The notes below the pieces were generated by a model that saw nothing but the letters and a program-made list of their open reading frames with translations, had not been told where the DNA came from and searched no databases. Position numbers and translations under genes: made by a program. From Eunapius fragilis (Eukaryota; Porifera; Demospongiae; Spongillida; Spongillidae), in contig OY811975.1 of the NCBI GenBank assembly GCA_963681505.1, positions 10,949,251 through 11,013,250 of the forward strand: DNA of 64,000 bases, written 5' to 3'. Below, piece after piece: positions 1-64,000 of this stretch. Within the stretch, counting starts at the first letter, position 1, and each line of letters starts with the position of its first letter.

Positions 1-2
1 CA

Positions 3-908
3 GTTGGTGTTCTATCTACTCTCATCTACTTGTCATATTCCAAATTATTGAGAACTGTCATTGATATCCTCACATATTCCACAGTTCACCTACCCAGTGG
101 TGACATGTACGTCTGGTTCTATGATGGAAATGTGGAATACCTACATGGGAAGCATACTGCTTTGTTCATGGTTGCTATGGCAACATTAACCCTGTTCCTC
201 CTTCCATACACCATTGCCCTCACTTTCATTCCAATCATTGAACAGTACAGTGAACACAACAGACTGTTCAACTATCTCCACAAGAAGGCCAACCAGATCA
301 AACCAATGTATGATGCCCACTATGCTCCCTATAAGGGGGAGTGGCGATGGTGGCTGGGAGCAAGGCTTTGGCTTCTAGTTGTCATGTACAGTTTAAATCC
401 AGTGTATAGTTCTGACAGACCATCTCTGCTTCTCACTATCCAAGGTACTATGGTGATCTTGTTCACTATAACACAGGCAAGTATAAAGCCATTTGGACAG
501 TCACATCAAAAGATACATCAAAGCAACAGGCGTACTAACTTCTACAATCAGTTGTACAATAGCCTTGACATGTTTTACCTCCTCAACTACACTGCACTGG
601 CTATGTCAATGTCTCACATTCTAGACCAGAGTTCAGACCAAACACAAAGTGCCATGGTAACTGTTGGTGTTTTGGTGGGTCTGTTTGTAGTGATGTTGAT
701 GGTCACTGTCCTGTACCATCTCATTGTGGCCATCCTCAAGACTTGCAAGATGTATGACAGAACCAGGGATAAGTTCAATGGATTATTTGAAAAGAAACAA
801 TATGACCCAAATGTTCCTATAGAGCTGGATGATCCCACCAACAGTACTGTTGGTACCACAATTGTGACAGTCTCCTGTGGTCTAAGAGAACCACTGAATG
901 AAGATTAA
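3..908 (+). CDS. Membrane half of a beta-helix multipass protein, cut by window start
   Basis: The frame is open from the first bases to a TAA at 906-908 and encodes the last ~300 residues of the family seen complete at 7753-11973, differing at only a handful of positions. It covers the last six or so hydrophobic segments and the cytosolic tail ending in CGLREPLNED. Whether it is a full gene reaching upstream or another detached membrane module cannot be told: the window starts at the same CAGTTGGTG motif where the detached modules at 5080, 15022 and 23969 begin. Function is unknown. By family layout it should sit in the plasma membrane. No internal stop or frameshift is seen, so it could be the live 3' end of a gene. 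Confidence 0.75.
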   Translation, partial: VGVLSTLIYLSYSKLLRTVIDILTYSTVHLPSGDMYVWFYDGNVEYLHGKHTALFMVAMATLTLFLLPYTIALTFIPIIEQYSEHNRLFNYLHKKANQIKPMYDAHYAPYKGEWRWWLGARLWLLVVMYSLNPVYSSDRPSLLLTIQGTMVILFTITQASIKPFGQSHQKIHQSNRRTNFYNQLYNSLDMFYLLNYTALAMSMSHILDQSSDQTQSAMVTVGVLVGLFVVMLMVTVLYHLIVAILKTCKMYDRTRDKFNGLFEKKQYDPNVPIELDDPTNSTVGTTIVTVSCGLREPLNED

Positions 909-1720
909 AGCACATACCCATGTTGAGTTTACAGCCATTTAGTACAAGGATGGTCTGCTGAAGTGGTAGAAACATGCAAACATAGTAGTGATGATGAAAG
1001 TGTAACGCTATTATTTGTATTTTAACGCTATTGTTTGTTTATTATATTAGTAAGTCTAGCGTGTCCCCGTGAAAAATCACGGGCTGATTATCCGTCTCGC
1101 TATTCATTTGCCAGAAGAACAGTTGGTCTACCTCCTAGCTCCTCTTTTTTTTTTTACCGGCTGTTTTACCAAATGTTGCATATATAATCTATCACCTGTT
1201 CTAACATACGGTTACTACGCAACCTCTATAACATGCCCGCGCAATTTCAGATAGTAACTACATGTTCTCGGCCTGTACGATGAGACTTGAGAGTGAACCA
1301 CAATAGCGTTGCATTTATTCTTTCGGCACTTATGCAGTTCCCCCCTTCCCCCACTTTGAATTCAAGAAATATTGAAAAAATTTAGATATTAAATGTGAAG
1401 TGGAAACCAGCTGTCATTGCGACCGCCTTTTGTGTGGGAGGTGGTCGTTCCTATTGGTAGCTAGGTACGCGTACATACCTAGCAACCAATCGGCGCTAGG
1501 CCGACTATATAAATGAGTTACGCGGACGTACGTACGTACGTACGTACGGACGTACGTACGTACGATGGAAATTATAGTATTAGATGCTATATATATTTGC
1601 GATCCTGAAAAGGAAAGTTTGGTGTAAGTAAAAACGTTAGTACTAAGATAGTCTGCTGAAGTGCAAACATAGATTACATAGTAGTGATGATCAATGACAT
1701 GTGTACTTATTTGGAACATT
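909..1720 (+). other. 3' flank of the membrane module with a ~540-bp private insertion
   Basis: The first 140 bases match the 3' flanks of the other family members (GTTTACAGCC, GGTCTGCTGAAGTGGTAGAAAC). The flank after gene C (58404-58700) runs straight through from TATTATATTAGTAAG to a GATCCTGAAAAGGAAAG motif. Here roughly 1053-1590 is inserted between the two. The insertion holds a poly-T run near 1146, a short CGTGAAAAATCACG hairpin and a CGTA tetranucleotide tract. I see no coding sequence in it. Confidence 0.6.
1525..1564. repeat. (CGTA)n tetranucleotide tract
   Basis: About ten CGTA/ACGT units with one GGAC interruption, inside sequence found only in this copy of the flank. Confidence 0.9.
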
Positions 1721-2627
1721 AGTATTAGCCACTGGCTTGTTTTATTCTATTACAATACAGATGTCACCATGGCAACAGTATAAATAGGCGCACCCATCAC
1801 CCATCAATGGAGGAAGCTTACAGCTGTCCTTATGCACACCCCCTGCAGTAAGTGCTCGCTACCTTGGCTACACCCACTAATGTTCCTTCGCTTGTAAACT
1901 CCTTCCTACACCACTACCAAGTATTAACTGATTAAGGCCTGTTGTTTTGTGGCAGGAAAAGGTAATCTAAAGTTACCCGCTGAAGCCGTGTTCGTGAAGG
2001 ATTTCAAATTGGTATAATCTTTCTGTGGTTGTGGACGCATCCACCTTAGTAGCTGTAAACAACTATTTGACGCGATTTTGCCTTAATAGGTTAATTAAAT
2101 TCCAGATATTGTAATTATATCTCTGTGGGTTATAAAAACTCCCAAACATTAAATTTAGTGATAAGGTGCTTGAATCAAATTATTCTATAGACGATTATTA
2201 AGCACATATTTTAAAGCTATTGGAAGATGGCGGTATGATTTGATTTCAGTATTCTCTTAATTTTTTCTCTACCCTAATTATAATGATTTTTAAATTTGTT
2301 ATAACCATGTTTGGATCTTGAATATGTGGGTGTTTATTTCAAAACTTTGTAAGTAATATTAGAGCAACTCAACGAAACAATTTTAAGCACGCTGTGCTTC
2401 AAAGATTGCAACAGCATGGACTGTGACTGCAAGGTGCTAAACGATAAATAGTTCAAAATAGAAGTCCATTAACAGTTAACACTGTGTACCAACAATAATA
2501 GCTCGTAGGAAAGGACAATCAGTATGTCAGTGCCCGTGTCAATAATGGACTAATGTTTTGTGCTCTAGTGCATTATAAATGAATATGCATTGCCTTATTA
2601 CATTTGCAGAAGGACGATATACTAAAT

Positions 2628-2756
2628 AAGGCGACCATACACTAGGCAACATGTTGCGTGCAACACTATCAGTTTTAGCAAACTAGCGTTTTACTGAATA
2701 TATTATTAGATTCATTGAGTTGCATGCAACATTGCTGCCTACGGTATGGTCGCCTT
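2628..2756. mobile_element. Foldback MITE in T2 block, copy a
   Basis: The ends AAGGCGACCATAC and GTATGGTCGCCTT are inverted repeats, and the inverted homology runs imperfectly for about 37 bp inwards to a GTTGCATGCAAC core. The element is 129 bp, non-coding, and sits at the same site in all long T2 copies. Confidence 0.8.
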
Positions 2757-3197
2757 GAGCCTCTCGTTGAGCTTAGACACGTCATGTGTCCATTTATAGG
2801 TACTTACACAAATCACGTCCATGAAATATATAATAGCTTCCGTCGCCGCTGCGTCTGAGGGCTGTAGCTGTATCTTGCTATGGCTGTGTGGGGCTTCGCT
2901 GGGCGGGAGATTGCCTCGGACACAATGAATTGGTTACCGTATGAAAGTGTGGCGGTTTGATTGTGCTAGGCGCGCGAATTGTATCTAGGCTATTTCATTC
3001 TCTCATACCTGAGCACTTGTAACGCATGGTCTCTGTCTCGTGGGTCAAGGGCCGTGGGACCAAGGGGCACCCCTTTGTGTTTGTGTGTGAGTAGCTTTGA
3101 TAAGGGCAGTCCAATAAGCAAGCTGATAATGAACACCTTTTATTTATCAATGCAGGTGACTGATGGTTAGACTTCAGGGAAGGGTCACCTGGGTGGG

Positions 3198-3297
3198 CCT
3201 TAGGGGGAAATAGTCACCCAGACCTTAGGGAGAAATAGTCCCCCAGACCTTAGGAAGAAATAGTCGCCCAGACCTTAGGGAGAAATAGTCACCCAGA
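3198..3297. repeat. 25-bp tandem repeat, four units
   Basis: Four units of CCTTAGGGAGAAATAGTC plus ACCCAGA with a few substitutions, exactly 100 bp. The equivalent sites in the T2 copies near 13640 and 22325 hold two units. Confidence 0.85.
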
Positions 3298-3689
3298 CTT
3301 TCACTTTCCATTACAATTAGTCAGGGCGGACCCCTGCTCCTGCTGGCTTGTCCCTACAAAAAGCCCGCCTAGTCAAGCCTGGACCAGGTACCTCTATTAG
3401 CCGTAGGGCTTTCCCAACTTTACTGGCTGGATGCAAGCCTGGACCAGTGTCCTGGCTTGCTACACAGGTCACCTGGTTTCTGCACTCACTGGTGCCTCCA
3501 TAGCTAGGGGTTGGAAAATATAACACAGGCTGGTGGGATACTCCTGCCCTTGCCCCCCAGTCGTTACCAAACCAGTTAACCTGAGTACGTTTCGCATAGT
3601 ATTGGGAGATTCAGACTTATGCAGAGCTTGGGGAATTAATAGGTTGATAATTAATTGTAGAGCTCATGACAAGGATCTGTTATATATTG

Positions 3690-3870
3690 TGTGTGTGTGA
3701 GTGTGCGTGTGTGTGTGTATGTGTGTGTGTGTGGGTGGTGTGTTGTGTGTGCATGTGTGTGTGCATGTGTGTTGTGTGTGTGCATGTGTGCGTGTGCATG
3801 TGGTGTTGTGTATGTGTGCAAGTGTATGTGTGTATATATGCATGTGTGTGTGTATGTGTGTATGTGTGCT
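3690..3870. repeat. TG-rich microsatellite
   Basis: Interrupted (TG)n with CATG and GTGTAT variants. Long frames across it on both strands encode only Cys-Val or His-Thr runs and are artefacts. Between 3298 and 3690 only T2 block sequence is seen. Confidence 0.95.
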
Positions 3871-3999
3871 TGTGGTGGTGCATATCCCACACCAATATGC
3901 TTACATAATTGTCAGGTTCTATATGGTAATGGTGTCATAACTCAGCTGACTGGTCTGCTGTTTGGCTGACCATATAAGGTTAGCCATAAGTTTGGTGAC

Positions 4000-4094
4000 C
4001 ACACACACACACACACACACACATACACACACACATGCACACACACACTCACACATACACACACATACACACATACACACACACACACTTACAG
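4000..4094. repeat. CA microsatellite abutting an exon-like segment
   Basis: (CA)n running into TTACAG. In this copy and the two related copies the tract directly supplies the sequence before the exon-like segment Y1. Confidence 0.9.
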
Positions 4095-4229
4095 GAGCAC
4101 AAGGCCTTGGTGGTCTTGAGGAACTTGGGTGACTGGGTCATTCACACATGCACCAACTGTGAGACTGATGTGTATGTGGTCCATCTCTTGAAGGAACTTA
4201 GTCGTGTCTTTGTGACAAGCAACCTGGTG
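4095..4229 (+). other. Exon-like segment Y1, copy a
   Basis: This is 135 bases, 45 codons in phase 0, between an AG acceptor at the end of a CA tract and a GTAAGT donor. It encodes a peptide with the recognisable piece TNCETDVYVVHLLKELSR. The frame is also open in copies at 14313 and 23132. I do not recognise the protein. It joins in phase with X5 before it and Y2 after it, so the three look like consecutive exons of one old gene. Confidence 0.55.
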
Positions 4230-4329
4230 GTAAGTGCCCCCACCTCCTCTAGTCACACCCACTTGGGTCTGGTCACACACACCTTTGCCTAACATGGTCC
4301 TCCCTCACATGAGGGTCACCCTCGTATGC

Positions 4330-4726
4330 ATGGTTTCTCATTATGGTTACTCCCTTCTCACTACCTCATTACCCCCTCACCCTTATCACCTCACCCTCAC
4401 CACCTCATAACCCCTTACCACCTCACCTTAATCACCCCTCGCCCCCACCACCTCACCTTTATCACCCCTCACCCTCACCACCTCACCTTTATCACCTCAC
4501 CCTCACCTTTATCATCACCTATTCCTCACCTCTTCACCTTCATCACCACCCTCACCACCTCATTACCTCTCACTCTTATCACCTCACGTTTATCACCATC
4601 TTACCCTCGTCACCCCTTCCCTCATCACTACTTCACCCTTCACCTTCATCACCACCCTCACCACTTCATTACCCTCACCCGTATCACCCCTCACCCTCAC
4701 CACCTTATCACCCTCACCGCCTTCAG
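4330..4726. repeat. Pyrimidine-rich (TCACCC/TCACCT)n tract between Y1 and Y2
   Basis: Nearly pure C, T and A on this strand, built from irregular TCACCC and TTTATCACC units. It is ~400 bp here, much shorter in the copy near 14560-14620 and ~200 bp near 23370. It ends in a splice-acceptor-like CCTTCAG. Confidence 0.8.
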
Positions 4727-4785
4727 TCTGATGGTGCCAAGCTGAGAGGTACAGAGGAGTACTCACAGGTGTTCAAGATAGTCCG
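4727..4785 (+). pseudogene. Exon-like segment Y2, copy a, shortened
   Basis: The segment begins SDGAKLRGTEEYSQVFKIV after a CTTCAG acceptor. The last ~50 bases present in copies b and c (encoding RGDVEAAEIDGYRRK) are deleted here, so this copy is broken. The protein is not recognised. Confidence 0.5.
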
Positions 4786-4794
4786 ATGTATGTG

Positions 4795-4945
4795 GGAGTC
4801 TAAAAGAGTATACAGGAGTGTACAAGAATGTACAGGAGTGTACAAATGAGTGTACAAGAGTGGAACGGGCATTTCAGTAGCGTGGTGTGAACAGGTGTGT
4901 ACAGGAGTGTGGTATGTACCAACAGGTGTGTACAACAGCAGTGTG
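4795..4945. repeat. Short GTGTACAGGA-type tandem repeat
   Basis: Degenerate 10-11 bp units around GTGTACAGGAGT and GTGTACAAGAGT. The same tract follows Y2 in the other two copies (14755-14885, 23695-23840). The 130 bases after it are shared T2 sequence up to the membrane module. Confidence 0.7.
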
Positions 4946-5079
4946 GTGTGGGTTTACAGCAGTAGTTGTAGTCACACTCATGGTTTATGGAAGACATGTG
5001 ACCATTTCCTTGTTGTCCCTTCCTGGAAAAAGGCATGTGTGTAATAGTAGTGATAACCCTGAGGCAATGGTACAGTTGG

Positions 5080-5330
5080 TGTTCTATCTACTCTCATATA
5101 CTTGTCATATTCCAAATTGTTGAGAACTGTCATCACATATTCCACAGTTCATCTACCAAGTGGTGACATGTATGTCTGGTTCTATGATGGAAATGTGGAA
5201 TACCTACATGGGAAGCATACTGCTTTGTTTGTGGTTGCTATGACAACATGTACCCTGTTCCTCCTTCCATACACCATTGCCCTCCCTTTCATTGCAATCA
5301 TTGAACAGTACAGTGAACACAACAGACTGA
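5080..5330 (+). pseudogene. Membrane-module fragment with large internal deletion
   Basis: It opens with the same ACAGTTGGTGTTC junction as the modules at 15022 and 23969, follows the membrane half of the family to ...EQYSEHNRL, and then jumps straight into the 3' flank (AGTTTACAACC). About 600 coding bases are missing, as are 15 bases near 5131 (IDILT-type residues). It cannot make a functional protein. Confidence 0.85.
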
Positions 5331-6140
5331 GTTTACAACCTTTTAGTACAAGGATGGTCTGCTGAAGTGGTAGAAACATGCAAACATGGTAGTGATGATG
5401 AAAGTGTAACGCTATTATAATTTATTGTAGTAAGTTGCTGTAAATATTTGAGATCCTGAAAATGAAAGTTGGGTGTAATTAAATACCTGATGCATGAAAA
5501 TATGGTGGCATAAATATTTTTATAAAACAACTGCTTGAGAGGTGTGGGGATCTTGTGTAGAGGTGTGGGGATGGTGTGTGGAGGTGTGGGGATGGTGTGT
5601 AGAGGTGTGGGGATGGTGTGCACAAATGTGGGATGGAACCTAGGAATTCATTTCACTTGAAAACTGGAACCTATTTAATTATACCACCCTATTATCTTGA
5701 TCATTCATTTATCAATGTAGCCTAGAAGTCAGTCATGTGAATACATATTATCAGGAAATATCTATGGCATGACCTCCCAAGATAGTCATAGGAGGTGTGG
5801 TGCATTAAAGGATGGTGAGCCATTTTATAGGCTCCCTCCACAACTTTTCTCTCCTCCCTCCCCTCCCCCTCTACCCTCTACCTTCACCTTTCTCCCCTCC
5901 CCTCCATCTCCACGTTTTTATGGAAGGAATTGTATCAATTGTATCAATATTGCCTGTAGTATAGAAATCATCTTCTCTCACTCTCATTCACTTACTCCCT
6001 CCTCACTTCTTTCTATCTTCCCTATCTCTCTTCTCCTCCCTCTCCTCCCCTCTCCATTTCCTCTCTCCTCTCTACATCCCCTTGCTCTGTAGTTCCACAT
6101 GAACATGATAGTAAAGCTCTGGCATTAGCTCTAATTAGAG
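5331..6140. repeat. T1 intergenic block, copy a, shortened
   Basis: 3' flank, a short run of the 21-bp GAGGTGTGGGGATGGTGTGTA minisatellite (5540-5625), then the GGAACCTAGGAATTC stretch and a CT-rich tract (5840-6090) shared with copies at 15926, 24207, 39965 and 49620. Sequence carrying X1 to X5 is deleted: the CTCTGTAG acceptor before X1 joins directly to the block's far end. Confidence 0.75.
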
Positions 6141-7005
6141 TTAGGTTATTCTAAGTCTCCGGTAGCTTCAGTGTGCTGCATTGGTGATTTGTTTGGTTTA
6201 GTTTGATTTGGTGGTGTTCGCAAAAAAAGGGTGTGGCGATACACTCGGTGACCAAAATCAGTGTGGTACCTAAGTGGGTGAAAATTGAACCGACCTCATT
6301 GACAATATCACAGGTAAAGGAATAAAGATAAGAATTACTGCACGGACATAATTTACCATCGCTACGTTCACTATACGTGTACATTGCAATGTACTTCCTC
6401 GGTGCTATGCAGACTTCAGCAGTGCTAGAAACATACACCAATACCAAAGATGTTCTCTCAGGAGCAAGGAGATGTCAAGCTGCACCTGATAGCTTATGAT
6501 AGTCGTAGCCTGTCAATCCAGGAGAAGGAATATGGTATAATAGACATGGAGACGTGGCAGTAGTAGTCACTTCCACTACTACATAAACGTGAAAGTGTAC
6601 ATCGACCATCCAGTGCTGAAAGCAATCCTGCAGACATCAAGTGCAAATGGTAAACATGCGGGGTAGTGGTCAATGGTATTTAGCTTAGGGATCAGCTGTG
6701 TATAAATTGTATACCAGCCTGGCCAGGATAACTCAGCAGCAGAATGCTGCAGGTGCTGGAGTTGCATTGGTGCAGGTAGACAACAATAGCACAGGGGGCT
6801 TTTCATGGAGGATGAGGTCAGATGTAGTCAATTCATTGTAGAGCAGGAGGGAGACCCAGAACTTGCTGCACTCATACAGTATATGGAAACGGGAGAGTTG
6901 ACGAAAGCCAGCACTGATGCTTGCAGAATGGTTGTGCTGGAGCTGTTCATTAGTGTGGAGAGTGGTGCACTGGGTAGGCTTCAAATAAAGTAAACAAGTT
7001 GTTGT
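6141..7005 (+). mobile_element. Ty3/gypsy-type retrotransposon relic, copy 1
   Basis: Broken frames carry pieces of retroelement RNase H (YDSRSLSIQEK near 6490; a DHPVLKAI-type motif near 6605) and of the linker before an integrase (QEGDPELAALIQYMETGEL at 6850-6900). Several shifts and stops break it. Similar relics lie at 42840 and 52430 before genes B and C. The first 270 bases are a shared lead-in without recognisable coding. Placement in the Ty3/gypsy group rests on these motifs alone. Confidence 0.65.
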
Positions 7006-7059
7006 CCAGATGGAGCAGAATCATGATTCAGTTAACAGGGCTGGTTCAGCTGTGACGGA

Positions 7060-7320
7060 CAGGCCAGGGGAAAAATGCCCCCCCCCCCCCCCTCCTTCCC
7101 CCCGTGCACCCTAAAAGTTGGGCACTAAAACGGCGACAGGGCACCAAAATACCTACCAGCACAATTTCAGACCTTTCCGGACAGTGGGGTGGACCATATA
7201 AGTGTTGTACTCCCCCTCCAAGATAATTAATGCCCAGACCTCCACTGGGATTCAGAAGTCAGGTAAAACCACTGCAAAAGTTGTGCCGGGTGTGAGGTGG
7301 TGGAAACTACCTGGTAAGCC
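7060..7320. mobile_element. Poly-C-containing MITE-like stretch
   Basis: It begins GGACAGGCCAGGGG, runs through a C homopolymer at 7078-7092 and a second C-rich patch near 7205. It recurs at 43740-43990 and 53165-53400 with different homopolymer lengths. It is non-coding, and its element class is not proven. Confidence 0.4.
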
Positions 7321-7344
7321 TCATCAGTACAAAGTGTGGGCTGC

Positions 7345-7483
7345 ATAACTGTGTGAGTGTGTGAGTATGTGAGTGTGTGAGTGTGTGTATTTGTGTGTAT
7401 GTATGGGTGTATGTGTGTGGTTTGTGTGTGCATGTGTGTAGTGTGTGCGTGCATGTGTGAGTGCATGTGTGTGTGTGTGTGTG

Positions 7484-7523
<40 letters not shown>

Positions 7524-7530
7524 TGAGTGT
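7345..7530. repeat. TG microsatellite upstream of gene A
   Basis: (TG)n with TGAG and TATG variants, present at the same place before genes B (44050-44185) and C (53462-53612). Frames across it are artefacts. Confidence 0.95.
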
Positions 7531-7615
7531 GGTATGTGGCATTCCCGGGAGTCAGCACCCAGTCCATGCAGCATTAAATTAGTACATATATGTGTGGGAG
7601 GATGTTATAGTTTAT

Positions 7616-7646
7616 CCAATCAAACTGAGAGATAATACATATATAA
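7616..7646 (+). promoter_or_regulatory. Core promoter of gene A: CCAAT box and TATA box
   Basis: CCAAT at 7616-7620 and TATATAA at 7640-7646, with ~105 bases from the TATA box to the start codon. The same pair with the same spacing occurs before genes B and C. Transcription itself is not shown. Confidence 0.5.
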
Positions 7647-7752
7647 CCTCTCGGTTCAATGAACTACATCATAGATTTCAGATCGCGGGATACAGGTCTA
7701 AGTCACTCAGCAGTTATTATTAGAACACTCAAGAACTGAAGTATTCATAGCG

Positions 7753-10700
7753 ATGATGATAATCGACCTGTTGATTGCCTTATCCCTTCTCGGGAGCTAT
7801 GTTAGGTCCGATCAGGTCAATACCACCGTTACCATTCCACCAGGCTCTGCTCTGCAGGACTACCTATGCAGCGGACCACTCCAGTCTAATATGACTGTTG
7901 TGTTGGAAGATGGAGAACATCGCATAGCTTCACAACCGATGTGCAATATTACCACTGAAGGCAACGTAACGATGACGGGGTCTCTCGACTCAACGAAAAG
8001 GACAGTTGTCCGTTGCGAATCGAAAACGAGCGCCGTATTTTCAGTACAAATGTTGACCATGGAGCGAATCACGTTCATCAACTGTGGTATACAACTTGTA
8101 TCAATCGAAAATACTTTAATCGTGAACTGCACATTTCAAGACAGTACAAGTGGAGCTATATCGTCAGACACAAATGTACTTATCGATATTCTTTATGGTG
8201 CTGTGATATTGTATAAATCAACAGGCGATGTTAGCATCACAGGGTGCACATTTCAGAACAACAATGCCGGTGGTTATGGTGGTGGTGTGATGTTGGATGG
8301 ATCCACAGGCTATGTTAGGATCACAGACTGCACATTTCAGAGCAACAGTGCTGCTAGTTATGGTGGTGCTGTGGCATTGGTTCGATCAAATAGTGATGTT
8401 AGTATCACAGACTGCACATTTCAGAACAACAGTGCTGGTCATGGTGGTGGTGGTGCTGTGAGATTGAGTAAATCAAAAGGTAATTTCAGTATCACAGGCT
8501 GCACATTTCAGAACAACCGTGCTAGTGATGATGGTGGTGCTGTGGCATTGTATGGATCTACAGGCTATGTTAGGATCACAGACTGCACATTTCAGAGCAA
8601 CAGTGCTAGTCATGGTGGTGGTGGTGCTGCTGTGAGATTGAGTAAATCAAAAGGTAATTTCAGTATCACAGGCTGCACATTTCAGAACAACCGTGCTAGT
8701 GATGATGGTAGTGCTGTGGCATTGTATGGATCTACAGGCTATGTTAGGATCACAGACTGCACATTTCAGAGCAACAGTGCTGCTAGTTATGGTGGTGCTG
8801 TGGCATTGGTTCAATCAAATGATGATGTTAGTATCACAGGGTGCACATTTCAGAACAATAGTGCTGGTAGTGAGGGTGGTGCTGTGATGTTGCATCAATC
8901 AACAGGCGATGTTAGTATCACAGGGTGCACATTTAAGAACAACAGTGCTTTTTATGGTGATGGTGGTGCTGTGAGTTACAATGAACAAACATTTGGAATT
9001 TCCGATGAATCAACAGGCGATGTTAGTATCAAAGACTGCATGTTTCAGAACAACAGTGCTAGTGGTGATGGTGGTGCTGTGGCATTGTATGGATCAACAG
9101 GCTATTTTACTATCACAGGCTGCACATTTCAGAACAATAGTGCTGGTGATGGTGGTGGTGGTGTGACACTCGAGAGATCGAGATTCGGTGGACCAAGAAG
9201 CAATGTTACAATAACTGACTGCACATTCCATATGAACAGAGGATATTTGGGAGGAGCCATTTACATCAGAAGTATTCTTTATGTTATGTTTAGCAATTTA
9301 TCAATCACTAACAACATGGCAAAAGTAGGTGCAGCAATATATGTGTATGGCCCTGGCCTTGGTTTATCAACATCAGATACAGTTATAAAACAACTCACCC
9401 TCCAGGATGTGGTTGTAAAAGATAACCATTGCTCTTCTGGTACATGTGCAGGAGCCATTTACTTTAAAGGAGTGAAGATGGACATCTTTGGCAGTACCAC
9501 CACTGGGAGTCATTTCTCATATAACTCTCCCCAAGGTGCAATACAAGGAGAAGGTGGTATCTTGACACTGCATGGTTACATCACATTTGACCATAACACA
9601 GGAGTTAATGGAGGGGCCATAAGTCTGTATAACAATGTTCCATTGTACTTCTATAGCAATTGTACAGTGCGCTTTTCCAACAATATAGCAACTGGATATG
9701 GTGGTGCTATATACAGTAATGGGAAACAGAATGAGTACATTAAGCAAAATTTACTGAATTGTATATTACGCATCTATATTACACTATCCAGTGCATTCCC
9801 CTTAATAACCTTCATTGATAACCATGCACTGCAAGGTGGTCATGCTGTTTATGCCACACCTATCTATGATTGTTTTTTTTCCTACCATGACACATTCCTT
9901 GACTTGGACATCATGATACTTATAAATAAACTTGACCTGACGAACGTTATCAATACCACTCCATTACATGAAGACATCAATGATACCCAAGTACTCTCCT
10001 TTCCAGACAATGTGGTCTATTGTGGCTGCAATAATCCTAATTTGTGTAATGGTACAAGTCCAAATCTTTCCACATATCCAGGTAGGACTGTAAAGCTTAA
10101 TATTACCTCAGTGGATAAAAGAAATAACCTATCTCCTGGTGTGGTTTACACACAGGTTGCGGATACAGTTGGTATTAATATTATGCTTGGACTTCGACAG
10201 AAGGCTCAGTGGATAGGAACAGTATGTGGTGAAATAGAGTACCAAATATATGGACCAGAAAATGCTTCACTCAAATTGCTTCTCTCCAATGATCCTAATG
10301 GTTCCCCAACAGTTATTAATGTGAAGCTGTTACCATGTGAACCAGGGTTTGTACTAATTACCAATGCTTCTACCAGCATGATGAAGTGTGACTGTTCTTT
10401 ATTCCTGACATCATTAGGAGTGATCTGTGATACATCAGATGGTACTGTGTCCAGAAATAAAACTAACTGGATTGGTGTGTACAATAACACTCTTCCAGGT
10501 CTGGCTCAAACCTGTCCATTGGACTACTGCAATAGTACCATCAAGAAGCTGTCTCTAGCAAGGCCTGGGTACCTGTGCAATGGAGGTCGCACAGGCACTA
10601 TTTGTGGTCGTTGCCATGGCAACCTCAGTGTGATCTTTGGTTCTTCCAAGTGCCAGGAGTGCTCAGATATGTGGTTGACCACACTTGTAATGTTTGCAGT

Positions 10701-11973
10701 GTTGGGTGTCTTCCTGGTAGCAGCACTGTTCTTCCTCAACCTCACCATCACACAGGGCACACTCTATGGGCTCATCTTCTATGCCAACATTATCCAAGTC
10801 AATACTTCTATATTCTTCAACCAGTCCATTTTAAATCCATTGCAGGTGATTGTGTCCTTGGTGAACCTTGACCTTGGGCTCCCTATGTGTTTTTACAATG
10901 GCATGGATGATGCTGACAAGGCTGGCCTTCAGTTTGTGTTCCCAGCCTACCTCCTCATCCTCACCATGGCAACCATTCTGGTCTGCCACTACTGTCTTCA
11001 AAGATCTCCCACTACCTCCACCAGATTCTTTCTTTATAGGCTTTCCACCATCATTGGAAAAAGAGCAGTTGGTGTTCTATCTACTCTCATCTACTTGTCA
11101 TATTCCAAATTATTGAGAACTGTCATTGATATCCTCACATATTCCACAGTTCACCTACCCAGTGGTGACATGTACGTCTGGTTCTATGATGGAAATGTGG
11201 AATACCTACATGGGAAGCATACTGCTTTGTTAGTGGTTGCTATGGCAACATTAACCCTGTTCCTCCTTCCATACACCATTGCCCTCACTTTCATTCCAAT
11301 CATTGAACAGTACAGTGAACACAACAGACTGTTCAACTATCTCCACAAGAAGGCCAACCAGATCAAACCAATGAATGATGCCCACTATGCGCCCTATAAG
11401 GGGGAGTGGCGATGGTGGCTGGGAGCAAGGCTTTGGCTTCTAGTTGTCATGTACAGTTTAAATCCAGTGTACAGTTCTGACAGGCCATCTCTGCTTCTCA
11501 CTATCCAAGGTACTATGGTGATCTTGTTCACTATAACACAGGCAAGTATAAAGCCATTTGGACAGTCACATCAAAAGACACATCAAAGCAACAGACGTAC
11601 TAACTTCTACAATCAGTTGTACAATAGCCTTGACATGTTTTACCTCCTCAACTACACTGCACTGGCTATGTCAATGTCTCACATTCTAGACCAGAGTTCA
11701 GACCAAACACAAAGTGCCATGGTAACTGTTGGTGTTTTGGTGGGTCTGTTTGTAGTGATGTTGATGGTCACTGTCTTGTACCATCTCACTGTGGCCATCC
11801 TCAAGACTTGCAAGATGTATGACAGAACCAGGGAGAAGTCCAATGGATTATTTGAAAAGAAACAATATGACCCAAATGTTCCTATAGAGCTGGATGATCC
11901 CACCAACAGTAATGTTGGTACCACAACTGTGACAGTCGACTGTGGTCTAAGAGAACCACTGAATGAAGATTAA
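7753..11973 (+). CDS. Gene A: secreted beta-helix repeat, multipass membrane protein
   Basis: An intronless frame of 1406 residues. Residues 1-19 are a hydrophobic signal peptide. About 20-150 is a conserved N-terminal cap. Around 155-495 lie about 12 beta-helix repeats (ITGCTFQNNSA, GGAV.LYGSTG), resembling the GGAI/FxxN repeats of bacterial polymorphic outer membrane proteins and other pectate-lyase-like helices. A less regular helix with GGAI motifs runs to ~660. A cysteine cluster (CDCS, CPLDYC, GGRTGTICGRC, KCQEC) lies at 879-970. About nine hydrophobic segments span 974-1345, then comes a cytosolic tail ending CGLREPLNED. The ATG used by genes B and C is mutated here (ATA), so the next in-frame ATG was chosen; the signal peptide is kept. 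Surface recognition or adhesion is a guess from layout, and no enzyme motif is seen. Confidence 0.85.
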   Translation: MMIIDLLIALSLLGSYVRSDQVNTTVTIPPGSALQDYLCSGPLQSNMTVVLEDGEHRIASQPMCNITTEGNVTMTGSLDSTKRTVVRCESKTSAVFSVQMLTMERITFINCGIQLVSIENTLIVNCTFQDSTSGAISSDTNVLIDILYGAVILYKSTGDVSITGCTFQNNNAGGYGGGVMLDGSTGYVRITDCTFQSNSAASYGGAVALVRSNSDVSITDCTFQNNSAGHGGGGAVRLSKSKGNFSITGCTFQNNRASDDGGAVALYGSTGYVRITDCTFQSNSASHGGGGAAVRLSKSKGNFSITGCTFQNNRASDDGSAVALYGSTGYVRITDCTFQSNSAASYGGAVALVQSNDDVSITGCTFQNNSAGSEGGAVMLHQSTGDVSITGCTFKNNSAFYGDGGAVSYNEQTFGISDESTGDVSIKDCMFQNNSASGDGGAVALYGSTGYFTITGCTFQNNSAGDGGGGVTLERSRFGGPRSNVTITDCTFHMNRGYLGGAIYIRSILYVMFSNLSITNNMAKVGAAIYVYGPGLGLSTSDTVIKQLTLQDVVVKDNHCSSGTCAGAIYFKGVKMDIFGSTTTGSHFSYNSPQGAIQGEGGILTLHGYITFDHNTGVNGGAISLYNNVPLYFYSNCTVRFSNNIATGYGGAIYSNGKQNEYIKQNLLNCILRIYITLSSAFPLITFIDNHALQGGHAVYATPIYDCFFSYHDTFLDLDIMILINKLDLTNVINTTPLHEDINDTQVLSFPDNVVYCGCNNPNLCNGTSPNLSTYPGRTVKLNITSVDKRNNLSPGVVYTQVADTVGINIMLGLRQKAQWIGTVCGEIEYQIYGPENASLKLLLSNDPNGSPTVINVKLLPCEPGFVLITNASTSMMKCDCSLFLTSLGVICDTSDGTVSRNKTNWIGVYNNTLPGLAQTCPLDYCNSTIKKLSLARPGYLCNGGRTGTICGRCHGNLSVIFGSSKCQECSDMWLTTLVMFAVLGVFLVAALFFLNLTITQGTLYGLIFYANIIQVNTSIFFNQSILNPLQVIVSLVNLDLGLPMCFYNGMDDADKAGLQFVFPAYLLILTMATILVCHYCLQRSPTTSTRFFLYRLSTIIGKRAVGVLSTLIYLSYSKLLRTVIDILTYSTVHLPSGDMYVWFYDGNVEYLHGKHTALLVVAMATLTLFLLPYTIALTFIPIIEQYSEHNRLFNYLHKKANQIKPMNDAHYAPYKGEWRWWLGARLWLLVVMYSLNPVYSSDRPSLLLTIQGTMVILFTITQASIKPFGQSHQKTHQSNRRTNFYNQLYNSLDMFYLLNYTALAMSMSHILDQSSDQTQSAMVTVGVLVGLFVVMLMVTVLYHLTVAILKTCKMYDRTREKSNGLFEKKQYDPNVPIELDDPTNSNVGTTTVTVDCGLREPLNED
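8215..9235 (+). repeat. In-frame beta-helix repeat array of gene A
   Basis: Units of 78-90 bp built on GTTAGTATCACAG, TGCACATTTCAGAACAACAGTGCT and GGTGGTGCTGTG (written here in parts). About 12 units, the last (ITDCTFHMNRGY) being the fixed end unit in all genes. Confidence 0.85.
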
Positions 11974-12114
11974 AGCATATGCCCATGTTGAGTTTACAGC
12001 CTTTTAGTACAAGGATAGTCTGCTGAAGTGCAAACATAGATTACATAGTCTGCTGAAGTAGTAGAAACATGCTAACATAGTAGTGATAATCAATGACATG
12101 TGTACATAGTTGAA
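11974..12114 (+). other. 3' flank of gene A
   Basis: Carries the family 3' motif (GTTTACAGCC, TAGTCTGCTGAAGT) with one short internal duplication of the TAGTCTGCTGAAGT part. No AATAAA signal was spotted. Confidence 0.6.
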
Positions 12115-13925
12115 TGGTATTAGCCACTGGCTTGTAATATTCTATTACAATGCAGATGTCACCATGGCAACATTATAAATTGGCACACCTGTCACCCATC
12201 AATGGAGGGAGCTTACAACTGTCCTTATAAACACCCCCTGTAGCAACTGTACCCTACCTTGGTCACACCCACTAATGTTCCTTCGCTTGTAAACTCCTTC
12301 CAAAACCACAACCAAGAATTAACCTATATTATTCGATTATGGCCTAAATTATGTAGAGGTCATTTGATCCTTAAATGTTTTGTGGCAGGAAGGGGTAATC
12401 TAAAGATACCCACTGAAGCCAAGTTCATGAAGGATTTCAAATTGGTATAATCTTTCTGTGGTTTGCTACCTTGGTAGCTGTAAATAACGAACTGATGGGA
12501 ATTTGCCTTAATCGGTTAATTGTATTATAATTTTATCTCTGTGGGTCATAAAAACTCTCAAACATTAAATTTAGTGATAAGGGTGCATTGAAAGTTTGAA
12601 TCAAATTATTCTATAGTCCATTATCAAGTATATATTTTATTATAAAAGCTATTGGAAGATATCGGTATGATTTCAGTATTCTCCTAATTTTTTTCTCTAC
12701 CCTAATTATAATGATTTTTAAATTGGTTATAACCATGTTTGGATCTTGAACATGTGGGTGTTGATTTCAAAATTATGTAAGTAATTTTAGAGCAACTCAA
12801 CGAAACAATTTTAAGCACGCTGTGCTTCAAACATTGCAACAGCATGGACTGTGACTGCAGGTGCTAAACGATAAATAGTTCAAAATAGAAGTCCATTAAC
12901 AGTTAACACTGTGTACCAACAATAATAGCTTGTAGGAAAGGACAATCAGTATGTCAGTGCCCAGTGTGTCAATAACGGGCTAATGTTTTGTGCTCTAGTG
13001 CATTATAAATGAAGCGGGCTGGATGTGCATTGCCTTATTACGTTTGCAGAAGGACGATATACTAATTAAGGCGACCATACACTAGGCAACATGTTGCGCG
13101 CAACACTATCAATTTTAGCAAACTAGCGTTTTACTGAATATATTATTGGATTCATTGAGTTGCATGCAACATTGCTGCCTACTGTATGGTCGCCTTGAGC
13201 CTTTCGTTGAGCTCAGACACATCATGTGTCCATTTATAGGTACTTACAAAAATCACATCCCTGAAATATATATAATAGCTTCCGTAGAAGCTGCGTCTGA
13301 GGGCTGTAGCTGTATCTTGCTATGGCTGTGTGGGGCTTCGCTGGGCGGGAGATTGCCTCGGACTCAATGAATTGATTACCGTATGGAAGTGTGGCGGTTT
13401 GATTGTGCTAGGCGCGCAAATTGTATCTATGTAGACTATTTCATTCTCTCATACCTGAGCACTTGTAACGCATGGTCTCTGTCTCGTGGGTCAAGGGCTG
13501 TGGGACTAAGGGCACTCACCTTTGTGTTTGTGTGTGAGTAGCTTTGATAAGGGCAGACCAATAAGCTGATAATGAACACCTTTTGTTTATTGATGCAGGT
13601 GACTGATGGTTAGACTTCAGGGAAGGGTCACCTGGGTGGGCCTTAGGGGAAATAGTCACCCAGACCTTAGGGAGAAATAGTCACCCAGACCTTCACTTTC
13701 CATTACAATTAGTCAGGGCGGACCCCTGTCCCTGCTGGCTTGTCCCTACAAAAAGCCCGGCTAGTCAAGCCTGGACCAGGTACCTGTATTAGCCGGAGGG
13801 CTTTCCCAAATTTACTGGCTGGAGGCAAGCCTGGACCAGTGTCCTGGCTTGTTACACAGGTCACCTGGTTTGTGGTCAGCGGCACTTGCTGGTGCCTCCA
13901 GAGCTAGGGGTTGGGAAATGTAACA
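12115..13925. repeat. T2 intergenic block, copy b
   Basis: The same order as copy a with scattered substitutions and indels. The 25-bp tandem repeat near 13643-13692 has only two units. No conserved coding sequence. Confidence 0.8.
13068..13196. mobile_element. Foldback MITE in T2 block, copy b
   Basis: A 129-bp copy of the element at 2628 with the same ends and the same flanks, so carried along by block duplication rather than inserted anew. Confidence 0.8.
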
Positions 13926-14024
13926 CATGTAATTCAGACTCATGCAGAGCTTGGGGAATTACTAGTTTGATAATTCATTGTTCTTTGTGAGAGCTCATGA
14001 CTAGGATCAGTTATATATATATAT

Positions 14025-14065
<41 letters not shown>

Positions 14066-14108
14066 ATGAGTGTGTGTGCATGTGTGTGTGCATGTGTATG
14101 TGTGCGTG
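14025..14108. repeat. TG microsatellite
   Basis: (AT)n passing into (TG)n, equivalent to the tract at 3690. The ~130 bases between it and the CA tract are shared T2 sequence. Confidence 0.95.
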
Positions 14109-14234
14109 TGGTGGTGCATATCCCACACCAATATGCTTACATAATTGTCAGGTTCTATATGGTAATGGTGTCATAACTCAGCTGACTGGTCTGCTGTTTG
14201 GCTGACCATATAAGGTAAGCCATAAGTTTGATGA

Positions 14235-14236
<2 letters not shown>

Positions 14237-14312
<76 letters not shown>
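14237..14312. repeat. CA microsatellite abutting Y1
   Basis: An almost pure (AC)n of ~75 bp whose last AG serves as the acceptor-like dinucleotide before Y1. Confidence 0.95.
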
Positions 14313-14313
<1 letters not shown>

Positions 14314-14447
14314 AGCACAAGGCCTTGGTGGTCTCGAGGAACTTGGGTGACTGGGTCATTCACACGTGCACCAACTGTGAGACTGATGTGTATGTGGTCC
14401 ATCTCTTGAAGGAACTTAGTCGTGTCTTTGTGACAAGCAACCTGGTG
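14313..14447 (+). other. Exon-like segment Y1, copy b
   Basis: A 135-base phase-0 open segment between a CA-tract AG and GGTAAGT, almost identical to copy a. Product unrecognised. Confidence 0.55.
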
Positions 14448-14625
14448 GTAAGTGCCCCACCTCCTCCAGCCACACCCACCTTTGCCTAACATGATCCTCC
14501 CTCACATGGGGGTCACCCTCGTATGCATGGTTTCTCATAATGGTTACTCTCTCATCACTACATCACCCTCACCACCCTCACCCTCGTCAACTTCATTACC
14601 ACCTCACCACCCTCACCCCCTTCAG

Positions 14626-14734
14626 TCTGATGGTGCCAAGCTGAGAGGTACAGAGAAGTACTCACAGGTGTTCAAGATAGTCCTGAGGGGAGATGTGGAG
14701 GCAGCTGAGATAGATGGATACAGAAGGAAGAGAT
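14626..14734 (+). other. Exon-like segment Y2, copy b
   Basis: 109 bases after CCTTCAG, encoding SDGAKLRGTEKYSQVFKIVL and then RGDVEAAEIDGYRRKR, and ending before a GTATGT donor. The frame is open. The gene is not recognised. Confidence 0.5.
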
Positions 14735-15021
14735 GTATGTGGGAGTATATAAGAGTATACAGGAGTGTACAAGAATGTACAGGAGTGTAAAAAAAAGTGT
14801 ACAATAGTGGGACAGGGGTATTTTAGTAGTGTGGTGTGAACAGGTGTGTACAGGAGTGTGGTATGTACCAACAGGTGTGTACAACAGCAGTGTGGTGTGG
14901 GTTTACAGCAGTAGGTGTAGTCACACTCATGTTTTATGGAAGGCATGTGACCTTTTCCTTTTTGTCCCTTCCTGGAAAAAGGCATGTGTGTAATAGTAGT
15001 CATAACCCTGAGGCAATGGTA

Positions 15022-15925
15022 CAGTTGGTGTTCTATCTACTCTCATCTACTTGTCATATTCCAAATTGTTGAGAACTGTCATTGATATTTTCACATTTTC
15101 CACAGTTCACCTACCCAGTGGTGACATGTATGTCTGGTTCTATGATGGAAATATGGAATACCTACATGGGAAGCATACTGCTTTGTTTGTGGTTGCTATG
15201 ACAACATGTTCCCTGTTCCTCCTTCCATACACCTTTGCCCTCACTTTCATTCCAATCATTGAACAGTACAGTGAACACAACAGACTGTTCAACTATCTCC
15301 ACAAGAAGGCCAACCAGATCAAACCAATGAATGATGCCCACTATGCTCCCTATAAGGGGGAGTGGCGATGGTGGCTGGGAGCAAGGCTTTGGCTTCTTAT
15401 TGTCATGTACAGTTTAAATCCAGTGTACAGTTCTGACAGGCTATCTCTGCTTCTCATTATCCAAGCTACTATGGTGATCTTGTTCACTATAACACAGGCA
15501 AGTATAAAGCCATTTGGACAGTCACATCAAAAGACACATCAAAGCAACAGATGTTCCAACTTCTACCATCAGTTGTACAATAGCCTTGACATGTTTTACC
15601 TCCTCAACTATACTGCACTGGCTATGTCAATGTCTTACATTCTAGACCAGAGTTCAGACCAAACGCAAAGTGCCATGGTAACTGTGGGTGTTTTGGTGGG
15701 TCTGTTTGTAGTGATGTTGATGGTCACTGTCTTGTACCATCTCACTATGGCCATCCTCAAGACTTGCGAGATGTATGACAGAACCAGAGAGAATTTCGAT
15801 GCATTATAAGAAACTATATGACCCAATGGTTCCTACAGAGCTGGATGATCCCACCAACAGTGCTGTTGGTACCACAACTGTGTCAGTCTCCTGTGGTCTA
15901 AGAGAACCACTGAGTGAAGATTAAA
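15022..15925 (+). pseudogene. Detached membrane module, frameshifted near its end
   Basis: It starts at the shared ACAGTTGGTGTTC junction without signal peptide, helix or cysteine cluster. The frame follows the family until 15808, where loss of about eight bases (TTGAAAAG in the paralogs) creates TAA. The old tail, ending in the LREPLSED type, is still readable in another frame to 15924. A protein of ~250 residues from an internal start is conceivable, but nothing suggests a promoter. Confidence 0.85.
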
Positions 15926-16668
15926 GCACATACCCATGTTGAGTTTACAGCCTTTTAGTACAAGGATGGTCTGCTGAAGTGGTAGAAACATGCAAACATG
16001 GTAGTGATGATGAAAGTGTAACACTATTATTTGTTTAGTATATTTATTGTAGTAAGTTGCTGTAAATATTTATGATCCTGAAAATGAAAGTTGGGTGTAA
16101 TTAAAAAACTGATGCATGAAAATATGGTGGTATATTTATTTTTATAAAACAACAGCTTCAGAGCTGTGGGGATGGTGTGTAGAGGTGTGGGGATAGTGTG
16201 CAGAGATGTGGGATGGAACCTAGCTCATCTCACTTGAAAACTGGAACCTATTTAATTATACCACCCTATTACGTTGATCATTCATTTATCAATGTAGCCT
16301 AGAAGTCAATCATGTGGATAGATATTATCAAGAAATATCTATGCCATGACCACCCAAGATAGTCATAGGAGGTGTGGTGCATTAATGGATGCTGAGCAAT
16401 TTTATAGGCTCCCTCCACAACATTTCTCTGCTCCCTCCCCTCCCCCTCTACCCTCACCTTTCTCCCCTTCCCTCCATCTCCATGTCCTTATGGAAGGAAT
16501 TATATCAATTGTATCAATATTGCCCATAGGATAGAAATCATCTTCTCTCACTCTCATTCACTTACTCCCTCCTCACTTCCTTCCATCTTCCCCTATCTCT
16601 CTACTCCTCCCCTCTCCATCTCCTCTCTCCTTCTTCCTCCCCCCCCCCCCCCCCCCATTGCTCTGTAG

Positions 16669-16911
16669 TTTCATACGATTATGACCAAGTATGTCAATGA
16701 CCTTGAAGCTCCTGTCCTTGAAGGTCCTGTCCCAGATGATGTACTGAAGGAGATAGAGGGGATGACAGAAGACTGTAGTGGCTAAATTAGGCGGATGGTT
16801 AACCTTCTCCTCGTGTACCCTGTCACCCTTCCCACCTCCTCAGTGGATGTTAATTTTCAGGAGATCACCCTGCCACCAAATTTGAAAGCAATCTTCTTCA
16901 CAAAGATATAA
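16669..16911 (+). pseudogene. Exon-like segment X1, copy b, with stop
   Basis: After CTCTGTAG the segment encodes TKYVNDLEAPVLEGPVPDD and so on, but an in-frame TAA (16783) replaces the Tyr codon of the copies at 40707 and 50309. Those copies end ...NFFTKI and stop, so this looks like a terminal exon. Product unrecognised. Confidence 0.5.
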
Positions 16912-17091
16912 TTATTTCAAAGTTGCATTGTCTAATTTGGAGAGGTAACTTTGCATTTTTAGTTTTATGATAATGCTTATATATTTGCTAATTGATGTTT
17001 TGCGCCCATTAATGGGGACATGCAATGATATAATTATCAGGGCCCATGTGATGATAAGAACCATTCATCTGGATACTCATTAAAGCAAAGT

Positions 17092-17382
17092 GTGTGGAGC
17101 CATGTCTCTGAGATGCAGTTAACCCACCTAGTAAGACTGAACAAACATCACATGATGTCCACATCCCTGTGGACCTTCACCTATATACACAAGTCTGCTT
17201 TACTGGATAGTGTGCTTGTAATGTCCACCATGGATGCTCGTTACTTAGGTTACCACAGCAAAGGTATTATCCCCATACACCAAACCTGTTTGAGTGAGCC
17301 TTCGTACATATCAGAGGTATGGACACCATTGATAAGTCAGTTTACATATTGCTGCACACATGTCTGTTCACCTGAACTATAA
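17092..17382 (+). other. Conserved T1 segment with open frame
   Basis: A frame including HHMMSTSLWTFTYIHKSALL is also open at the equivalent places near 41100 and 50640. No clear splice signals were found, so it could be coding or chance conservation between young duplicates. Confidence 0.25.
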
Positions 17383-17856
17383 ATATCCCTCCATATCCAT
17401 GGCAACAAAATATCCTAAATGCTAATAGCCATCATCCACCCCCAGCATTCAACCATACCTACAATGCACCACACATGTATATACGTACTGTTCCAATACT
17501 TACCATCCCAACACTCCGTCCCCCTCACCCATCCCCTCACCTACTCACCCACCCGACAGCCCAGGTCCATCAAAAGGTATGGGTGGCCATTTTTCTGTGA
17601 GTACACTTGTGCAGCTCACATCATGTTGATGTATCTTCATCCCTGGAGTTGGGGACACATACATGAATATATCCAAGTACATGGAGGGCAGAACAGGATC
17701 CTTGAGGGATGGTGTGCAGGTGTGGGGATGAGGGGATGGTATGCAAGCCATGGTTCCTGGACTAGGTGTACATGATTATATTCATCACGCAGTAAGCCCT
17801 CCATGACTACTGGTGTGACATTATCTCACTATACTCATTCTTCTCTATCCTACTAG

Positions 17857-17929
17857 TCTGGGTACCAGAGATGCTCAGTTCATGTATATAGATGATTTGA
17901 GGAAGGCTATCTGTGCCTCAATGGAGTAA
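17857..17929 (+). other. Exon-like segment X4, copy b
   Basis: After CTACTAG the frame reads LGTRDAQFMYIDDLRKAICA then SME and a stop. Later copies are broken: 25456 lacks six bases, and 42114 and 51711 carry a shared insertion. It looks like a short last exon; the gene is not recognised. Confidence 0.4.
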
Positions 17930-18222
17930 TGAGTAACATGGGCTCATATGGTGTAGTCATATGAGTCACCATATCCCTGCTGATCTACTATTTCGCTACC
18001 TCCATCTCCTTTGATGCCTTCACATTGTCACAGCACACACAACACCTCCTCCCCTTCCTTTCTCTCCTCCTCTCCCCCTCCCTCCTTCCTCTCCCTTCCC
18101 TCCATCTTACCCATTCCTCTGGTGCCCTCACAATGTCTTCACACACACAGCACCTCCATTGTCGTACACTACCACCTCTTCCCTTTCCCATGTGACCCTG
18201 TTGACTCCACCCCTTCAAGCAG

Positions 18223-18328
18223 GAAGCAGTTGATCAGAGACAACTACTCGTGTTCCCACTGTGCCCTTGTGGGTACCAACTGGCGGAGCATCTTGGACCT
18301 TGGAGACCAAAAGACATTGCACCAGAAG
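18223..18328 (+). other. Exon-like segment X5, copy b
   Basis: 106 bases between TTCAAGCAG and AAGGTGAGC, encoding RKQLIRDNYSCSHCALVGTN then WRSILDLGDQKTLHQK. It ends in phase 0, matching the start of Y1. Two CxxC-like cysteines may be structural. Not recognised. Confidence 0.5.
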
Positions 18329-18951
18329 GTGAGCATACGAGCATACATGGGGAAGAGAAGGGGTGTGGTTATTGGAACGTTTGTATGGGAAATGATAAGG
18401 ATGAATCAAGGAGGAGAGGAGGGAGAGGGGGAGGGAGAGGCACTGGAGGTAGGGAGAGGGTAAAGGAACATGAAATGCATGTTATAAATAAAAAGTGAAA
18501 CAGTCGTTGGACCTCAGATCACCAAGGGCATGAGCATATGATAGTAAAGCTCTGGCATTAGCTCTAATTAGAGTTACATGCCCGTAGCCAGGGGGGTTTC
18601 GGGGGGTTCGATCGAACCCCCCCTCAGAAGGTCAAGGTCCACTTATGTGGAGGTATGGTCTCTCCGAGGCGATTAGAGGCCTTCTGACCAGTATAATAAT
18701 TATACATGTATCCCAGTGTTGCAGCTGAAGCCTTTAAGTTAAATCGAAAACGGTTAACCAACCCGCGCCAGGGCCGGCCCGTCTATACTAGCACAGTAGA
18801 AATGTTTAATTTTAGTTGTCCTCTGATCGTGTTGGAGTGGAAGCACAGATCCAACAAGCTGCTCCTCTTGCCACTTACGTCCATTGTAGTGGACACTGTT
18901 TGAACATTGTCAATCAGCAAGTCTTGCTCCCTGCCTGACATCCACAATGTA

Positions 18952-19241
18952 ACAAGTAAATAAAAACATTCTCTACGAGAAAGGTGGTGGGATATAGGAT
19001 TTGATTATGACATCAATTGGTGGTGTAAAAAGCAAGGAAACAAGGTCTTATCAGAAGGGAAAATGTCATAGTCCTATATTTAGCACATTTCTAGGGCATG
19101 TGTTGTTTGTGTGCTAAATATAGGACTATGACATTTTCCCTTCTGATAAGACCTTGTTTCCTTGCTTTTTACACCACCAATGTCATAATCAAATCCTATA
19201 TCCCACCAACTTTCTCGTAGAGAATGTTTTTATTTACTTGT
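18952..19241. mobile_element. Long near-perfect inverted repeat (hairpin)
   Basis: Left arm 18952-19087 and right arm 19110-19241 are reverse complements apart from a 4-base indel and a few substitutions, with a 22-base loop. Transcription would give a ~130-bp duplex. No target duplication was found. Confidence 0.85.
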
Positions 19242-19283
19242 TTTCTTTATTTTTTTTCATACCCATTTAATTATACAAGACAT

Positions 19284-19415
19284 TAGTCTCGTACCCAGAC
19301 CGTCTATGACGTAAGCGATTATCGCTGTAAACAGTATAATCACTACGTCCATCGTATGGACGTAGTGTTTACAGCGATAATCGCTTACGTCATAGACGGT
19401 CTGGGTACGAGACTA
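19284..19415. mobile_element. Foldback MITE with 9-bp target duplication
   Basis: Begins TAGTCTCGTACCCAGAC and ends in its reverse complement; the arms run nearly to the centre. It is flanked by direct repeats ACAAGACAT at 19275-19283 and 19416-19424. A 9-bp duplication fits Mutator-like elements. Confidence 0.85.
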
Positions 19416-19829
19416 ACAAGACATAGGAGGCTGATAGTCGATTGTTTATCAAAGTATTATATTATATAAAAGCGAGTCCTCCAGCCGATTCTGAAGCTAT
19501 TGGTGAAATTTTCATCGCTTAGAAATGTTCCTGTCCTGAGTTATGCGTTGCCAAGAAGAAGGAGGAGAAGGAGAATAAGAAGACGACCCGCCCCTTGTTC
19601 CGAGACTGGGTACGAGGACGGGCAGTACACTCTTGTTCTCAACAACCACGCGGTTCAGCGACATGAAACAAAAACGAAACTACTCATTTTTGACTTCTAG
19701 ATCGATTGCTAAAACAAGCTACACGATCCGATCGTCGGGAGTGTTGTTACAGACGGTACGGGTCGCGTTTTTTTAATGACATTCATAGTCGGGGTCAAAT
19801 CCTATATGGAAGTTTCTAACGAAACTTCC

Positions 19830-20704
19830 GATATTCCAAATTGTTGAGAACTGTCATTGATATCCTCACATATTCCACAGTTCACCTACCCAGTGGTGAC
19901 ATGTATGTCTGGTTCTATGATGGAAATGTGGAATACCTACATGGGAAGCATACTGCTTTGTTTGTGGTTGCTATGGCAACATGTACCCTGTTCCTCCTTC
20001 CATACACCATTGTCCTCACTTTCATTCCAATCATTGAACAGTACAGTGAACACAACAGACTGTTCAACTATCTCCACAAGAAGGCCAACCAGATCAAACC
20101 AATGAATGATGCCCACTATGCTCCCTATAAGGGAGAGTGGCGATGGTGGCTGGGAGCAAGGCTTTGGCTTCTTATTGTCATGTACAGTTTAAATCCAGTG
20201 TATAGTTCTGACAGGCCATCTCTGCTTCTCACTATCCAGGTTACTATGGTGATCTTGTTCACTATAACACAGGCAAGTATAAAGCCATTTGGACAGTCAC
20301 ATCAAAAGACACATCAAAGCAACAGATGTACCAACTTCTACAATCAGTTGTACAATAGCCTTGACATGTTTTACCTCCTCAACTACACTGCACTGGCTAT
20401 GTCAATGTCTTACATTCTAGACCAGAGTTCAGACCAAACACGAAGTGCCATGGTAACTGTTGGTGTTTTGGTGGGTCTGTTTGTAGTGATGTTGATGGTC
20501 ACTGTCTTGTACCATCTCATTGTGGCCATCCTCAAGACTTGCAAGATGTATGACAGAACCAGGGAGAAGTTCAATGCATTATTTGAAAAGAGGCAATATG
20601 ACCCAAAGGTTCCTATAGAGCTGGATGATCCCACCAACTGTACTGTTGATACCACAACTGTGTCAGTCTCCTGTGGACTAAGAGAACCACTGAGTGAAGA
20701 TTAA
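19830..20704 (+). pseudogene. Detached membrane module with open frame
   Basis: It joins foldback sequence at ATATTCCAAATTG and then follows the family without a stop to TAA at 20702-20704 (~287 residues, tail LREPLSED). It carries the VDTTTVSV tail variant shared with gene B. Without signal peptide or promoter, this is most likely a fragment, although the intact frame means either recent origin or some constraint. Confidence 0.75.
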
Positions 20705-22750
20705 AGCATATGCCCATATGTTGAGTTTACAGCCTTTTAGTAAAAGGATAGTCTGCTGAAGTAGTAGAAACATGCTAACATAGTAGTGATGATCAATGAC
20801 ATGTGTATATAGTTGGAACATTAGTATTAGCCACTGGCTTGTAATATTCTATTACAATACAGATGTCACCATGGCAACAGTATAAATAGGCACACCCATC
20901 ACCCATCAATGGAGGTAGCTTACAGCTGTCCTTATGCACACCCCCTGCAGCAACTGCACCCTGCCTTGGCCACACCTTGTAATGTTCCTTGCTTGTAAAC
21001 TCCTTCCTACACCACTACCAAGTATTAACCGATTAAGGCCTGTTGTTTTGTGGCAGGAAGGGGTAATCTAAAGATACCCGCTGAAGCCGTGTTCATGAAG
21101 GATTTCAAATTGGTATAATCTTTCTGTGGTTTGTGGACGCATCCACCTTGGTAGCTGTCAACAACTATTTGTCGCGAATTTGCCTTAATCGGTTAATTAA
21201 ATCCCAGATATTATAATTATATCTCTGTGGGTTATAAAAACTCCCATACATTAAAATTAGTGATAAGGGTGCATTGAAAGTTTGAATCAAATTATTCTAT
21301 AGTCGATATCAAGTACATATTTTATTATAAAAGCTATTGGAAGATGGCGGTATGATTTCAGTATTCTCAATTTTTTTCTCTACTGAAATTTTTAAATTGG
21401 TTATAACCATGTTTGGATTTTGAATATGTGGGTGTTGATTTTTAAATTTTGTAAGTAAGATTAGAGCAACTCAACGAAACAATTTTAAGCACGCTGTACT
21501 TCAAAAATTGCAACAGCATGGTCTATGACTGCAAGGTGTTATACGATAAATATTTCAAATTAGAAGTCCATTAACAGTTAACACTGTGTACCAACAATAA
21601 TAGCTGGTAGGAAAGGACAATCAGTATGTCAGTGCCCAGTGTGTCAATAACGGACTAATGTTTTGTGCTCTAGTGCATTATAAATGAAGCGGGCTTGATG
21701 TGCATTGCCTTATTACATTTGCAGAAGGACGATATACTAATAAAGGCGACCATACACTAGGCAACATGTTGCGTGCAACACTATCAATTTTAGCAAACTA
21801 GCGTTTTACTGAATATATTATTAGATTCATTGAGTTGCATGCAACACTGCTGCCTACTGTATGCTCGCCTTGAGCTTCTCGTTGAGCTCAGACACGTCAT
21901 GTGTCCATTTATAGGTACATTGACAAATCACGTCCCTGAAATATATATAATAGCTTCCGTAGCCGCTGCGTCTGAGGACTGTAGCTGTATCTTGCTATGG
22001 CTGTGTGGGGCTTCGCTGGGCTGGAGATTGCTACCGACACAATGAATTAATTGCCGTATGGAAGTGTGGCGGTTTGATTGTGCTAGGCGCGCAAATTGTA
22101 TCTATGTATCTATCTAGGCTATTTCATTCTCTCATACCTGAGCACTTGTAACGCATGGTCTCTGTCTCGTGGGTCAAGGGCTGTGGGACTAAGGGCACTC
22201 ACCTTTGTGTTTGTGTGTGAGTAGCTTTGATAAGGGCAGACCAATAAGCTGATAATGAACACCTTTTGTATGTTGATGCAGGTGACTGGTGGTTAGACCT
22301 CAGGGAAGAGTCACCTGGGTGGGCCTTAGGGGGAAATAGTCACCCAGATCTTAGGGAGAAATAGTCACCCAGACCTTCACTTTCCATTACAATTAGTCAG
22401 GGCGGACCCCTGCCCCTGCAGGCTTGTCCCTACAAAAAGCCCGCCTAGTCAGAGCCTGGACCTGGTACCTGTATTAGCCGGAGGGCTTTCCCAACTTTAC
22501 TGGCTGGAGGCAAGCCTGGACCAGTGTCGTCCTGCTTGCTACACAGGTCACCTGGTTTGTGGTCAGCAGCACTTGCTGGTGCCTCCACAGCTAGGGGTTG
22601 GGAAATGTAACACAGGTTGGTGGGATACTCCTGCCCTTGTCCCCCAGTTGTTACCAAACCAGTTAACCTGAGTACGTTGCGCATAGTATTGGGAGATTCA
22701 GACTTATGCAGAGCTTGGGGAATTTCTAGGTTGATAATTAATTGTAGAGC
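20705..22750. repeat. T2 intergenic block, copy c
   Basis: 3' flank plus the full T2 order, with two units of the 25-bp repeat near 22326-22375 and the CTGGACC-rich part to ~22620. No conserved coding frame. Confidence 0.8.
21743..21871. mobile_element. Foldback MITE in T2 block, copy c
   Basis: A 129-bp copy at the orthologous position. One base of the right terminal repeat is mutated (ATGCTCGCCTT). Confidence 0.8.
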
Positions 22751-22775
22751 ACATGACAAGGATCTGTTATATATT

Positions 22776-22782
22776 GTGTGTT

Positions 22783-22842
<60 letters not shown>

Positions 22843-22966
22843 TGTGCGTGTGTGTGCATGTGTGTGTATGTGTGTGTGTGTGGGTGGTGTGTTGTGTGTG
22901 TGCATGTGTGTGCATGTGTGTGTGCATGTGTGTTGTGTGTGTGCATGTGTATGTGTGCGTGTGGTG
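22776..22966. repeat. TG microsatellite
   Basis: (TG)n of ~60 bp followed by TGCATG variants. Frames through it on both strands are artefacts. Confidence 0.95.
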
Positions 22967-23087
22967 GTGCATATCCCACACCAATATGCTTACATAATTG
23001 TCAGGTTCTATATGGTAATGGTGTCATAACTCAGCTGACTGGTCTGCTGTTTGGCTGACCATATAAGGTTAGCCATAAGTTTGATGA

Positions 23088-23131
<44 letters not shown>
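23088..23131. repeat. CA microsatellite abutting Y1
   Basis: A pure (CA)n ending in CAG just before Y1. Confidence 0.95.
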
Positions 23132-23132
<1 letters not shown>

Positions 23133-23266
23133 AGCACAAGGCCTTGGTGGTCCCGAGGAAATTGGGTGACTGGGTCATTCACACATGCACCAACTGTAAG
23201 ACTGATGTGTATGTAGTCCATCTCTTGAAGAAATTTAGTCCTGTCGTTGTGACAAGCAACCTGGTG
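23132..23266 (+). other. Exon-like segment Y1, copy c
   Basis: 135 bases, open, flanked by CAG and GGTAAGT. More substitutions than copies a and b (KFSPVV in place of ELSRVF). Confidence 0.5.
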
Positions 23267-23369
23267 GTAAGTGCTCCCACCTCCTCTAGCCACACCCACC
23301 TTTGACTAACATGGTTATCCCTCACATGGGGGTCACCCTCGTATGCATGGTTTCTCATAAAGGTTACTC

Positions 23370-23581
23370 CCATCTCACCACCTCTCATTACCCCTCACCA
23401 CCCCACCTTCATCACCCCTCGCCCTCACCACCTCACCTTTATCACCTCACCCTCACCTTTATCACCACCTATTCATCACCATTCACTTTCATCACCGCCC
23501 TCACCACTTCATTACCTTCACCCTTATCACCCCTCACCCTCACCACCTTCATTACCACCTCACCACCCTTACCCCCTTCAG
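23370..23581. repeat. Pyrimidine-rich tract between Y1 and Y2
   Basis: (TCACC)n-like tract of ~200 bp, intermediate in length between the related copies. Confidence 0.7.
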
Positions 23582-23690
23582 TCTGATGGTGCCAAGCTGA
23601 GAGGTACAGAGGAGTACTCACAGGTGTTCAAGATAGTCCTGAGGGGAGATGTGGAGGCAGCTGAGATAGATGGATACGGAAGGAAGAGAT
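23582..23690 (+). other. Exon-like segment Y2, copy c
   Basis: 109 bases after CCTTCAG, ending before GTACGT. The frame is open and matches copy b (RGDVEAAEIDGYGRKR). Not recognised. Confidence 0.5.
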
Positions 23691-23968
23691 GTACGTGGGA
23701 GCATTTAACAGTATACAGAAGTATACAATAATGCACAGGAGTACACAAAAGAGTGTACAAGAGTGGACAGGAGCATTTCAGTAGTGTGGCGTGAACAGGT
23801 ATGTACAGGAGTGTTGTATGTACCAACAGGTGTGTACAACAGCAGTGTGGTGTGGGTTTACAGCAATAGATGTAGTCACACTCATGGTTTATGGAAGGCA
23901 TGTGACCATTTCCTTGTTGTCCCTTCCTGGAAGGGCATGTAATAGTAGTCATAACCCTGAGGCAGTGG

Positions 23969-24206
23969 TACAGTTGGTGTTCTATCTACTTGTCATATTC
24001 CAAATTGTTGAGAACTGTCATTGATATCCTCACATATTCCACATTTCACCTGCCCAGTGGTGACATGTATGTCTGGTTCTATGATGGAAATGTGGAATAC
24101 CTACATGGGAAGCATACTGCTTTGTTTGTGATTGCTATAGCAACATTAACCCTGTTCCTCCTTCCATACACCTTTGCCCTCACTTTCTTTCCAATCATTG
24201 AACAGT
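23969..24206 (+). pseudogene. Membrane-module fragment truncated after ~80 residues
   Basis: It has the same ACAGTTGGTG start, a 10-base deletion at CTCTCATCTA and a jump at ...FPIIEQ into T1 sequence (TTTAATTATACCAC). Most of the membrane half and its 3' flank are gone. Confidence 0.85.
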
Positions 24207-24579
24207 TTAATTATACCACACTACCTTGATCATTCATGTATCAATGTAGCATAGAAACCAGTCATTATAAGGAAATATCTATGGCATGACCACCCAAGAT
24301 AGTCATATGTGGTGTGGTACATTAATGGATGCTGAGCTATGAGAGGCTCCCTTCACAACTTTTCTCTCCTCCCTCCCTCCCCTCTACACTCACCCATGTT
24401 CCTTTTGGAAAGAATTGTGTCAATTGTATTAATATTGCCCATAGTATAGAAATTCTCACTCTCATTCACTTACTCCTCTTTACTTCCCTCTATCTTCCCC
24501 TATCTCTCTACTCCTCCCCTCTCCTCCCTCTCTATCTCCTCTCTCCTTCTTCCTGCCCCTCCCCCCGCTTGCTCTGTAG

Positions 24580-24806
24580 CACACGATTATGACCAAGTAT
24601 GTCAATGACTTGAAGCTCCTGTCCTTGAAGGTCCTGTCCCAGATGATGATGTACTGAGGGAGATAGAGGGGATGACAGAAGACGACAGTGGTTATATTGG
24701 GTGGATGGTTAACCTTCTCCACATGTACCCTGTCACCCTTCCCGCCTTCTCAGTGGATGCTCATTACCCTGCCACCAAATTTGAAATCTTCTTCACAAAG
24801 ATATAA
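24580..24806 (+). pseudogene. Exon-like segment X1, copy c, frameshifted
   Basis: After GCTCTGTAG. A base missing at GACTTGAAG and a GAT triplet duplicated at CAGATGATGATG disturb the frame relative to 40707 and 50309. Confidence 0.5.
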
Positions 24807-25455
24807 TTATTTCAAAGTTGCATTGTTGTATCACTGATTTGAAGAGGTAACTTTGCATTTTAATATTAATTTTAATTTTGTGATAATGCTTCATATTTTT
24901 AAATTTGCTACTAGATGATTTGCACCCATTAATGGGGACATGTAATGATATAATTATCAGGGCCCATGTGATGATAGGAACAATTCATTGGAGTACTCAA
25001 TAACTGAAAAAGCAAAGTGTGTGGAGTCATGTCTCTGAGATGCAGTTAACCCACCTAGTAAGACTGAACAAACATCACATGATGTCCACATATCCAGAAG
25101 CGCTTATAATGTCTACCATGTTATAATGCTTATAATGTCTACCATGGATGCTCGTTACTAAGGTTACCACAACAGAGGTATTATCCCCATACACCAAACC
25201 TGTTTGAGTGAGCCTTCGTACATATCAGAGGTATGGACACCATTGATACATTGTATGTCAGTTTACATATTGCTGCACAAATTAATGCTGAACTATAAAT
25301 GCCCTTGAGGGATGGTGTGCAGGTGTGGGGATGTGGGAGTGGTATGCAAGCCATGGTTCCTGGACTAGGTGTACATGATCATATTCATCATGCATAAGCC
25401 CTCCATGACTACTGGTGTGACATTACCTCACCATACTCATTCTCCTCTCCTACAG

Positions 25456-25525
25456 GTCTGGGGACCAGAGATGCTCAGTTCATGTATATGATTTGAGGAA
25501 GGCTATCTGTGCTTCGATGGATTAA
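25456..25525 (+). pseudogene. Exon-like segment X4, copy c, damaged
   Basis: After CTACAG. Loss of bases inside the MYIDDL stretch gives an early stop. Compare the intact copy at 17857. Confidence 0.4.
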
Positions 25526-25797
25526 TGAGTAACATGGACTCATATGGTGTAGTCATATGAGTCACCATATCCCTGCTGATCTACTAGTTCCCTTTTCTCT
25601 ACCTCCATATCCTCTGATGCCTTTTTAATGTCATGACACACACAACACCTCCTCCCACTCCCTCCACTCCCTCTCTTCCATCTTCCCCATTCCTCTGGTG
25701 CCCTCACAATGTCTTCACTCGCACAACACCTCTATTGTCGTACACTACCACCTCCTCCTTTCCCATGTGACCCTGTTGACTCCACCCCTTCAAGCAG

Positions 25798-25903
25798 GAA
25801 GCAGTTGATCAGAGACAACTACTCGTGTTCCCACTGTGCCCTTGTGGGTACCAACTGGTGGAGCATCATGGACCTTGGAGACCACAAGACATTGCACCAG
25901 AAG
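25798..25903 (+). other. Exon-like segment X5, copy c
   Basis: 106 bases, open, flanked by AAGCAG and AAGGTGAG, nearly identical to the copy at 18223. Confidence 0.5.
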
Positions 25904-26415
25904 GTGAGAATACGAGCATACCTGGGGAAGAGAAGGGGTGTGGTTATTGGGGAACGTTGTATGGAAAATGATAAGGATGTGTCAGGGAAGGAGAGGAGGA
26001 GGGAGAGGGGAGGGAAAGGCACTGGAGGTAGGGAGTGGGTAAAGGAACATGAAATGCGTGTTATAAACTGAAACAAAACGTGCAACAGTCTTTGGACCTC
26101 AGATCACCAAGGGCATGAACATGATAGTATAGCTCTGGCATTAGCTCTATTTAGAGTTAGGTTATTCTAAGTCTACGGTAGCTTCAGTGTGCTGCATTGG
26201 TGATTTGTTTGGTTTGGTTTGATTTGGTGGTGTTCGCAAAAAAGGGTGTGGCGATATATGTGGTACCTAAGTGGGTGGATATTGAACCTCTAAACATGAC
26301 CTCATTGACAATATCTCAGGTAAAGGAATAAAGATAAGAACTACAGCGTGGACATAACTTACCATCGCTACGTTCACTATACGTGTACATTGCAATGTAC
26401 TTCCTCGGTGCTGTC

Positions 26416-26970
26416 CTCCACATTTCATGCATTAGTTTTACCAATATGAAAGGTTACATCACAAAATATGTTGCCTGCTTGAATTGCAGGTCAGACCCCT
26501 AGTTAGAAATGAAATCGATTGGAACTTGATGCATTTCTATTCGCGGCAATGATGATCCCACAGGCGCGGGATTCAGTACCGGGAAAGCGTATATGTAGAG
26601 CCAAACAAAGCAGCCCAACAATTGGACTAGGTAGAGGAAGAAACCATATTAAAACTGTTTACACAAAGCAATGCAAATGAATGGGAATGTTTATCTGCAC
26701 AATAACAGTACGTTGAACGTCTGGCCCCCTATAATGGTAACTGGATATCAGCACCGCTGTCCATGATTCCATACATATCCTGGCAGGTTACTTATGTGGT
26801 CGAGCACTAAGGAATGGATCATGCTGGATGTCTACAGTAAGGATACATAAGTGAAGGGAATACATGCATTGAGGTGTTGGCTGGACCAAGTTAATAATCA
26901 GATAATGGCAGTCCTGCCAAACAACTCAAATGTTTCTGGTCATAGTTCTTCAAAGTCACGCCTCTTGTGT
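26416..26970. other. Non-block sequence with a second copy of a protease segment
   Basis: Not shared with T1 or T2. At 26711-26785 it repeats, with small differences, the segment 26993-27060 that encodes the DSGAD region of the gypsy protease on the minus strand. Otherwise no gene is seen. Confidence 0.45.
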
Positions 26971-27324
26971 TTAGCTAGAGTAGCCACCATCTTGAACGTC
27001 TGTCTGGTCCCCTATGATGGTGATATCAGCACCGCTGTCCATGATTCCATACATATGGACACCCTGCACTTCCCCTTTCACACAGTGTGGTAGGCTTCCT
27101 TTGTCACCTACTCTAAGATGGAGAACATGTTCCCTGTCATCACTGAGGTCACTCTCCAACAGCTCTTGTGTGATCATCATGTCCATCTCCCTCCAAGGTC
27201 TGCACTCACTTGGTGGTAGATGTAGGTGGCCTACTTTGGTTTCTGTGGGCTTTGCCCTGCACTGACTGGACAGGTTGCCAATTCTGTCACATGAGTAGTA
27301 CTTTCTTGTCTCTACAGCTCCCAT
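26971..27324 (-). mobile_element. Gypsy-type gag zinc knuckle and aspartic protease fragment
   Basis: Reading on the minus strand, a degraded zinc knuckle (YYSCDRIGNLSSQCRA, first cysteine pair incomplete) is followed ~80 residues on by GIMDSGADITIIG, the D-S-G active-site triad of retroelement proteases. This order is that of gag-pol in Ty3/gypsy elements. It lies opposite in strand to the RNase H relic just downstream. It is a fragment; no LTR was identified. Confidence 0.65.
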
Positions 27325-27559
27325 GGGTTGAGCATTGGTGGGGTTACTCTGGGACCTTGGGGCTTAAGGGTATTACTACCTTTGATGGGTCAGTTCATTA
27401 GTCCTGCATGCAAGATGCTTCTCATTATTCTCAGATTTCTTTGTACAATTGTGATCCTTATACTGCTGGTCTGCTCATGAGACTATACTTCAGACCTTCC
27501 CTACAGCAATGTATCATGAGTCTCAACTGTCATTCCATCACAACCATATACCAGCCTAA

Positions 27560-27751
27560 ATGCCTTTTCCTATTGTCCCTAACACTTTCATCCTCACTCT
27601 GAGTGGTGTGCCGGAAGTCCTGGCAGACTTCAGCAGTGCTAAAAACATTGCCAAAGGTGTTCTCTCTCAGGAGCAAGGAGATGTCAAGCTACACCTGATA
27701 GCTTATGATAGTCGTAGCCTGTCAATCCAGGAGAAGAAATATGGTATACAA
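27560..27751 (+). mobile_element. Ty3/gypsy RNase H relic fused to a beta-helix fragment
   Basis: Frame with LSQEQGDVKLHLIAYDSRSL at 27655-27720, better preserved than the other relics. At AAATATGGTATA the sequence passes into the beta-helix family (CAACTTGTATC) in the same reading frame. The shared TGGTATA of both partners marks the join. Confidence 0.7.
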
Positions 27752-28519
27752 CTTGTATCAATCGAAAGTACTTTAATCGTGAACTGCACATTTCAGGATA
27801 GTACAAGTGGAGCTATATCGTCAGACACAACTGGACTTATCGATACTCTTATTGGTGCTGTGATGTTGTATGGATCAACAGGCGATGTTAGTATCACAGG
27901 GTGCACATTTCAGAACAACATTGCTGGTGATTGTGGTGATGGTTATTGTGGTTGTGGTGCTGTGGTGTTGTATGGATCAACAGGCGATGTTAGTATCACA
28001 GGGTGCACATTTCAGAACAACAGTGCTTTTTATGGTGGTGCTGTGATGTTGTATGGATCAACAGGTAATGTTAGCATAACAGACTGTACATTTCAGAACA
28101 GTGCTGGTTATGATGATGGTGGTGGTGCTGTGAGTTTGCCCAGCAAAAAGTTCTTGGGCAAGGTTGTTGCCAAGAAGAGCAAGATCTTGGCAGGAGGCCA
28201 AGATCTTGCCAGGAGGCTGAGATCTTGCCATATCTTGGGTAAGATCTTGGCCAGAACTTGGCCGGCCATAATCTTGGCACCTTGGGCAAGATCTTGGGCA
28301 AGTCTTGGGCAAGTTGGGCAAGATCTTGGGCAAGTTGGTCAAGATCTTGGGCAGGAATCTTGTCCAAGAACTTTTTGCTGGGTGGGTACATCAAAAGGTA
28401 ATGTAGTATCACAGGGTGCACATTTTAGGGCAACAGTGCTGGCTATGCTGGTGGTGCTATGAAGTTGGATGGATCAACAAGCAATGTTAGTATCACAGGC
28501 TGCACATTTCAGAATAACA
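27748..28519 (+). pseudogene. Beta-helix gene fragment, interrupted by a MITE
   Basis: Corresponds to about residues 117 onward of gene A (IQLVSIESTLIVNCTFQDST), then four ITGCTFQNN repeats to 28138, a 244-bp insertion, and two more repeats with a frameshift (28391-28519) ending at CAGAATAACACC, where homology stops. Signal peptide, cysteine cluster and membrane half are absent. Confidence 0.85.
28139..28382. mobile_element. 244-bp MITE inside the beta-helix fragment
   Basis: Terminal inverted repeats of 24 bp with a single mismatch (28139-28162 and 28359-28382, outermost CCCAGCAAAAAG). The interior is built from CAAGATCTTG palindromes and CTTGGGCAAG units. Comparison with uninterrupted paralogs (GAGTTTGGGTA) shows that only TG is duplicated at the site. 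Confidence 0.9.
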
Positions 28520-29460
28520 CCTAAGCGGATTTGAGGGAGAGCTTTACTTTAGTTTACTCTCGAGTTCACTAGCAGAAAAAATAAAAGTTTCAAATCAGTT
28601 AGATTGTTGTACACATGTTTGCAGTAACCCAACGATTAAATTTCTTTTTTTTTAATTTCAGGAGGAGGGTGAAGGAAGGAGGGGGCAGAGAAGAATAATA
28701 CTAAAAAACTATTTCGCTACAATGACCCCCGGATCCCATATACAGAGTGTTTGCAAAAGAACACAACGCTTTAAAATCCCTATAACTCAAGATTGAAATT
28801 AATTAACTGCTTGATTTCTATAACACATGTTGCAGTAGTTAGGCAAATACAAATTAATCTAATTTCATATTATTAGTGGTTACTTAACTGTATCAAAACC
28901 CTCATAAATCAAATTTTTCATAGCCCTCTATTATCAAAGTTTTCAAGATTGCGGTTAACACGGGGGTTACGTTGCATTGAAAAGGTTGACAATAACCTCG
29001 CCTGCAATGAATTGCTAATTACCTAGCAACGACACCATTAAGTCCTTAGTTACCACCTGCCTTTGTTTACGGCTTTGCACTTTGTTACTGCTTCACGTGG
29101 CACTTATAATAATGATAAGGTTAGTATTAGCATTCCATGCTCTACCAAAAGATGTCAACTACTTGGTACAACAGTTTCTTAGCGCTCGGATTTGTTGCTG
29201 GAGACTCGCCTATACGATTGCGGTAGGGTTCAGAAAAGGTCTTGGACTGAACTATCCGCCAGAGGGAACGGCTAAAGCCTTTGTGTGCACTTCATAGACA
29301 AGGCGAGCTACAATATTTTTGTATTTTCTTAGATGGCCATTGCTTTAGTGGCTTGATAAACCACTCGCGAAAGCCCTGTAAACTGCCGCCATGTTATACA
29401 TTTAATTAATGATACGGTGTGCTCATGACGGACCACTTTTTCCCCTTTTGGCTTGTGGAG
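28520..29460. other. Unassigned sequence with part of a dispersed repeat
   Basis: 28741-28958 is related to 34560-34640 (CATAGCCCTCTATTA..., GATTGCGGTTAAC). A frame of 71 codons at 29082-29297 resembles nothing I know. No other gene is seen. Confidence 0.4.
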
Positions 29461-29985
29461 GTCGAAGCAGGGCCGTAGAGAGGGGGGGGGGGGGGGGGGT
29501 GGGGGGGGGGGGGGGGGCGGGTCCAGAAAATATTATTCCTACAATTGGGGGGTTGAAGAGGAATCATCATCAAATGTGATGCTTCAGCGGCGAATCCGGA
29601 GGGGGGGGGGGGTAACTCAGTGCACGTCTCTCCCCCCCCCCCCCCACCCCCCCCCCCCCCCCCCTTCCAAATATAAATTCATAACTTTTTGGGCTGCATT
29701 TTATAATAATAGCCGCATGCTTGCGCCACCTGTTGATACCCGTACGCATTAACTCTACTAGTGTACTATATCCTGGGCCCCCCGATATGCGATCATACCC
29801 CCCTTCCCCCACTTTTTATATTGGGCTAGAAACCGACAGCACCCACCACACCCCCCCCCCCCCCCCCCCCCCGCTTTTCGTATCGGGCCAGAAGCCAAAA
29901 GCACCCCCCTCCCCAGCCACACCCACCATCCGTGCCCCACCCCCCCTATAACCTGGATCCGCGGCTATGCTTGGCATGGGTGAGG
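29461..29985. mobile_element. Homopolymer-rich MITE-like region
   Basis: Opens with AGGGCCGTAGAGAGGGG and closes with TAACCTGGATCCGCGGCTATGC, with long G runs (29481-29518, 29602-29611) and C runs (29629-29663, 29850-29873), and two diverged copies of a ~90-bp unit with GGGC(T/C)AGAA motifs in the right half. Non-coding; frames of Pro or Gly runs are artefacts. The class is uncertain. Confidence 0.45.
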
Positions 29986-30111
29986 GGCCTCATTAACTTA
30001 AATACCCCGGGCCTCCGTGCCGCTCTCAACGGGCCTGGGTCGAAGGGACCGTAATTGTGGTGACAAGTTCAGAAAATGCTCCTGCATGACTCTTTTGAAC
30101 CTTTCCACCTT

Positions 30112-30245
30112 GTTTGGAATCCATCCTCACCTTCAAACTTCACTCTATCACCTGTCCTGGGTTCACCAACTTTGCTCTCTTCTAGCTGGTCAGTACCCAT
30201 ACCAAGGAATGGAATCATCACTGGATACACTGTGAATGCAGTTGT
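30112..30245 (+). pseudogene. Fibronectin type III domain fragment
   Basis: Frame with PSNFTLSP, SSSWSVPIP and NGIITGYTV, the A-to-C strand pattern of an FN3 domain (the Trp and Tyr core residues are present). Only about half a domain is seen, and no flanking exon is found in the window. It adjoins minus-strand transposase-like sequence, so it is probably a stray fragment. Confidence 0.5.
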
Positions 30246-31490
30246 CAGTCATCATCAGAGAATTAAACTGTGCATGGATGGCTTCAGCCCCATACTGCCA
30301 AAACCCATTTCGGTTGCCTCTGCTAGTTCTGTAGCATGATCCTCAAGCAGGTGCATTTTCACTTTTCGATGTACTGTTGGAAAGGCTGAAGTGAAAGCAT
30401 CCATAAATTCCCTGATCGATAGGTCTGTGTATAAAATGTAATAAATACACTTTAGGTACATAAGGAATTACCTAGGCGAGTGTTATCTTCTTTTTTTGAC
30501 ATGATTCCTCCATTGTACAGGTGATGGCACGTTGCAAACTTAGTAACCAATGTGGTGAACTTCTCACACCGTTGCATTCTCCATAAGGGCTGGGCATTGT
30601 TCAGCAGTTTTTTACACTGAAGAGCACAGAGTTGCTATGTTTGATGGCAGCAACAGTAAGAAATAGCAGGTTTGTATAAATTACTACCTGTACTGTCCTG
30701 TTGACATGATTTCCAATGAATGCCCATCTCGTTTGCATGTCATGCATTTCACCAGTACATCTTGCAGCAACCTTAGTATCATCTGTGATTCTGGTTTGAT
30801 GGTCTCTGGCGTCAGTTGATGTGGTGGAGAACAGAAAGGGCAGAACGTCTGTGCAGAAGCTGTTAATTGCTGTACCAAACATCCTGTACACACCAGAGTA
30901 TCACATGACAGCTGTATTGGTTGATCAAGAGTCTTCTGGCATATGGCACATAACAGCATTTCAGCAACAGAAAGAACTTGGTTGGCAGATACTGCTGGAT
31001 GTTCGTTGGGTTTTTGTGGGGCAATCTGCTCAATGTGTTGGATAGGGTTCTTGGTTTGTGCTATGTCCATGGATTTTTTTTGCAGGATACCTGCTTATCT
31101 TTGTCCAGCGACATTGTCTGTATGATGTGCACTCCTGCATATGAATATATATATATGCATGTGTAAAGTGTTTTGGGTTACAATGTTTACCTTGCAATTG
31201 TTGGCAGCATGCTTAGACAGTCATAAACCTTTACCATGCATCTTGAAACCAAGTTAGCTTCTATTGCCTTAACAGCATGTTCTATTGATTGGTAACATGG
31301 CCTACAGAAAGTATCTGGGAGGCTCATTTGCAGGTCATTGGTGATATCAATGCCAAAGGCCTTCGCAAATCGACTGCATGTGGAGCGCAGTCAAATACAC
31401 GTTTAGCCTTCACTATTTCCTTTGCTTTCTTTTATCTTGAAACCACAAACTCTGCAGTGACTGCTCAGATCACATAACAGGTCACCTTGC
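30246..31490 (-). pseudogene. RING-finger, transposase-like gene (RAG1-like type?), degenerate
   Basis: Read from right to left. About 31484-31230 encodes a cysteine-rich head (SHCRVCGFK, FGIDITND, TFCRPCY) broken by two shifts. About 31061-30688 encodes a RING-like motif (LLCAICQ, LSCDTLVCTGC, FCPFC) in which the usual His is Thr, and ends at a GTAGTA donor. From 30424 after a CACAG acceptor comes VKMHLLEDHATELAE, then in another frame GAEAIHAQFNSL. This order of cysteine-rich head, RING and HLLEDH/EAIHA block recalls RAG1-like or related transposase-derived proteins of marine invertebrates. The assignment is from pattern memory only. Frameshifts argue against function. Confidence 0.45.
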
Positions 31491-31954
31491 ATCCTTGATT
31501 TGTGTGGGCACACCATTCAAGTTGTTCGTGTGGTTTGATGGCATAAAAGAGAGGTCAAGAAAGCAATGGCCACAAAAAAAAACATGCTTAAGAGGCTGTA
31601 CCTGGACCACTGAATGTATGCTAATAAAGACAGCTCGAACCCTCTGGCGGATTGGAAGCAAAAGGCCTCTCCAAGGAAGTCACCAAAATGGCTGTCTTTA
31701 CGGTACACCAATGCGCGGGACTTCTGATTTATCAAGAGGGTACTTTTTTAATGCGGATTTGAAAGAATTAATGCTCGCACTACTTTGTGCATAGGTTCAT
31801 ATAATTCTTTTGGCATTTGGTCGTTGTGCGAAAGAACTATAAGCATGGAAAGACAGCCGTTTTTTTTTCGACGAAAATATGAATGTACGATTACGTATAC
31901 CGCAATACAACTATTCGTTCTAATTATACAACCTAATGTCCGCGTCTGGACCAC
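31491..31954. other. No gene recognised
   Basis: Short frames on both strands, none with a recognisable motif. A 5' part of the minus-strand gene to the left may lie here. Confidence 0.3.
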
Positions 31955-32015
31955 CGTGTTAACGATAATTGATTTAAAATAAGTAACACACTATCTAGAT
32001 ATGCGGTGGAACAGT
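31955..32015. repeat. Left piece of dispersed repeat interrupted by a TIR element
   Basis: GTTAACGATAATTGATTTAAA...GGAACAG matches 34634-34695. The match resumes at 33175 after a 1.15-kb insertion. Confidence 0.65.
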
Positions 32016-32017
32016 TA

Positions 32018-32154
32018 AGGTAAGCTGCCATATTAGAACCGGTTTTTAAACGGACTGTACAAGTCAAACGCATCGTCTGGAGGGCGTTTTAACACCACCA
32101 AGTGTTCTAAAAGTTTTCCAGCACCTTTTGTTTTGTATATCCACTCGCACCTCT

Positions 32155-32185
<31 letters not shown>

Positions 32186-33172
32186 CGCGATGAGTGCCAA
32201 AGTAGAACAGGGGGTGTGTCGTAGCTTTTTTAATAGTTTCACTCGTACAGACAACCAGCAACGCCGCCAACATATCTAGAAGTATCCGAAGTGAAGTTCT
32301 AAACACACAAAAAAAATACATTTGCGTTCTCTGTCGGCAACTATGTCACTTTCTGTTAGTTCGAGGGGTAGTGATTTAAAAAACGCCATGCATTGCAAGA
32401 GCTAGCAAAAGCCCTCCTTTTCCCATCTTTCTATTCATAAGTCATGAGACATCGATTTTAAGCTTAAAACTTTGTTATAAGTGGTTACGCGGAAGAGCTA
32501 CTTCAATTAAGTCAAAGAGGGGCTTCGTGACCTCCATAATTTGAAAATTACCGGAAGTGAGTACTAAATGAGCCATAGCTTGCATGGTGGAAATTGGCAT
32601 CGCTAAGTTACGGTTATAAGACAAATCTACGCAAGAAAGAATGAGTTTCAAATCCCTACCTCTTCTACAGACCCTGAGAATCGCTGCAGCAAAACAAAAC
32701 TTGTTTACCTATACTTGGTTAAATTATTGTAATAAATACTATTGGAAAATTATTGATAGATGCGCGTATATCGGGTACACAATCGGCTATGATTTTTATG
32801 GCGTTCAGATCAGTGTTGACGTGTCCTGGGCACTGCAGTTTGGCCTTATATTCTAGGCCTACTTCCTTTGACCCCACGAACGGGTCGGTTCTGTGGAGCG
32901 ATATCGTTTACATAAGTCCATCGTGACATCTTTACTATTAACTGGGATAGGCGCTTTCCCTTTCGCTGCCAGCCATTTCTTCCACGCTTGGCCTCCAAGA
33001 AATAAGAGGTTTACTAACTAGCTTTCGTACGTACGTGAAAACAAATTAACTACTTAGGGGCGTAGTTCGCTAAAGGGTATTATCAACTGTGGTTATAGGC
33101 TGCGGTTATTCTGACCCCCCCACCCCCCCTTGTTCCAATAAGGCCAACCTGTTCTAATATGGCAGTTTACCT
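32018..33172. mobile_element. 1.15-kb non-autonomous TIR element with TA target
   Basis: The ends are inverted repeats of ~23 bp (AGGTAAGCTGCCATATTAG at left, its near-perfect complement at right), flanked by TA on both sides. The uninterrupted copy of the host repeat at 34634-34740 shows the empty site. The interior has a G homopolymer (32155-32182) and no frame that looks like a transposase. The TA target suggests the Tc1/mariner group. Confidence 0.75.
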
Positions 33173-33174
33173 TA

Positions 33175-33740
33175 CTGCATGATTTCAAGTTGCTAGGTTT
33201 TATAGTGAGTTATTAACATCATTTGCTTTAAACTTATTAAGGTTATGTGGTAGTAAACTTAGTAAATTATTCCTGTATAAAATGAAGTACAAAACACTAT
33301 TTGATTTGGTAATGGAGTATTTAATGGTGCGTTATTAAAACTCAAAGTTAATTAAAAACTTAGTGATTATAGCGGCTTCCCAATAACCGTTACATGGTCA
33401 TACAGCTTTTTCAAGTTTGATTTGTCGTCCTGAATATTAACTAGTAAAACGCCAATCATATTTCATACTAAAAATCTCATTAGTGCAGTTTATAAATCAC
33501 GTTATATGTTAAAATTTGTCCTACATTGTTTTGTTAAATTAGTTAATTGCAAGCTATTTTATTTTATCGTTTGAACCTGCAATGGGGTTCGTATTTGACA
33601 GAACGTGGTTAAAATAAAGTTACAAGAGAATACATGAAAGGAATAAATGCACATACAGAACTACATTATTATATAAACTAACATATATGGCTAACAACAA
33701 CACAACCTAACATATACAATGTACTGGCACACTAACACAC
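33175..33740. repeat. Right piece of dispersed repeat and flank
   Basis: 33175-33350 matches both 34698-34745 (GCATGATTTCA..GTTATTAACATCATT) and 34160-34250 (AAGGTTATGTGGTAG, ATTTGATTTGGTAATGGA). No coding sequence. Confidence 0.5.
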
Positions 33741-34060
33741 TCGATCACTCGCACACAGAACTAAAAGTCATCTAAACCATCAAAGGAACTTAATGTTCCC
33801 AAGACGGAGGTAGAATTTCCTCTCTGGATTGCCACAGAAAGGCGCTGGAGTAAGAATTGGTAGGATTGTGAGTCTCCAGTGGTTTTGTGCAGACGATGGC
33901 CAAGGTCCTTAAGAAAGGACAATGTTTCAGCACCAAACACACCAAGAGACTCACATGCTATGGGAACAAAGAAGTATTTAGCTCCAAGAGAGGAATACTT
34001 CTTCCTCTTTTGAGATTCAGCCTCTGCTGCTACCAATCCTGGGCCTCTTTCAGCAGTGGA
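33741..34060 (-). pseudogene. C-terminal fragment of a retroelement protein, family 3
   Basis: 91-residue frame with FFVPIACESLGVFG, FLKDLGHRL and QRLSVAIQRGNSTSVLGTL. These motifs mirror the VPLVVETFGAWG/LVRAN end of the reverse-transcriptase proteins at 61674, but the sequence is a separate family. The region left of it (33600-33740) is probably its 3' untranslated end. Confidence 0.55.
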
Positions 34061-34360
34061 CGTGGTTTATGTACGTTCATAAATTCATATAGATTAACAA
34101 TCCTATTAAGGAATTATATTCATTTTAAAGTGTTGCGCTCTTTTGCAAAGACCCTATATTATATTGCTTTAAAGTTATTAAGGTTATGTGGTAGAAAACT
34201 TAATAACTATTTGATTTGGTAATGGATTATTTAATGGTGCGTTATTAATTTGACAAATAATGTATTGTATGAGTAGTGAGTGAGTGCATTATGTTTGGTC
34301 GTGTAGTTGTTAGCCATATGTGTATGTATTTCTGTAATCAAAATATTTATAATATGTACG

Positions 34361-34491
34361 ACAACTTAATAATAATAATAATAATAACCAGCCCTCACCA
34401 CATCACTTCCGAAGAAGGCATTCAATCAGAAATTAAGCATTTTTCTCGGAAGTGATATGGTGAGGGCTGGTTATTATTATTATTAAGTTGT
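34361..34491. mobile_element. Foldback MITE with AAT-repeat arms
   Basis: Arms of ~46-50 bp (ACAACTTAATAAT, CCAGCCCTCACCA and their complements) around a ~35-base loop. The trinucleotide run inside the arms differs in length between the two sides. Confidence 0.8.
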
Positions 34492-34559
34492 AACTGTAAA
34501 TTAGTTATTAAAATCAATTATGAAAATTAAATTATGCATGACACACAAGAAACAACAAA

Positions 34560-34745
34560 AGAAGCAAAAAATACTGTCAACCGTCATAAAATTTTCAAAG
34601 CCCTCTATTTAAAAAGTTATTCAGGATTGCAGTTAACGATAATTGATTTAAATTACTAATAATAAGTAACACAAGATCTTGATATGCAGTGGAACAGTAC
34701 TGCATGATTTCAGGTTTAATAGTAAGTTATTAACATCATTGTATA
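34560..34745. repeat. Dispersed repeat, uninterrupted copy
   Basis: Holds in one piece the sequence split between 28920-28958, 31955-32015 and 33175-33235. Confidence 0.6.
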
Positions 34746-34778
34746 TATGAACAAAACACCGAACACAAATATAAGAAG

Positions 34779-36950
34779 TTAGGAGGGTAAGAGCTCTCTT
34801 GCCAGGATGGCTCTGGCAATGGACCGGATCAGGGCAGTATTCAATCGCTCATAGATCTCAGTCACCACTGATGACTTGGGGGAAGACTGATGAATGGCCA
34901 GGTGAGATGCCAGCCTTGAAATGGTAACACGGGCCTCTTTGCCCCAATTTTCATACGTCTCGACTGCCAATGGAGTGCAGGACCAACCTAACTCCTGGCA
35001 TTTGGGTCCATTGGAGTGTAGCTTACAGGCCTCTGCTGCAAGGGCTGCAGTCTCAGCATGGTTGACATGACTCACCTAAGATGGCTGGGCAGAGGGGTGA
35101 TAAGATGGTGATGTCCAGTGCAGCACGTTTGCCTCTGTCCCATCCAGCAACAAGAAGGTTCATGGGCGAATGCAGGGTTTTGGGGCGGGGGGTGAAGTGA
35201 TTTTGAAGGGACACACCTCACCAGCATTCGCACTTTTTAAGTCAAAAAATTCTGCATAATTGCGCAGCATAATGCATGCTAAATTATAGTAAATACGACT
35301 GAAATTAAAGTATATCTATAGCATAAGAAGTTAATAACATAGGTTTTGCGGGGTGGGGGGTATACCCTACTCACCCCCCCCCCCCCCCCCTTAAATCCAC
35401 CACTGATGTCAGCTGGTCTGGTATGATCAAGGTCTCTAGTGGGGCCATGGCCTCTCTCTACACTAACGCTCAGGTGGGCACGACGACAGAGCTCAATGAT
35501 CTCATCCCACAAGCAATTGTGGTGTATAACAACATCTCCCCCATGCCTGCAGGTCATAGCATGATGACCAAGAGGATCAAGGGTAGTATCGGGGGGAGAA
35601 TGGACACATGGAACGACCTGAAGTGTCCAGTCCCAGCCACCATTTTATGACCATCCAGTACTCATTGGCAAGCCTAAACTAGTAGAATAGTGCAATTAGT
35701 CTCCTATTGGTGCAACCAAGGATATTCTAGTTGGGCAGGAATGAGCACCTTACATCTGGTGGGAACGAGGTGTTGCCCTTCCTACTAAATAACTCACACT
35801 TGGCCAGGTTCACATGGAGGCCCAGTGCCGTGGGCCCAACTCCTCAATCAGGTGCAAAGCATTCATCTTCAGCTTCCAAGCTTGCTACCAGCTTATGGAG
35901 CACTAATGCAAACAGCAAAAAACCCAGCGGGTCACCTTGCTGCACTCCAGATTCAGAACTGATTCTGACCAAAGTGGGTGCCATAACATGGGGTGGGACC
36001 CACAGCACCAAGATACCCATGGCATAAGCTCTGGAAAAATGTAGCACATTCATCCAATACTGCCTGTCTGGAGACAATGTTGAAAGCATTTCACATATCA
36101 ACTTTGAAGAAAACAAAATCTTCATCCATCCAGTGCCCTTCAATGCATCTCCTGACACCATGTGCAATCTTCTCTGCACCTGACCAACATGCAACACCCA
36201 GTTGCAAGAACTGGAAAAAGTCAGCTACCTTGTCTTTTAACAAGGCGCACGCCTGCAAATCTCCCCCCACAGCTATTGGTCTAATATCAGGTGGGGCAAC
36301 CCTCCTTGATTTTATTGAGGGCAATAAGATTGGCCCCAGCCAAGAAACGTGACACAGAGGTAAGGGCTTTTCCTGCTAAAGGATGTTAATTCCTTACCTA
36401 AGAGAGGAGGAGATGGGAGTGGGAAGAGGAGTGCTGACTACATCAAGGAGGTGTTGCACTCTGAGTTCTGAGGGACCAGCCGCAGTGTCCTTGGAGGAGG
36501 GATGCATGATGTTGAAGTCAGGCTCCAAAGAAACAGGTGCTGTGTGGGCAACAGGAGTTACTGGTGTGGGACAGCTGGGATGCTTGGCTTTCAACAGCTG
36601 TCGTGTTTGATCGTTGTTTGGCGCTAGATTGCAAGATGCGGCAAGCTTTCCCCACATGCCACATCTGCCAGATGACACAGCTGGGTCAATTGCTTTAGTG
36701 CGCTGGTTGATAGATGTACTGCAAGCACTCCTTACCCAGCTTCTGGCCAAATCAAAAGAGGTCTCCCATTTTATTATCTGACAACACGTTGCAAAGAATA
36801 TCAACTGGAAGAGGCTTGTCGTGGTGTCCCTTATGTTGGAGGGATGGAAGGACACACTTTGGGAGCATAAACAACTTCAAGCCATGCCTCCTCTGTGTTC
36901 TCTAAGATGACACACCCTAAGGCTGATGACAAGTCTCACGCAAAGGCAGG
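34779..36950 (-). mobile_element. Degenerate RT element (family 2), minus strand
   Basis: From right to left: LKAKHPSCP and GPSELRVQHLLD (36500-36850), IRPIAVGGDLQA (36280), WMDEDFVFFKVDM (36100), GVQQGDPLG (35930), a gap, then the endonuclease part CRHGGDVVIHHN and HTRPAD (35400-35557), RAALDITILSPL (35110) and VETYENWG to the end (34779-34980). Frames shift several times, and the YxDD region falls in or near the gap. The same layout occurs almost intact at 61674-64000. The endonuclease domain is split by an insertion. Confidence 0.8.
35165..35410. mobile_element. Insertion splitting the endonuclease domain
   Basis: About 240 bp between the two halves of the minus-strand domain. Read on the minus strand it opens CAGTGGTGGATTTAAG with a G homopolymer (35377-35391) and closes in GGGGCGGGGGGTGAAG-type sequence near the left end. 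Inverted terminal homology is weak, so boundaries are approximate. Confidence 0.5.
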
Positions 36951-37058
36951 TCGGGACTTTCTTGGGACAAAACACAAGGTGGGCTGATTGAGAAGGCATA
37001 CATCCTCGAAAGTGGGAACACCTGGTTCAGGTTGCCCCAACAGTAGTGGGGGTGGTGT

Positions 37059-37262
37059 GTAGGTGAGGGGATGGTGTGTAGAGGTGTGGGGATGGTGTGT
37101 AGAGGTATGGGGATGGTGTGTAGAAGTGTGGGGATGGTGTGTTGAGGTGGTGTGTAGACGTGTGGGATGGTGTGTTGAGGTGTGTAAATGGTGTGTAGAG
37201 GTGTGGGGATGGTGTGTAGAGGTGTGGGGATGGTGTGTAGAGGTGTGGGGATGGTGTGTGTA
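37059..37262. repeat. 21-bp minisatellite, short allele
   Basis: Units of GGTGTGGGGATGGTGTGTAGA with some shorter variants, about nine. Frames of repeated VCRGVGM or THHPHTS are artefacts. Confidence 0.9.
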
Positions 37263-37284
37263 ATAGCTACTGCTCAATATCAAC

Positions 37285-37861
37285 CATAAGACTTCATAAA
37301 TAGGCACACCCATCACCCATCAAAGGAGGGAGCTTACAGCTGTCCTTATGCACACAACTGCAGCAACTGCACCCTAACCTTGGCCACACCCACTAATGTT
37401 CCTTCGCTTGTAAACTCCTTCCTACACCACTACCAAGTATTAACTGATAAAGGCCTAAATTATGTAGAGGTTATTTGATCCTTAAATGTTTTGTGGCAGG
37501 AAGGGGTAATCTAAAGATAACCGCTGAAGCCGTGATTTCAAATTAGTATAATCTTTCTGTGGTTTGCTTCCTTGGTAGCTGTAAACAACTAATTGATACG
37601 AATTTGCCTTAATCGGTTAATTAAATTATAATTATATCTCTGTGGGTTATAAAAACTCACAAACATTAAATTTAGTGATATGGGTGCATTGAAAGTGTAA
37701 CGCTATTATTTGTTTAGTACATTTGTTGTAGTCAGTTGCTGTAAATATTTGTGATCCTGAAAATGAAAGTTGGGTGTAATTAAATACCTGATCATGAAGA
37801 TACGCTGATATAAATATTTTTATTAAACAGCAACAGCTTCAGAGGTGTGGGGATTGTGTGT
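37285..37861. repeat. Joined T2 start and T1 start
   Basis: The first ~390 bp are the left part of T2 (CACCCATCAAAGG...TTAGTGATATGGGTGCATTGAAAG), joined to the T1 beginning (TGTAACGCTATTATTTG). The same join is present at 39565-40130 and 49160-49790, so those copies share an origin. Confidence 0.75.
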
Positions 37862-38950
37862 GCATTCATCTTCAGCTTCCAAGCTTGCTCCCAGCTTATG
37901 GAGCACTAATGCAAACAGCAAAGAACCCAGCGGGTCACCTTGCTGCACTCCAGATTCAGAACTGATTCTGACCAAAGTGGGTGCCATAACATGGGGTGGG
38001 ACCCACAGCACCAAGATACCCATGGTATAAGCTCTGGAAAAATGTAGCACATTCATCCAATACTGCCTGTCTGGAGACAATGTTGAAAGCATTTCACATA
38101 TCAACTTTGAAGAAAACAAAATCTTCATCCATCCAGTGCTTTCAATGCATCTCCTGACACCATGTGCAATCTTCTCTGCACCTGACCAACATGCAACACC
38201 CAGTTGCAAGAACTGGAAAAAGTCAGCTACCTTGTCTTTTAACAAGGCGCACGCCTGCAAGTCTCCCCCCGCAGCTATTGGTCTAATATCAGGTGGGGCA
38301 ACCCTCCTTGATTTTATTGAGGGCAATAAGATTGGCCCCAGCCAAGAAACGTGACACAGAGGTAAGGGCTTTTCCTGCTAAAGGATGTTAATTCCTTACC
38401 TAAGAGAGGAGGAGATGGGAGTGGGAAGAGGAGTGCTGACTACATCAAGGAGGTGTTGCACTCTGAGTTCTGAGGGACCAGCCGCAGTGTCCTTGGAGGA
38501 GGAACGCATGATGTTGAAGTCAGGCTCCAAAGAAACAGGTGCTGTGTGGGCAACAGGAGTTACTGGTGTGGGACAGCTGGGATGCTTGGCTTTCAACAGC
38601 TGTCGTGTTTGATCGTTGTTTGGCGCTAGATTGCAAGATGCGGCAAGCTTTCCCCACATGCCACATCTGCCAGGTGACACAGCTTGGTCAATTGCTTTAG
38701 TGCGCTGGTTGATAGATGTACTGCAAGCACTCCTTACCCAGCTTCTGGCCAAATCAAAAGAGGTCTCCCATTTTATTATCTGACAACACGTTGCAAAGAA
38801 TATCAACTGGAAGAGGCTTGTCGTGGCATCCCTTATGTTGGAGGGATGGAAGGACACACTTTGGGAGCATAAACAACTTCAAGCCATGCCTCCTCTGTGT
38901 TCTCTAAGATGACACACCCTAAGGCTGATGACAAGTCTCACGCAAAGGCA
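37862..38950 (-). mobile_element. RT element fragment (family 2), duplicated copy
   Basis: Copy of 35859-36950 on the minus strand, carrying the N-terminal region (LKAKHPSCP, GPSELRVQHLLD) and the palm start (GVQQGDPLGSLLFALVLHKL). It ends in minisatellite-like sequence at 37861 and lacks zinc-finger and endonuclease parts. Confidence 0.8.
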
Positions 38951-39056
38951 GGTCGGGACTTTCTTGGGACAAAACACAAGGTGGGCTGATTGAGAAGGCA
39001 TACATCCTCGAAAGTGGGAACACCTGGTTCAGGTTGCCCCAACAGTAGTGGGGGTG

Positions 39057-39540
39057 GTGTGTAGGTGAGGGGTGTGCAGAGGTGTGGAGATGGTGTATAG
39101 AGGTGTAGGGATGGTGTGTGGAGGTGTGGGGATGGTGTGTAGAGGTGTGGAGATGGTGTGTAGATGTGTGGGATGGTGTGTAGAGGTGTGGGGATGGTGT
39201 GTAGAGGTGTGGGGATGGTGTGTAGAGGTGTGGGGATGGTGTGTAGAGGTGTGGGGATGGTGTGTAGAGGTGTGGGGATGGTGTGTAGAGGTGTGGGGAT
39301 GGTGTGTAGAGGTGTGGGGATGGTGTGTAGATGTGTGGGGATGGTGTGTTGAGGTGTGTAAATGGTGTGTAGAGGTGTGGGGATGGTGTGTAGAGGTGTG
39401 GGGATGGTGTGTAGAGGTGTGGGGATGGTGTGTAGAGGTGTGGGGATGGTGTGTAGAGGTGTGTAAATGGTGTGTAGAGGTGTGGGGATGGTGTGTAGAG
39501 GTGTGGGGATGGTGTGTAGAGGTGTGGGGATGGTGTGTGT
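39057..39540. repeat. 21-bp minisatellite, long allele
   Basis: About 22 units of GGTGTGGGGATGGTGTGTAGA. Mostly perfect in the middle, with variant units (GTGTGTAAATGG) repeated twice. Confidence 0.95.
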
Positions 39541-40706
39541 AATAGCTACTGCTCAATATCAACCATAAGACTTTATAAATAGGCACACCCATCACCCATC
39601 AATGGAGGTAGCTTACAGCTGTCCTTATGCACACAACTGCAGCAACTGCACCCTACCTTGGCTACACCCACTAATGTTCCTTCGCTTGTAAACTCCTTCC
39701 TACACCACTACCAAGTATTAACTGATAAAGGCCTAAATTATGTAGAGGTTATTTGATCCTTAAATGTTTTGTGGCAGGAAGGGGTAATCTAAAGATAACC
39801 GCTGAAGCCGTGATTTCAAATTAGTATAATCTTTCTGTGGTTTGCTTCCTTGGTAGCTGTAAACAACTAATTGATGCGAATTTGCCTTAATCGGTTAATT
39901 AAATTATAATTATATCTCTGTGGGTTATAAAAACTCACAAACATTAAATTTAGTGATATGGGTGCATTGAAAGTGTAACGCTATTATTTGTTTAGTACAT
40001 TTGTTGTAGTCAGTTGCTGTAAATATTTGTGATCCTGAAAATGAAAGTTGGGTGTAATTAAATACCTGATGCATGAAGATACGCTGATATAAATATTTTT
40101 ATTAAAGAGCAACAGCTTCAGAGGTGTGGGGATTGTGTGCGGAGATGTGGGGATGGTGTGTAGAGGAGTGGGGATGTGGTAGAGGTGTGGGGGTGGTGTG
40201 TGGAGGTGTGGGGATGGTGTGCAGAGGTGTGGGATGGAACCTAGGAATTCATCTCACTTGAAAACTGGAACCTATATAATTATACCACACTACTACCTTG
40301 ATCATTCATTTATCAATGTAGCCTAGAAGTCAGTCATGTGGATACATGTTATCAGGAAATATCTATGGCATGACCTCCCAAGATAGTCATAGGAGGTGTG
40401 GTGCATTAATGGATTCTGAGCTATTTTATAGGCTCCCTCCATAACTTTTCTCTCCTCCCTCCCCTCCCCCTCTACCCTCTACCCTCACCTTTCTCCCCTT
40501 CCCTCCATCTCCCATCTCCCATCATCCTTATGGAAGGAATTATATCAATTGTATCAATATGGTCTATAGTATAGAAATCATCTTCTCTCACTCTCATTCA
40601 CTTACTCCCTCCTCACTTCCTTCCATCTTCCCCTATCTCTCTTCTCCTCCCTCTCCTCCCCTCTCCATCTCCTCTCTCCTTCTCTCTACATCCCCTTGCT
40701 CTGTAG

Positions 40707-40951
40707 TTTCATATACGATTTTGACCAAGTATGTCAATGACCTTGAAGCTCCTGTCCTTGAAGGTCCTGTCCCAGATGATGTACTGAAGGAGATAGAAGG
40801 GATGACAGAAGACCACAGTGGTTATATTAGGCGGATGGTTTACTTTCTCCACATGTACCCTGTCACCCTTCCCACCTCCTCAGTGGATGCTCATTTTCAG
40901 GAGATCACCCCGCGTCCAAATTTGAAAGCAAACTTCTTCACAAAGATATAA
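40707..40951 (+). other. Exon-like segment X1, copy e
   Basis: Open from CTCTGTAG to TAA: TKYVNDLEAPVLEGPVPDD, then HSGYIRRMVYFLHMYPVTLP and ...NFFTKI stop. Two extra bases at the start (CATATACG in place of CATACG) change the entry phase. Looks like a last exon. Not recognised. Confidence 0.5.
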
Positions 40952-42113
40952 TTATTTGTAAGTTGCATTATTGTATCACTAATTTGGAGAAGTAACTTTG
41001 CATTTTAATTTTAATTTTGTGATAATGCTTCATATTTGCTAACTGATGTTTTGCACCCATTAATGGGACATGCAATGATATAATTATCAGGGCCCATGTG
41101 ATGATAGGAACCATTCATCTGGATACTCAAAAACTGAAAAAGCAAAGTGTGTGGAGTCATGTCTCTGGGATGCCGTTAACCCACCTAGTAAGACTGAACA
41201 AACATCACATGATGTCCACATCCCTGTGGACCTTCACCTATATCCACAAGTCTGCTTTACTGGATGGTGTGCTTATAATGTCCACAATGGATGCTAGGTT
41301 ACCACAGCAGAGGTATTATCACAAATCTGGTGAGCCTTCCTACATATCAGAGGTATGGACACCATTGATAAGTCAGTTTACATATTGCTGCACACATGTC
41401 TGTTCACCTGAACTATAAATATCCCTCCATATCCATGACAACAAAATATCCTAAATTCTAATAGCCATCATCCACCCCTAGCATTCAATCATACCTACAT
41501 TGCACCACACATGTATATATGTACTGTTCCAATACTTACCATCCCAACACCCCATCCCCCCCACCCATCCCCACCCACCCCACAACACCAGGTCCACCAA
41601 AATGTATGGGTGGCCATTTTTCTGTGTGCACACTTGTACAGCTCACATTATTTTGATGTATCTCCATCCCTGGAGTTGGGGACACATACATGAATATATC
41701 CAAGTATATGGACGGCAGAACAGGATCCTTGAGGGATGGTGTGCAGGTATGGGGATGAGGGGATGGTATGCAAGCCTTGGTTCCTGGACTAGGTGTACAT
41801 GATCATAGTCATCATGCATAAGCCCTCCGTGACTACTGGTGTGACAATTACCTCGCTGGGGGTAGTGAGAGGGTGATGGGCTAGTACATGCAATGCATAT
41901 GTGGGTATGGGATGTGGGAATGATAAGGATGTGTCAGGGGGAGGGAGAGGAGGAGGGAGAGAGGGAGGGAGAGGTGCAGTAATCATCAGGCATAATAATA
42001 GTAATCATCTTGGTTCCTGGACTAGGTGTACATGATCATATTCATCATGCAGTAATCCCTCCATGACTACTGGTGTGACATTACCTCACCATACTCATTC
42101 TCCTCTCCTACAG

Positions 42114-42199
42114 GTCTGGGGACCAGAGGCAGCTGCCTTCTGCTCAGTTCATTTATATAGATGGTTTGAGGAAGGCTATCTGTGCCTCAATGGAGTAAT
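42114..42199 (+). pseudogene. Exon-like segment X4, copy e, with insertion
   Basis: The 13-base insertion around GGCAGCTGCCTTC inside the exon shifts its frame. It is shared with copy f. Confidence 0.4.
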
Positions 42200-42477
42200 G
42201 AGTAACATGGGCTTATATGGTGTAGTCATATGAGTCACCATATCCCTGCTGACCTACTAGTTCTCTTTTCGCTACCTCCATCTCCTCTGATGCCTCCTTA
42301 ATGTCATGACACACACAACACCTCCTCCCACTCCCTCCTCTCCCTCTCTTACATCTTCCCCATTCCTCTGGTGCCCTCACAATGTCTTCACACACACAAC
42401 ACCTCCATTGTCGTACACTACCCCCTCTTACATGTAGCTTCTCCATGTGACCCTGTTGACTCCACCCCTTCAAGCAG

Positions 42478-42583
42478 GAAGCAGTTGATCAGAGACAACT
42501 ACTCGTGTTCCCACTGTGCCCTTGTGGGTACCAACTGGTGGAGCATCATGGACCTTGGAGACCACAAGACATTGCACCAGAAG
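42478..42583 (+). pseudogene. Exon-like segment X5, copy e, donor lost
   Basis: Coding part is open, but AAGGTGAGC is changed to AAGGGGAGC, removing the GT donor. The same change is in copy f. Confidence 0.5.
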
Positions 42584-42840
42584 GGGAGCATACGAGCATA
42601 CCTGGGGAAGAGAAGGGGTGTGGTTATTGGAACGTTTGTATGGGAAATGATAAGGATGTATCAGGGAAGGCGAGGAGGAGGGAGAGGGGGAGGGAGAGGC
42701 ACGGGGGGTAGGGAGAGGGTAAAGGAACATGAAATGCATGTTATAAACAAAAAATGCAACAGTCGTTGGACCTCAGATCACCAAGGGCATGAACATGATA
42801 GTAAAGCTCTGGCATTAGCTCTAATTAGAGTTAGGTTATT

Positions 42841-43690
42841 CTAAGTCTCTGGTAGCTTCAGTGTGCTGCATTGGTGATTTGTTTGGTTTGGTTTGATTTG
42901 GTGGTGTTCGCAAAAAAAAGGGTGTGGTTATACACTCGGTGATCAAAATCAGTGTGGTACCTAAGTGGGTGAAAATTGAACCTCTAAACATGACCTCATT
43001 GACAATATCACAGGTAAAGGAATAAAGATAAGAACTACTGCGTGGACATGATTTACCATCACTATGTTCGCTATACGTGTACATTGCAATGCACTTCCTC
43101 GGTGCTGTGCAGACTTCAGCAGTGTTAGAAACATACGCCAATACCAAAGATGTTCTCTCTCAGGAGCAATGAGATGTCAAGCTGCACCTGATAGCTTATG
43201 ATAGTCGTAGTCTGTCAATCCAGGAGAAGAAATATGGTATAACAGACATGGAGACGCTGGCAGTAGTAGTCACTTCCACTACTACATAACGTGAAAGTGT
43301 ACACCGACCATCCAGTGCTGAAAGCAATCCTGCAGACATCAAGTGCAAATGGTAAACATGCGAGGTAGTGGTCAACGGTATTTAGCCTAGGGATCAGCTT
43401 TGTATACCAGCCTGGCCAGGATAACTCAGCAGCAGAATGCTGCAGGTGCTGGTGTTGCATTGGTGCAGGTAGACAACAATAGTACAGGTGGCTTTTCATG
43501 GAGGATCTGGTCAGAAGTGGTCAATTCATTGTAGAGCAGGAGACCCAGAACTTGTTGCACTCATATGGTGTATGGAAACGAGAGAGTTGACGAAAGCAGA
43601 ATGGTTGCTTGCAGAATGGTTGTGCTGGAGCTGTTCATTAGTGTGGAGAGTGGTGCACTGGGTAGGCTTCAAATAAAGTAAACAAGTTGT
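42841..43690 (+). mobile_element. Ty3/gypsy relic, copy 3, upstream of gene B
   Basis: Same relic as at 6141: RNase H motifs (DHPVLKAILQTSSANGKHA near 43305-43360 in broken frames) and the linker (GDPELVALIWCMETRELTK near 43545). A repeated GAATGGTTG in the linker and loss of a base at ATAACGTG break the frame. Confidence 0.65.
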
Positions 43691-43739
43691 TGTCCAGATG
43701 GAGCAGAATCATGCTTCAGGTAACAGGGCTGGTTCGGCA

Positions 43740-43990
43740 GTGGTGGTCAGGCCAGGGGGCAAATGCCCCCCCCCCCCCCCCCCCCCCCCAGCGGACCCCG
43801 AAAAGTGGGTCACCAAAACAGCGACAGGGCACCAAAATACCTACCACCACAATTTCAGACCTTTCCGGACAGTGGGGGGGGGACCATATAAGTGTTGTAC
43901 ACCTCCCCCCCCCCCCCAAGATAATTAATGCCAAGAACACCACTGGGGTTCAGAAGTCAGGTAAAACAACTGCAAAAGTTGTGCCGGGTG
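43740..43990. mobile_element. Poly-C-containing MITE-like stretch
   Basis: Copy of 7060-7320 with C runs at 43767-43789 and 43906-43918. Confidence 0.4.
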
Positions 43991-44049
43991 TGAGGTGATG
44001 GAAACTACCTGGTAAGCCTCATCAGTACAAAGTGTGGGCTGCATAACTG

Positions 44050-44185
44050 TGTGAGTTTGTGAGTATGTGAGTGTGTGTGTGTATTTGTGTGTGTGTGGTG
44101 TGTGTGGGCATGTGTAGTGTGTGTGTGTGCATGCATGCATGTGTGTGTGCATGTGTGCGTGTGTTGTGTGTGTGAGTGTGGTGTG
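44050..44185. repeat. TG microsatellite upstream of gene B
   Basis: (TG)n with GCATGCATGCATG variant. Confidence 0.95.
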
Positions 44186-44264
44186 TGGCATTCCCGGGAG
44201 TCAGTACCCAGTCCATGCAGCATTGAATCAGTACATATATGTGTGGGAGGATGTTATAGTTTAT

Positions 44265-44295
44265 CCAATCAAACTGAGAGATAATACATATATAA
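44265..44295 (+). promoter_or_regulatory. Core promoter of gene B: CCAAT box and TATA box
   Basis: CCAAT at 44265-44269 and TATATAA at 44289-44295, ~98 bases before the ATG. The leader is 12 bases shorter than in A and C (ATTAGAACACTC missing). Confidence 0.5.
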
Positions 44296-44392
44296 CCTCT
44301 GGTTCAATGAACTACATCATAGATTTCAGATCGTGGGTTACAGGTCTAAGTCACTCAGCAGTTATCAAGAACTGAAGTATGATCCGGAATTC

Positions 44393-47300
44393 ATGGCGAT
44401 GATGATAATCGACCTGTTGATTGCCTTATCCCTCCTCGAAAACTATGTAACTAGGTCCGATCAGGTCAATACCACCATTACCATACCACCAGGCTCTGCT
44501 CTGCAGAACTACCTATGCAGCGGACCACTCCAGTCTAATATGACTGTTGTGTTGGAAGATGGAGAACATCGCATAGCTTCACAACCGACGTGCAATATTA
44601 CCACTGAAGGCAGCGTAACGATGACGGGGTCTCTCGACTCAACGAAAAGATCAGTTGTCCGTTGCGAATCGAACAGGAGCGCCGTATTTTCAGTACAAAT
44701 GTTGACCATGGAACGAATCACGTTCATTAACTGTGGTATACAACTTGTATCAATCAAAAATACTTTAATTGTGAACTGCACATTTCAGGACAGTACAAGT
44801 GGAGCTATATCGTCAAACACAAATGTAATTATCGATACTCTTATTGGTGCTGCGATATTGTATGAATCATCAAGTAAGCTTAGCATCACAGGGTGCACAT
44901 TTCAGAACAGTGCTGGTGATGGTGGTGGTGCTGTGAGTTTGGGTATATCAAAAGGTAATGTTAGTATAACAGACTGCACATTTCGGAGCAACCGTGCTGG
45001 TGGTGGTGGTGCTGTGATGATCTATGGACCAACGGTTGATGTTAGTATCACAGGGTGCACATTTCAGAGCAACAGTGCTGGTGATAATGGTGGTGGTGCT
45101 GTGAGGTTGTATGGATCAGCAGGTGATGTTAGTATCACAGGGTGCACATTTCTGAACAACAGTGCATTTTTTGGTGGTGCTGTGGTGTTGGATAGATCAA
45201 CAGGCGATGTTAGTATCACAGGGTGCACATTTCTGAACAACAGTGCATTTTTTGGTGGTGCTGTGGTGTTGTATAGATCAACAGGCGATGTTAGTATCAC
45301 AGGGTGCACATTTCAGAACAACAGTGCTGGTGTTTATGGTGGTACTGTGATGTTGGATAGATCAACAGGTGATGTTAGTATCACAGACTGCACATTTCAG
45401 AACAACACAGCTGGTCAGTATGGTGGTGGTGCTGTGAGGTTGTATGGATTAACAGGTGATGTTACTATCACAGACTGCACATTTCTGAGCAACAGTGCTG
45501 GTCGTTATGGTTATGGTGGTGCTGTGTGGTTGGATAGATCAAAAGGTAATGTTAGTATCACAGGCTGCAATTTTCGGAGCAACAGTGCTGTTGTTACTGG
45601 TGGTGCTGTGATGTTGTCTGGATCAACAGTCGATGTTACTATCACAGGGTGTACATTTCGGAGCAACAGTGCTAGTGGTGGTGGTGCTGTGATGATCTAT
45701 GAACCAACGGTTGATGTTAGTATCACAGGGTGCACATTTCAGAGCAACAGTGCTGGTGATAATGGTGGTGGTGCTGTGAGGTTGTATGGATCAGCAGGTG
45801 ATGTTAGTATCACAGGGTGCACATTTCTGAACAACAGTGCATTTTTTGGTGGTGCTGTGATGTTGGGTAAATCAACAGGCGATGTTAGCATCACAGGGTG
45901 CACATTTCAGAACAACAGTGCTATTCATTTGAGTGGTGCTGTGATGTTGGATAGATCAACAGGCGATGTTAGTATCACAGGGTGCACATTTCGGAGCAAC
46001 AGTGCTAGTGGTGGTGGTGCTGTGATGTTGGGTAAATCAACAGGCGATGTTAGCATCACAGGGTGCACATTTCAGAACAACAGTGCTATTCATTTGAGTG
46101 GTGCTGTGATGTTGGATAGATCAACAGGCGATGTTAGCATCACAGGGTGCACATTTCAGAACAACAGTGCTTTTTATGGTGGTGCTGTGATGTTGGATGA
46201 ATCAATAGGCAATGTTAGCATCACAGGGTGCACATTTCAGGGCAACAGTGCAATTTTTGGTGGTGCTGTGATGTTGAATGGACACATAGGCAATTTTACA
46301 ATAACTGATTGCACATTCCATATGAACAGAGGATATGTAGGAGGAGGAGCCATTTCAATTGAACGGCGTTTGTTAAACAATACACTTCACATTGAAGGGA
46401 TTCTATATAATGTGTTTAGAAATGTCTCAATTACTAACAACATTGCAGTAGCAGGTGCAGCAATATATGCAGATGATTCGGATGCAGGGATAATCCAGCT
46501 CACCCTCCAGGATGTGGTTGTAAAAGATAACCACTGCTCTTCTGGTACATGTGCAGGAGCCATTTACTTTAAAGGAGTGAAGATGGACATCTTTGGCAGT
46601 CCCACCACAGGGAGTCATTTCTCGTATAACTCTCCCCAAGGTGCAATACAAGGAGATGGTGGTATCTTGACACTGCATGGTTACGTCACATTTGACCATA
46701 ACACAGGAGTTAATGGAGGGGCCATAAGTCTGTCCAACATTGTTCCAATGTACTTCTATAACAATAGTATAGTGCACTTTTCCAACAATATAGCAACTGA
46801 ATATGGTGGTGCTATATACAGTAATGGGAAACAGAATGAGCACAATAGGCGGTATTCACCGAATTGTATTCTACGCTTCCATTATACAATCAGTCCTTCC
46901 TTAATAACCTTCATTCATAACCATGCACTGCAAGGTGGTCATGCTGTTTATGCCACACCTATCTATGATTGTAGTGAATCCTTTTTTGAACCTTCACACC
47001 TCTTCCTTGACATGAACATGATGGAATATTTCAATATTACTCCATTATCAGGAGACATCAATGATACCCAAGTACTCTCCTTTCCAGAAAAGGTGAAATA
47101 TTGTGGCTGCGGTGATCCTAATTTGTGCAATGGTACAAGTCCATATCTCACCACATATCCTGGTAGGACTGTAAATCTTAATATTACCTCGGTGGATAAA
47201 AGAAATAACCTATCACCTGGTGTGGTTTACACACAAGTTAATACAGATGGTATACATTCTGAAAACATAATGCTTGGACCACGACAGAAGGCTCAGTGGA

Positions 47301-49057
47301 TAGGAACTGTATGTGCTCAAATAGAGTACCAAATATATGGACCAGAAAATACATCACTCAAATTGCTTCTTTCCAATGATCCTAATGGTTCCCCAACTGT
47401 TATTAATGTGAAGCTGTTACCATGTGAGCCAGGATTTGAATTAATTACCAACTCTTCTACCAGCGTGATGAAGTGTGACTGTTCTCCATTCCTGACATCA
47501 TTAGGAGTGATCTGTGATACATCAGATGGTACTGTGACCAGAAATAAAACTAACTGGATTGGTGTGTACAATAACACTCTTCCAGCTCTGGCTCAAACCT
47601 GTCCTTTGGACTACTGCAATAGTACCATCAAGAAGCTGCCTCTAGCAAGGCCTGGGTACCTGTGCAATGGAGGGCGCACAGGCATTATTTGTGGTCATTG
47701 CCATGGAAACCTCAGTGTGACCTTTGGTTCTTCCAAGTGCCAGGAGTGCTCAGATATGTGGCTGACCACACTTGTAATGTTTGCAGTGTTGGGTGTCTTC
47801 CTGGTAGCAGCACTGTTCTTCCTCAACCTCACCATCACACAGGGCACACTCTATGGGCTCATCTTTTATGCCAACATTATCCAAGTTAATACTTCTATAT
47901 TCTTCAAGCAGTCCATTTTAAATCCATTGCAGATGATTGTGTCATTGGTGAACCTTGACCTTGGGCTCCCTATGTGTTTTTACAATGGCATGGATGATGC
48001 TGACAAGGCTGGCCTTCAGTTTGTGTTCCCAGCCTACCTCCTCATCCTCACCATGGCAACCATTTTGGTCTGCCACTACTGTCTTCAAAGATCGCCCACT
48101 ACCTCCACCAGCTTCTTTCTTTATAGGCTTTCCACCATCATTGGAGAAAGAGCAGTTGGTGTTCTATCTACTCTCATCTACTTGTCATATTCCAAATTGT
48201 TGAGAACTGTCATTGATATCCTCACATATTCCACAGTTCACCTACCCAGTGGTGACATGCATGTCTGGTTCTTTGATGGAAATGTGGAATATCTACATAG
48301 GAAGCATACTGCTTTGTTTGTGATTGCTATGGCAACATTAACCCTGTTCCTCCTTCCATACACCATTGCCCTCACTTTCATTCCAATCATTGAACAGTAC
48401 AGTGAACACAACAGACTGTTCAACTATCTCCACAAGAAGGCCAACCAGATCAAACCAATGAATGATGCCCACTATGCTCCCTATAAGGGGGAGTGGCGAT
48501 GGTGGCTGGGAGCAAGGCTTTGGCTTCTAGTTGTCATGTACAGTTTAAATCCAGTGTACAGTTCTGACAGGCCATCTCTGCTTCTCACTATCCAGGCTAC
48601 CATGGTGATCTTGTTCATTATAAAACAGGCAAGTATAAAGCCATTTGGACAGTCACATCAAAAGACACATCAAAGCAACAGACGTACCAACTTCTACAAT
48701 CAGTTGTACAATAGCCTTGACATGTTTTACCTTCTCAACTACACTGCACTGGCTATGTCAATGTCTTACATTATTCTAGACCAGAGTTCAGACCAAGTGC
48801 ACAGTGCCATAGTTGGTGTTTTGGTGGGTCTGTTTGTAGTGATGTTGATGGTCACTGTCTTGTACCATCTCATTATGGCCATCCTCAAGACTTGCAAGAT
48901 GTATGACAGAACCAGGGAGAAGTTCAATGCATTATTTGAAAAGAAACAATATGACCCAATGGTTCCTATAGAGCTGGATGATCCCACCAACAGTACTGTT
49001 GATACCACAACTGTGTCAGTCTACTGTGGTCTAAGAGAACCACTGAGTGAAGATTAA
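44393..49057 (+). CDS. Gene B: secreted beta-helix repeat, multipass membrane protein
   Basis: Intronless frame of 1554 residues. An open stretch of 20 codons before the ATG lacks any ATG; TTCATGG is a good start context and is followed by the signal peptide (MMIIDLLIALSLL). N-terminal cap to ~160, then about 18 helix repeats (~161-650), the largest number in the window. Then comes an irregular helix with GGAI motifs, the cysteine cluster (~1025-1115), about nine hydrophobic segments from ~1121, and a tail ending CGLREPLSED. Compared with A and C, the last segment has MSYIILDQSSDQVHSAIVGV, with small indels near DQ. Repeats 2-4 recur as 10-12 and 12-13 recur as 14-15. Likely a cell-surface protein of unknown ligand. 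Confidence 0.88.
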   Translation: MAMMIIDLLIALSLLENYVTRSDQVNTTITIPPGSALQNYLCSGPLQSNMTVVLEDGEHRIASQPTCNITTEGSVTMTGSLDSTKRSVVRCESNRSAVFSVQMLTMERITFINCGIQLVSIKNTLIVNCTFQDSTSGAISSNTNVIIDTLIGAAILYESSSKLSITGCTFQNSAGDGGGAVSLGISKGNVSITDCTFRSNRAGGGGAVMIYGPTVDVSITGCTFQSNSAGDNGGGAVRLYGSAGDVSITGCTFLNNSAFFGGAVVLDRSTGDVSITGCTFLNNSAFFGGAVVLYRSTGDVSITGCTFQNNSAGVYGGTVMLDRSTGDVSITDCTFQNNTAGQYGGGAVRLYGLTGDVTITDCTFLSNSAGRYGYGGAVWLDRSKGNVSITGCNFRSNSAVVTGGAVMLSGSTVDVTITGCTFRSNSASGGGAVMIYEPTVDVSITGCTFQSNSAGDNGGGAVRLYGSAGDVSITGCTFLNNSAFFGGAVMLGKSTGDVSITGCTFQNNSAIHLSGAVMLDRSTGDVSITGCTFRSNSASGGGAVMLGKSTGDVSITGCTFQNNSAIHLSGAVMLDRSTGDVSITGCTFQNNSAFYGGAVMLDESIGNVSITGCTFQGNSAIFGGAVMLNGHIGNFTITDCTFHMNRGYVGGGAISIERRLLNNTLHIEGILYNVFRNVSITNNIAVAGAAIYADDSDAGIIQLTLQDVVVKDNHCSSGTCAGAIYFKGVKMDIFGSPTTGSHFSYNSPQGAIQGDGGILTLHGYVTFDHNTGVNGGAISLSNIVPMYFYNNSIVHFSNNIATEYGGAIYSNGKQNEHNRRYSPNCILRFHYTISPSLITFIHNHALQGGHAVYATPIYDCSESFFEPSHLFLDMNMMEYFNITPLSGDINDTQVLSFPEKVKYCGCGDPNLCNGTSPYLTTYPGRTVNLNITSVDKRNNLSPGVVYTQVNTDGIHSENIMLGPRQKAQWIGTVCAQIEYQIYGPENTSLKLLLSNDPNGSPTVINVKLLPCEPGFELITNSSTSVMKCDCSPFLTSLGVICDTSDGTVTRNKTNWIGVYNNTLPALAQTCPLDYCNSTIKKLPLARPGYLCNGGRTGIICGHCHGNLSVTFGSSKCQECSDMWLTTLVMFAVLGVFLVAALFFLNLTITQGTLYGLIFYANIIQVNTSIFFKQSILNPLQMIVSLVNLDLGLPMCFYNGMDDADKAGLQFVFPAYLLILTMATILVCHYCLQRSPTTSTSFFLYRLSTIIGERAVGVLSTLIYLSYSKLLRTVIDILTYSTVHLPSGDMHVWFFDGNVEYLHRKHTALFVIAMATLTLFLLPYTIALTFIPIIEQYSEHNRLFNYLHKKANQIKPMNDAHYAPYKGEWRWWLGARLWLLVVMYSLNPVYSSDRPSLLLTIQATMVILFIIKQASIKPFGQSHQKTHQSNRRTNFYNQLYNSLDMFYLLNYTALAMSMSYIILDQSSDQVHSAIVGVLVGLFVVMLMVTVLYHLIMAILKTCKMYDRTREKFNALFEKKQYDPMVPIELDDPTNSTVDTTTVSVYCGLREPLSED
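44877..46330 (+). repeat. In-frame beta-helix repeat array of gene B
   Basis: About 18 units of 78-90 bp. Higher-order duplicates: ~45003-45184 with ~45677-45858, and ~45849-45990 with ~46013-46154, each nearly identical. Confidence 0.85.
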
Positions 49058-49620
49058 TGTACATACCCATGTTGAGTTTACAGCCTTTTAGTACAAGGAT
49101 GGTCTGCTGAAGTGGTAGAAACATGCTCACATAGTAGTAATGATCAATGACATGTGTACATAGTTGGAACATTAGTATTAGCCACTGGCTTGTAATATTC
49201 TATTACAATACAGATGTCACCATGGCAACATTATAAATAGGCACACCCATCACCCATCAATGGAGGGAGCTTACAGCTGTCCTTATGCACACCCCCTGCA
49301 GCAACTGCACCCTACCTTGGCTACACCCACTAATGTTCCTTCGCTTGTAAACTCCTTCCTACACCACTACCAAGTATTAACCGATAAAGGCCTAAATTAT
49401 GTAGAGGTTATTTGATCCTTAAATGTTTTGTGGCAGGAAGGGATAATCTAAAGATAACCGCTGAAGCCGTGATTTCAAATTGGTATAATCTTTCTGTGGT
49501 TTGCTTCCTTGGTAGCTGTAAACAACTAATTGATGCGAATTTGCCTTAATCGGTTAATTAAATTATAATTATATCTCTGTGGGTTATAAAAACTCACAAA
49601 CATTAAATTTAGTGATATGG
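49058..49620. repeat. 3' flank of gene B and partial T2
   Basis: Family 3' motif, then the left ~400 bp of T2 ending at GGGTGCATTGAAAG, joined to T1 exactly as at 37690 and 39970. Confidence 0.75.
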
Positions 49621-50308
49621 GTGCATTGAAAGTGTAACGCTATTATTTGTTTAGTACATTTGTTGTAGTCAGTTGCTGTAAATATTTGTGATCCTGAAAA
49701 TGAAAGTTGGGTGTAATTAAATACCTGATGCATGAAGATACGCTGATATAAATATTTTTATTAAACAGCAACAGCTTCAGAGGTGTGGGGATTGTGTGCG
49801 GAGATGTGGGGATGGTATGTAGAGGAGTGGGGATGTGGTAGAGGTGTGGGGGTGGTGTGTGGAGGTGTGGGGATGGTGTGCAGAGGTGTGGGAGGGAACC
49901 TAGGAATTCATCTCACTTGAAATCGCCTTTTTCAATATACCACACTAGTACCTTGATCATTCATTTATTAATGTAGCCTAGAAGTCAGTCATGTGGATAG
50001 ATATTATCAGGAATTATCTATGGCATGACTACCCAAGATAGTCATAGGAGGTGTGGTGCTTTAATGGATGCTTAGCAATTTTATAGGCTCCCTCCACAAT
50101 TTTTCTCTCCTCCCTCCCCTCCCCCCTCTACCCTCTACCCTCACCTTTCTCCCCTCCCCTCCATCTCCCATCACCCATCGTCCTTATGGAAGGAATTATA
50201 TCAATTGTATCAATATTGCCTATAGTCTTCCCCTATCTCTCTTCTCCTCCCTCTCCTCCCCTCTCCATCTCCTCTCTCCTTCTCTCTACATCCCCCCTTG
50301 CTCTGTAG

Positions 50309-50551
50309 TTTCATACGATTATGACCAAGTATGTCAATGAGCTTGAAGCTCCTGTCCTTGAAGGTCCTGTCCCAGATGATGTACTGAAGGAGATAGAAGA
50401 GATGACAGAAGACCACAGTGGTTATATTAGGCGGATGGTTTACTTTCTCCACATGTACCCTGTCACCCTTCCCACCTCCTCAGTAGATGCTCATTTTCAG
50501 GAGATCACCCCGCGTCCAAATTTGAAAGCAAACTTCTTCACAAAGATATAA
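50309..50551 (+). other. Exon-like segment X1, copy f
   Basis: Open in phase 0 from CTCTGTAG to TAA (TKYVNELEAPVLEGPVPDD ... NFFTKI). Without the two extra bases seen in copy e. Confidence 0.5.
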
Positions 50552-51710
50552 TTAATTCAAAGTTGCATTGATGTATCACTAATTTGGAGAAGTAACTTTG
50601 CATTTTAATTTTAATTTTGTGATAATGCTTCATATTTGCTAACTGATGTTTTGCACCCATTAATGGGGACACCCAATGATATAATTATCAGGGCCCATGT
50701 GATGATAGGAACCATTCATCTGGATACTCGGAAAAAGCAAAGTGTGTGGAGTCATATCTCTGAGAAGTTACCCCACCTAGTAAGACTGAACAAACATCAC
50801 ATGATGTCCACATCCCTGTGGACCTTCACCTATATCCACAAGTCTGCTTTACTGGGTAGTGTGCTTATAATGTCCACCATGGATGCTAGGTTACCACAGC
50901 AGAGGTATTATCACAAACCTGTTTGAGTGAGCCTTCCTACATATCCGAGGTATGGACACCATTGATAAGTCAGTTTACATATTGCTGCACACATGTCTGT
51001 TCACCTGATCTATAAATGTCCCTCCATATCCATGACAACAAAATATCCTAAATTCCAATAGCCATCATCCACCCCCAGCATTCAACCATACCTACATTGC
51101 ACCACACATGTATATGCGTACTGTTCCAATACTTACCATCCCAACACCCCGTCCCCCCACCCATCCCCACCCACCCCACAACACCAGGTCCACCAAAATG
51201 TATGGGTGGCCATTTTTCTGTGTGTACACATTTACAGTTCAAATCATGTTGATGTATCTTCATCCCTGGAGTTGGGGACACATACATGAATATATCCAAG
51301 TACATGGAGGGCAGAACAGGATCCTTGAGGGATGGTGTGCAGGTATGGGGATGAGGGGATGGTATGCAAGCCTTGGTTCCTGGACTAGGTGTACATGATC
51401 ATATTCATCATGCATAAGCCCTCCGTGACTACTGGTATGACAATTGCCTCGCTGGGGGTAGTGAGAGGGTGATGGGGCTAGTACATGAAATGCATATGTG
51501 GGTATGGGATGTGGGAATGATAAGGATGTGTCAGGGGGAGGGAGAGGAGGAGGGAGAGAGGGAGGGAGAGGTGCAGTAATCATCATGCATAATAATAGTA
51601 ATCATCTTGGTTCCTGGACTAGGTGTACATGATCATATTCATGATGCAGTAAGCCCTCCATGACTACTGGTGTGACATTACCTCACCATACTCATTCTCC
51701 TCTCCTACAG

Positions 51711-51796
51711 GTCTGGGGACCAGAGGCAGCTGCCTTCTGCTCAGTTCATTTATATAGATGGTTTGAGGAAGGCTATCTGTGCCTCAATGGAGTAAT
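51711..51796 (+). pseudogene. Exon-like segment X4, copy f, with insertion
   Basis: Same inserted bases as copy e after CTACAG. Confidence 0.4.
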
Positions 51797-52068
51797 GAGT
51801 AACATGGGCTTATATGGTGTAGTCATATGAGTCACCATATCCCTGCTGACCTACTAGTTCCCTTTTCGCTACCTCCATCTCCTCTGATGCCTTCTTAATG
51901 TCATGACACACACAACACCTCCTCCCACTCCCTCCACTCCCTTACTTCCATCTTCCCCATTCCTCTGGTGCCCTCACAATGTCTTCACACACACAACACC
52001 TGCATTGTCGTACACTACCCCCTCTTACCTTCCCCATGTGACCCTGTTGACTCCACCCCTTCAAGCAG

Positions 52069-52174
52069 GAAGCAGTTGATCAGAGACAACTACTCATGTT
52101 CCCACTGTGCCCTTGTGGGTACCAACTGGTGGAGCATCTTGGACCTTGGAGGCCACAAGACGTTGCACCAGAAG
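52069..52174 (+). pseudogene. Exon-like segment X5, copy f, donor lost
   Basis: 106 bases, open, but followed by GGGAGC in place of GTGAGC. Confidence 0.5.
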
Positions 52175-52425
52175 GGGAGCATACGAGCATACCTGGGGAA
52201 CAGAAGGGGTGTGGTTATTGGGGAACGTTTGTATGGGAAATGATAAGGATGTGTCAGGGAAGGAGAGGAGGAGGGAAAGGCACTGGAAGTAGGGAGAGGG
52301 TAAAGGAACATGAAATGCATGTTATAAACAAAAAATGCAACAGTCGTTGAACCTCAGATCATGAACATGATAGTAAAGCTCTGGCATTAGCTCTAATTAG
52401 AGTTAGGTTATTCTAAATCTCAGGT

Positions 52426-53110
52426 AGCTTCAGTGTGCTGCATCGGTGATTTGTTTGGTTTGATTTGATTTGGTGGTGTTCGCAAAAAAAGGGGTGTGGT
52501 TATACACTCGGTGATCAAAATCAGTGTGGTACCTAAGTGGTTGAAAATTGAACCTCTAAACATGACCTCATTGACAATATCACAGGTAAAGGAATAAATA
52601 TAAGTACAACTGCGTGTACATAATTTACCAATCCAGGAGAAGAAATATGGTATAACAGACATGGAGACGCTGGCAGTAGTAGTCACTTCCACTACTACAT
52701 AACGTGAAAGTGTACACCGACCATCCAGTGCTGAAAGCAATCCTGCAGACATCAAGTGCAAATGGTAAACATGCGGGGTAGTAGTCAAAGGTATTTAGCT
52801 TAGGGATCAGCTGTGTATAAATTGTATACCAGCCTGGCCAGGATAACTCAGCAGCAGAATGCTGCAGGTGCTGGTGTTGCATTGGTGCAGGTAGACAACA
52901 ATAGCACAGGGGGCTTTGCATGGAGGATGTGGTCAGAAGTGGTCAATTCATTGTAGAGCAGGAGACCCAGAACTTGTTGCACTAATACGGTGTATGGAAA
53001 CGAGAGAGTTGGCAAAAGCCAGCACTGATGCTTGCAGAATGGTTGTGCTGGAGCTGTTCTTTAGTGTGGAGAGTGGTGTACTGGGTAGTCTTCAGATAAA
53101 GTAAACAAGT
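52426..53110 (+). mobile_element. Ty3/gypsy relic, copy 4, upstream of gene C
   Basis: As at 42841 but with ~150 bp lost (join at TTTACCAATCCAGG near 52625). Linker motif GDPELVALIRCMETRELAK is open at 52960-53020. Confidence 0.65.
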
Positions 53111-53164
53111 TGTTGTCCAGATGGAGCAGAATCATGCTTCAGGTAACAGGGCTGGTTCACCAGT

Positions 53165-53400
53165 GGCAGTCAGGCCAGGAGGCAAATGCCCCCCCACCCC
53201 CAGCGGACCCCGAAAGGTGGGTCACCAAAACAGCGACAGGGCACCAAGTACCTACCAGCACAATTTCAGACCTTTCCGGACAGTGGGGGGGACCATATAA
53301 GTGTTGTACACCCCCCCCCCCCCCCCCCAAGATAATTAATGCCAAGACCACCACTGGGGTTTCAGAAGTCAGGTAAAACCACTGCAAAAGTTGTGCCGGG
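53165..53400. mobile_element. Poly-C-containing MITE-like stretch
   Basis: Third copy of 7060-7320, C run at 53310-53328. Confidence 0.4.
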
Positions 53401-53461
53401 TGTGAGGTGATGGAAACTACCTGGTAAGCCTCATCAGTACAAAGTGTGGGCTGCATAACTG

Positions 53462-53612
53462 TGTGAGTATGTGAGTGTGTGTGTGTATTTTTGTGTATGT
53501 GTGTATGGGTGTATGTGTGTGTGTGCATGTGTGTAGTGTGTGTGTGTGTGTGTGTGCATGCATGCATGTGTGTGTGCATGTGTGTGTTGTGTGTGTGTGT
53601 GTGAGTGTGGTG
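53462..53612. repeat. TG microsatellite upstream of gene C
   Basis: (TG)n with GCATGCATGCATG variant, as before gene B. Confidence 0.95.
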
Positions 53613-53693
53613 TGTGGCATTCCCGGGAGTCAGCACCCAGTCCATGCAGCATTGAATTAGTACATGTATGTGTGAGAGGATGTTATAGTTTAT

Positions 53694-53724
53694 CCAATCA
53701 AACTGAGAGATAATACATATATAA
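53694..53724 (+). promoter_or_regulatory. Core promoter of gene C: CCAAT box and TATA box
   Basis: CCAAT at 53694-53698 and TATATAA at 53718-53724, ~111 bases before the ATG. Confidence 0.5.
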
Positions 53725-53834
53725 CCTCTCGGTTCAATGAACTACGTCATAGATTTCAGATCGTGGGTTACAGGTCTAAGTCACTCAGCAGTTATTATTA
53801 GAACACTCAAGAACTGAAGTATGATCCTGAATTC

Positions 53835-56800
53835 ATGGCGATGATGATAATCGACCTGTTGATTGCCTTATCCCTTCTCGGGAGCCATGTAACTAGGTCC
53901 GATCAGGTCAATACCACCGTTACCATTCCACCAGGCTCTGCTCTGCAGGACTACCTATGCAGCGGACCACTCCAGTCTAATATGACTGTTGTGTTGGAAG
54001 ATGGAGAACATCGCATAGCTTCACAACCGACGTGCAATATTACCACTGAAGGCAGCGTAACGATGACGGGGTCTCTCGACTCAACGAAAAGAACAGTTGT
54101 CCGTTGCGAATCGAAAACGAGCACCGTATTTTCAGTACAAATGTTGACCATGAAACGAATCACGTTCATTAACTGTGGTATACAACTTTTATCAATCGAA
54201 AGTACTTTAATCGTGAACTGCACATTTCAGGACAGTACAAGTCGAGCTATATCGTCAGACACAACTGGATTTATCGATACTCTTATTGGTGCTGTGATGT
54301 TGTATGGATCAACAGGTAAGCTTAGCATCACAGGGTGCACATTTCAGAACAGTGCTGGTCATCGTGGTGGTGCTGTGAGTTTGAGTATATCAGAAGGTAA
54401 TGTTAGTATCACAGGCTGCACATTTCAGAACAACAGTGCTAGAGGTGGTTATGGTGGTGGTGCTGTGAGTTTGGATGGATCAACAGTCGATGTTAGTATC
54501 ACAGGCTGCACATTTCAGAACAATAGTGCTAGTGATGGTTATGGTGGTGCTGTGAGTTTGGGTCCATCAAAAGGTAATGTTAGTATCACAGGCTGCACAT
54601 TTCAGAGCAACAGTGCTGGTGATGGTTATGGTGGTGGTGCTGTGAGTTTGGATGGATCAACAGTCGATGTTAGTATCACAGACTGCACATTTCAGAACAA
54701 TAGTGCTAGTGATGGTTATGGTGGTGCTGTGAGTTTAGGTCCATCAAAAGGTAATGTTAGTATCACAGACTGCACATTTCAGAACAACAGTGCTAATGGT
54801 AATGGTGGTGCTGTGGTGTTATATGGATCAACAGGTGATGTTAGTATCACAGGGTGCACATTTCAGAACAACAGCGCTGGTTATGGTGGTGGTGGTGCTG
54901 TGAGGTTGAGTTTATCAAAAGGTAATGTTAGTATCACAGGCTGCACATTTCAGAACAACTGTGCTAGTGATGATGATGGTGGTGCTGTGGTGTTGTATGG
55001 ATCAGCAGGCGATGTTAGTATCACAGGGTGCATATTTCAGAGCAACAGTGCTAGTGGTTTGGGTGGTGGTGGTAGTGCTGTGGTGTTGTATAGATCAACA
55101 GGCGATGTTAGTATCACAGGCTGCACATTTCAGAACAACCGTGCTGGTGATTGTGGTGATGGTTATTGTGGTGGTGGTGCTGTGACGTTGGATGGATCAA
55201 CAGGTAATGTTAGTATCACAGACTGCACATTTCGGAGCAACATTGCTAGTGATGGTTATGGTGGTGCTGTGACGTTGGGTGACTCAGTAGGCGATGTTAG
55301 TATCACAGGCTGCACATTTCAGAACAACAGTGCTAGTAATTTGAGTGGTGCTGTAGTGTTGTATGGATCAACAGGCGATTTTCGTATCACAGGGTGCACA
55401 TTTCAGAACTGCAGTACTAATGGTGGTGGTGGTGCTGTGATGTTGTATAGATCAACAGGCGATGTTAGTATCACAGGGTGCACATTTCAGAACAATCGTG
55501 CTGGTGATTGTGGTGATGGTTATTGTGGTGGTGGTGCTGTGACGTTGGGTGGATCAACAGGTAATGTTTGCATCACAGACTGCACATTTCAGAACAACAG
55601 TGCTGGTGATGGTGGTGCTGTGAGGTTGGATGGACGAATAGCCAATGTTACAATAACTGACTGCACATTCCATATGAACAGAGGATATTTGGGAGGAGCC
55701 ATATACATTAAAAGTACTCTTTATATTATGTTTAGCAATTTATCAATTACTAACAACAGTGCAGAAGCAGGTGCAGCAATATTTGCTTATGGCCCCGCCC
55801 TTGATTTCATAACATCAGATACAGAGATAAAACAACTCACCCTCCAGGATGTGGTTGTAAAAGATAACCACTGCCCTTCTGGTACATGTACAGGAGCCAT
55901 TTACTTTAAAGGAGTGAAGATGGACATCTTTGGCAGTCCCACCACAGGGAGCCATTTCTCATATAACTCTCCCCAAGGTGCAATACAAGGAGAAGGTGGT
56001 ATCTTGACATTGCATGGATACATCACATTTGACCATAACACAGGAGTAAATGGAGGGGCCATAAGTCTGTCCAACAATGTTCCATTGTACTTCAATTTCA
56101 ATTGTATAGTGCGCTTTTCCAACAATATAGCAACTGGATATGGTGGTGCTATATACAGTAATGGGAAACAGAATGAGTTCAGTAATCGGAATTTACTGAA
56201 TTGTATTTTACGCATCTATATTGAGCTTTCACATTCTACAAAGAGCGAACCCTTAATAACCTTCATTGATAACCATGCATTACAAGGTGGTCATGCTGTC
56301 TATGCCACACCTATCTATGAATGTAATATTTTATTATTTGAACCTTTCCCACATTTACTCCTTGACGTGATGGGATATTTCAATATTACTCCATTATCAG
56401 GATACATCAATGATACCCAAGTACTCTCCTTTCCAGAAAAGGTGAACTATTGTGGCTGCAGTGATCCTAATTTGTGCAATGATACAAGTCCACATCTTAC
56501 CACATATCCTGGTAGGACTGTAAAACTTAATATTACCTCGGTGGATAAAAGAAATAACCTATCTCCTGGTGTGATTTACACTCAGATTACGGATACAGTT
56601 GGTATTAATATAATGCTTGGACTTCGACAGAAGGCTCAGTGGATAGGAACGGTATGTGGTCAAATAGAGTACCAAATATATGGACCAGAAAATTCATCAC
56701 TCAAATTGCTTCTCTCCAATGATCCTAATGGTTCCCCAACAGTTATTAATGTGAAGCTGTTACCATGTGAACCAGGGTTTGTATTAATTACCAACTCTTC

Positions 56801-58403
56801 TACCAGCATGATGAAGTGTGACTGTTCTCCATTCCTGACATCATTAGGAGTGATCTGTGATACATCAGATGGTACTGTGACAAGAAATAAAACTAACTGG
56901 ATTGGAGTGTACAATAACACTCTTCCAGCTCTGGCTCAAACCTGTCCTTTGGACTACTGCAATAGTACCATCAAGAAGCTGTCGTTAGCAAGGCCTGGGT
57001 ACCTGTGCAATGGAGGGCGCACTGGCATTATTTGTGGTCATTGCCGTGGCAACTTCAGTGTGATCTTTGGTTCTTCCAAGTGCCAGGGGTGCTCAGATAT
57101 GTGGCTGACCACACTTGTAATGTTTGCAGTGTTGGGTGTCTTCCTGGTAGCAGCACTGTTCTTCCTCAACCTCACCATCACACAGGGCACACTCTATGGG
57201 CTCATCTTCTATGCCAACATTATCCAAATCAATACTTCTATATTCTTCAACCAGTCCATTTTAAATCCATTGCAGGTGATTGTGTCCTTGGTGAACCTAG
57301 ACCTTGGGTTCCCAATGTGTTTTTACAATGGCATGGATGATGCTGACAAGGCTGGCCTTCAGTTTGTGTTCCCAGCTTACCTCCTCATCCTCACCATGGC
57401 AACCATTCTGGTCTGCCACTACTGTCTTCAAAGATCTCCCACTACCTCCACCAGCTTCTTTTTAAATAGGTTTTCCACCATCATTGGAGAAAGAGCAGTT
57501 GGTGTTCTATCTACTCTCATCTACTTGTCATATTCCAAATTGTTGAGAACTGTCATTGATATCCTCACATATTCCACAGTTCACCTACCCAGTGGTGACA
57601 TTTATGTCTGGTTCTATGATGGAAATGTGGAATACCTATACGGGAAGCATACTGCTTTGTTTGTGGTTGCTATGGCAACATTAACCCTATTCCTCCTTCC
57701 ATACACCATTGCCCTGACTTTCATTCCAATCATTGAACAGCACAGTGAACACAACAGACTGTTCAACTATCTCCACAAGAAGGCCAACCAGATCAAACCA
57801 ATGAATGATGCCCACTATGCTCCCTATAAGGGAGAGTGGCGATGGTGGCTGGGAGCAAGGCTTTGGCTTCTAGTTGTCATGTACAGTTTAAATCCAGTGT
57901 ACAGTTCTGACAGCCCATCTCTGCTTCTCACTATCCAGGCTACTATGGTGATCTTGTTCACTATAACACAGGCACGTATAGTGCCATTTGGACAGTCACA
58001 TCAAAAGACACATAAAAGCAACAGACGTATCAACTTCTACAATCAGTTGTACAATAGCCTTGACATGTTTTACCTCCTCAACTACACTGCACTGGTTATG
58101 TCAATGTCTCACATTCTAGACCAGAGTTCAGACCAAACAAAAAGTGCCATGGTAACTGTTGGAGTTTTGGTGGGTCTGTTTGTAGTGATGTTGATGGTCA
58201 CTGTCTTGTACCATCTCACTGTGGCCATCCTCAAGACTTGCAAGATGTATGACAGAACCAGGGAGAAGTTCAGTGGATTATTTGAAAAGAAACAATATGA
58301 CCCAAATGTTCCTATAGAGCTGGTTGATCCCACCAACAGTACTGTTGGTACCACAACTGTGACAGTCTCCTGTGGTCTAAGAGAACCACTGAATGAAGAT
58401 TAA
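53835..58403 (+). CDS. Gene C: secreted beta-helix repeat, multipass membrane protein
   Basis: Intronless frame of 1522 residues starting at ATTCATGG with a signal peptide (MIIDLLIALSLLGSH). N-terminal cap, then about 16 beta-helix repeats (~160-615), two of which carry an unusual GDCGDGYCGGGAV insert with two extra cysteines (repeats 10 and 14). Irregular helix, cysteine cluster (CDCSPFL, CPLDYC, GGRTGIICGHC, KCQGC), about nine hydrophobic segments from ~1090, and a tail ending CGLREPLNED as in gene A and the 5' partial copy. The N-terminal cap is nearly identical to gene B, while the tail is closer to gene A: a hint of gene conversion. Function unknown; surface location inferred. Confidence 0.88.
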   Translation: MAMMIIDLLIALSLLGSHVTRSDQVNTTVTIPPGSALQDYLCSGPLQSNMTVVLEDGEHRIASQPTCNITTEGSVTMTGSLDSTKRTVVRCESKTSTVFSVQMLTMKRITFINCGIQLLSIESTLIVNCTFQDSTSRAISSDTTGFIDTLIGAVMLYGSTGKLSITGCTFQNSAGHRGGAVSLSISEGNVSITGCTFQNNSARGGYGGGAVSLDGSTVDVSITGCTFQNNSASDGYGGAVSLGPSKGNVSITGCTFQSNSAGDGYGGGAVSLDGSTVDVSITDCTFQNNSASDGYGGAVSLGPSKGNVSITDCTFQNNSANGNGGAVVLYGSTGDVSITGCTFQNNSAGYGGGGAVRLSLSKGNVSITGCTFQNNCASDDDGGAVVLYGSAGDVSITGCIFQSNSASGLGGGGSAVVLYRSTGDVSITGCTFQNNRAGDCGDGYCGGGAVTLDGSTGNVSITDCTFRSNIASDGYGGAVTLGDSVGDVSITGCTFQNNSASNLSGAVVLYGSTGDFRITGCTFQNCSTNGGGGAVMLYRSTGDVSITGCTFQNNRAGDCGDGYCGGGAVTLGGSTGNVCITDCTFQNNSAGDGGAVRLDGRIANVTITDCTFHMNRGYLGGAIYIKSTLYIMFSNLSITNNSAEAGAAIFAYGPALDFITSDTEIKQLTLQDVVVKDNHCPSGTCTGAIYFKGVKMDIFGSPTTGSHFSYNSPQGAIQGEGGILTLHGYITFDHNTGVNGGAISLSNNVPLYFNFNCIVRFSNNIATGYGGAIYSNGKQNEFSNRNLLNCILRIYIELSHSTKSEPLITFIDNHALQGGHAVYATPIYECNILLFEPFPHLLLDVMGYFNITPLSGYINDTQVLSFPEKVNYCGCSDPNLCNDTSPHLTTYPGRTVKLNITSVDKRNNLSPGVIYTQITDTVGINIMLGLRQKAQWIGTVCGQIEYQIYGPENSSLKLLLSNDPNGSPTVINVKLLPCEPGFVLITNSSTSMMKCDCSPFLTSLGVICDTSDGTVTRNKTNWIGVYNNTLPALAQTCPLDYCNSTIKKLSLARPGYLCNGGRTGIICGHCRGNFSVIFGSSKCQGCSDMWLTTLVMFAVLGVFLVAALFFLNLTITQGTLYGLIFYANIIQINTSIFFNQSILNPLQVIVSLVNLDLGFPMCFYNGMDDADKAGLQFVFPAYLLILTMATILVCHYCLQRSPTTSTSFFLNRFSTIIGERAVGVLSTLIYLSYSKLLRTVIDILTYSTVHLPSGDIYVWFYDGNVEYLYGKHTALFVVAMATLTLFLLPYTIALTFIPIIEQHSEHNRLFNYLHKKANQIKPMNDAHYAPYKGEWRWWLGARLWLLVVMYSLNPVYSSDSPSLLLTIQATMVILFTITQARIVPFGQSHQKTHKSNRRINFYNQLYNSLDMFYLLNYTALVMSMSHILDQSSDQTKSAMVTVGVLVGLFVVMLMVTVLYHLTVAILKTCKMYDRTREKFSGLFEKKQYDPNVPIELVDPTNSTVGTTTVTVSCGLREPLNED
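54312..55680 (+). repeat. In-frame beta-helix repeat array of gene C
   Basis: About 16 units. Units 2-3 and 4-5 form a duplicated pair (SLDGSTVDVS / SLGPSKGNVS), and units 10 and 14 are near copies. Confidence 0.85.
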
Positions 58404-59715
58404 AGCACATACCCATCTTGAGTTTACAGCCTTTTTGTACAAGGATAGTCTGCTGAAGTGGTAGAATCATGCAAACATAGTAGTGATGATGAAAGTGTAA
58501 CACTATTGTTTGTTTATTATATTAGTAAGATCCTGTATATATTTGCGATCCTGAAAAGGAAAGTTTGGTGTAAGTAAAAACGTTAGTACTAAGATAGTCT
58601 GCTGAAGTGCAAACATAGATTACATAGTAGTGATGATCAGTGACATGTGTACATAGTTGGAACATTAGTATTGGCCACTGGCTTGTAACATTCTATTACA
58701 ATACAGATGTCACCATGGCAACATTTTAAATAGGCACATCCATCACCCATCAATGGAGGGAGCTTACAGCTGTCCTTATGCACACCCCCCTGCAGCAACT
58801 GCACCCTACCTTGGCCACACCCACTAATGTTCCTTCGCTTGTAAACTCCTTCCTACACCACTACCAAGTATTAACCGATTAAGGCCTGTTGTTTTGTGGC
58901 AGGAAGGGGTAATCTAATGATACCCGCTGAAGCCGTGATTTCATATTGGTATAATCTTTCTGTGGTTTGTGGACGCATCCACCTTGGTAGCTGTAAACAA
59001 CTATTTGACGCAAATTTGCCTTAATTGTTAAATGTAGTGATAAGGGTGCATTGAAAGTTTGAATCAAATTATTCTATAGTCGCATACTTTATTATGCAAG
59101 CTATTGGAAGATGGAGGTATGATTTTTTTTTCAGTATTTTCTTAATTTTTTTTCTCTATCCTAATTGTAATGATTTTTAAATTGGTTATAACCATGTTTG
59201 GATCTTGAATATGTGGGTGTTGATTTCAAAATTATGTAAGTAATATTAGAGCAACTCAACGAAACAATTTTAAGCACGCTGTGCTTCAAAAATTGCAACA
59301 GCATGGACTATGACTGCAAGGTGCTAAACGATAAATAGTTCAAAATAGAAGTCAATTAACAGTTAAAACTGTGTGCCAACAATAATAGCTCGTAGGAAAG
59401 GACAATCAGTATGTCAGTGCCCAGTGTGTCAATAACGGACTAATGTTTTGTGCTCTAGTGCATTATAAATGAAGCGGGCTGGATTGCATTGCCTTATTAC
59501 ATTTGCAGAAGGACGATATACTAATTAAGGCGACCATACGCTAGGCAACATGTTGCGCGCAACACTATCAATTTTAGCAAACTAGCGTTTTAATGAGTAT
59601 ATTATTGGATTCATTGAGTTGCATGCAACATTGCTGCCTACTGTATGGTCGCCTTGAGCCTCTCGTTCAGCTTAGACACGTCATGTGTCCATTTATAGGT
59701 ACTTACCCAAATCAC
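58404..59715. repeat. 3' flank of gene C and T2 block, copy d
   Basis: Full left and middle T2 including the foldback element. Homology ends after ATCACGTCCCTGAAA near 59725, where retroelement sequence begins. The Y segments and microsatellites are absent. Confidence 0.8.
59527..59655. mobile_element. Foldback MITE in T2 block, copy d
   Basis: Fourth 129-bp copy at the same block position. Confidence 0.8.
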
Positions 59716-59739
59716 GTCCCTGAAAAATTGAAACTTAAT

Positions 59740-60411
59740 TTTTGAAACGTAATTTTTGAGGGCATGGCCTGTGGTAAGAAGAGCGCGAACCACGGAGGCA
59801 CATGACAGCTGACCTAAGTAGGGAGAAGCAAACTTTGCAGAATAGTGTTTTACTGTACGGTTTCCTGCTTATCCGCGATCTATGAAGCACGTCTCTTGAA
59901 AACTAGTGTTGCAGTAGATCCCAATCCGCGTGGTTGAGAAAAGGAACCAAACTCAATTTCCCGAATGCGTTGTTCATATGCACGTTTCTTTTCCAGCTCA
60001 GCACGGCGGTAGCACTGTGGTAAAGGGACTCAGCTTAAAGTAGCACAAAAAGGATTGAAAACCCTAACATCAAAGTAAGTCTTTTGTCTATTATGCCCCC
60101 AAAAATTCTCAGCAACGATGTCAAGACGAGCATCATCAGATGAGATAGATGTTTTTTTGTGTTAGATGTTCGCCTGAAAGCGTCTGCAGTACAGGTTCAA
60201 TGCCAACATTGTTGCTCACTTCAGTTAGAAGGGATGCAGTGATATCTCGAAGTTCGTTGTGACGGATGGAGGGATATCCACAACAAGAGCAGCTTAAGGC
60301 GTGTTCCACTGCGAATGGTTTGCCACAGATGCATACTAAAGGGAGTGAAGAAGGTTGCCAGCCGAAACGCAGACAAAGGGCATCTCGAAAATCTCCCTTG
60401 TGGAGAACCAT
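59740..60411 (-). pseudogene. Retroelement C-terminal zinc and endonuclease-like domain, family 1
   Basis: Right to left: ICGKPFAVEHALSCSCCGYP (zinc-binding type), SIRHNELRDITASLLTEV, then in other frames ARLDIVAENFWG, TYFDVRVFNPFCA, QCYRRAELEKKRAYEQRI and VMCLRGSRS. The D..(x)n..FDVRVF pattern suggests a PD-(D/E)XK-like nuclease. The order is that of a widespread retroelement protein of marine invertebrates. An in-frame stop and several shifts break it; no reverse transcriptase part is present. Confidence 0.6.
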
Positions 60412-60419
60412 GATTGGTT

Positions 60420-60735
60420 AATGGGAGAGCAGTAAGCCAGCTACTAGACCCCTTATTGATGCGTATCAGTTAACCGTTTAAACGAATAGCAGTCGTGGAC
60501 TACCTTGATATCACAGGTGCCATCAATTGACCTTGCAATTTCAGACAGCAAGGTCGATCTCTTGGCTGTGTAAAACCCTTTCAACTTGATTCTTCATTAA
60601 TTTTATTATTCATTTATTGTTTTCTTATTAGTTTAAAATAATAAAATGGAATACAAGATACAAGAGAGAATATAATTACATGTAATTACTACACTAAAGA
60701 TACATAATAATGCATAATAATTGATGTGGCCTTAC
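60420..60735. other. No gene recognised; AT-rich element tail
   Basis: The AT-rich part (60590-60730) probably is the 3' end of the minus-strand element fragment to its right. Confidence 0.35.
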
Positions 60736-60737
60736 AG

Positions 60738-60970
60738 TCAAGTTAACCTAGACAGGATGGCTCTGCAATTGGCTCTTACTAAGGCCAACCTTAGGCGGCT
60801 GTATAGTCCGAAGATGGTCTTGGACTTGGGTTCGTTTAGCCTGGTGGAAATGCGACCTGCAAGCTTAGAAAAGGCTGCCACTGCTGCAGCACCCCAACAC
60901 CCATAGGTCTCGACCACAAGTGGGATGCAGACCCAACCCAATTCCTCACACTTTCTACCATTGGTGTAAC
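60738..60970 (-). pseudogene. C-terminal fragment of RT protein, family 2
   Basis: KCEELGWVCIPLVVETYGCWG, LAGRISTRL, LALVRANCRAILSR: the same end as the protein at 61674. Truncated at its 5' side near 60970. The ~300 bases beyond it (60971-61276) hold nothing I recognise. Confidence 0.7.
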
Positions 60971-61276
60971 TCATATTTGCTATATATACTGATCGTACTA
61001 AACACGCCAAAAATATAAGGAGTAACTGCCACACACACCTGCATATAACAATCCTTTCTAGAAGGTACTACAACAGACAATGATTATGCCAAATATGCAG
61101 GCTGCTCATACCATATATGACACACTTTTTCTCAGCACTTCCATATACATTCAAAAGTACTGCTTTATACTCTGTATTGACCGAATGCAGAAAGATGATA
61201 TCATAAGTAATATAGCGTTGGAATGCAGTTTTCCTCTTTCTAGAACCATGCGAATTGTTGCAAAAGTATCAATATA

Positions 61277-61495
61277 GTGGTGGAAACCTATGGTGCATGG
61301 GGAGCTGAAGGCATTGAGGTGTTTTCAACTGTGGCATCACGACTGGCTATCCGGACTAATTCCACCAAGTCAAGAGCTCTGGCCACCCTCTATGGTCGTC
61401 TCAGCATGATTTTGGTACGGGCCAATGCTGGAGCTATTCTGATGCGATCATACCTGCCATCATCTGCGTTTAATGACATTATTTTGGACTTATGA
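61277..61495 (+). pseudogene. C-terminal fragment of RT protein, family 2, opposite strand
   Basis: VVETYGAWGAEGIEVF, SRALATLYGRLSMILVRANA, then a stop. It faces the minus-strand element tail to tail, with AT-rich 3' sequence between them (61496-61670). Confidence 0.7.
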
Positions 61496-61673
61496 TAGTA
61501 ACGTTAGTGTTATAGCTGTAGTTTAGTGGTGTTATGTGCAGACTATGTGCATTTATTCCTTTCAATAATCTTGTACAAATTAATAATGATAAATTACATA
61601 TGATTAAATAATAAACAATAAAATAAATGCACATATATACACGTTACTACACACGAACTTGCACAAAACTACC

Positions 61674-63566
61674 CTAGCCTTCAAGCAAGTCCATTGTTGT
61701 AGCCAACCTAGCATTGAAAGCATGGGCATTGGCTCGAACTAGTCTGAGGCTTAGTCTCCCATAGATGTTATTCAACATTATAGTCTTTGAGGAATGGCTT
61801 TGAGCCGCAAGTCGTGATGCGAGTTCTCCAAAAAACTGGCCTGCAGTTCTTCCCCAAGCACCAAACGTCTCCACCACTAATGGTACACACTTCCATCCCA
61901 ATTCAGAGCAGATAGTATCATTGGATATATGCTTTCTCTCTTCTGTTTGCCTTGCTGCTGCACCTGCCACCACACCCGCTTCAGACAAAATGTTTGATTT
62001 AAGCGGAGAGGTGATGGACACATCAATGGCTGCAGGCTTATCACTATTGGACCAGCTTGGGATGAGTATGCCTGCAGGTCTAGTTAGTCTCCTTTCATGA
62101 CCCAAACCTGCACCTGCTTCCAATTTTGGGTTCAGAAGGGCTCGCTTGCAAAAATCAAAAATAGCATTACGCAGAGCATTGTGACGTGCCACTACATCTC
62201 CCCCAAACTTGCAAGTAACAGCATGGTGTGCGTCCAGAGCTTTGTCTGGACAATAAGCACATACCCCTAATTCAGGTGTTAGAGGAAGACCAAGCCACCA
62301 TTTGATGCCCCACTGCATTTCGCTTGTAGTCAAGTCGCAGCCCTGCCTAGGGGAGGGAACCACCTGAAGCCATGAGGAGGCATGCATCGATGAAATTGAG
62401 AGTAAGCGGGCCCGATCGGCCAGACTGCCAGAGTTATACAGTGCATGGAATTGGCAATTCTCAATTCGTTGTGACAAATCATGCTGAAAATGAGACTTCG
62501 TTGGCAACGGAATAGATACAGTATCCTCAGCAGAAACGTTGAGATTGAACAGGTTAAGTGCATCTATAACATACTGGCTAGATGCCAAGTCTGGGGAAGA
62601 GGAACTAACTGAGCCTAGGTATGCTGCTGTGGAGTGAACAGCTACTGATCTTAAACCAAGCCCTCCTCTGCTAAGGCTTAAGCAGGCTTGCGTCCAACCC
62701 GAACTTTGTGGTGACAGATTGAGGGCCAAGCACTCTGTGAAACAGTGGTGAATGCTATCATCAAATTCAGACAATGATGACTTTATTAAGGTTGGAGGTG
62801 TAACACGTGAGATGTGTGTCATTTTGCAAAATGCTGCACACTTTCGTAACAATGCAAGTGCTAGCTGGGGGTTTTCCAATGCTTGTAACTGCTGGAGAAG
62901 GAAAGAAACACTTGACTGTTTGTTGATCACAAAGTTATTACAAAATTCCTCATCGCCTATTGGTGCACCCAAAATTTCAAGTTGAGGAGTGTGATATCGT
63001 TTAGTGATCTCAGATGGGAATGCAGATAGCTCTGCCTTGCCAAACACCTCACATTTTGCAAAGTTGATGTATAGCCCAAGAGAAGGACCCAATGATGAAA
63101 TGACATCCAGGGCAGCTCTGACAGAAAAACTGGTTCCAGCAAGGACTCCATCATCAAGGTACCACTTATTGAATAGCAGATCTCTACACATGTCAACCTC
63201 AGCAATCTTCAATATCAGTCGATGCAACACAAGTGAAAAAAAGAGCGGTCCAAGTGGATCACCCTGCTGAATACCAGTAGCTGAGCGAAGCATGCCCATT
63301 GGATGCCACAGTTTTGGATGTACTCCATAACACCAGAGTGTCCATGGGAAAATTTCTGGGAAGAACTCAGCACAGTTTTCTAGCACAGCATTTCTAGACA
63401 CCAAGTTAAATGCATTTCGTAGGTCAACTTTGGCAACATTAAAATCTTCATCAAACCAATGATCATCAATACTTGAACGCAGTGAATGGATGATTTTTTC
63501 TACTCCACTTGGGCAAACAACCCCATATTGGTAAGGGTTGAAAAATTCACTGGCTTTATATTTCAC
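61674..63566 (-). CDS. Reverse transcriptase with zinc-finger and endonuclease-like C-terminus
   Basis: 630-residue frame without a credible ATG at its start; homology continues into the frame at 63563-64000, so one frameshift separates them. RT motifs: VDLRNAFNLVSR (motif A), GIQQGDPLGPLFF (B) and WYLDDG (C, catalytic YxDD). After an ~230-residue linker comes a CxxC...H....C finger (CAYC, AHHAVTC), then RHNALRNAIFDFC, RPAGILIP, AAIDVSITSPL and VVETFGAWG, resembling the restriction-like endonucleases of some non-LTR elements. In RPAGILI, Gly (codon 62070-62072) stands where the related copy near 35415 has Asp, a likely active-site residue. Mobile-element protein, probably inactive. Confidence 0.8.
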   Translation of the reverse strand: MKYKASEFFNPYQYGVVCPSGVEKIIHSLRSSIDDHWFDEDFNVAKVDLRNAFNLVSRNAVLENCAEFFPEIFPWTLWCYGVHPKLWHPMGMLRSATGIQQGDPLGPLFFSLVLHRLILKIAEVDMCRDLLFNKWYLDDGVLAGTSFSVRAALDVISSLGPSLGLYINFAKCEVFGKAELSAFPSEITKRYHTPQLEILGAPIGDEEFCNNFVINKQSSVSFLLQQLQALENPQLALALLRKCAAFCKMTHISRVTPPTLIKSSLSEFDDSIHHCFTECLALNLSPQSSGWTQACLSLSRGGLGLRSVAVHSTAAYLGSVSSSSPDLASSQYVIDALNLFNLNVSAEDTVSIPLPTKSHFQHDLSQRIENCQFHALYNSGSLADRARLLSISSMHASSWLQVVPSPRQGCDLTTSEMQWGIKWWLGLPLTPELGVCAYCPDKALDAHHAVTCKFGGDVVARHNALRNAIFDFCKRALLNPKLEAGAGLGHERRLTRPAGILIPSWSNSDKPAAIDVSITSPLKSNILSEAGVVAGAAARQTEERKHISNDTICSELGWKCVPLVVETFGAWGRTAGQFFGELASRLAAQSHSSKTIMLNNIYGRLSLRLVRANAHAFNARLATTMDLLEG

Positions 63567-64000
63567 AATTGCACAGAGGCACTGTACTTGCTTGTTAATC
63601 TACGCAATACTTTCCCGACAGCAATAGGACGAATATCATTTCCCCTGGGTTTCTTCAGAGCAATCACAGTTGCGCCTGCTAGATACTCAGCTATTTCCGG
63701 AAGAGCTCTCCCAGAAGCCAATTTGTTTATTACCGCCTTAAGTGCAGACAGCAATGAGGATGGTAAAGAAGCTTCGGAGGCATCTAATAAATGCTGCACT
63801 CGTAAACCAGAAGGTCCACAAGAGGTATCTTTAGGAAATGAAAGTAGAACAGCTTGAATGTTAAAGTCAGATGGCAACAAATCAACAGAAGAATGAGGTG
63901 GTATGTTTGTAGGGTGTGACGGGATGAGAACATAAGGATGGTTTGCTTTCAAAAGTTCCCAAGTTTCTTCATTGTTAGCTGCAATGCCAGATATAATAAT
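63563..64000 (-). CDS. N-terminal part of the same RT protein, other frame, runs off window
   Basis: Open from the window end; contains WELLKANHPYV, GPSGLRVQHLLD, GATVIALKKP and IRPIAVGKVLRRLTSK, the usual region just before the RT palm. It stops at 63563 after departing from the family pattern at LTSK, where the frame of 61674-63566 takes over. The true 5' end lies outside the window. Confidence 0.75.
   Translation of the reverse strand: MIISGIAANNEETWELLKANHPYVLIPSHPTNIPPHSSVDLLPSDFNIQAVLLSFPKDTSCGPSGLRVQHLLDASEASLPSSLLSALKAVINKLASGRALPEIAEYLAGATVIALKKPRGNDIRPIAVGKVLRRLTSKYSASVQL

Follow-up and report, generated by a model that had tools for sequence, protein, structure and literature searches.

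In the window, a 64,000-nucleotide stretch forming part of Eunapius fragilis chromosome 5, we found three intact single-frame genes of a large family, encoding proteins of 1406, 1554 and 1522 aa with no internal stops. We propose, at about even confidence and judging from their sequences, that members of this family are putative cell-surface adhesion or recognition proteins. Each full gene encodes a hydrophobic leader and then 12–18 Chlamydia-Pmp-type beta-helix coils on a stalk; a cluster of cysteines, about nine membrane segments and a tail complete the protein. A sequence-only reading of this DNA had claimed that a repeat helix, a cysteine cluster and about nine membrane segments are shared, and all of these were present in the three full paralogs, the helix by Pfam matches and the membrane segments by an averaged hydropathy profile. 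The same reading had counted three full paralogs, which are present and stop-free at 7753-11973, 44393-49057 and 53835-58403, and at least six fragments; six pieces were indeed recovered by tblastn, but the one at 3-905 is the end of a neighbouring gene, which leaves five fragments. The family features of the window are as follows.

3..905, + strand: 3' portion of an adjacent family member; its 1054-aa open frame starts left of the window (tblastn)
5063..5329, + strand: membrane-part fragment, its left junction identical to that of the fragment at 15012 (tblastn)
7753..11973, + strand: full gene 1 (1406 aa), free of internal stops, matching Beta_helix and Chlam_PMP
7753..7812, + strand: gene 1, putative signal-peptide-like N-terminus, from a by-eye reading of the sequence
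8179..9321 (limits approximate), + strand: gene 1, coil array of 12 strict coils, spacing mostly 28–30 aa
9322..10566, + strand: gene 1, stalk, comprising the end of the beta-helix and the juxtamembrane region
10567..10665, + strand: gene 1, cysteine cluster ahead of the membrane, with DUF7630 (PF24633) likeness in relatives
10666..11817, + strand: gene 1, membrane body of about nine segments
11818..11970, + strand: gene 1, tail, predicted cytosolic, with a C-terminal LREPL motif
15012..15921, + strand: membrane-part fragment in two pieces, frame break near 15808 (tblastn)
19832..20701, + strand: membrane-part and tail fragment, an open frame without the N-terminal half (tblastn)
23984..24211, + strand: short membrane-part fragment (tblastn)
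27743..28138, + strand: N-terminal and coil fragment within a 300-aa frame (tblastn match 27743-27898)
44393..49057, + strand: full gene 2, 1554 aa, single frame, Pfam matches
53835..58403, + strand: full gene 3, 1522 aa, single frame, Pfam matches

The 300-aa frame around the fragment at 27743..28138 also gave weak matches to retroelement RNase H.

The family had been described as expanded from the window alone, which understated its extent. Genome-wide, at least 111 stretches matched the membrane part at E<=0.001, a lower bound with 109 of 250 candidates scored and well in excess of chance, and a distant relative used as query brought in 52 further stretches. Relatives are spread over 19 of the 23 chromosomes. 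A first HMMER search tied only locus L062 to the family, and not L063-L065; hhalign then tied those three, with 97.4% for L064 against the window family versus 3.7% for a reversed and 0.1% for a shuffled control. Stop-free frames of at least 1000 aa were present in 62 of the 111 stretches. That the other 49 have none, and that truncated fragments recur, would fit a by-product of tandem amplification in which many copies are functionless pseudogenes or assembly duplicates; we hold this to be very improbable, as stop-free frames of 1400–1860 aa combined with a low membrane-part omega require selection, and the spread over chromosomes also speaks against it. Moreover, the copies differ at synonymous sites (pS 0.06–0.23, depending on region), and most are therefore not assembly duplicates. 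Outside this genome, the membrane alignment picked out 11 pattern stretches in viral contigs and 46 in other genome contigs, none of which was confirmed. We found no report of this sponge family in the open-licence literature searched, and the terms 'beta helix', 'polymorphic' and 'Pmp' are all absent from the main text of the E. muelleri genome paper.

The outer part of the proteins is built from coils of a recognizable type. All three window proteins matched Pfam Beta_helix (E 4e-31 to 5e-39) and Chlam_PMP (PF02415; E 3e-23 to 1e-33), and POMP-repeat matches were likewise found for the coils. Coils were read in 20 genes. In a set of 147 coils from 13 loci, which includes both of the near-alike loci L005 and L006, the GGA[ILV] motif occurred in 115 coils and FxxN in 140, although the latter count is weak as independent evidence because an F with an N close by was already required by the coil-finding pattern. 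Inner coils had their best match in their own gene in 61.2 of 119 cases, against 12.3 expected. The same coil type, with GGA[ILV] and FxxN in a right-handed beta-helix, is described for chlamydial Pmps (PMC11166332). A caution applies to predicted folds, as AF2 is reported to tend to draw beta-solenoids from repeat sequences (PMC11795689).

Chlamydial Pmps are variable surface proteins with adhesive roles. As bacterial autotransporters, however, they possess a middle domain and a barrel in the outer membrane, whereas the sponge proteins carry a multi-pass body instead; neither the PMP middle domain nor the autotransporter barrel was found in the three window proteins by Pfam at E<=1. Trichomonads provide another eukaryotic expansion of Pmp-repeat proteins, with 48 genes in T. 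vaginalis, a single C-terminal membrane span and endocytic tail motifs; expressing members of that family raised adhesion, a precedent for the role proposed here, although the tagged versions sat inside the cell (PMC6701047). The sponge family differs from them in having about nine hydrophobic segments rather than one C-terminal span. Within sponges, SRCR and NLR receptors are described as similarly large families, expanded in particular lineages and with a putative part in recognition, but their domains are unrelated, and no SRCR, Ig or NACHT domain was detected by Pfam in the three window proteins.

We then compared how the regions of these proteins evolve. A variable outside and a constant inside had been claimed, and the contrast stood for the helix and the membrane part: over 24 genes the mean amino acid distance, which reflects variation between paralogs only, was 0.25 in the outer helix versus 0.053 for the membrane part, and omega exceeded 1 at the exposed positions of the coils. 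The contrast did not extend to the tail. Across 24 chromosome-5 genes, regional omega was 0.68–0.81 in the outer stalk, thus staying below 1, 0.26 in the cysteine cluster and 0.23–0.38 in the membrane part. In 100 coils from 10 genes, omega was 2.33 at 13 exposed positions (gene bootstrap 1.94–2.79), a set chosen once the variability of the coils was already known, and 0.20 at 10 core positions, several of which are fixed by the coil search pattern. All 26 coil positions together gave 1.19, and a looser pattern with 163 coils gave 1.12 (bootstrap 0.9998–1.23), and for 4 of the 10 genes the within-gene value fell below 1; gene conversion among paralogs breaks the assumptions of such simple omega models. 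Simulations, run with 60 sequences versus the 100 real coils, helped to read these values. With a purified core and a neutral rest, 0 of 120 runs reached 1.19 over all 26 positions and 1 of 120 reached 2.33 over the 13 most variable positions, while a value of 2.37 arose once over the 16 non-core positions. With every position neutral, 11 of 120 runs reached the observed value over all 26 positions, and 3 of 120 did so over the 13 most variable ones. Taken together, these results support, without proving, the view that the exposed coil face diversifies.

Such coil variation might also arise in structural or anti-fouling coat proteins through replication slippage, relaxed constraint and concerted evolution, with no role in recognition. 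Coils do duplicate in tandem within genes, the stalk omega lies below 1, broken copies and fragments are common, and the all-neutral null is not strongly excluded by the simulations. Coat proteins of this kind nevertheless leave the opposite behaviour of core and exposed positions and the purified membrane body to be accounted for; an excess of pN over pS is not expected from relaxed constraint alone, and helix omega was 0.33–0.69 in four related groups, whose coils are fewer or less regular. We regard a coat role as unlikely.

The claim of a fixed cytosolic tail had to be dropped: in the 24 chromosome-5 genes the tail had an omega of 1.08 and a pN of 0.066, compared with 0.015–0.025 in the membrane part. 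Its only widely kept element is an LREPL-like motif, retained in 44 of 52 tails, and an NPxY motif was found in none of the 52. The outer and membrane parts proved only loosely linked, with a shared nearest neighbour for 8 of the 24 genes and a weak link between ectodomain and membrane distances (Mantel r 0.30).

The membrane body itself showed nine hydrophobic segments and one short one in the averaged hydropathy profile, read by eye. K/R per residue was higher in inside than in outside loops in 16 of 16 members counted, with loops placed by hand. A structure model of the membrane part, built from six window sequences, reached a mean pLDDT of 34.8 and a pTM of 0.25 and was discarded. No solved structure matched gene 1 at E<=1, and the best match of the alignment profile had an E of 0.87. 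The cysteine cluster resembles DUF7630 (PF24633), a domain of unknown function of 45 positions; 11 of the 21 members matched it at E<=1. The best of six members scanned singly scored 24.6 bits, versus a curated cut-off of 27 bits; genome-wide, 11 of 69 places exceeded the cut-off, one of them (C18:1418796, 28.2 bits) in the aligned member L045. DUF7630 was not among the Pfam matches of the window genes, and no paper was found under its name in the open-licence literature searched.

A match of the membrane part to a channel or transporter family had been named beforehand as refuting a recognition role; no significant one was obtained with Pfam, Ion_trans or fungal TRP profiles, and at E<=1 Pfam listed 9 families across 21 members, none of them a channel or transporter. 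Two memberships were considered and rejected. Ion_trans (PF00520) matched 21 genome places, none overlapping the listed family places when compared by eye. PF06011, a TRP-like family, had a sole genome-wide match at a non-significant E of 3.1 (C5:2272645-2272974), in a distant relative outside the window family; it lies inside a 620-aa frame that is clearly related to L064 (E 9e-81).

The membrane body could still be a TRP-like channel or sensor, with the beta-helix as an extracellular lever or ligand sensor whose variation tunes gating instead of serving self or microbe recognition. The combination of ectodomain, cysteine cluster and about nine segments presumably resembles that of protist and fungal TRP-like proteins, and the PF06011 match falls in a relative of L064, which hhalign ties to the window family. 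A single match at this E is, however, no evidence alone, and the Pfam scans without a channel family, the Ion_trans places without overlap and the lack of a solved-structure match all weigh against a channel, which we consider rather improbable.

Returning to adhesion or recognition, the sequences show Pmp-type beta-helix coils assembled into an outer rod, whose coil number and exposed residues change fast; the rod is carried by a stalk and a cysteine cluster above a conserved body of about nine passes. This rod would project from sponge cells and may bind something variable, such as other cells, bacteria, algae or matrix, while the conserved body would anchor it and either pass a signal or couple the rod to uptake via the tail. 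Diversity would come from genes duplicating in tandem, from coils being gained and lost, and from exchange among paralogs, the last keeping insides alike as outsides diverge; the data bear this out in part. A recognition role of the family is what we infer from these patterns. A more specific version, in which about 60 intact close Pmp-coil receptors, along with dozens of more distant kin, each set a rapidly evolving beta-helix on an undescribed nine-pass signalling body and serve to discriminate self from non-self or microbes, with coil shuffling between tandem genes as the diversity generator, seems doubtful.

Sponges discriminate self and microbes, and to our knowledge the genes behind this ability are not settled. 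Being large, arranged in tandem arrays, variable on its exposed face and constant in its membrane part, the family offers a concrete and testable candidate. In it, a coil known chiefly from bacterial adhesins is combined with a multi-pass body for which Pfam has no description, and the structure of this membrane part would be new information whichever role holds.

We searched an Eunapius fragilis assembly of 24 contigs (218,937,333 bases), in which the window occupies positions 10949251-11013250 of chromosome 5; the published assembly odEunFrag1 is described as 23 chromosomes and a mitochondrial sequence, at 218.91 Mb (PMC12616128). The window holds three full family genes, each a single frame without internal stop and with a hydrophobic leader at the N-terminus:

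7753..11973, + strand, gene 1, 1406 aa
44393..49057, + strand, gene 2, 1554 aa
53835..58403, + strand, gene 3, 1522 aa

Six more family pieces lie in the window, and the one at its left edge is part of a neighbouring gene with a frame of 1054 aa. Membrane sequences from the window are 91-97% identical to that of gene 1, and long matching stretches link the units at 39.6-49.1 kb and 49.2-58.5 kb. The fragments at 5063 and 15012 have in common both their left junction and the DNA preceding it, and therefore represent one truncation copied by duplication. Other frames in the window are:

61674-63599, - strand, 641 aa frame with a reverse transcriptase domain (Pfam)
36397-36876, - strand, shorter frame, element-like by eye, no Pfam match
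37826-38377, - strand, shorter frame, element-like by eye, no Pfam match
27560-28462, + strand, coil fragment sharing its frame with a segment of weak similarity to retroelement RNase H
17984-18463, + strand, short frame in one copy of a duplicated stretch, no Pfam match
42302-42844, + strand, similar short frame in the other copy, no Pfam match

Genome-wide, the membrane part of gene 1 matched at least 111 stretches (E<=0.001), a lower bound with 109 of 250 candidates scored and a few genes counted as two rows. In 62 of these the match was stop-free inside a frame of at least 1000 aa; 50 of the stretches fall at 10.7-11.42 Mb of chromosome 5, 22 of them in such frames. Truncated family copies show a recurrent start, 11 of the 111 rows beginning at membrane residues 127-133. 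In a tree of the membrane part (54 sequences, 49 different), the chromosome-5 rows formed one supported group (98/93) together with L056 on chromosome 1 and L058 on chromosome 6. A HMMER search of four more distant sequences joined L062 (chromosome 22) to the family (E 1e-54) and gave no match for L063, L064 or L065. These remaining three were tied to it by hhalign, at 93.3%, 97.4% and 95.6%, respectively, against 0.1-3.7% for reversed and shuffled controls. As a query, L062 found 99 stretches, of which 52 were absent from the gene 1 list (51 among 77 rows compared, and one added by eye); for 45 of those 51 the frame reaches at least 1000 aa. L064 gave 67 matches, part of them members of the L062 group. 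Two distant members, on chromosomes 8 (1148 aa) and 6 (1094 aa), carry a beta-helix in the same frame. A second expanded beta-helix family is seemingly present in this genome, with arrays at ~7.03-7.47 Mb of chromosome 12 and ~2.47-2.75 Mb of chromosome 3 that include many frames of 2200-2540 aa.

A Pfam scan found Beta_helix and Chlam_PMP in all three window proteins, and nothing above cut-off in their remainder. The coil type is supported by PF02415 and POMP-repeat matches. GGA[ILV], which belongs to the signature of chlamydial polymorphic membrane proteins (Pmps) as given in PMC11166332, occurred in 115 of 147 coils, and FxxN in 140, a count that is not independent since the coil-finding pattern itself required most of FxxN. 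Among 20 genes counted, five on chromosome 5 and L058 had 10-24 strict coils and 13 others had 0-8; L056 had 3 strict matches and a coil consensus of its own, an array that suggests homogenisation within the gene. Preceding the membrane, the cysteine cluster matched DUF7630 in 11 of 21 members at E<=1. Hydropathy, read by eye, gave nine long hydrophobic segments plus a shorter, possibly re-entrant one. In all 16 members examined, K/R was richer in the inside loops (14-22 per 129-157 residues) than in the outside loops (3-7 per 81), within hand-placed limits, which fits a cytosolic tail. The tails carry LREPL (44/52) and YxxPhi (30/52), and NPxY in none of the 52. The main rival reading, a TRP-like sensor, draws on the fungal TRP model (PF06011), whose sole match in the genome falls within a family relative, but this match is not significant.

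Selection within the coils was measured as omega (pN/pS) on 100 strict-pattern coils from 10 genes. The 13 exposed positions gave 2.33 (gene bootstrap 1.94-2.79) and the 10 core positions 0.20 (0.10-0.44), with 1.19 over all 26 positions; omega was still 2.2 among coil pairs with at most 8 base differences. Several core positions are dictated by the strict pattern itself, and variability was already known when the exposed positions were chosen; the bias was therefore tested by simulation. With the exposed set fixed, all-neutral simulations reached at most 1.47 in 120 runs. With a purified core, 0/120 attained 1.19 over all positions, 1/120 attained 2.33 over the 13 most variable, and the 16 non-core positions attained 2.37 once. 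With everything neutral, the corresponding numbers were 11/120 (all positions) and 3/120 (13 most variable). The looser pattern (163 coils) gave 1.12 (interval 0.9998-1.23), and 0.81-1.42 in single genes, below 1 in 4 of 10. Four related groups had helix omega values of 0.33, 0.41, 0.61 and 0.69, of which 0.69 is based on two highly similar sequences; three groups have 1-2 strict coils per gene, and L039/L040 have 6 and 8. The other rival is a structural coat with relaxed coils. Taken together, these values are moderate evidence, not proof, that the exposed coil face diversifies.

By region, Nei-Gojobori counts on 24 chromosome-5 genes (those of L009-L038 whose frame reaches 930 aa, minus the three window-gene copies, plus the three window genes) gave omega 0.70 for the last coils, 0.81 and 0.68 for the outer stalk, 0.33 near the membrane, 0.26 for the cysteine cluster, 0.23 and 0.38 for the membrane part, 0.97 for one inside loop and 1.08 for the tail. 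Synonymous sites had diverged more in the outer regions (0.13-0.23) than they had in the membrane part (0.06), suggesting a homogenised inside, older outsides, or both. Distances in the outer helix showed a weak correlation with those in the membrane part (Mantel r 0.30, p 0.019), and the nearest relative was identical for both in 8 of 24 genes, as would be expected if paralogs swap parts. The best match of inner coils lay inside their own gene for 61.2 of 119, against 12.3 expected; mean identity was 0.55 within genes, slightly above the 0.51 between genes.

Neither the Pmp coil nor the existence of large variable receptor families is new. Searches of an open-licence library turned up no earlier report of Pmp coils joined to this multi-pass body, of such a family size in a sponge, or of exposed coil positions contrasting in this way with the core. 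Expression of trichomonad Pmp-like proteins increased adhesion, yet the tagged proteins were intracellular, as reported in PMC6701047. Because of the analogy with these proteins and with the Pmps, adhesion or recognition, as the sequence-only reading had proposed, is the best-supported reading of the family's putative role.
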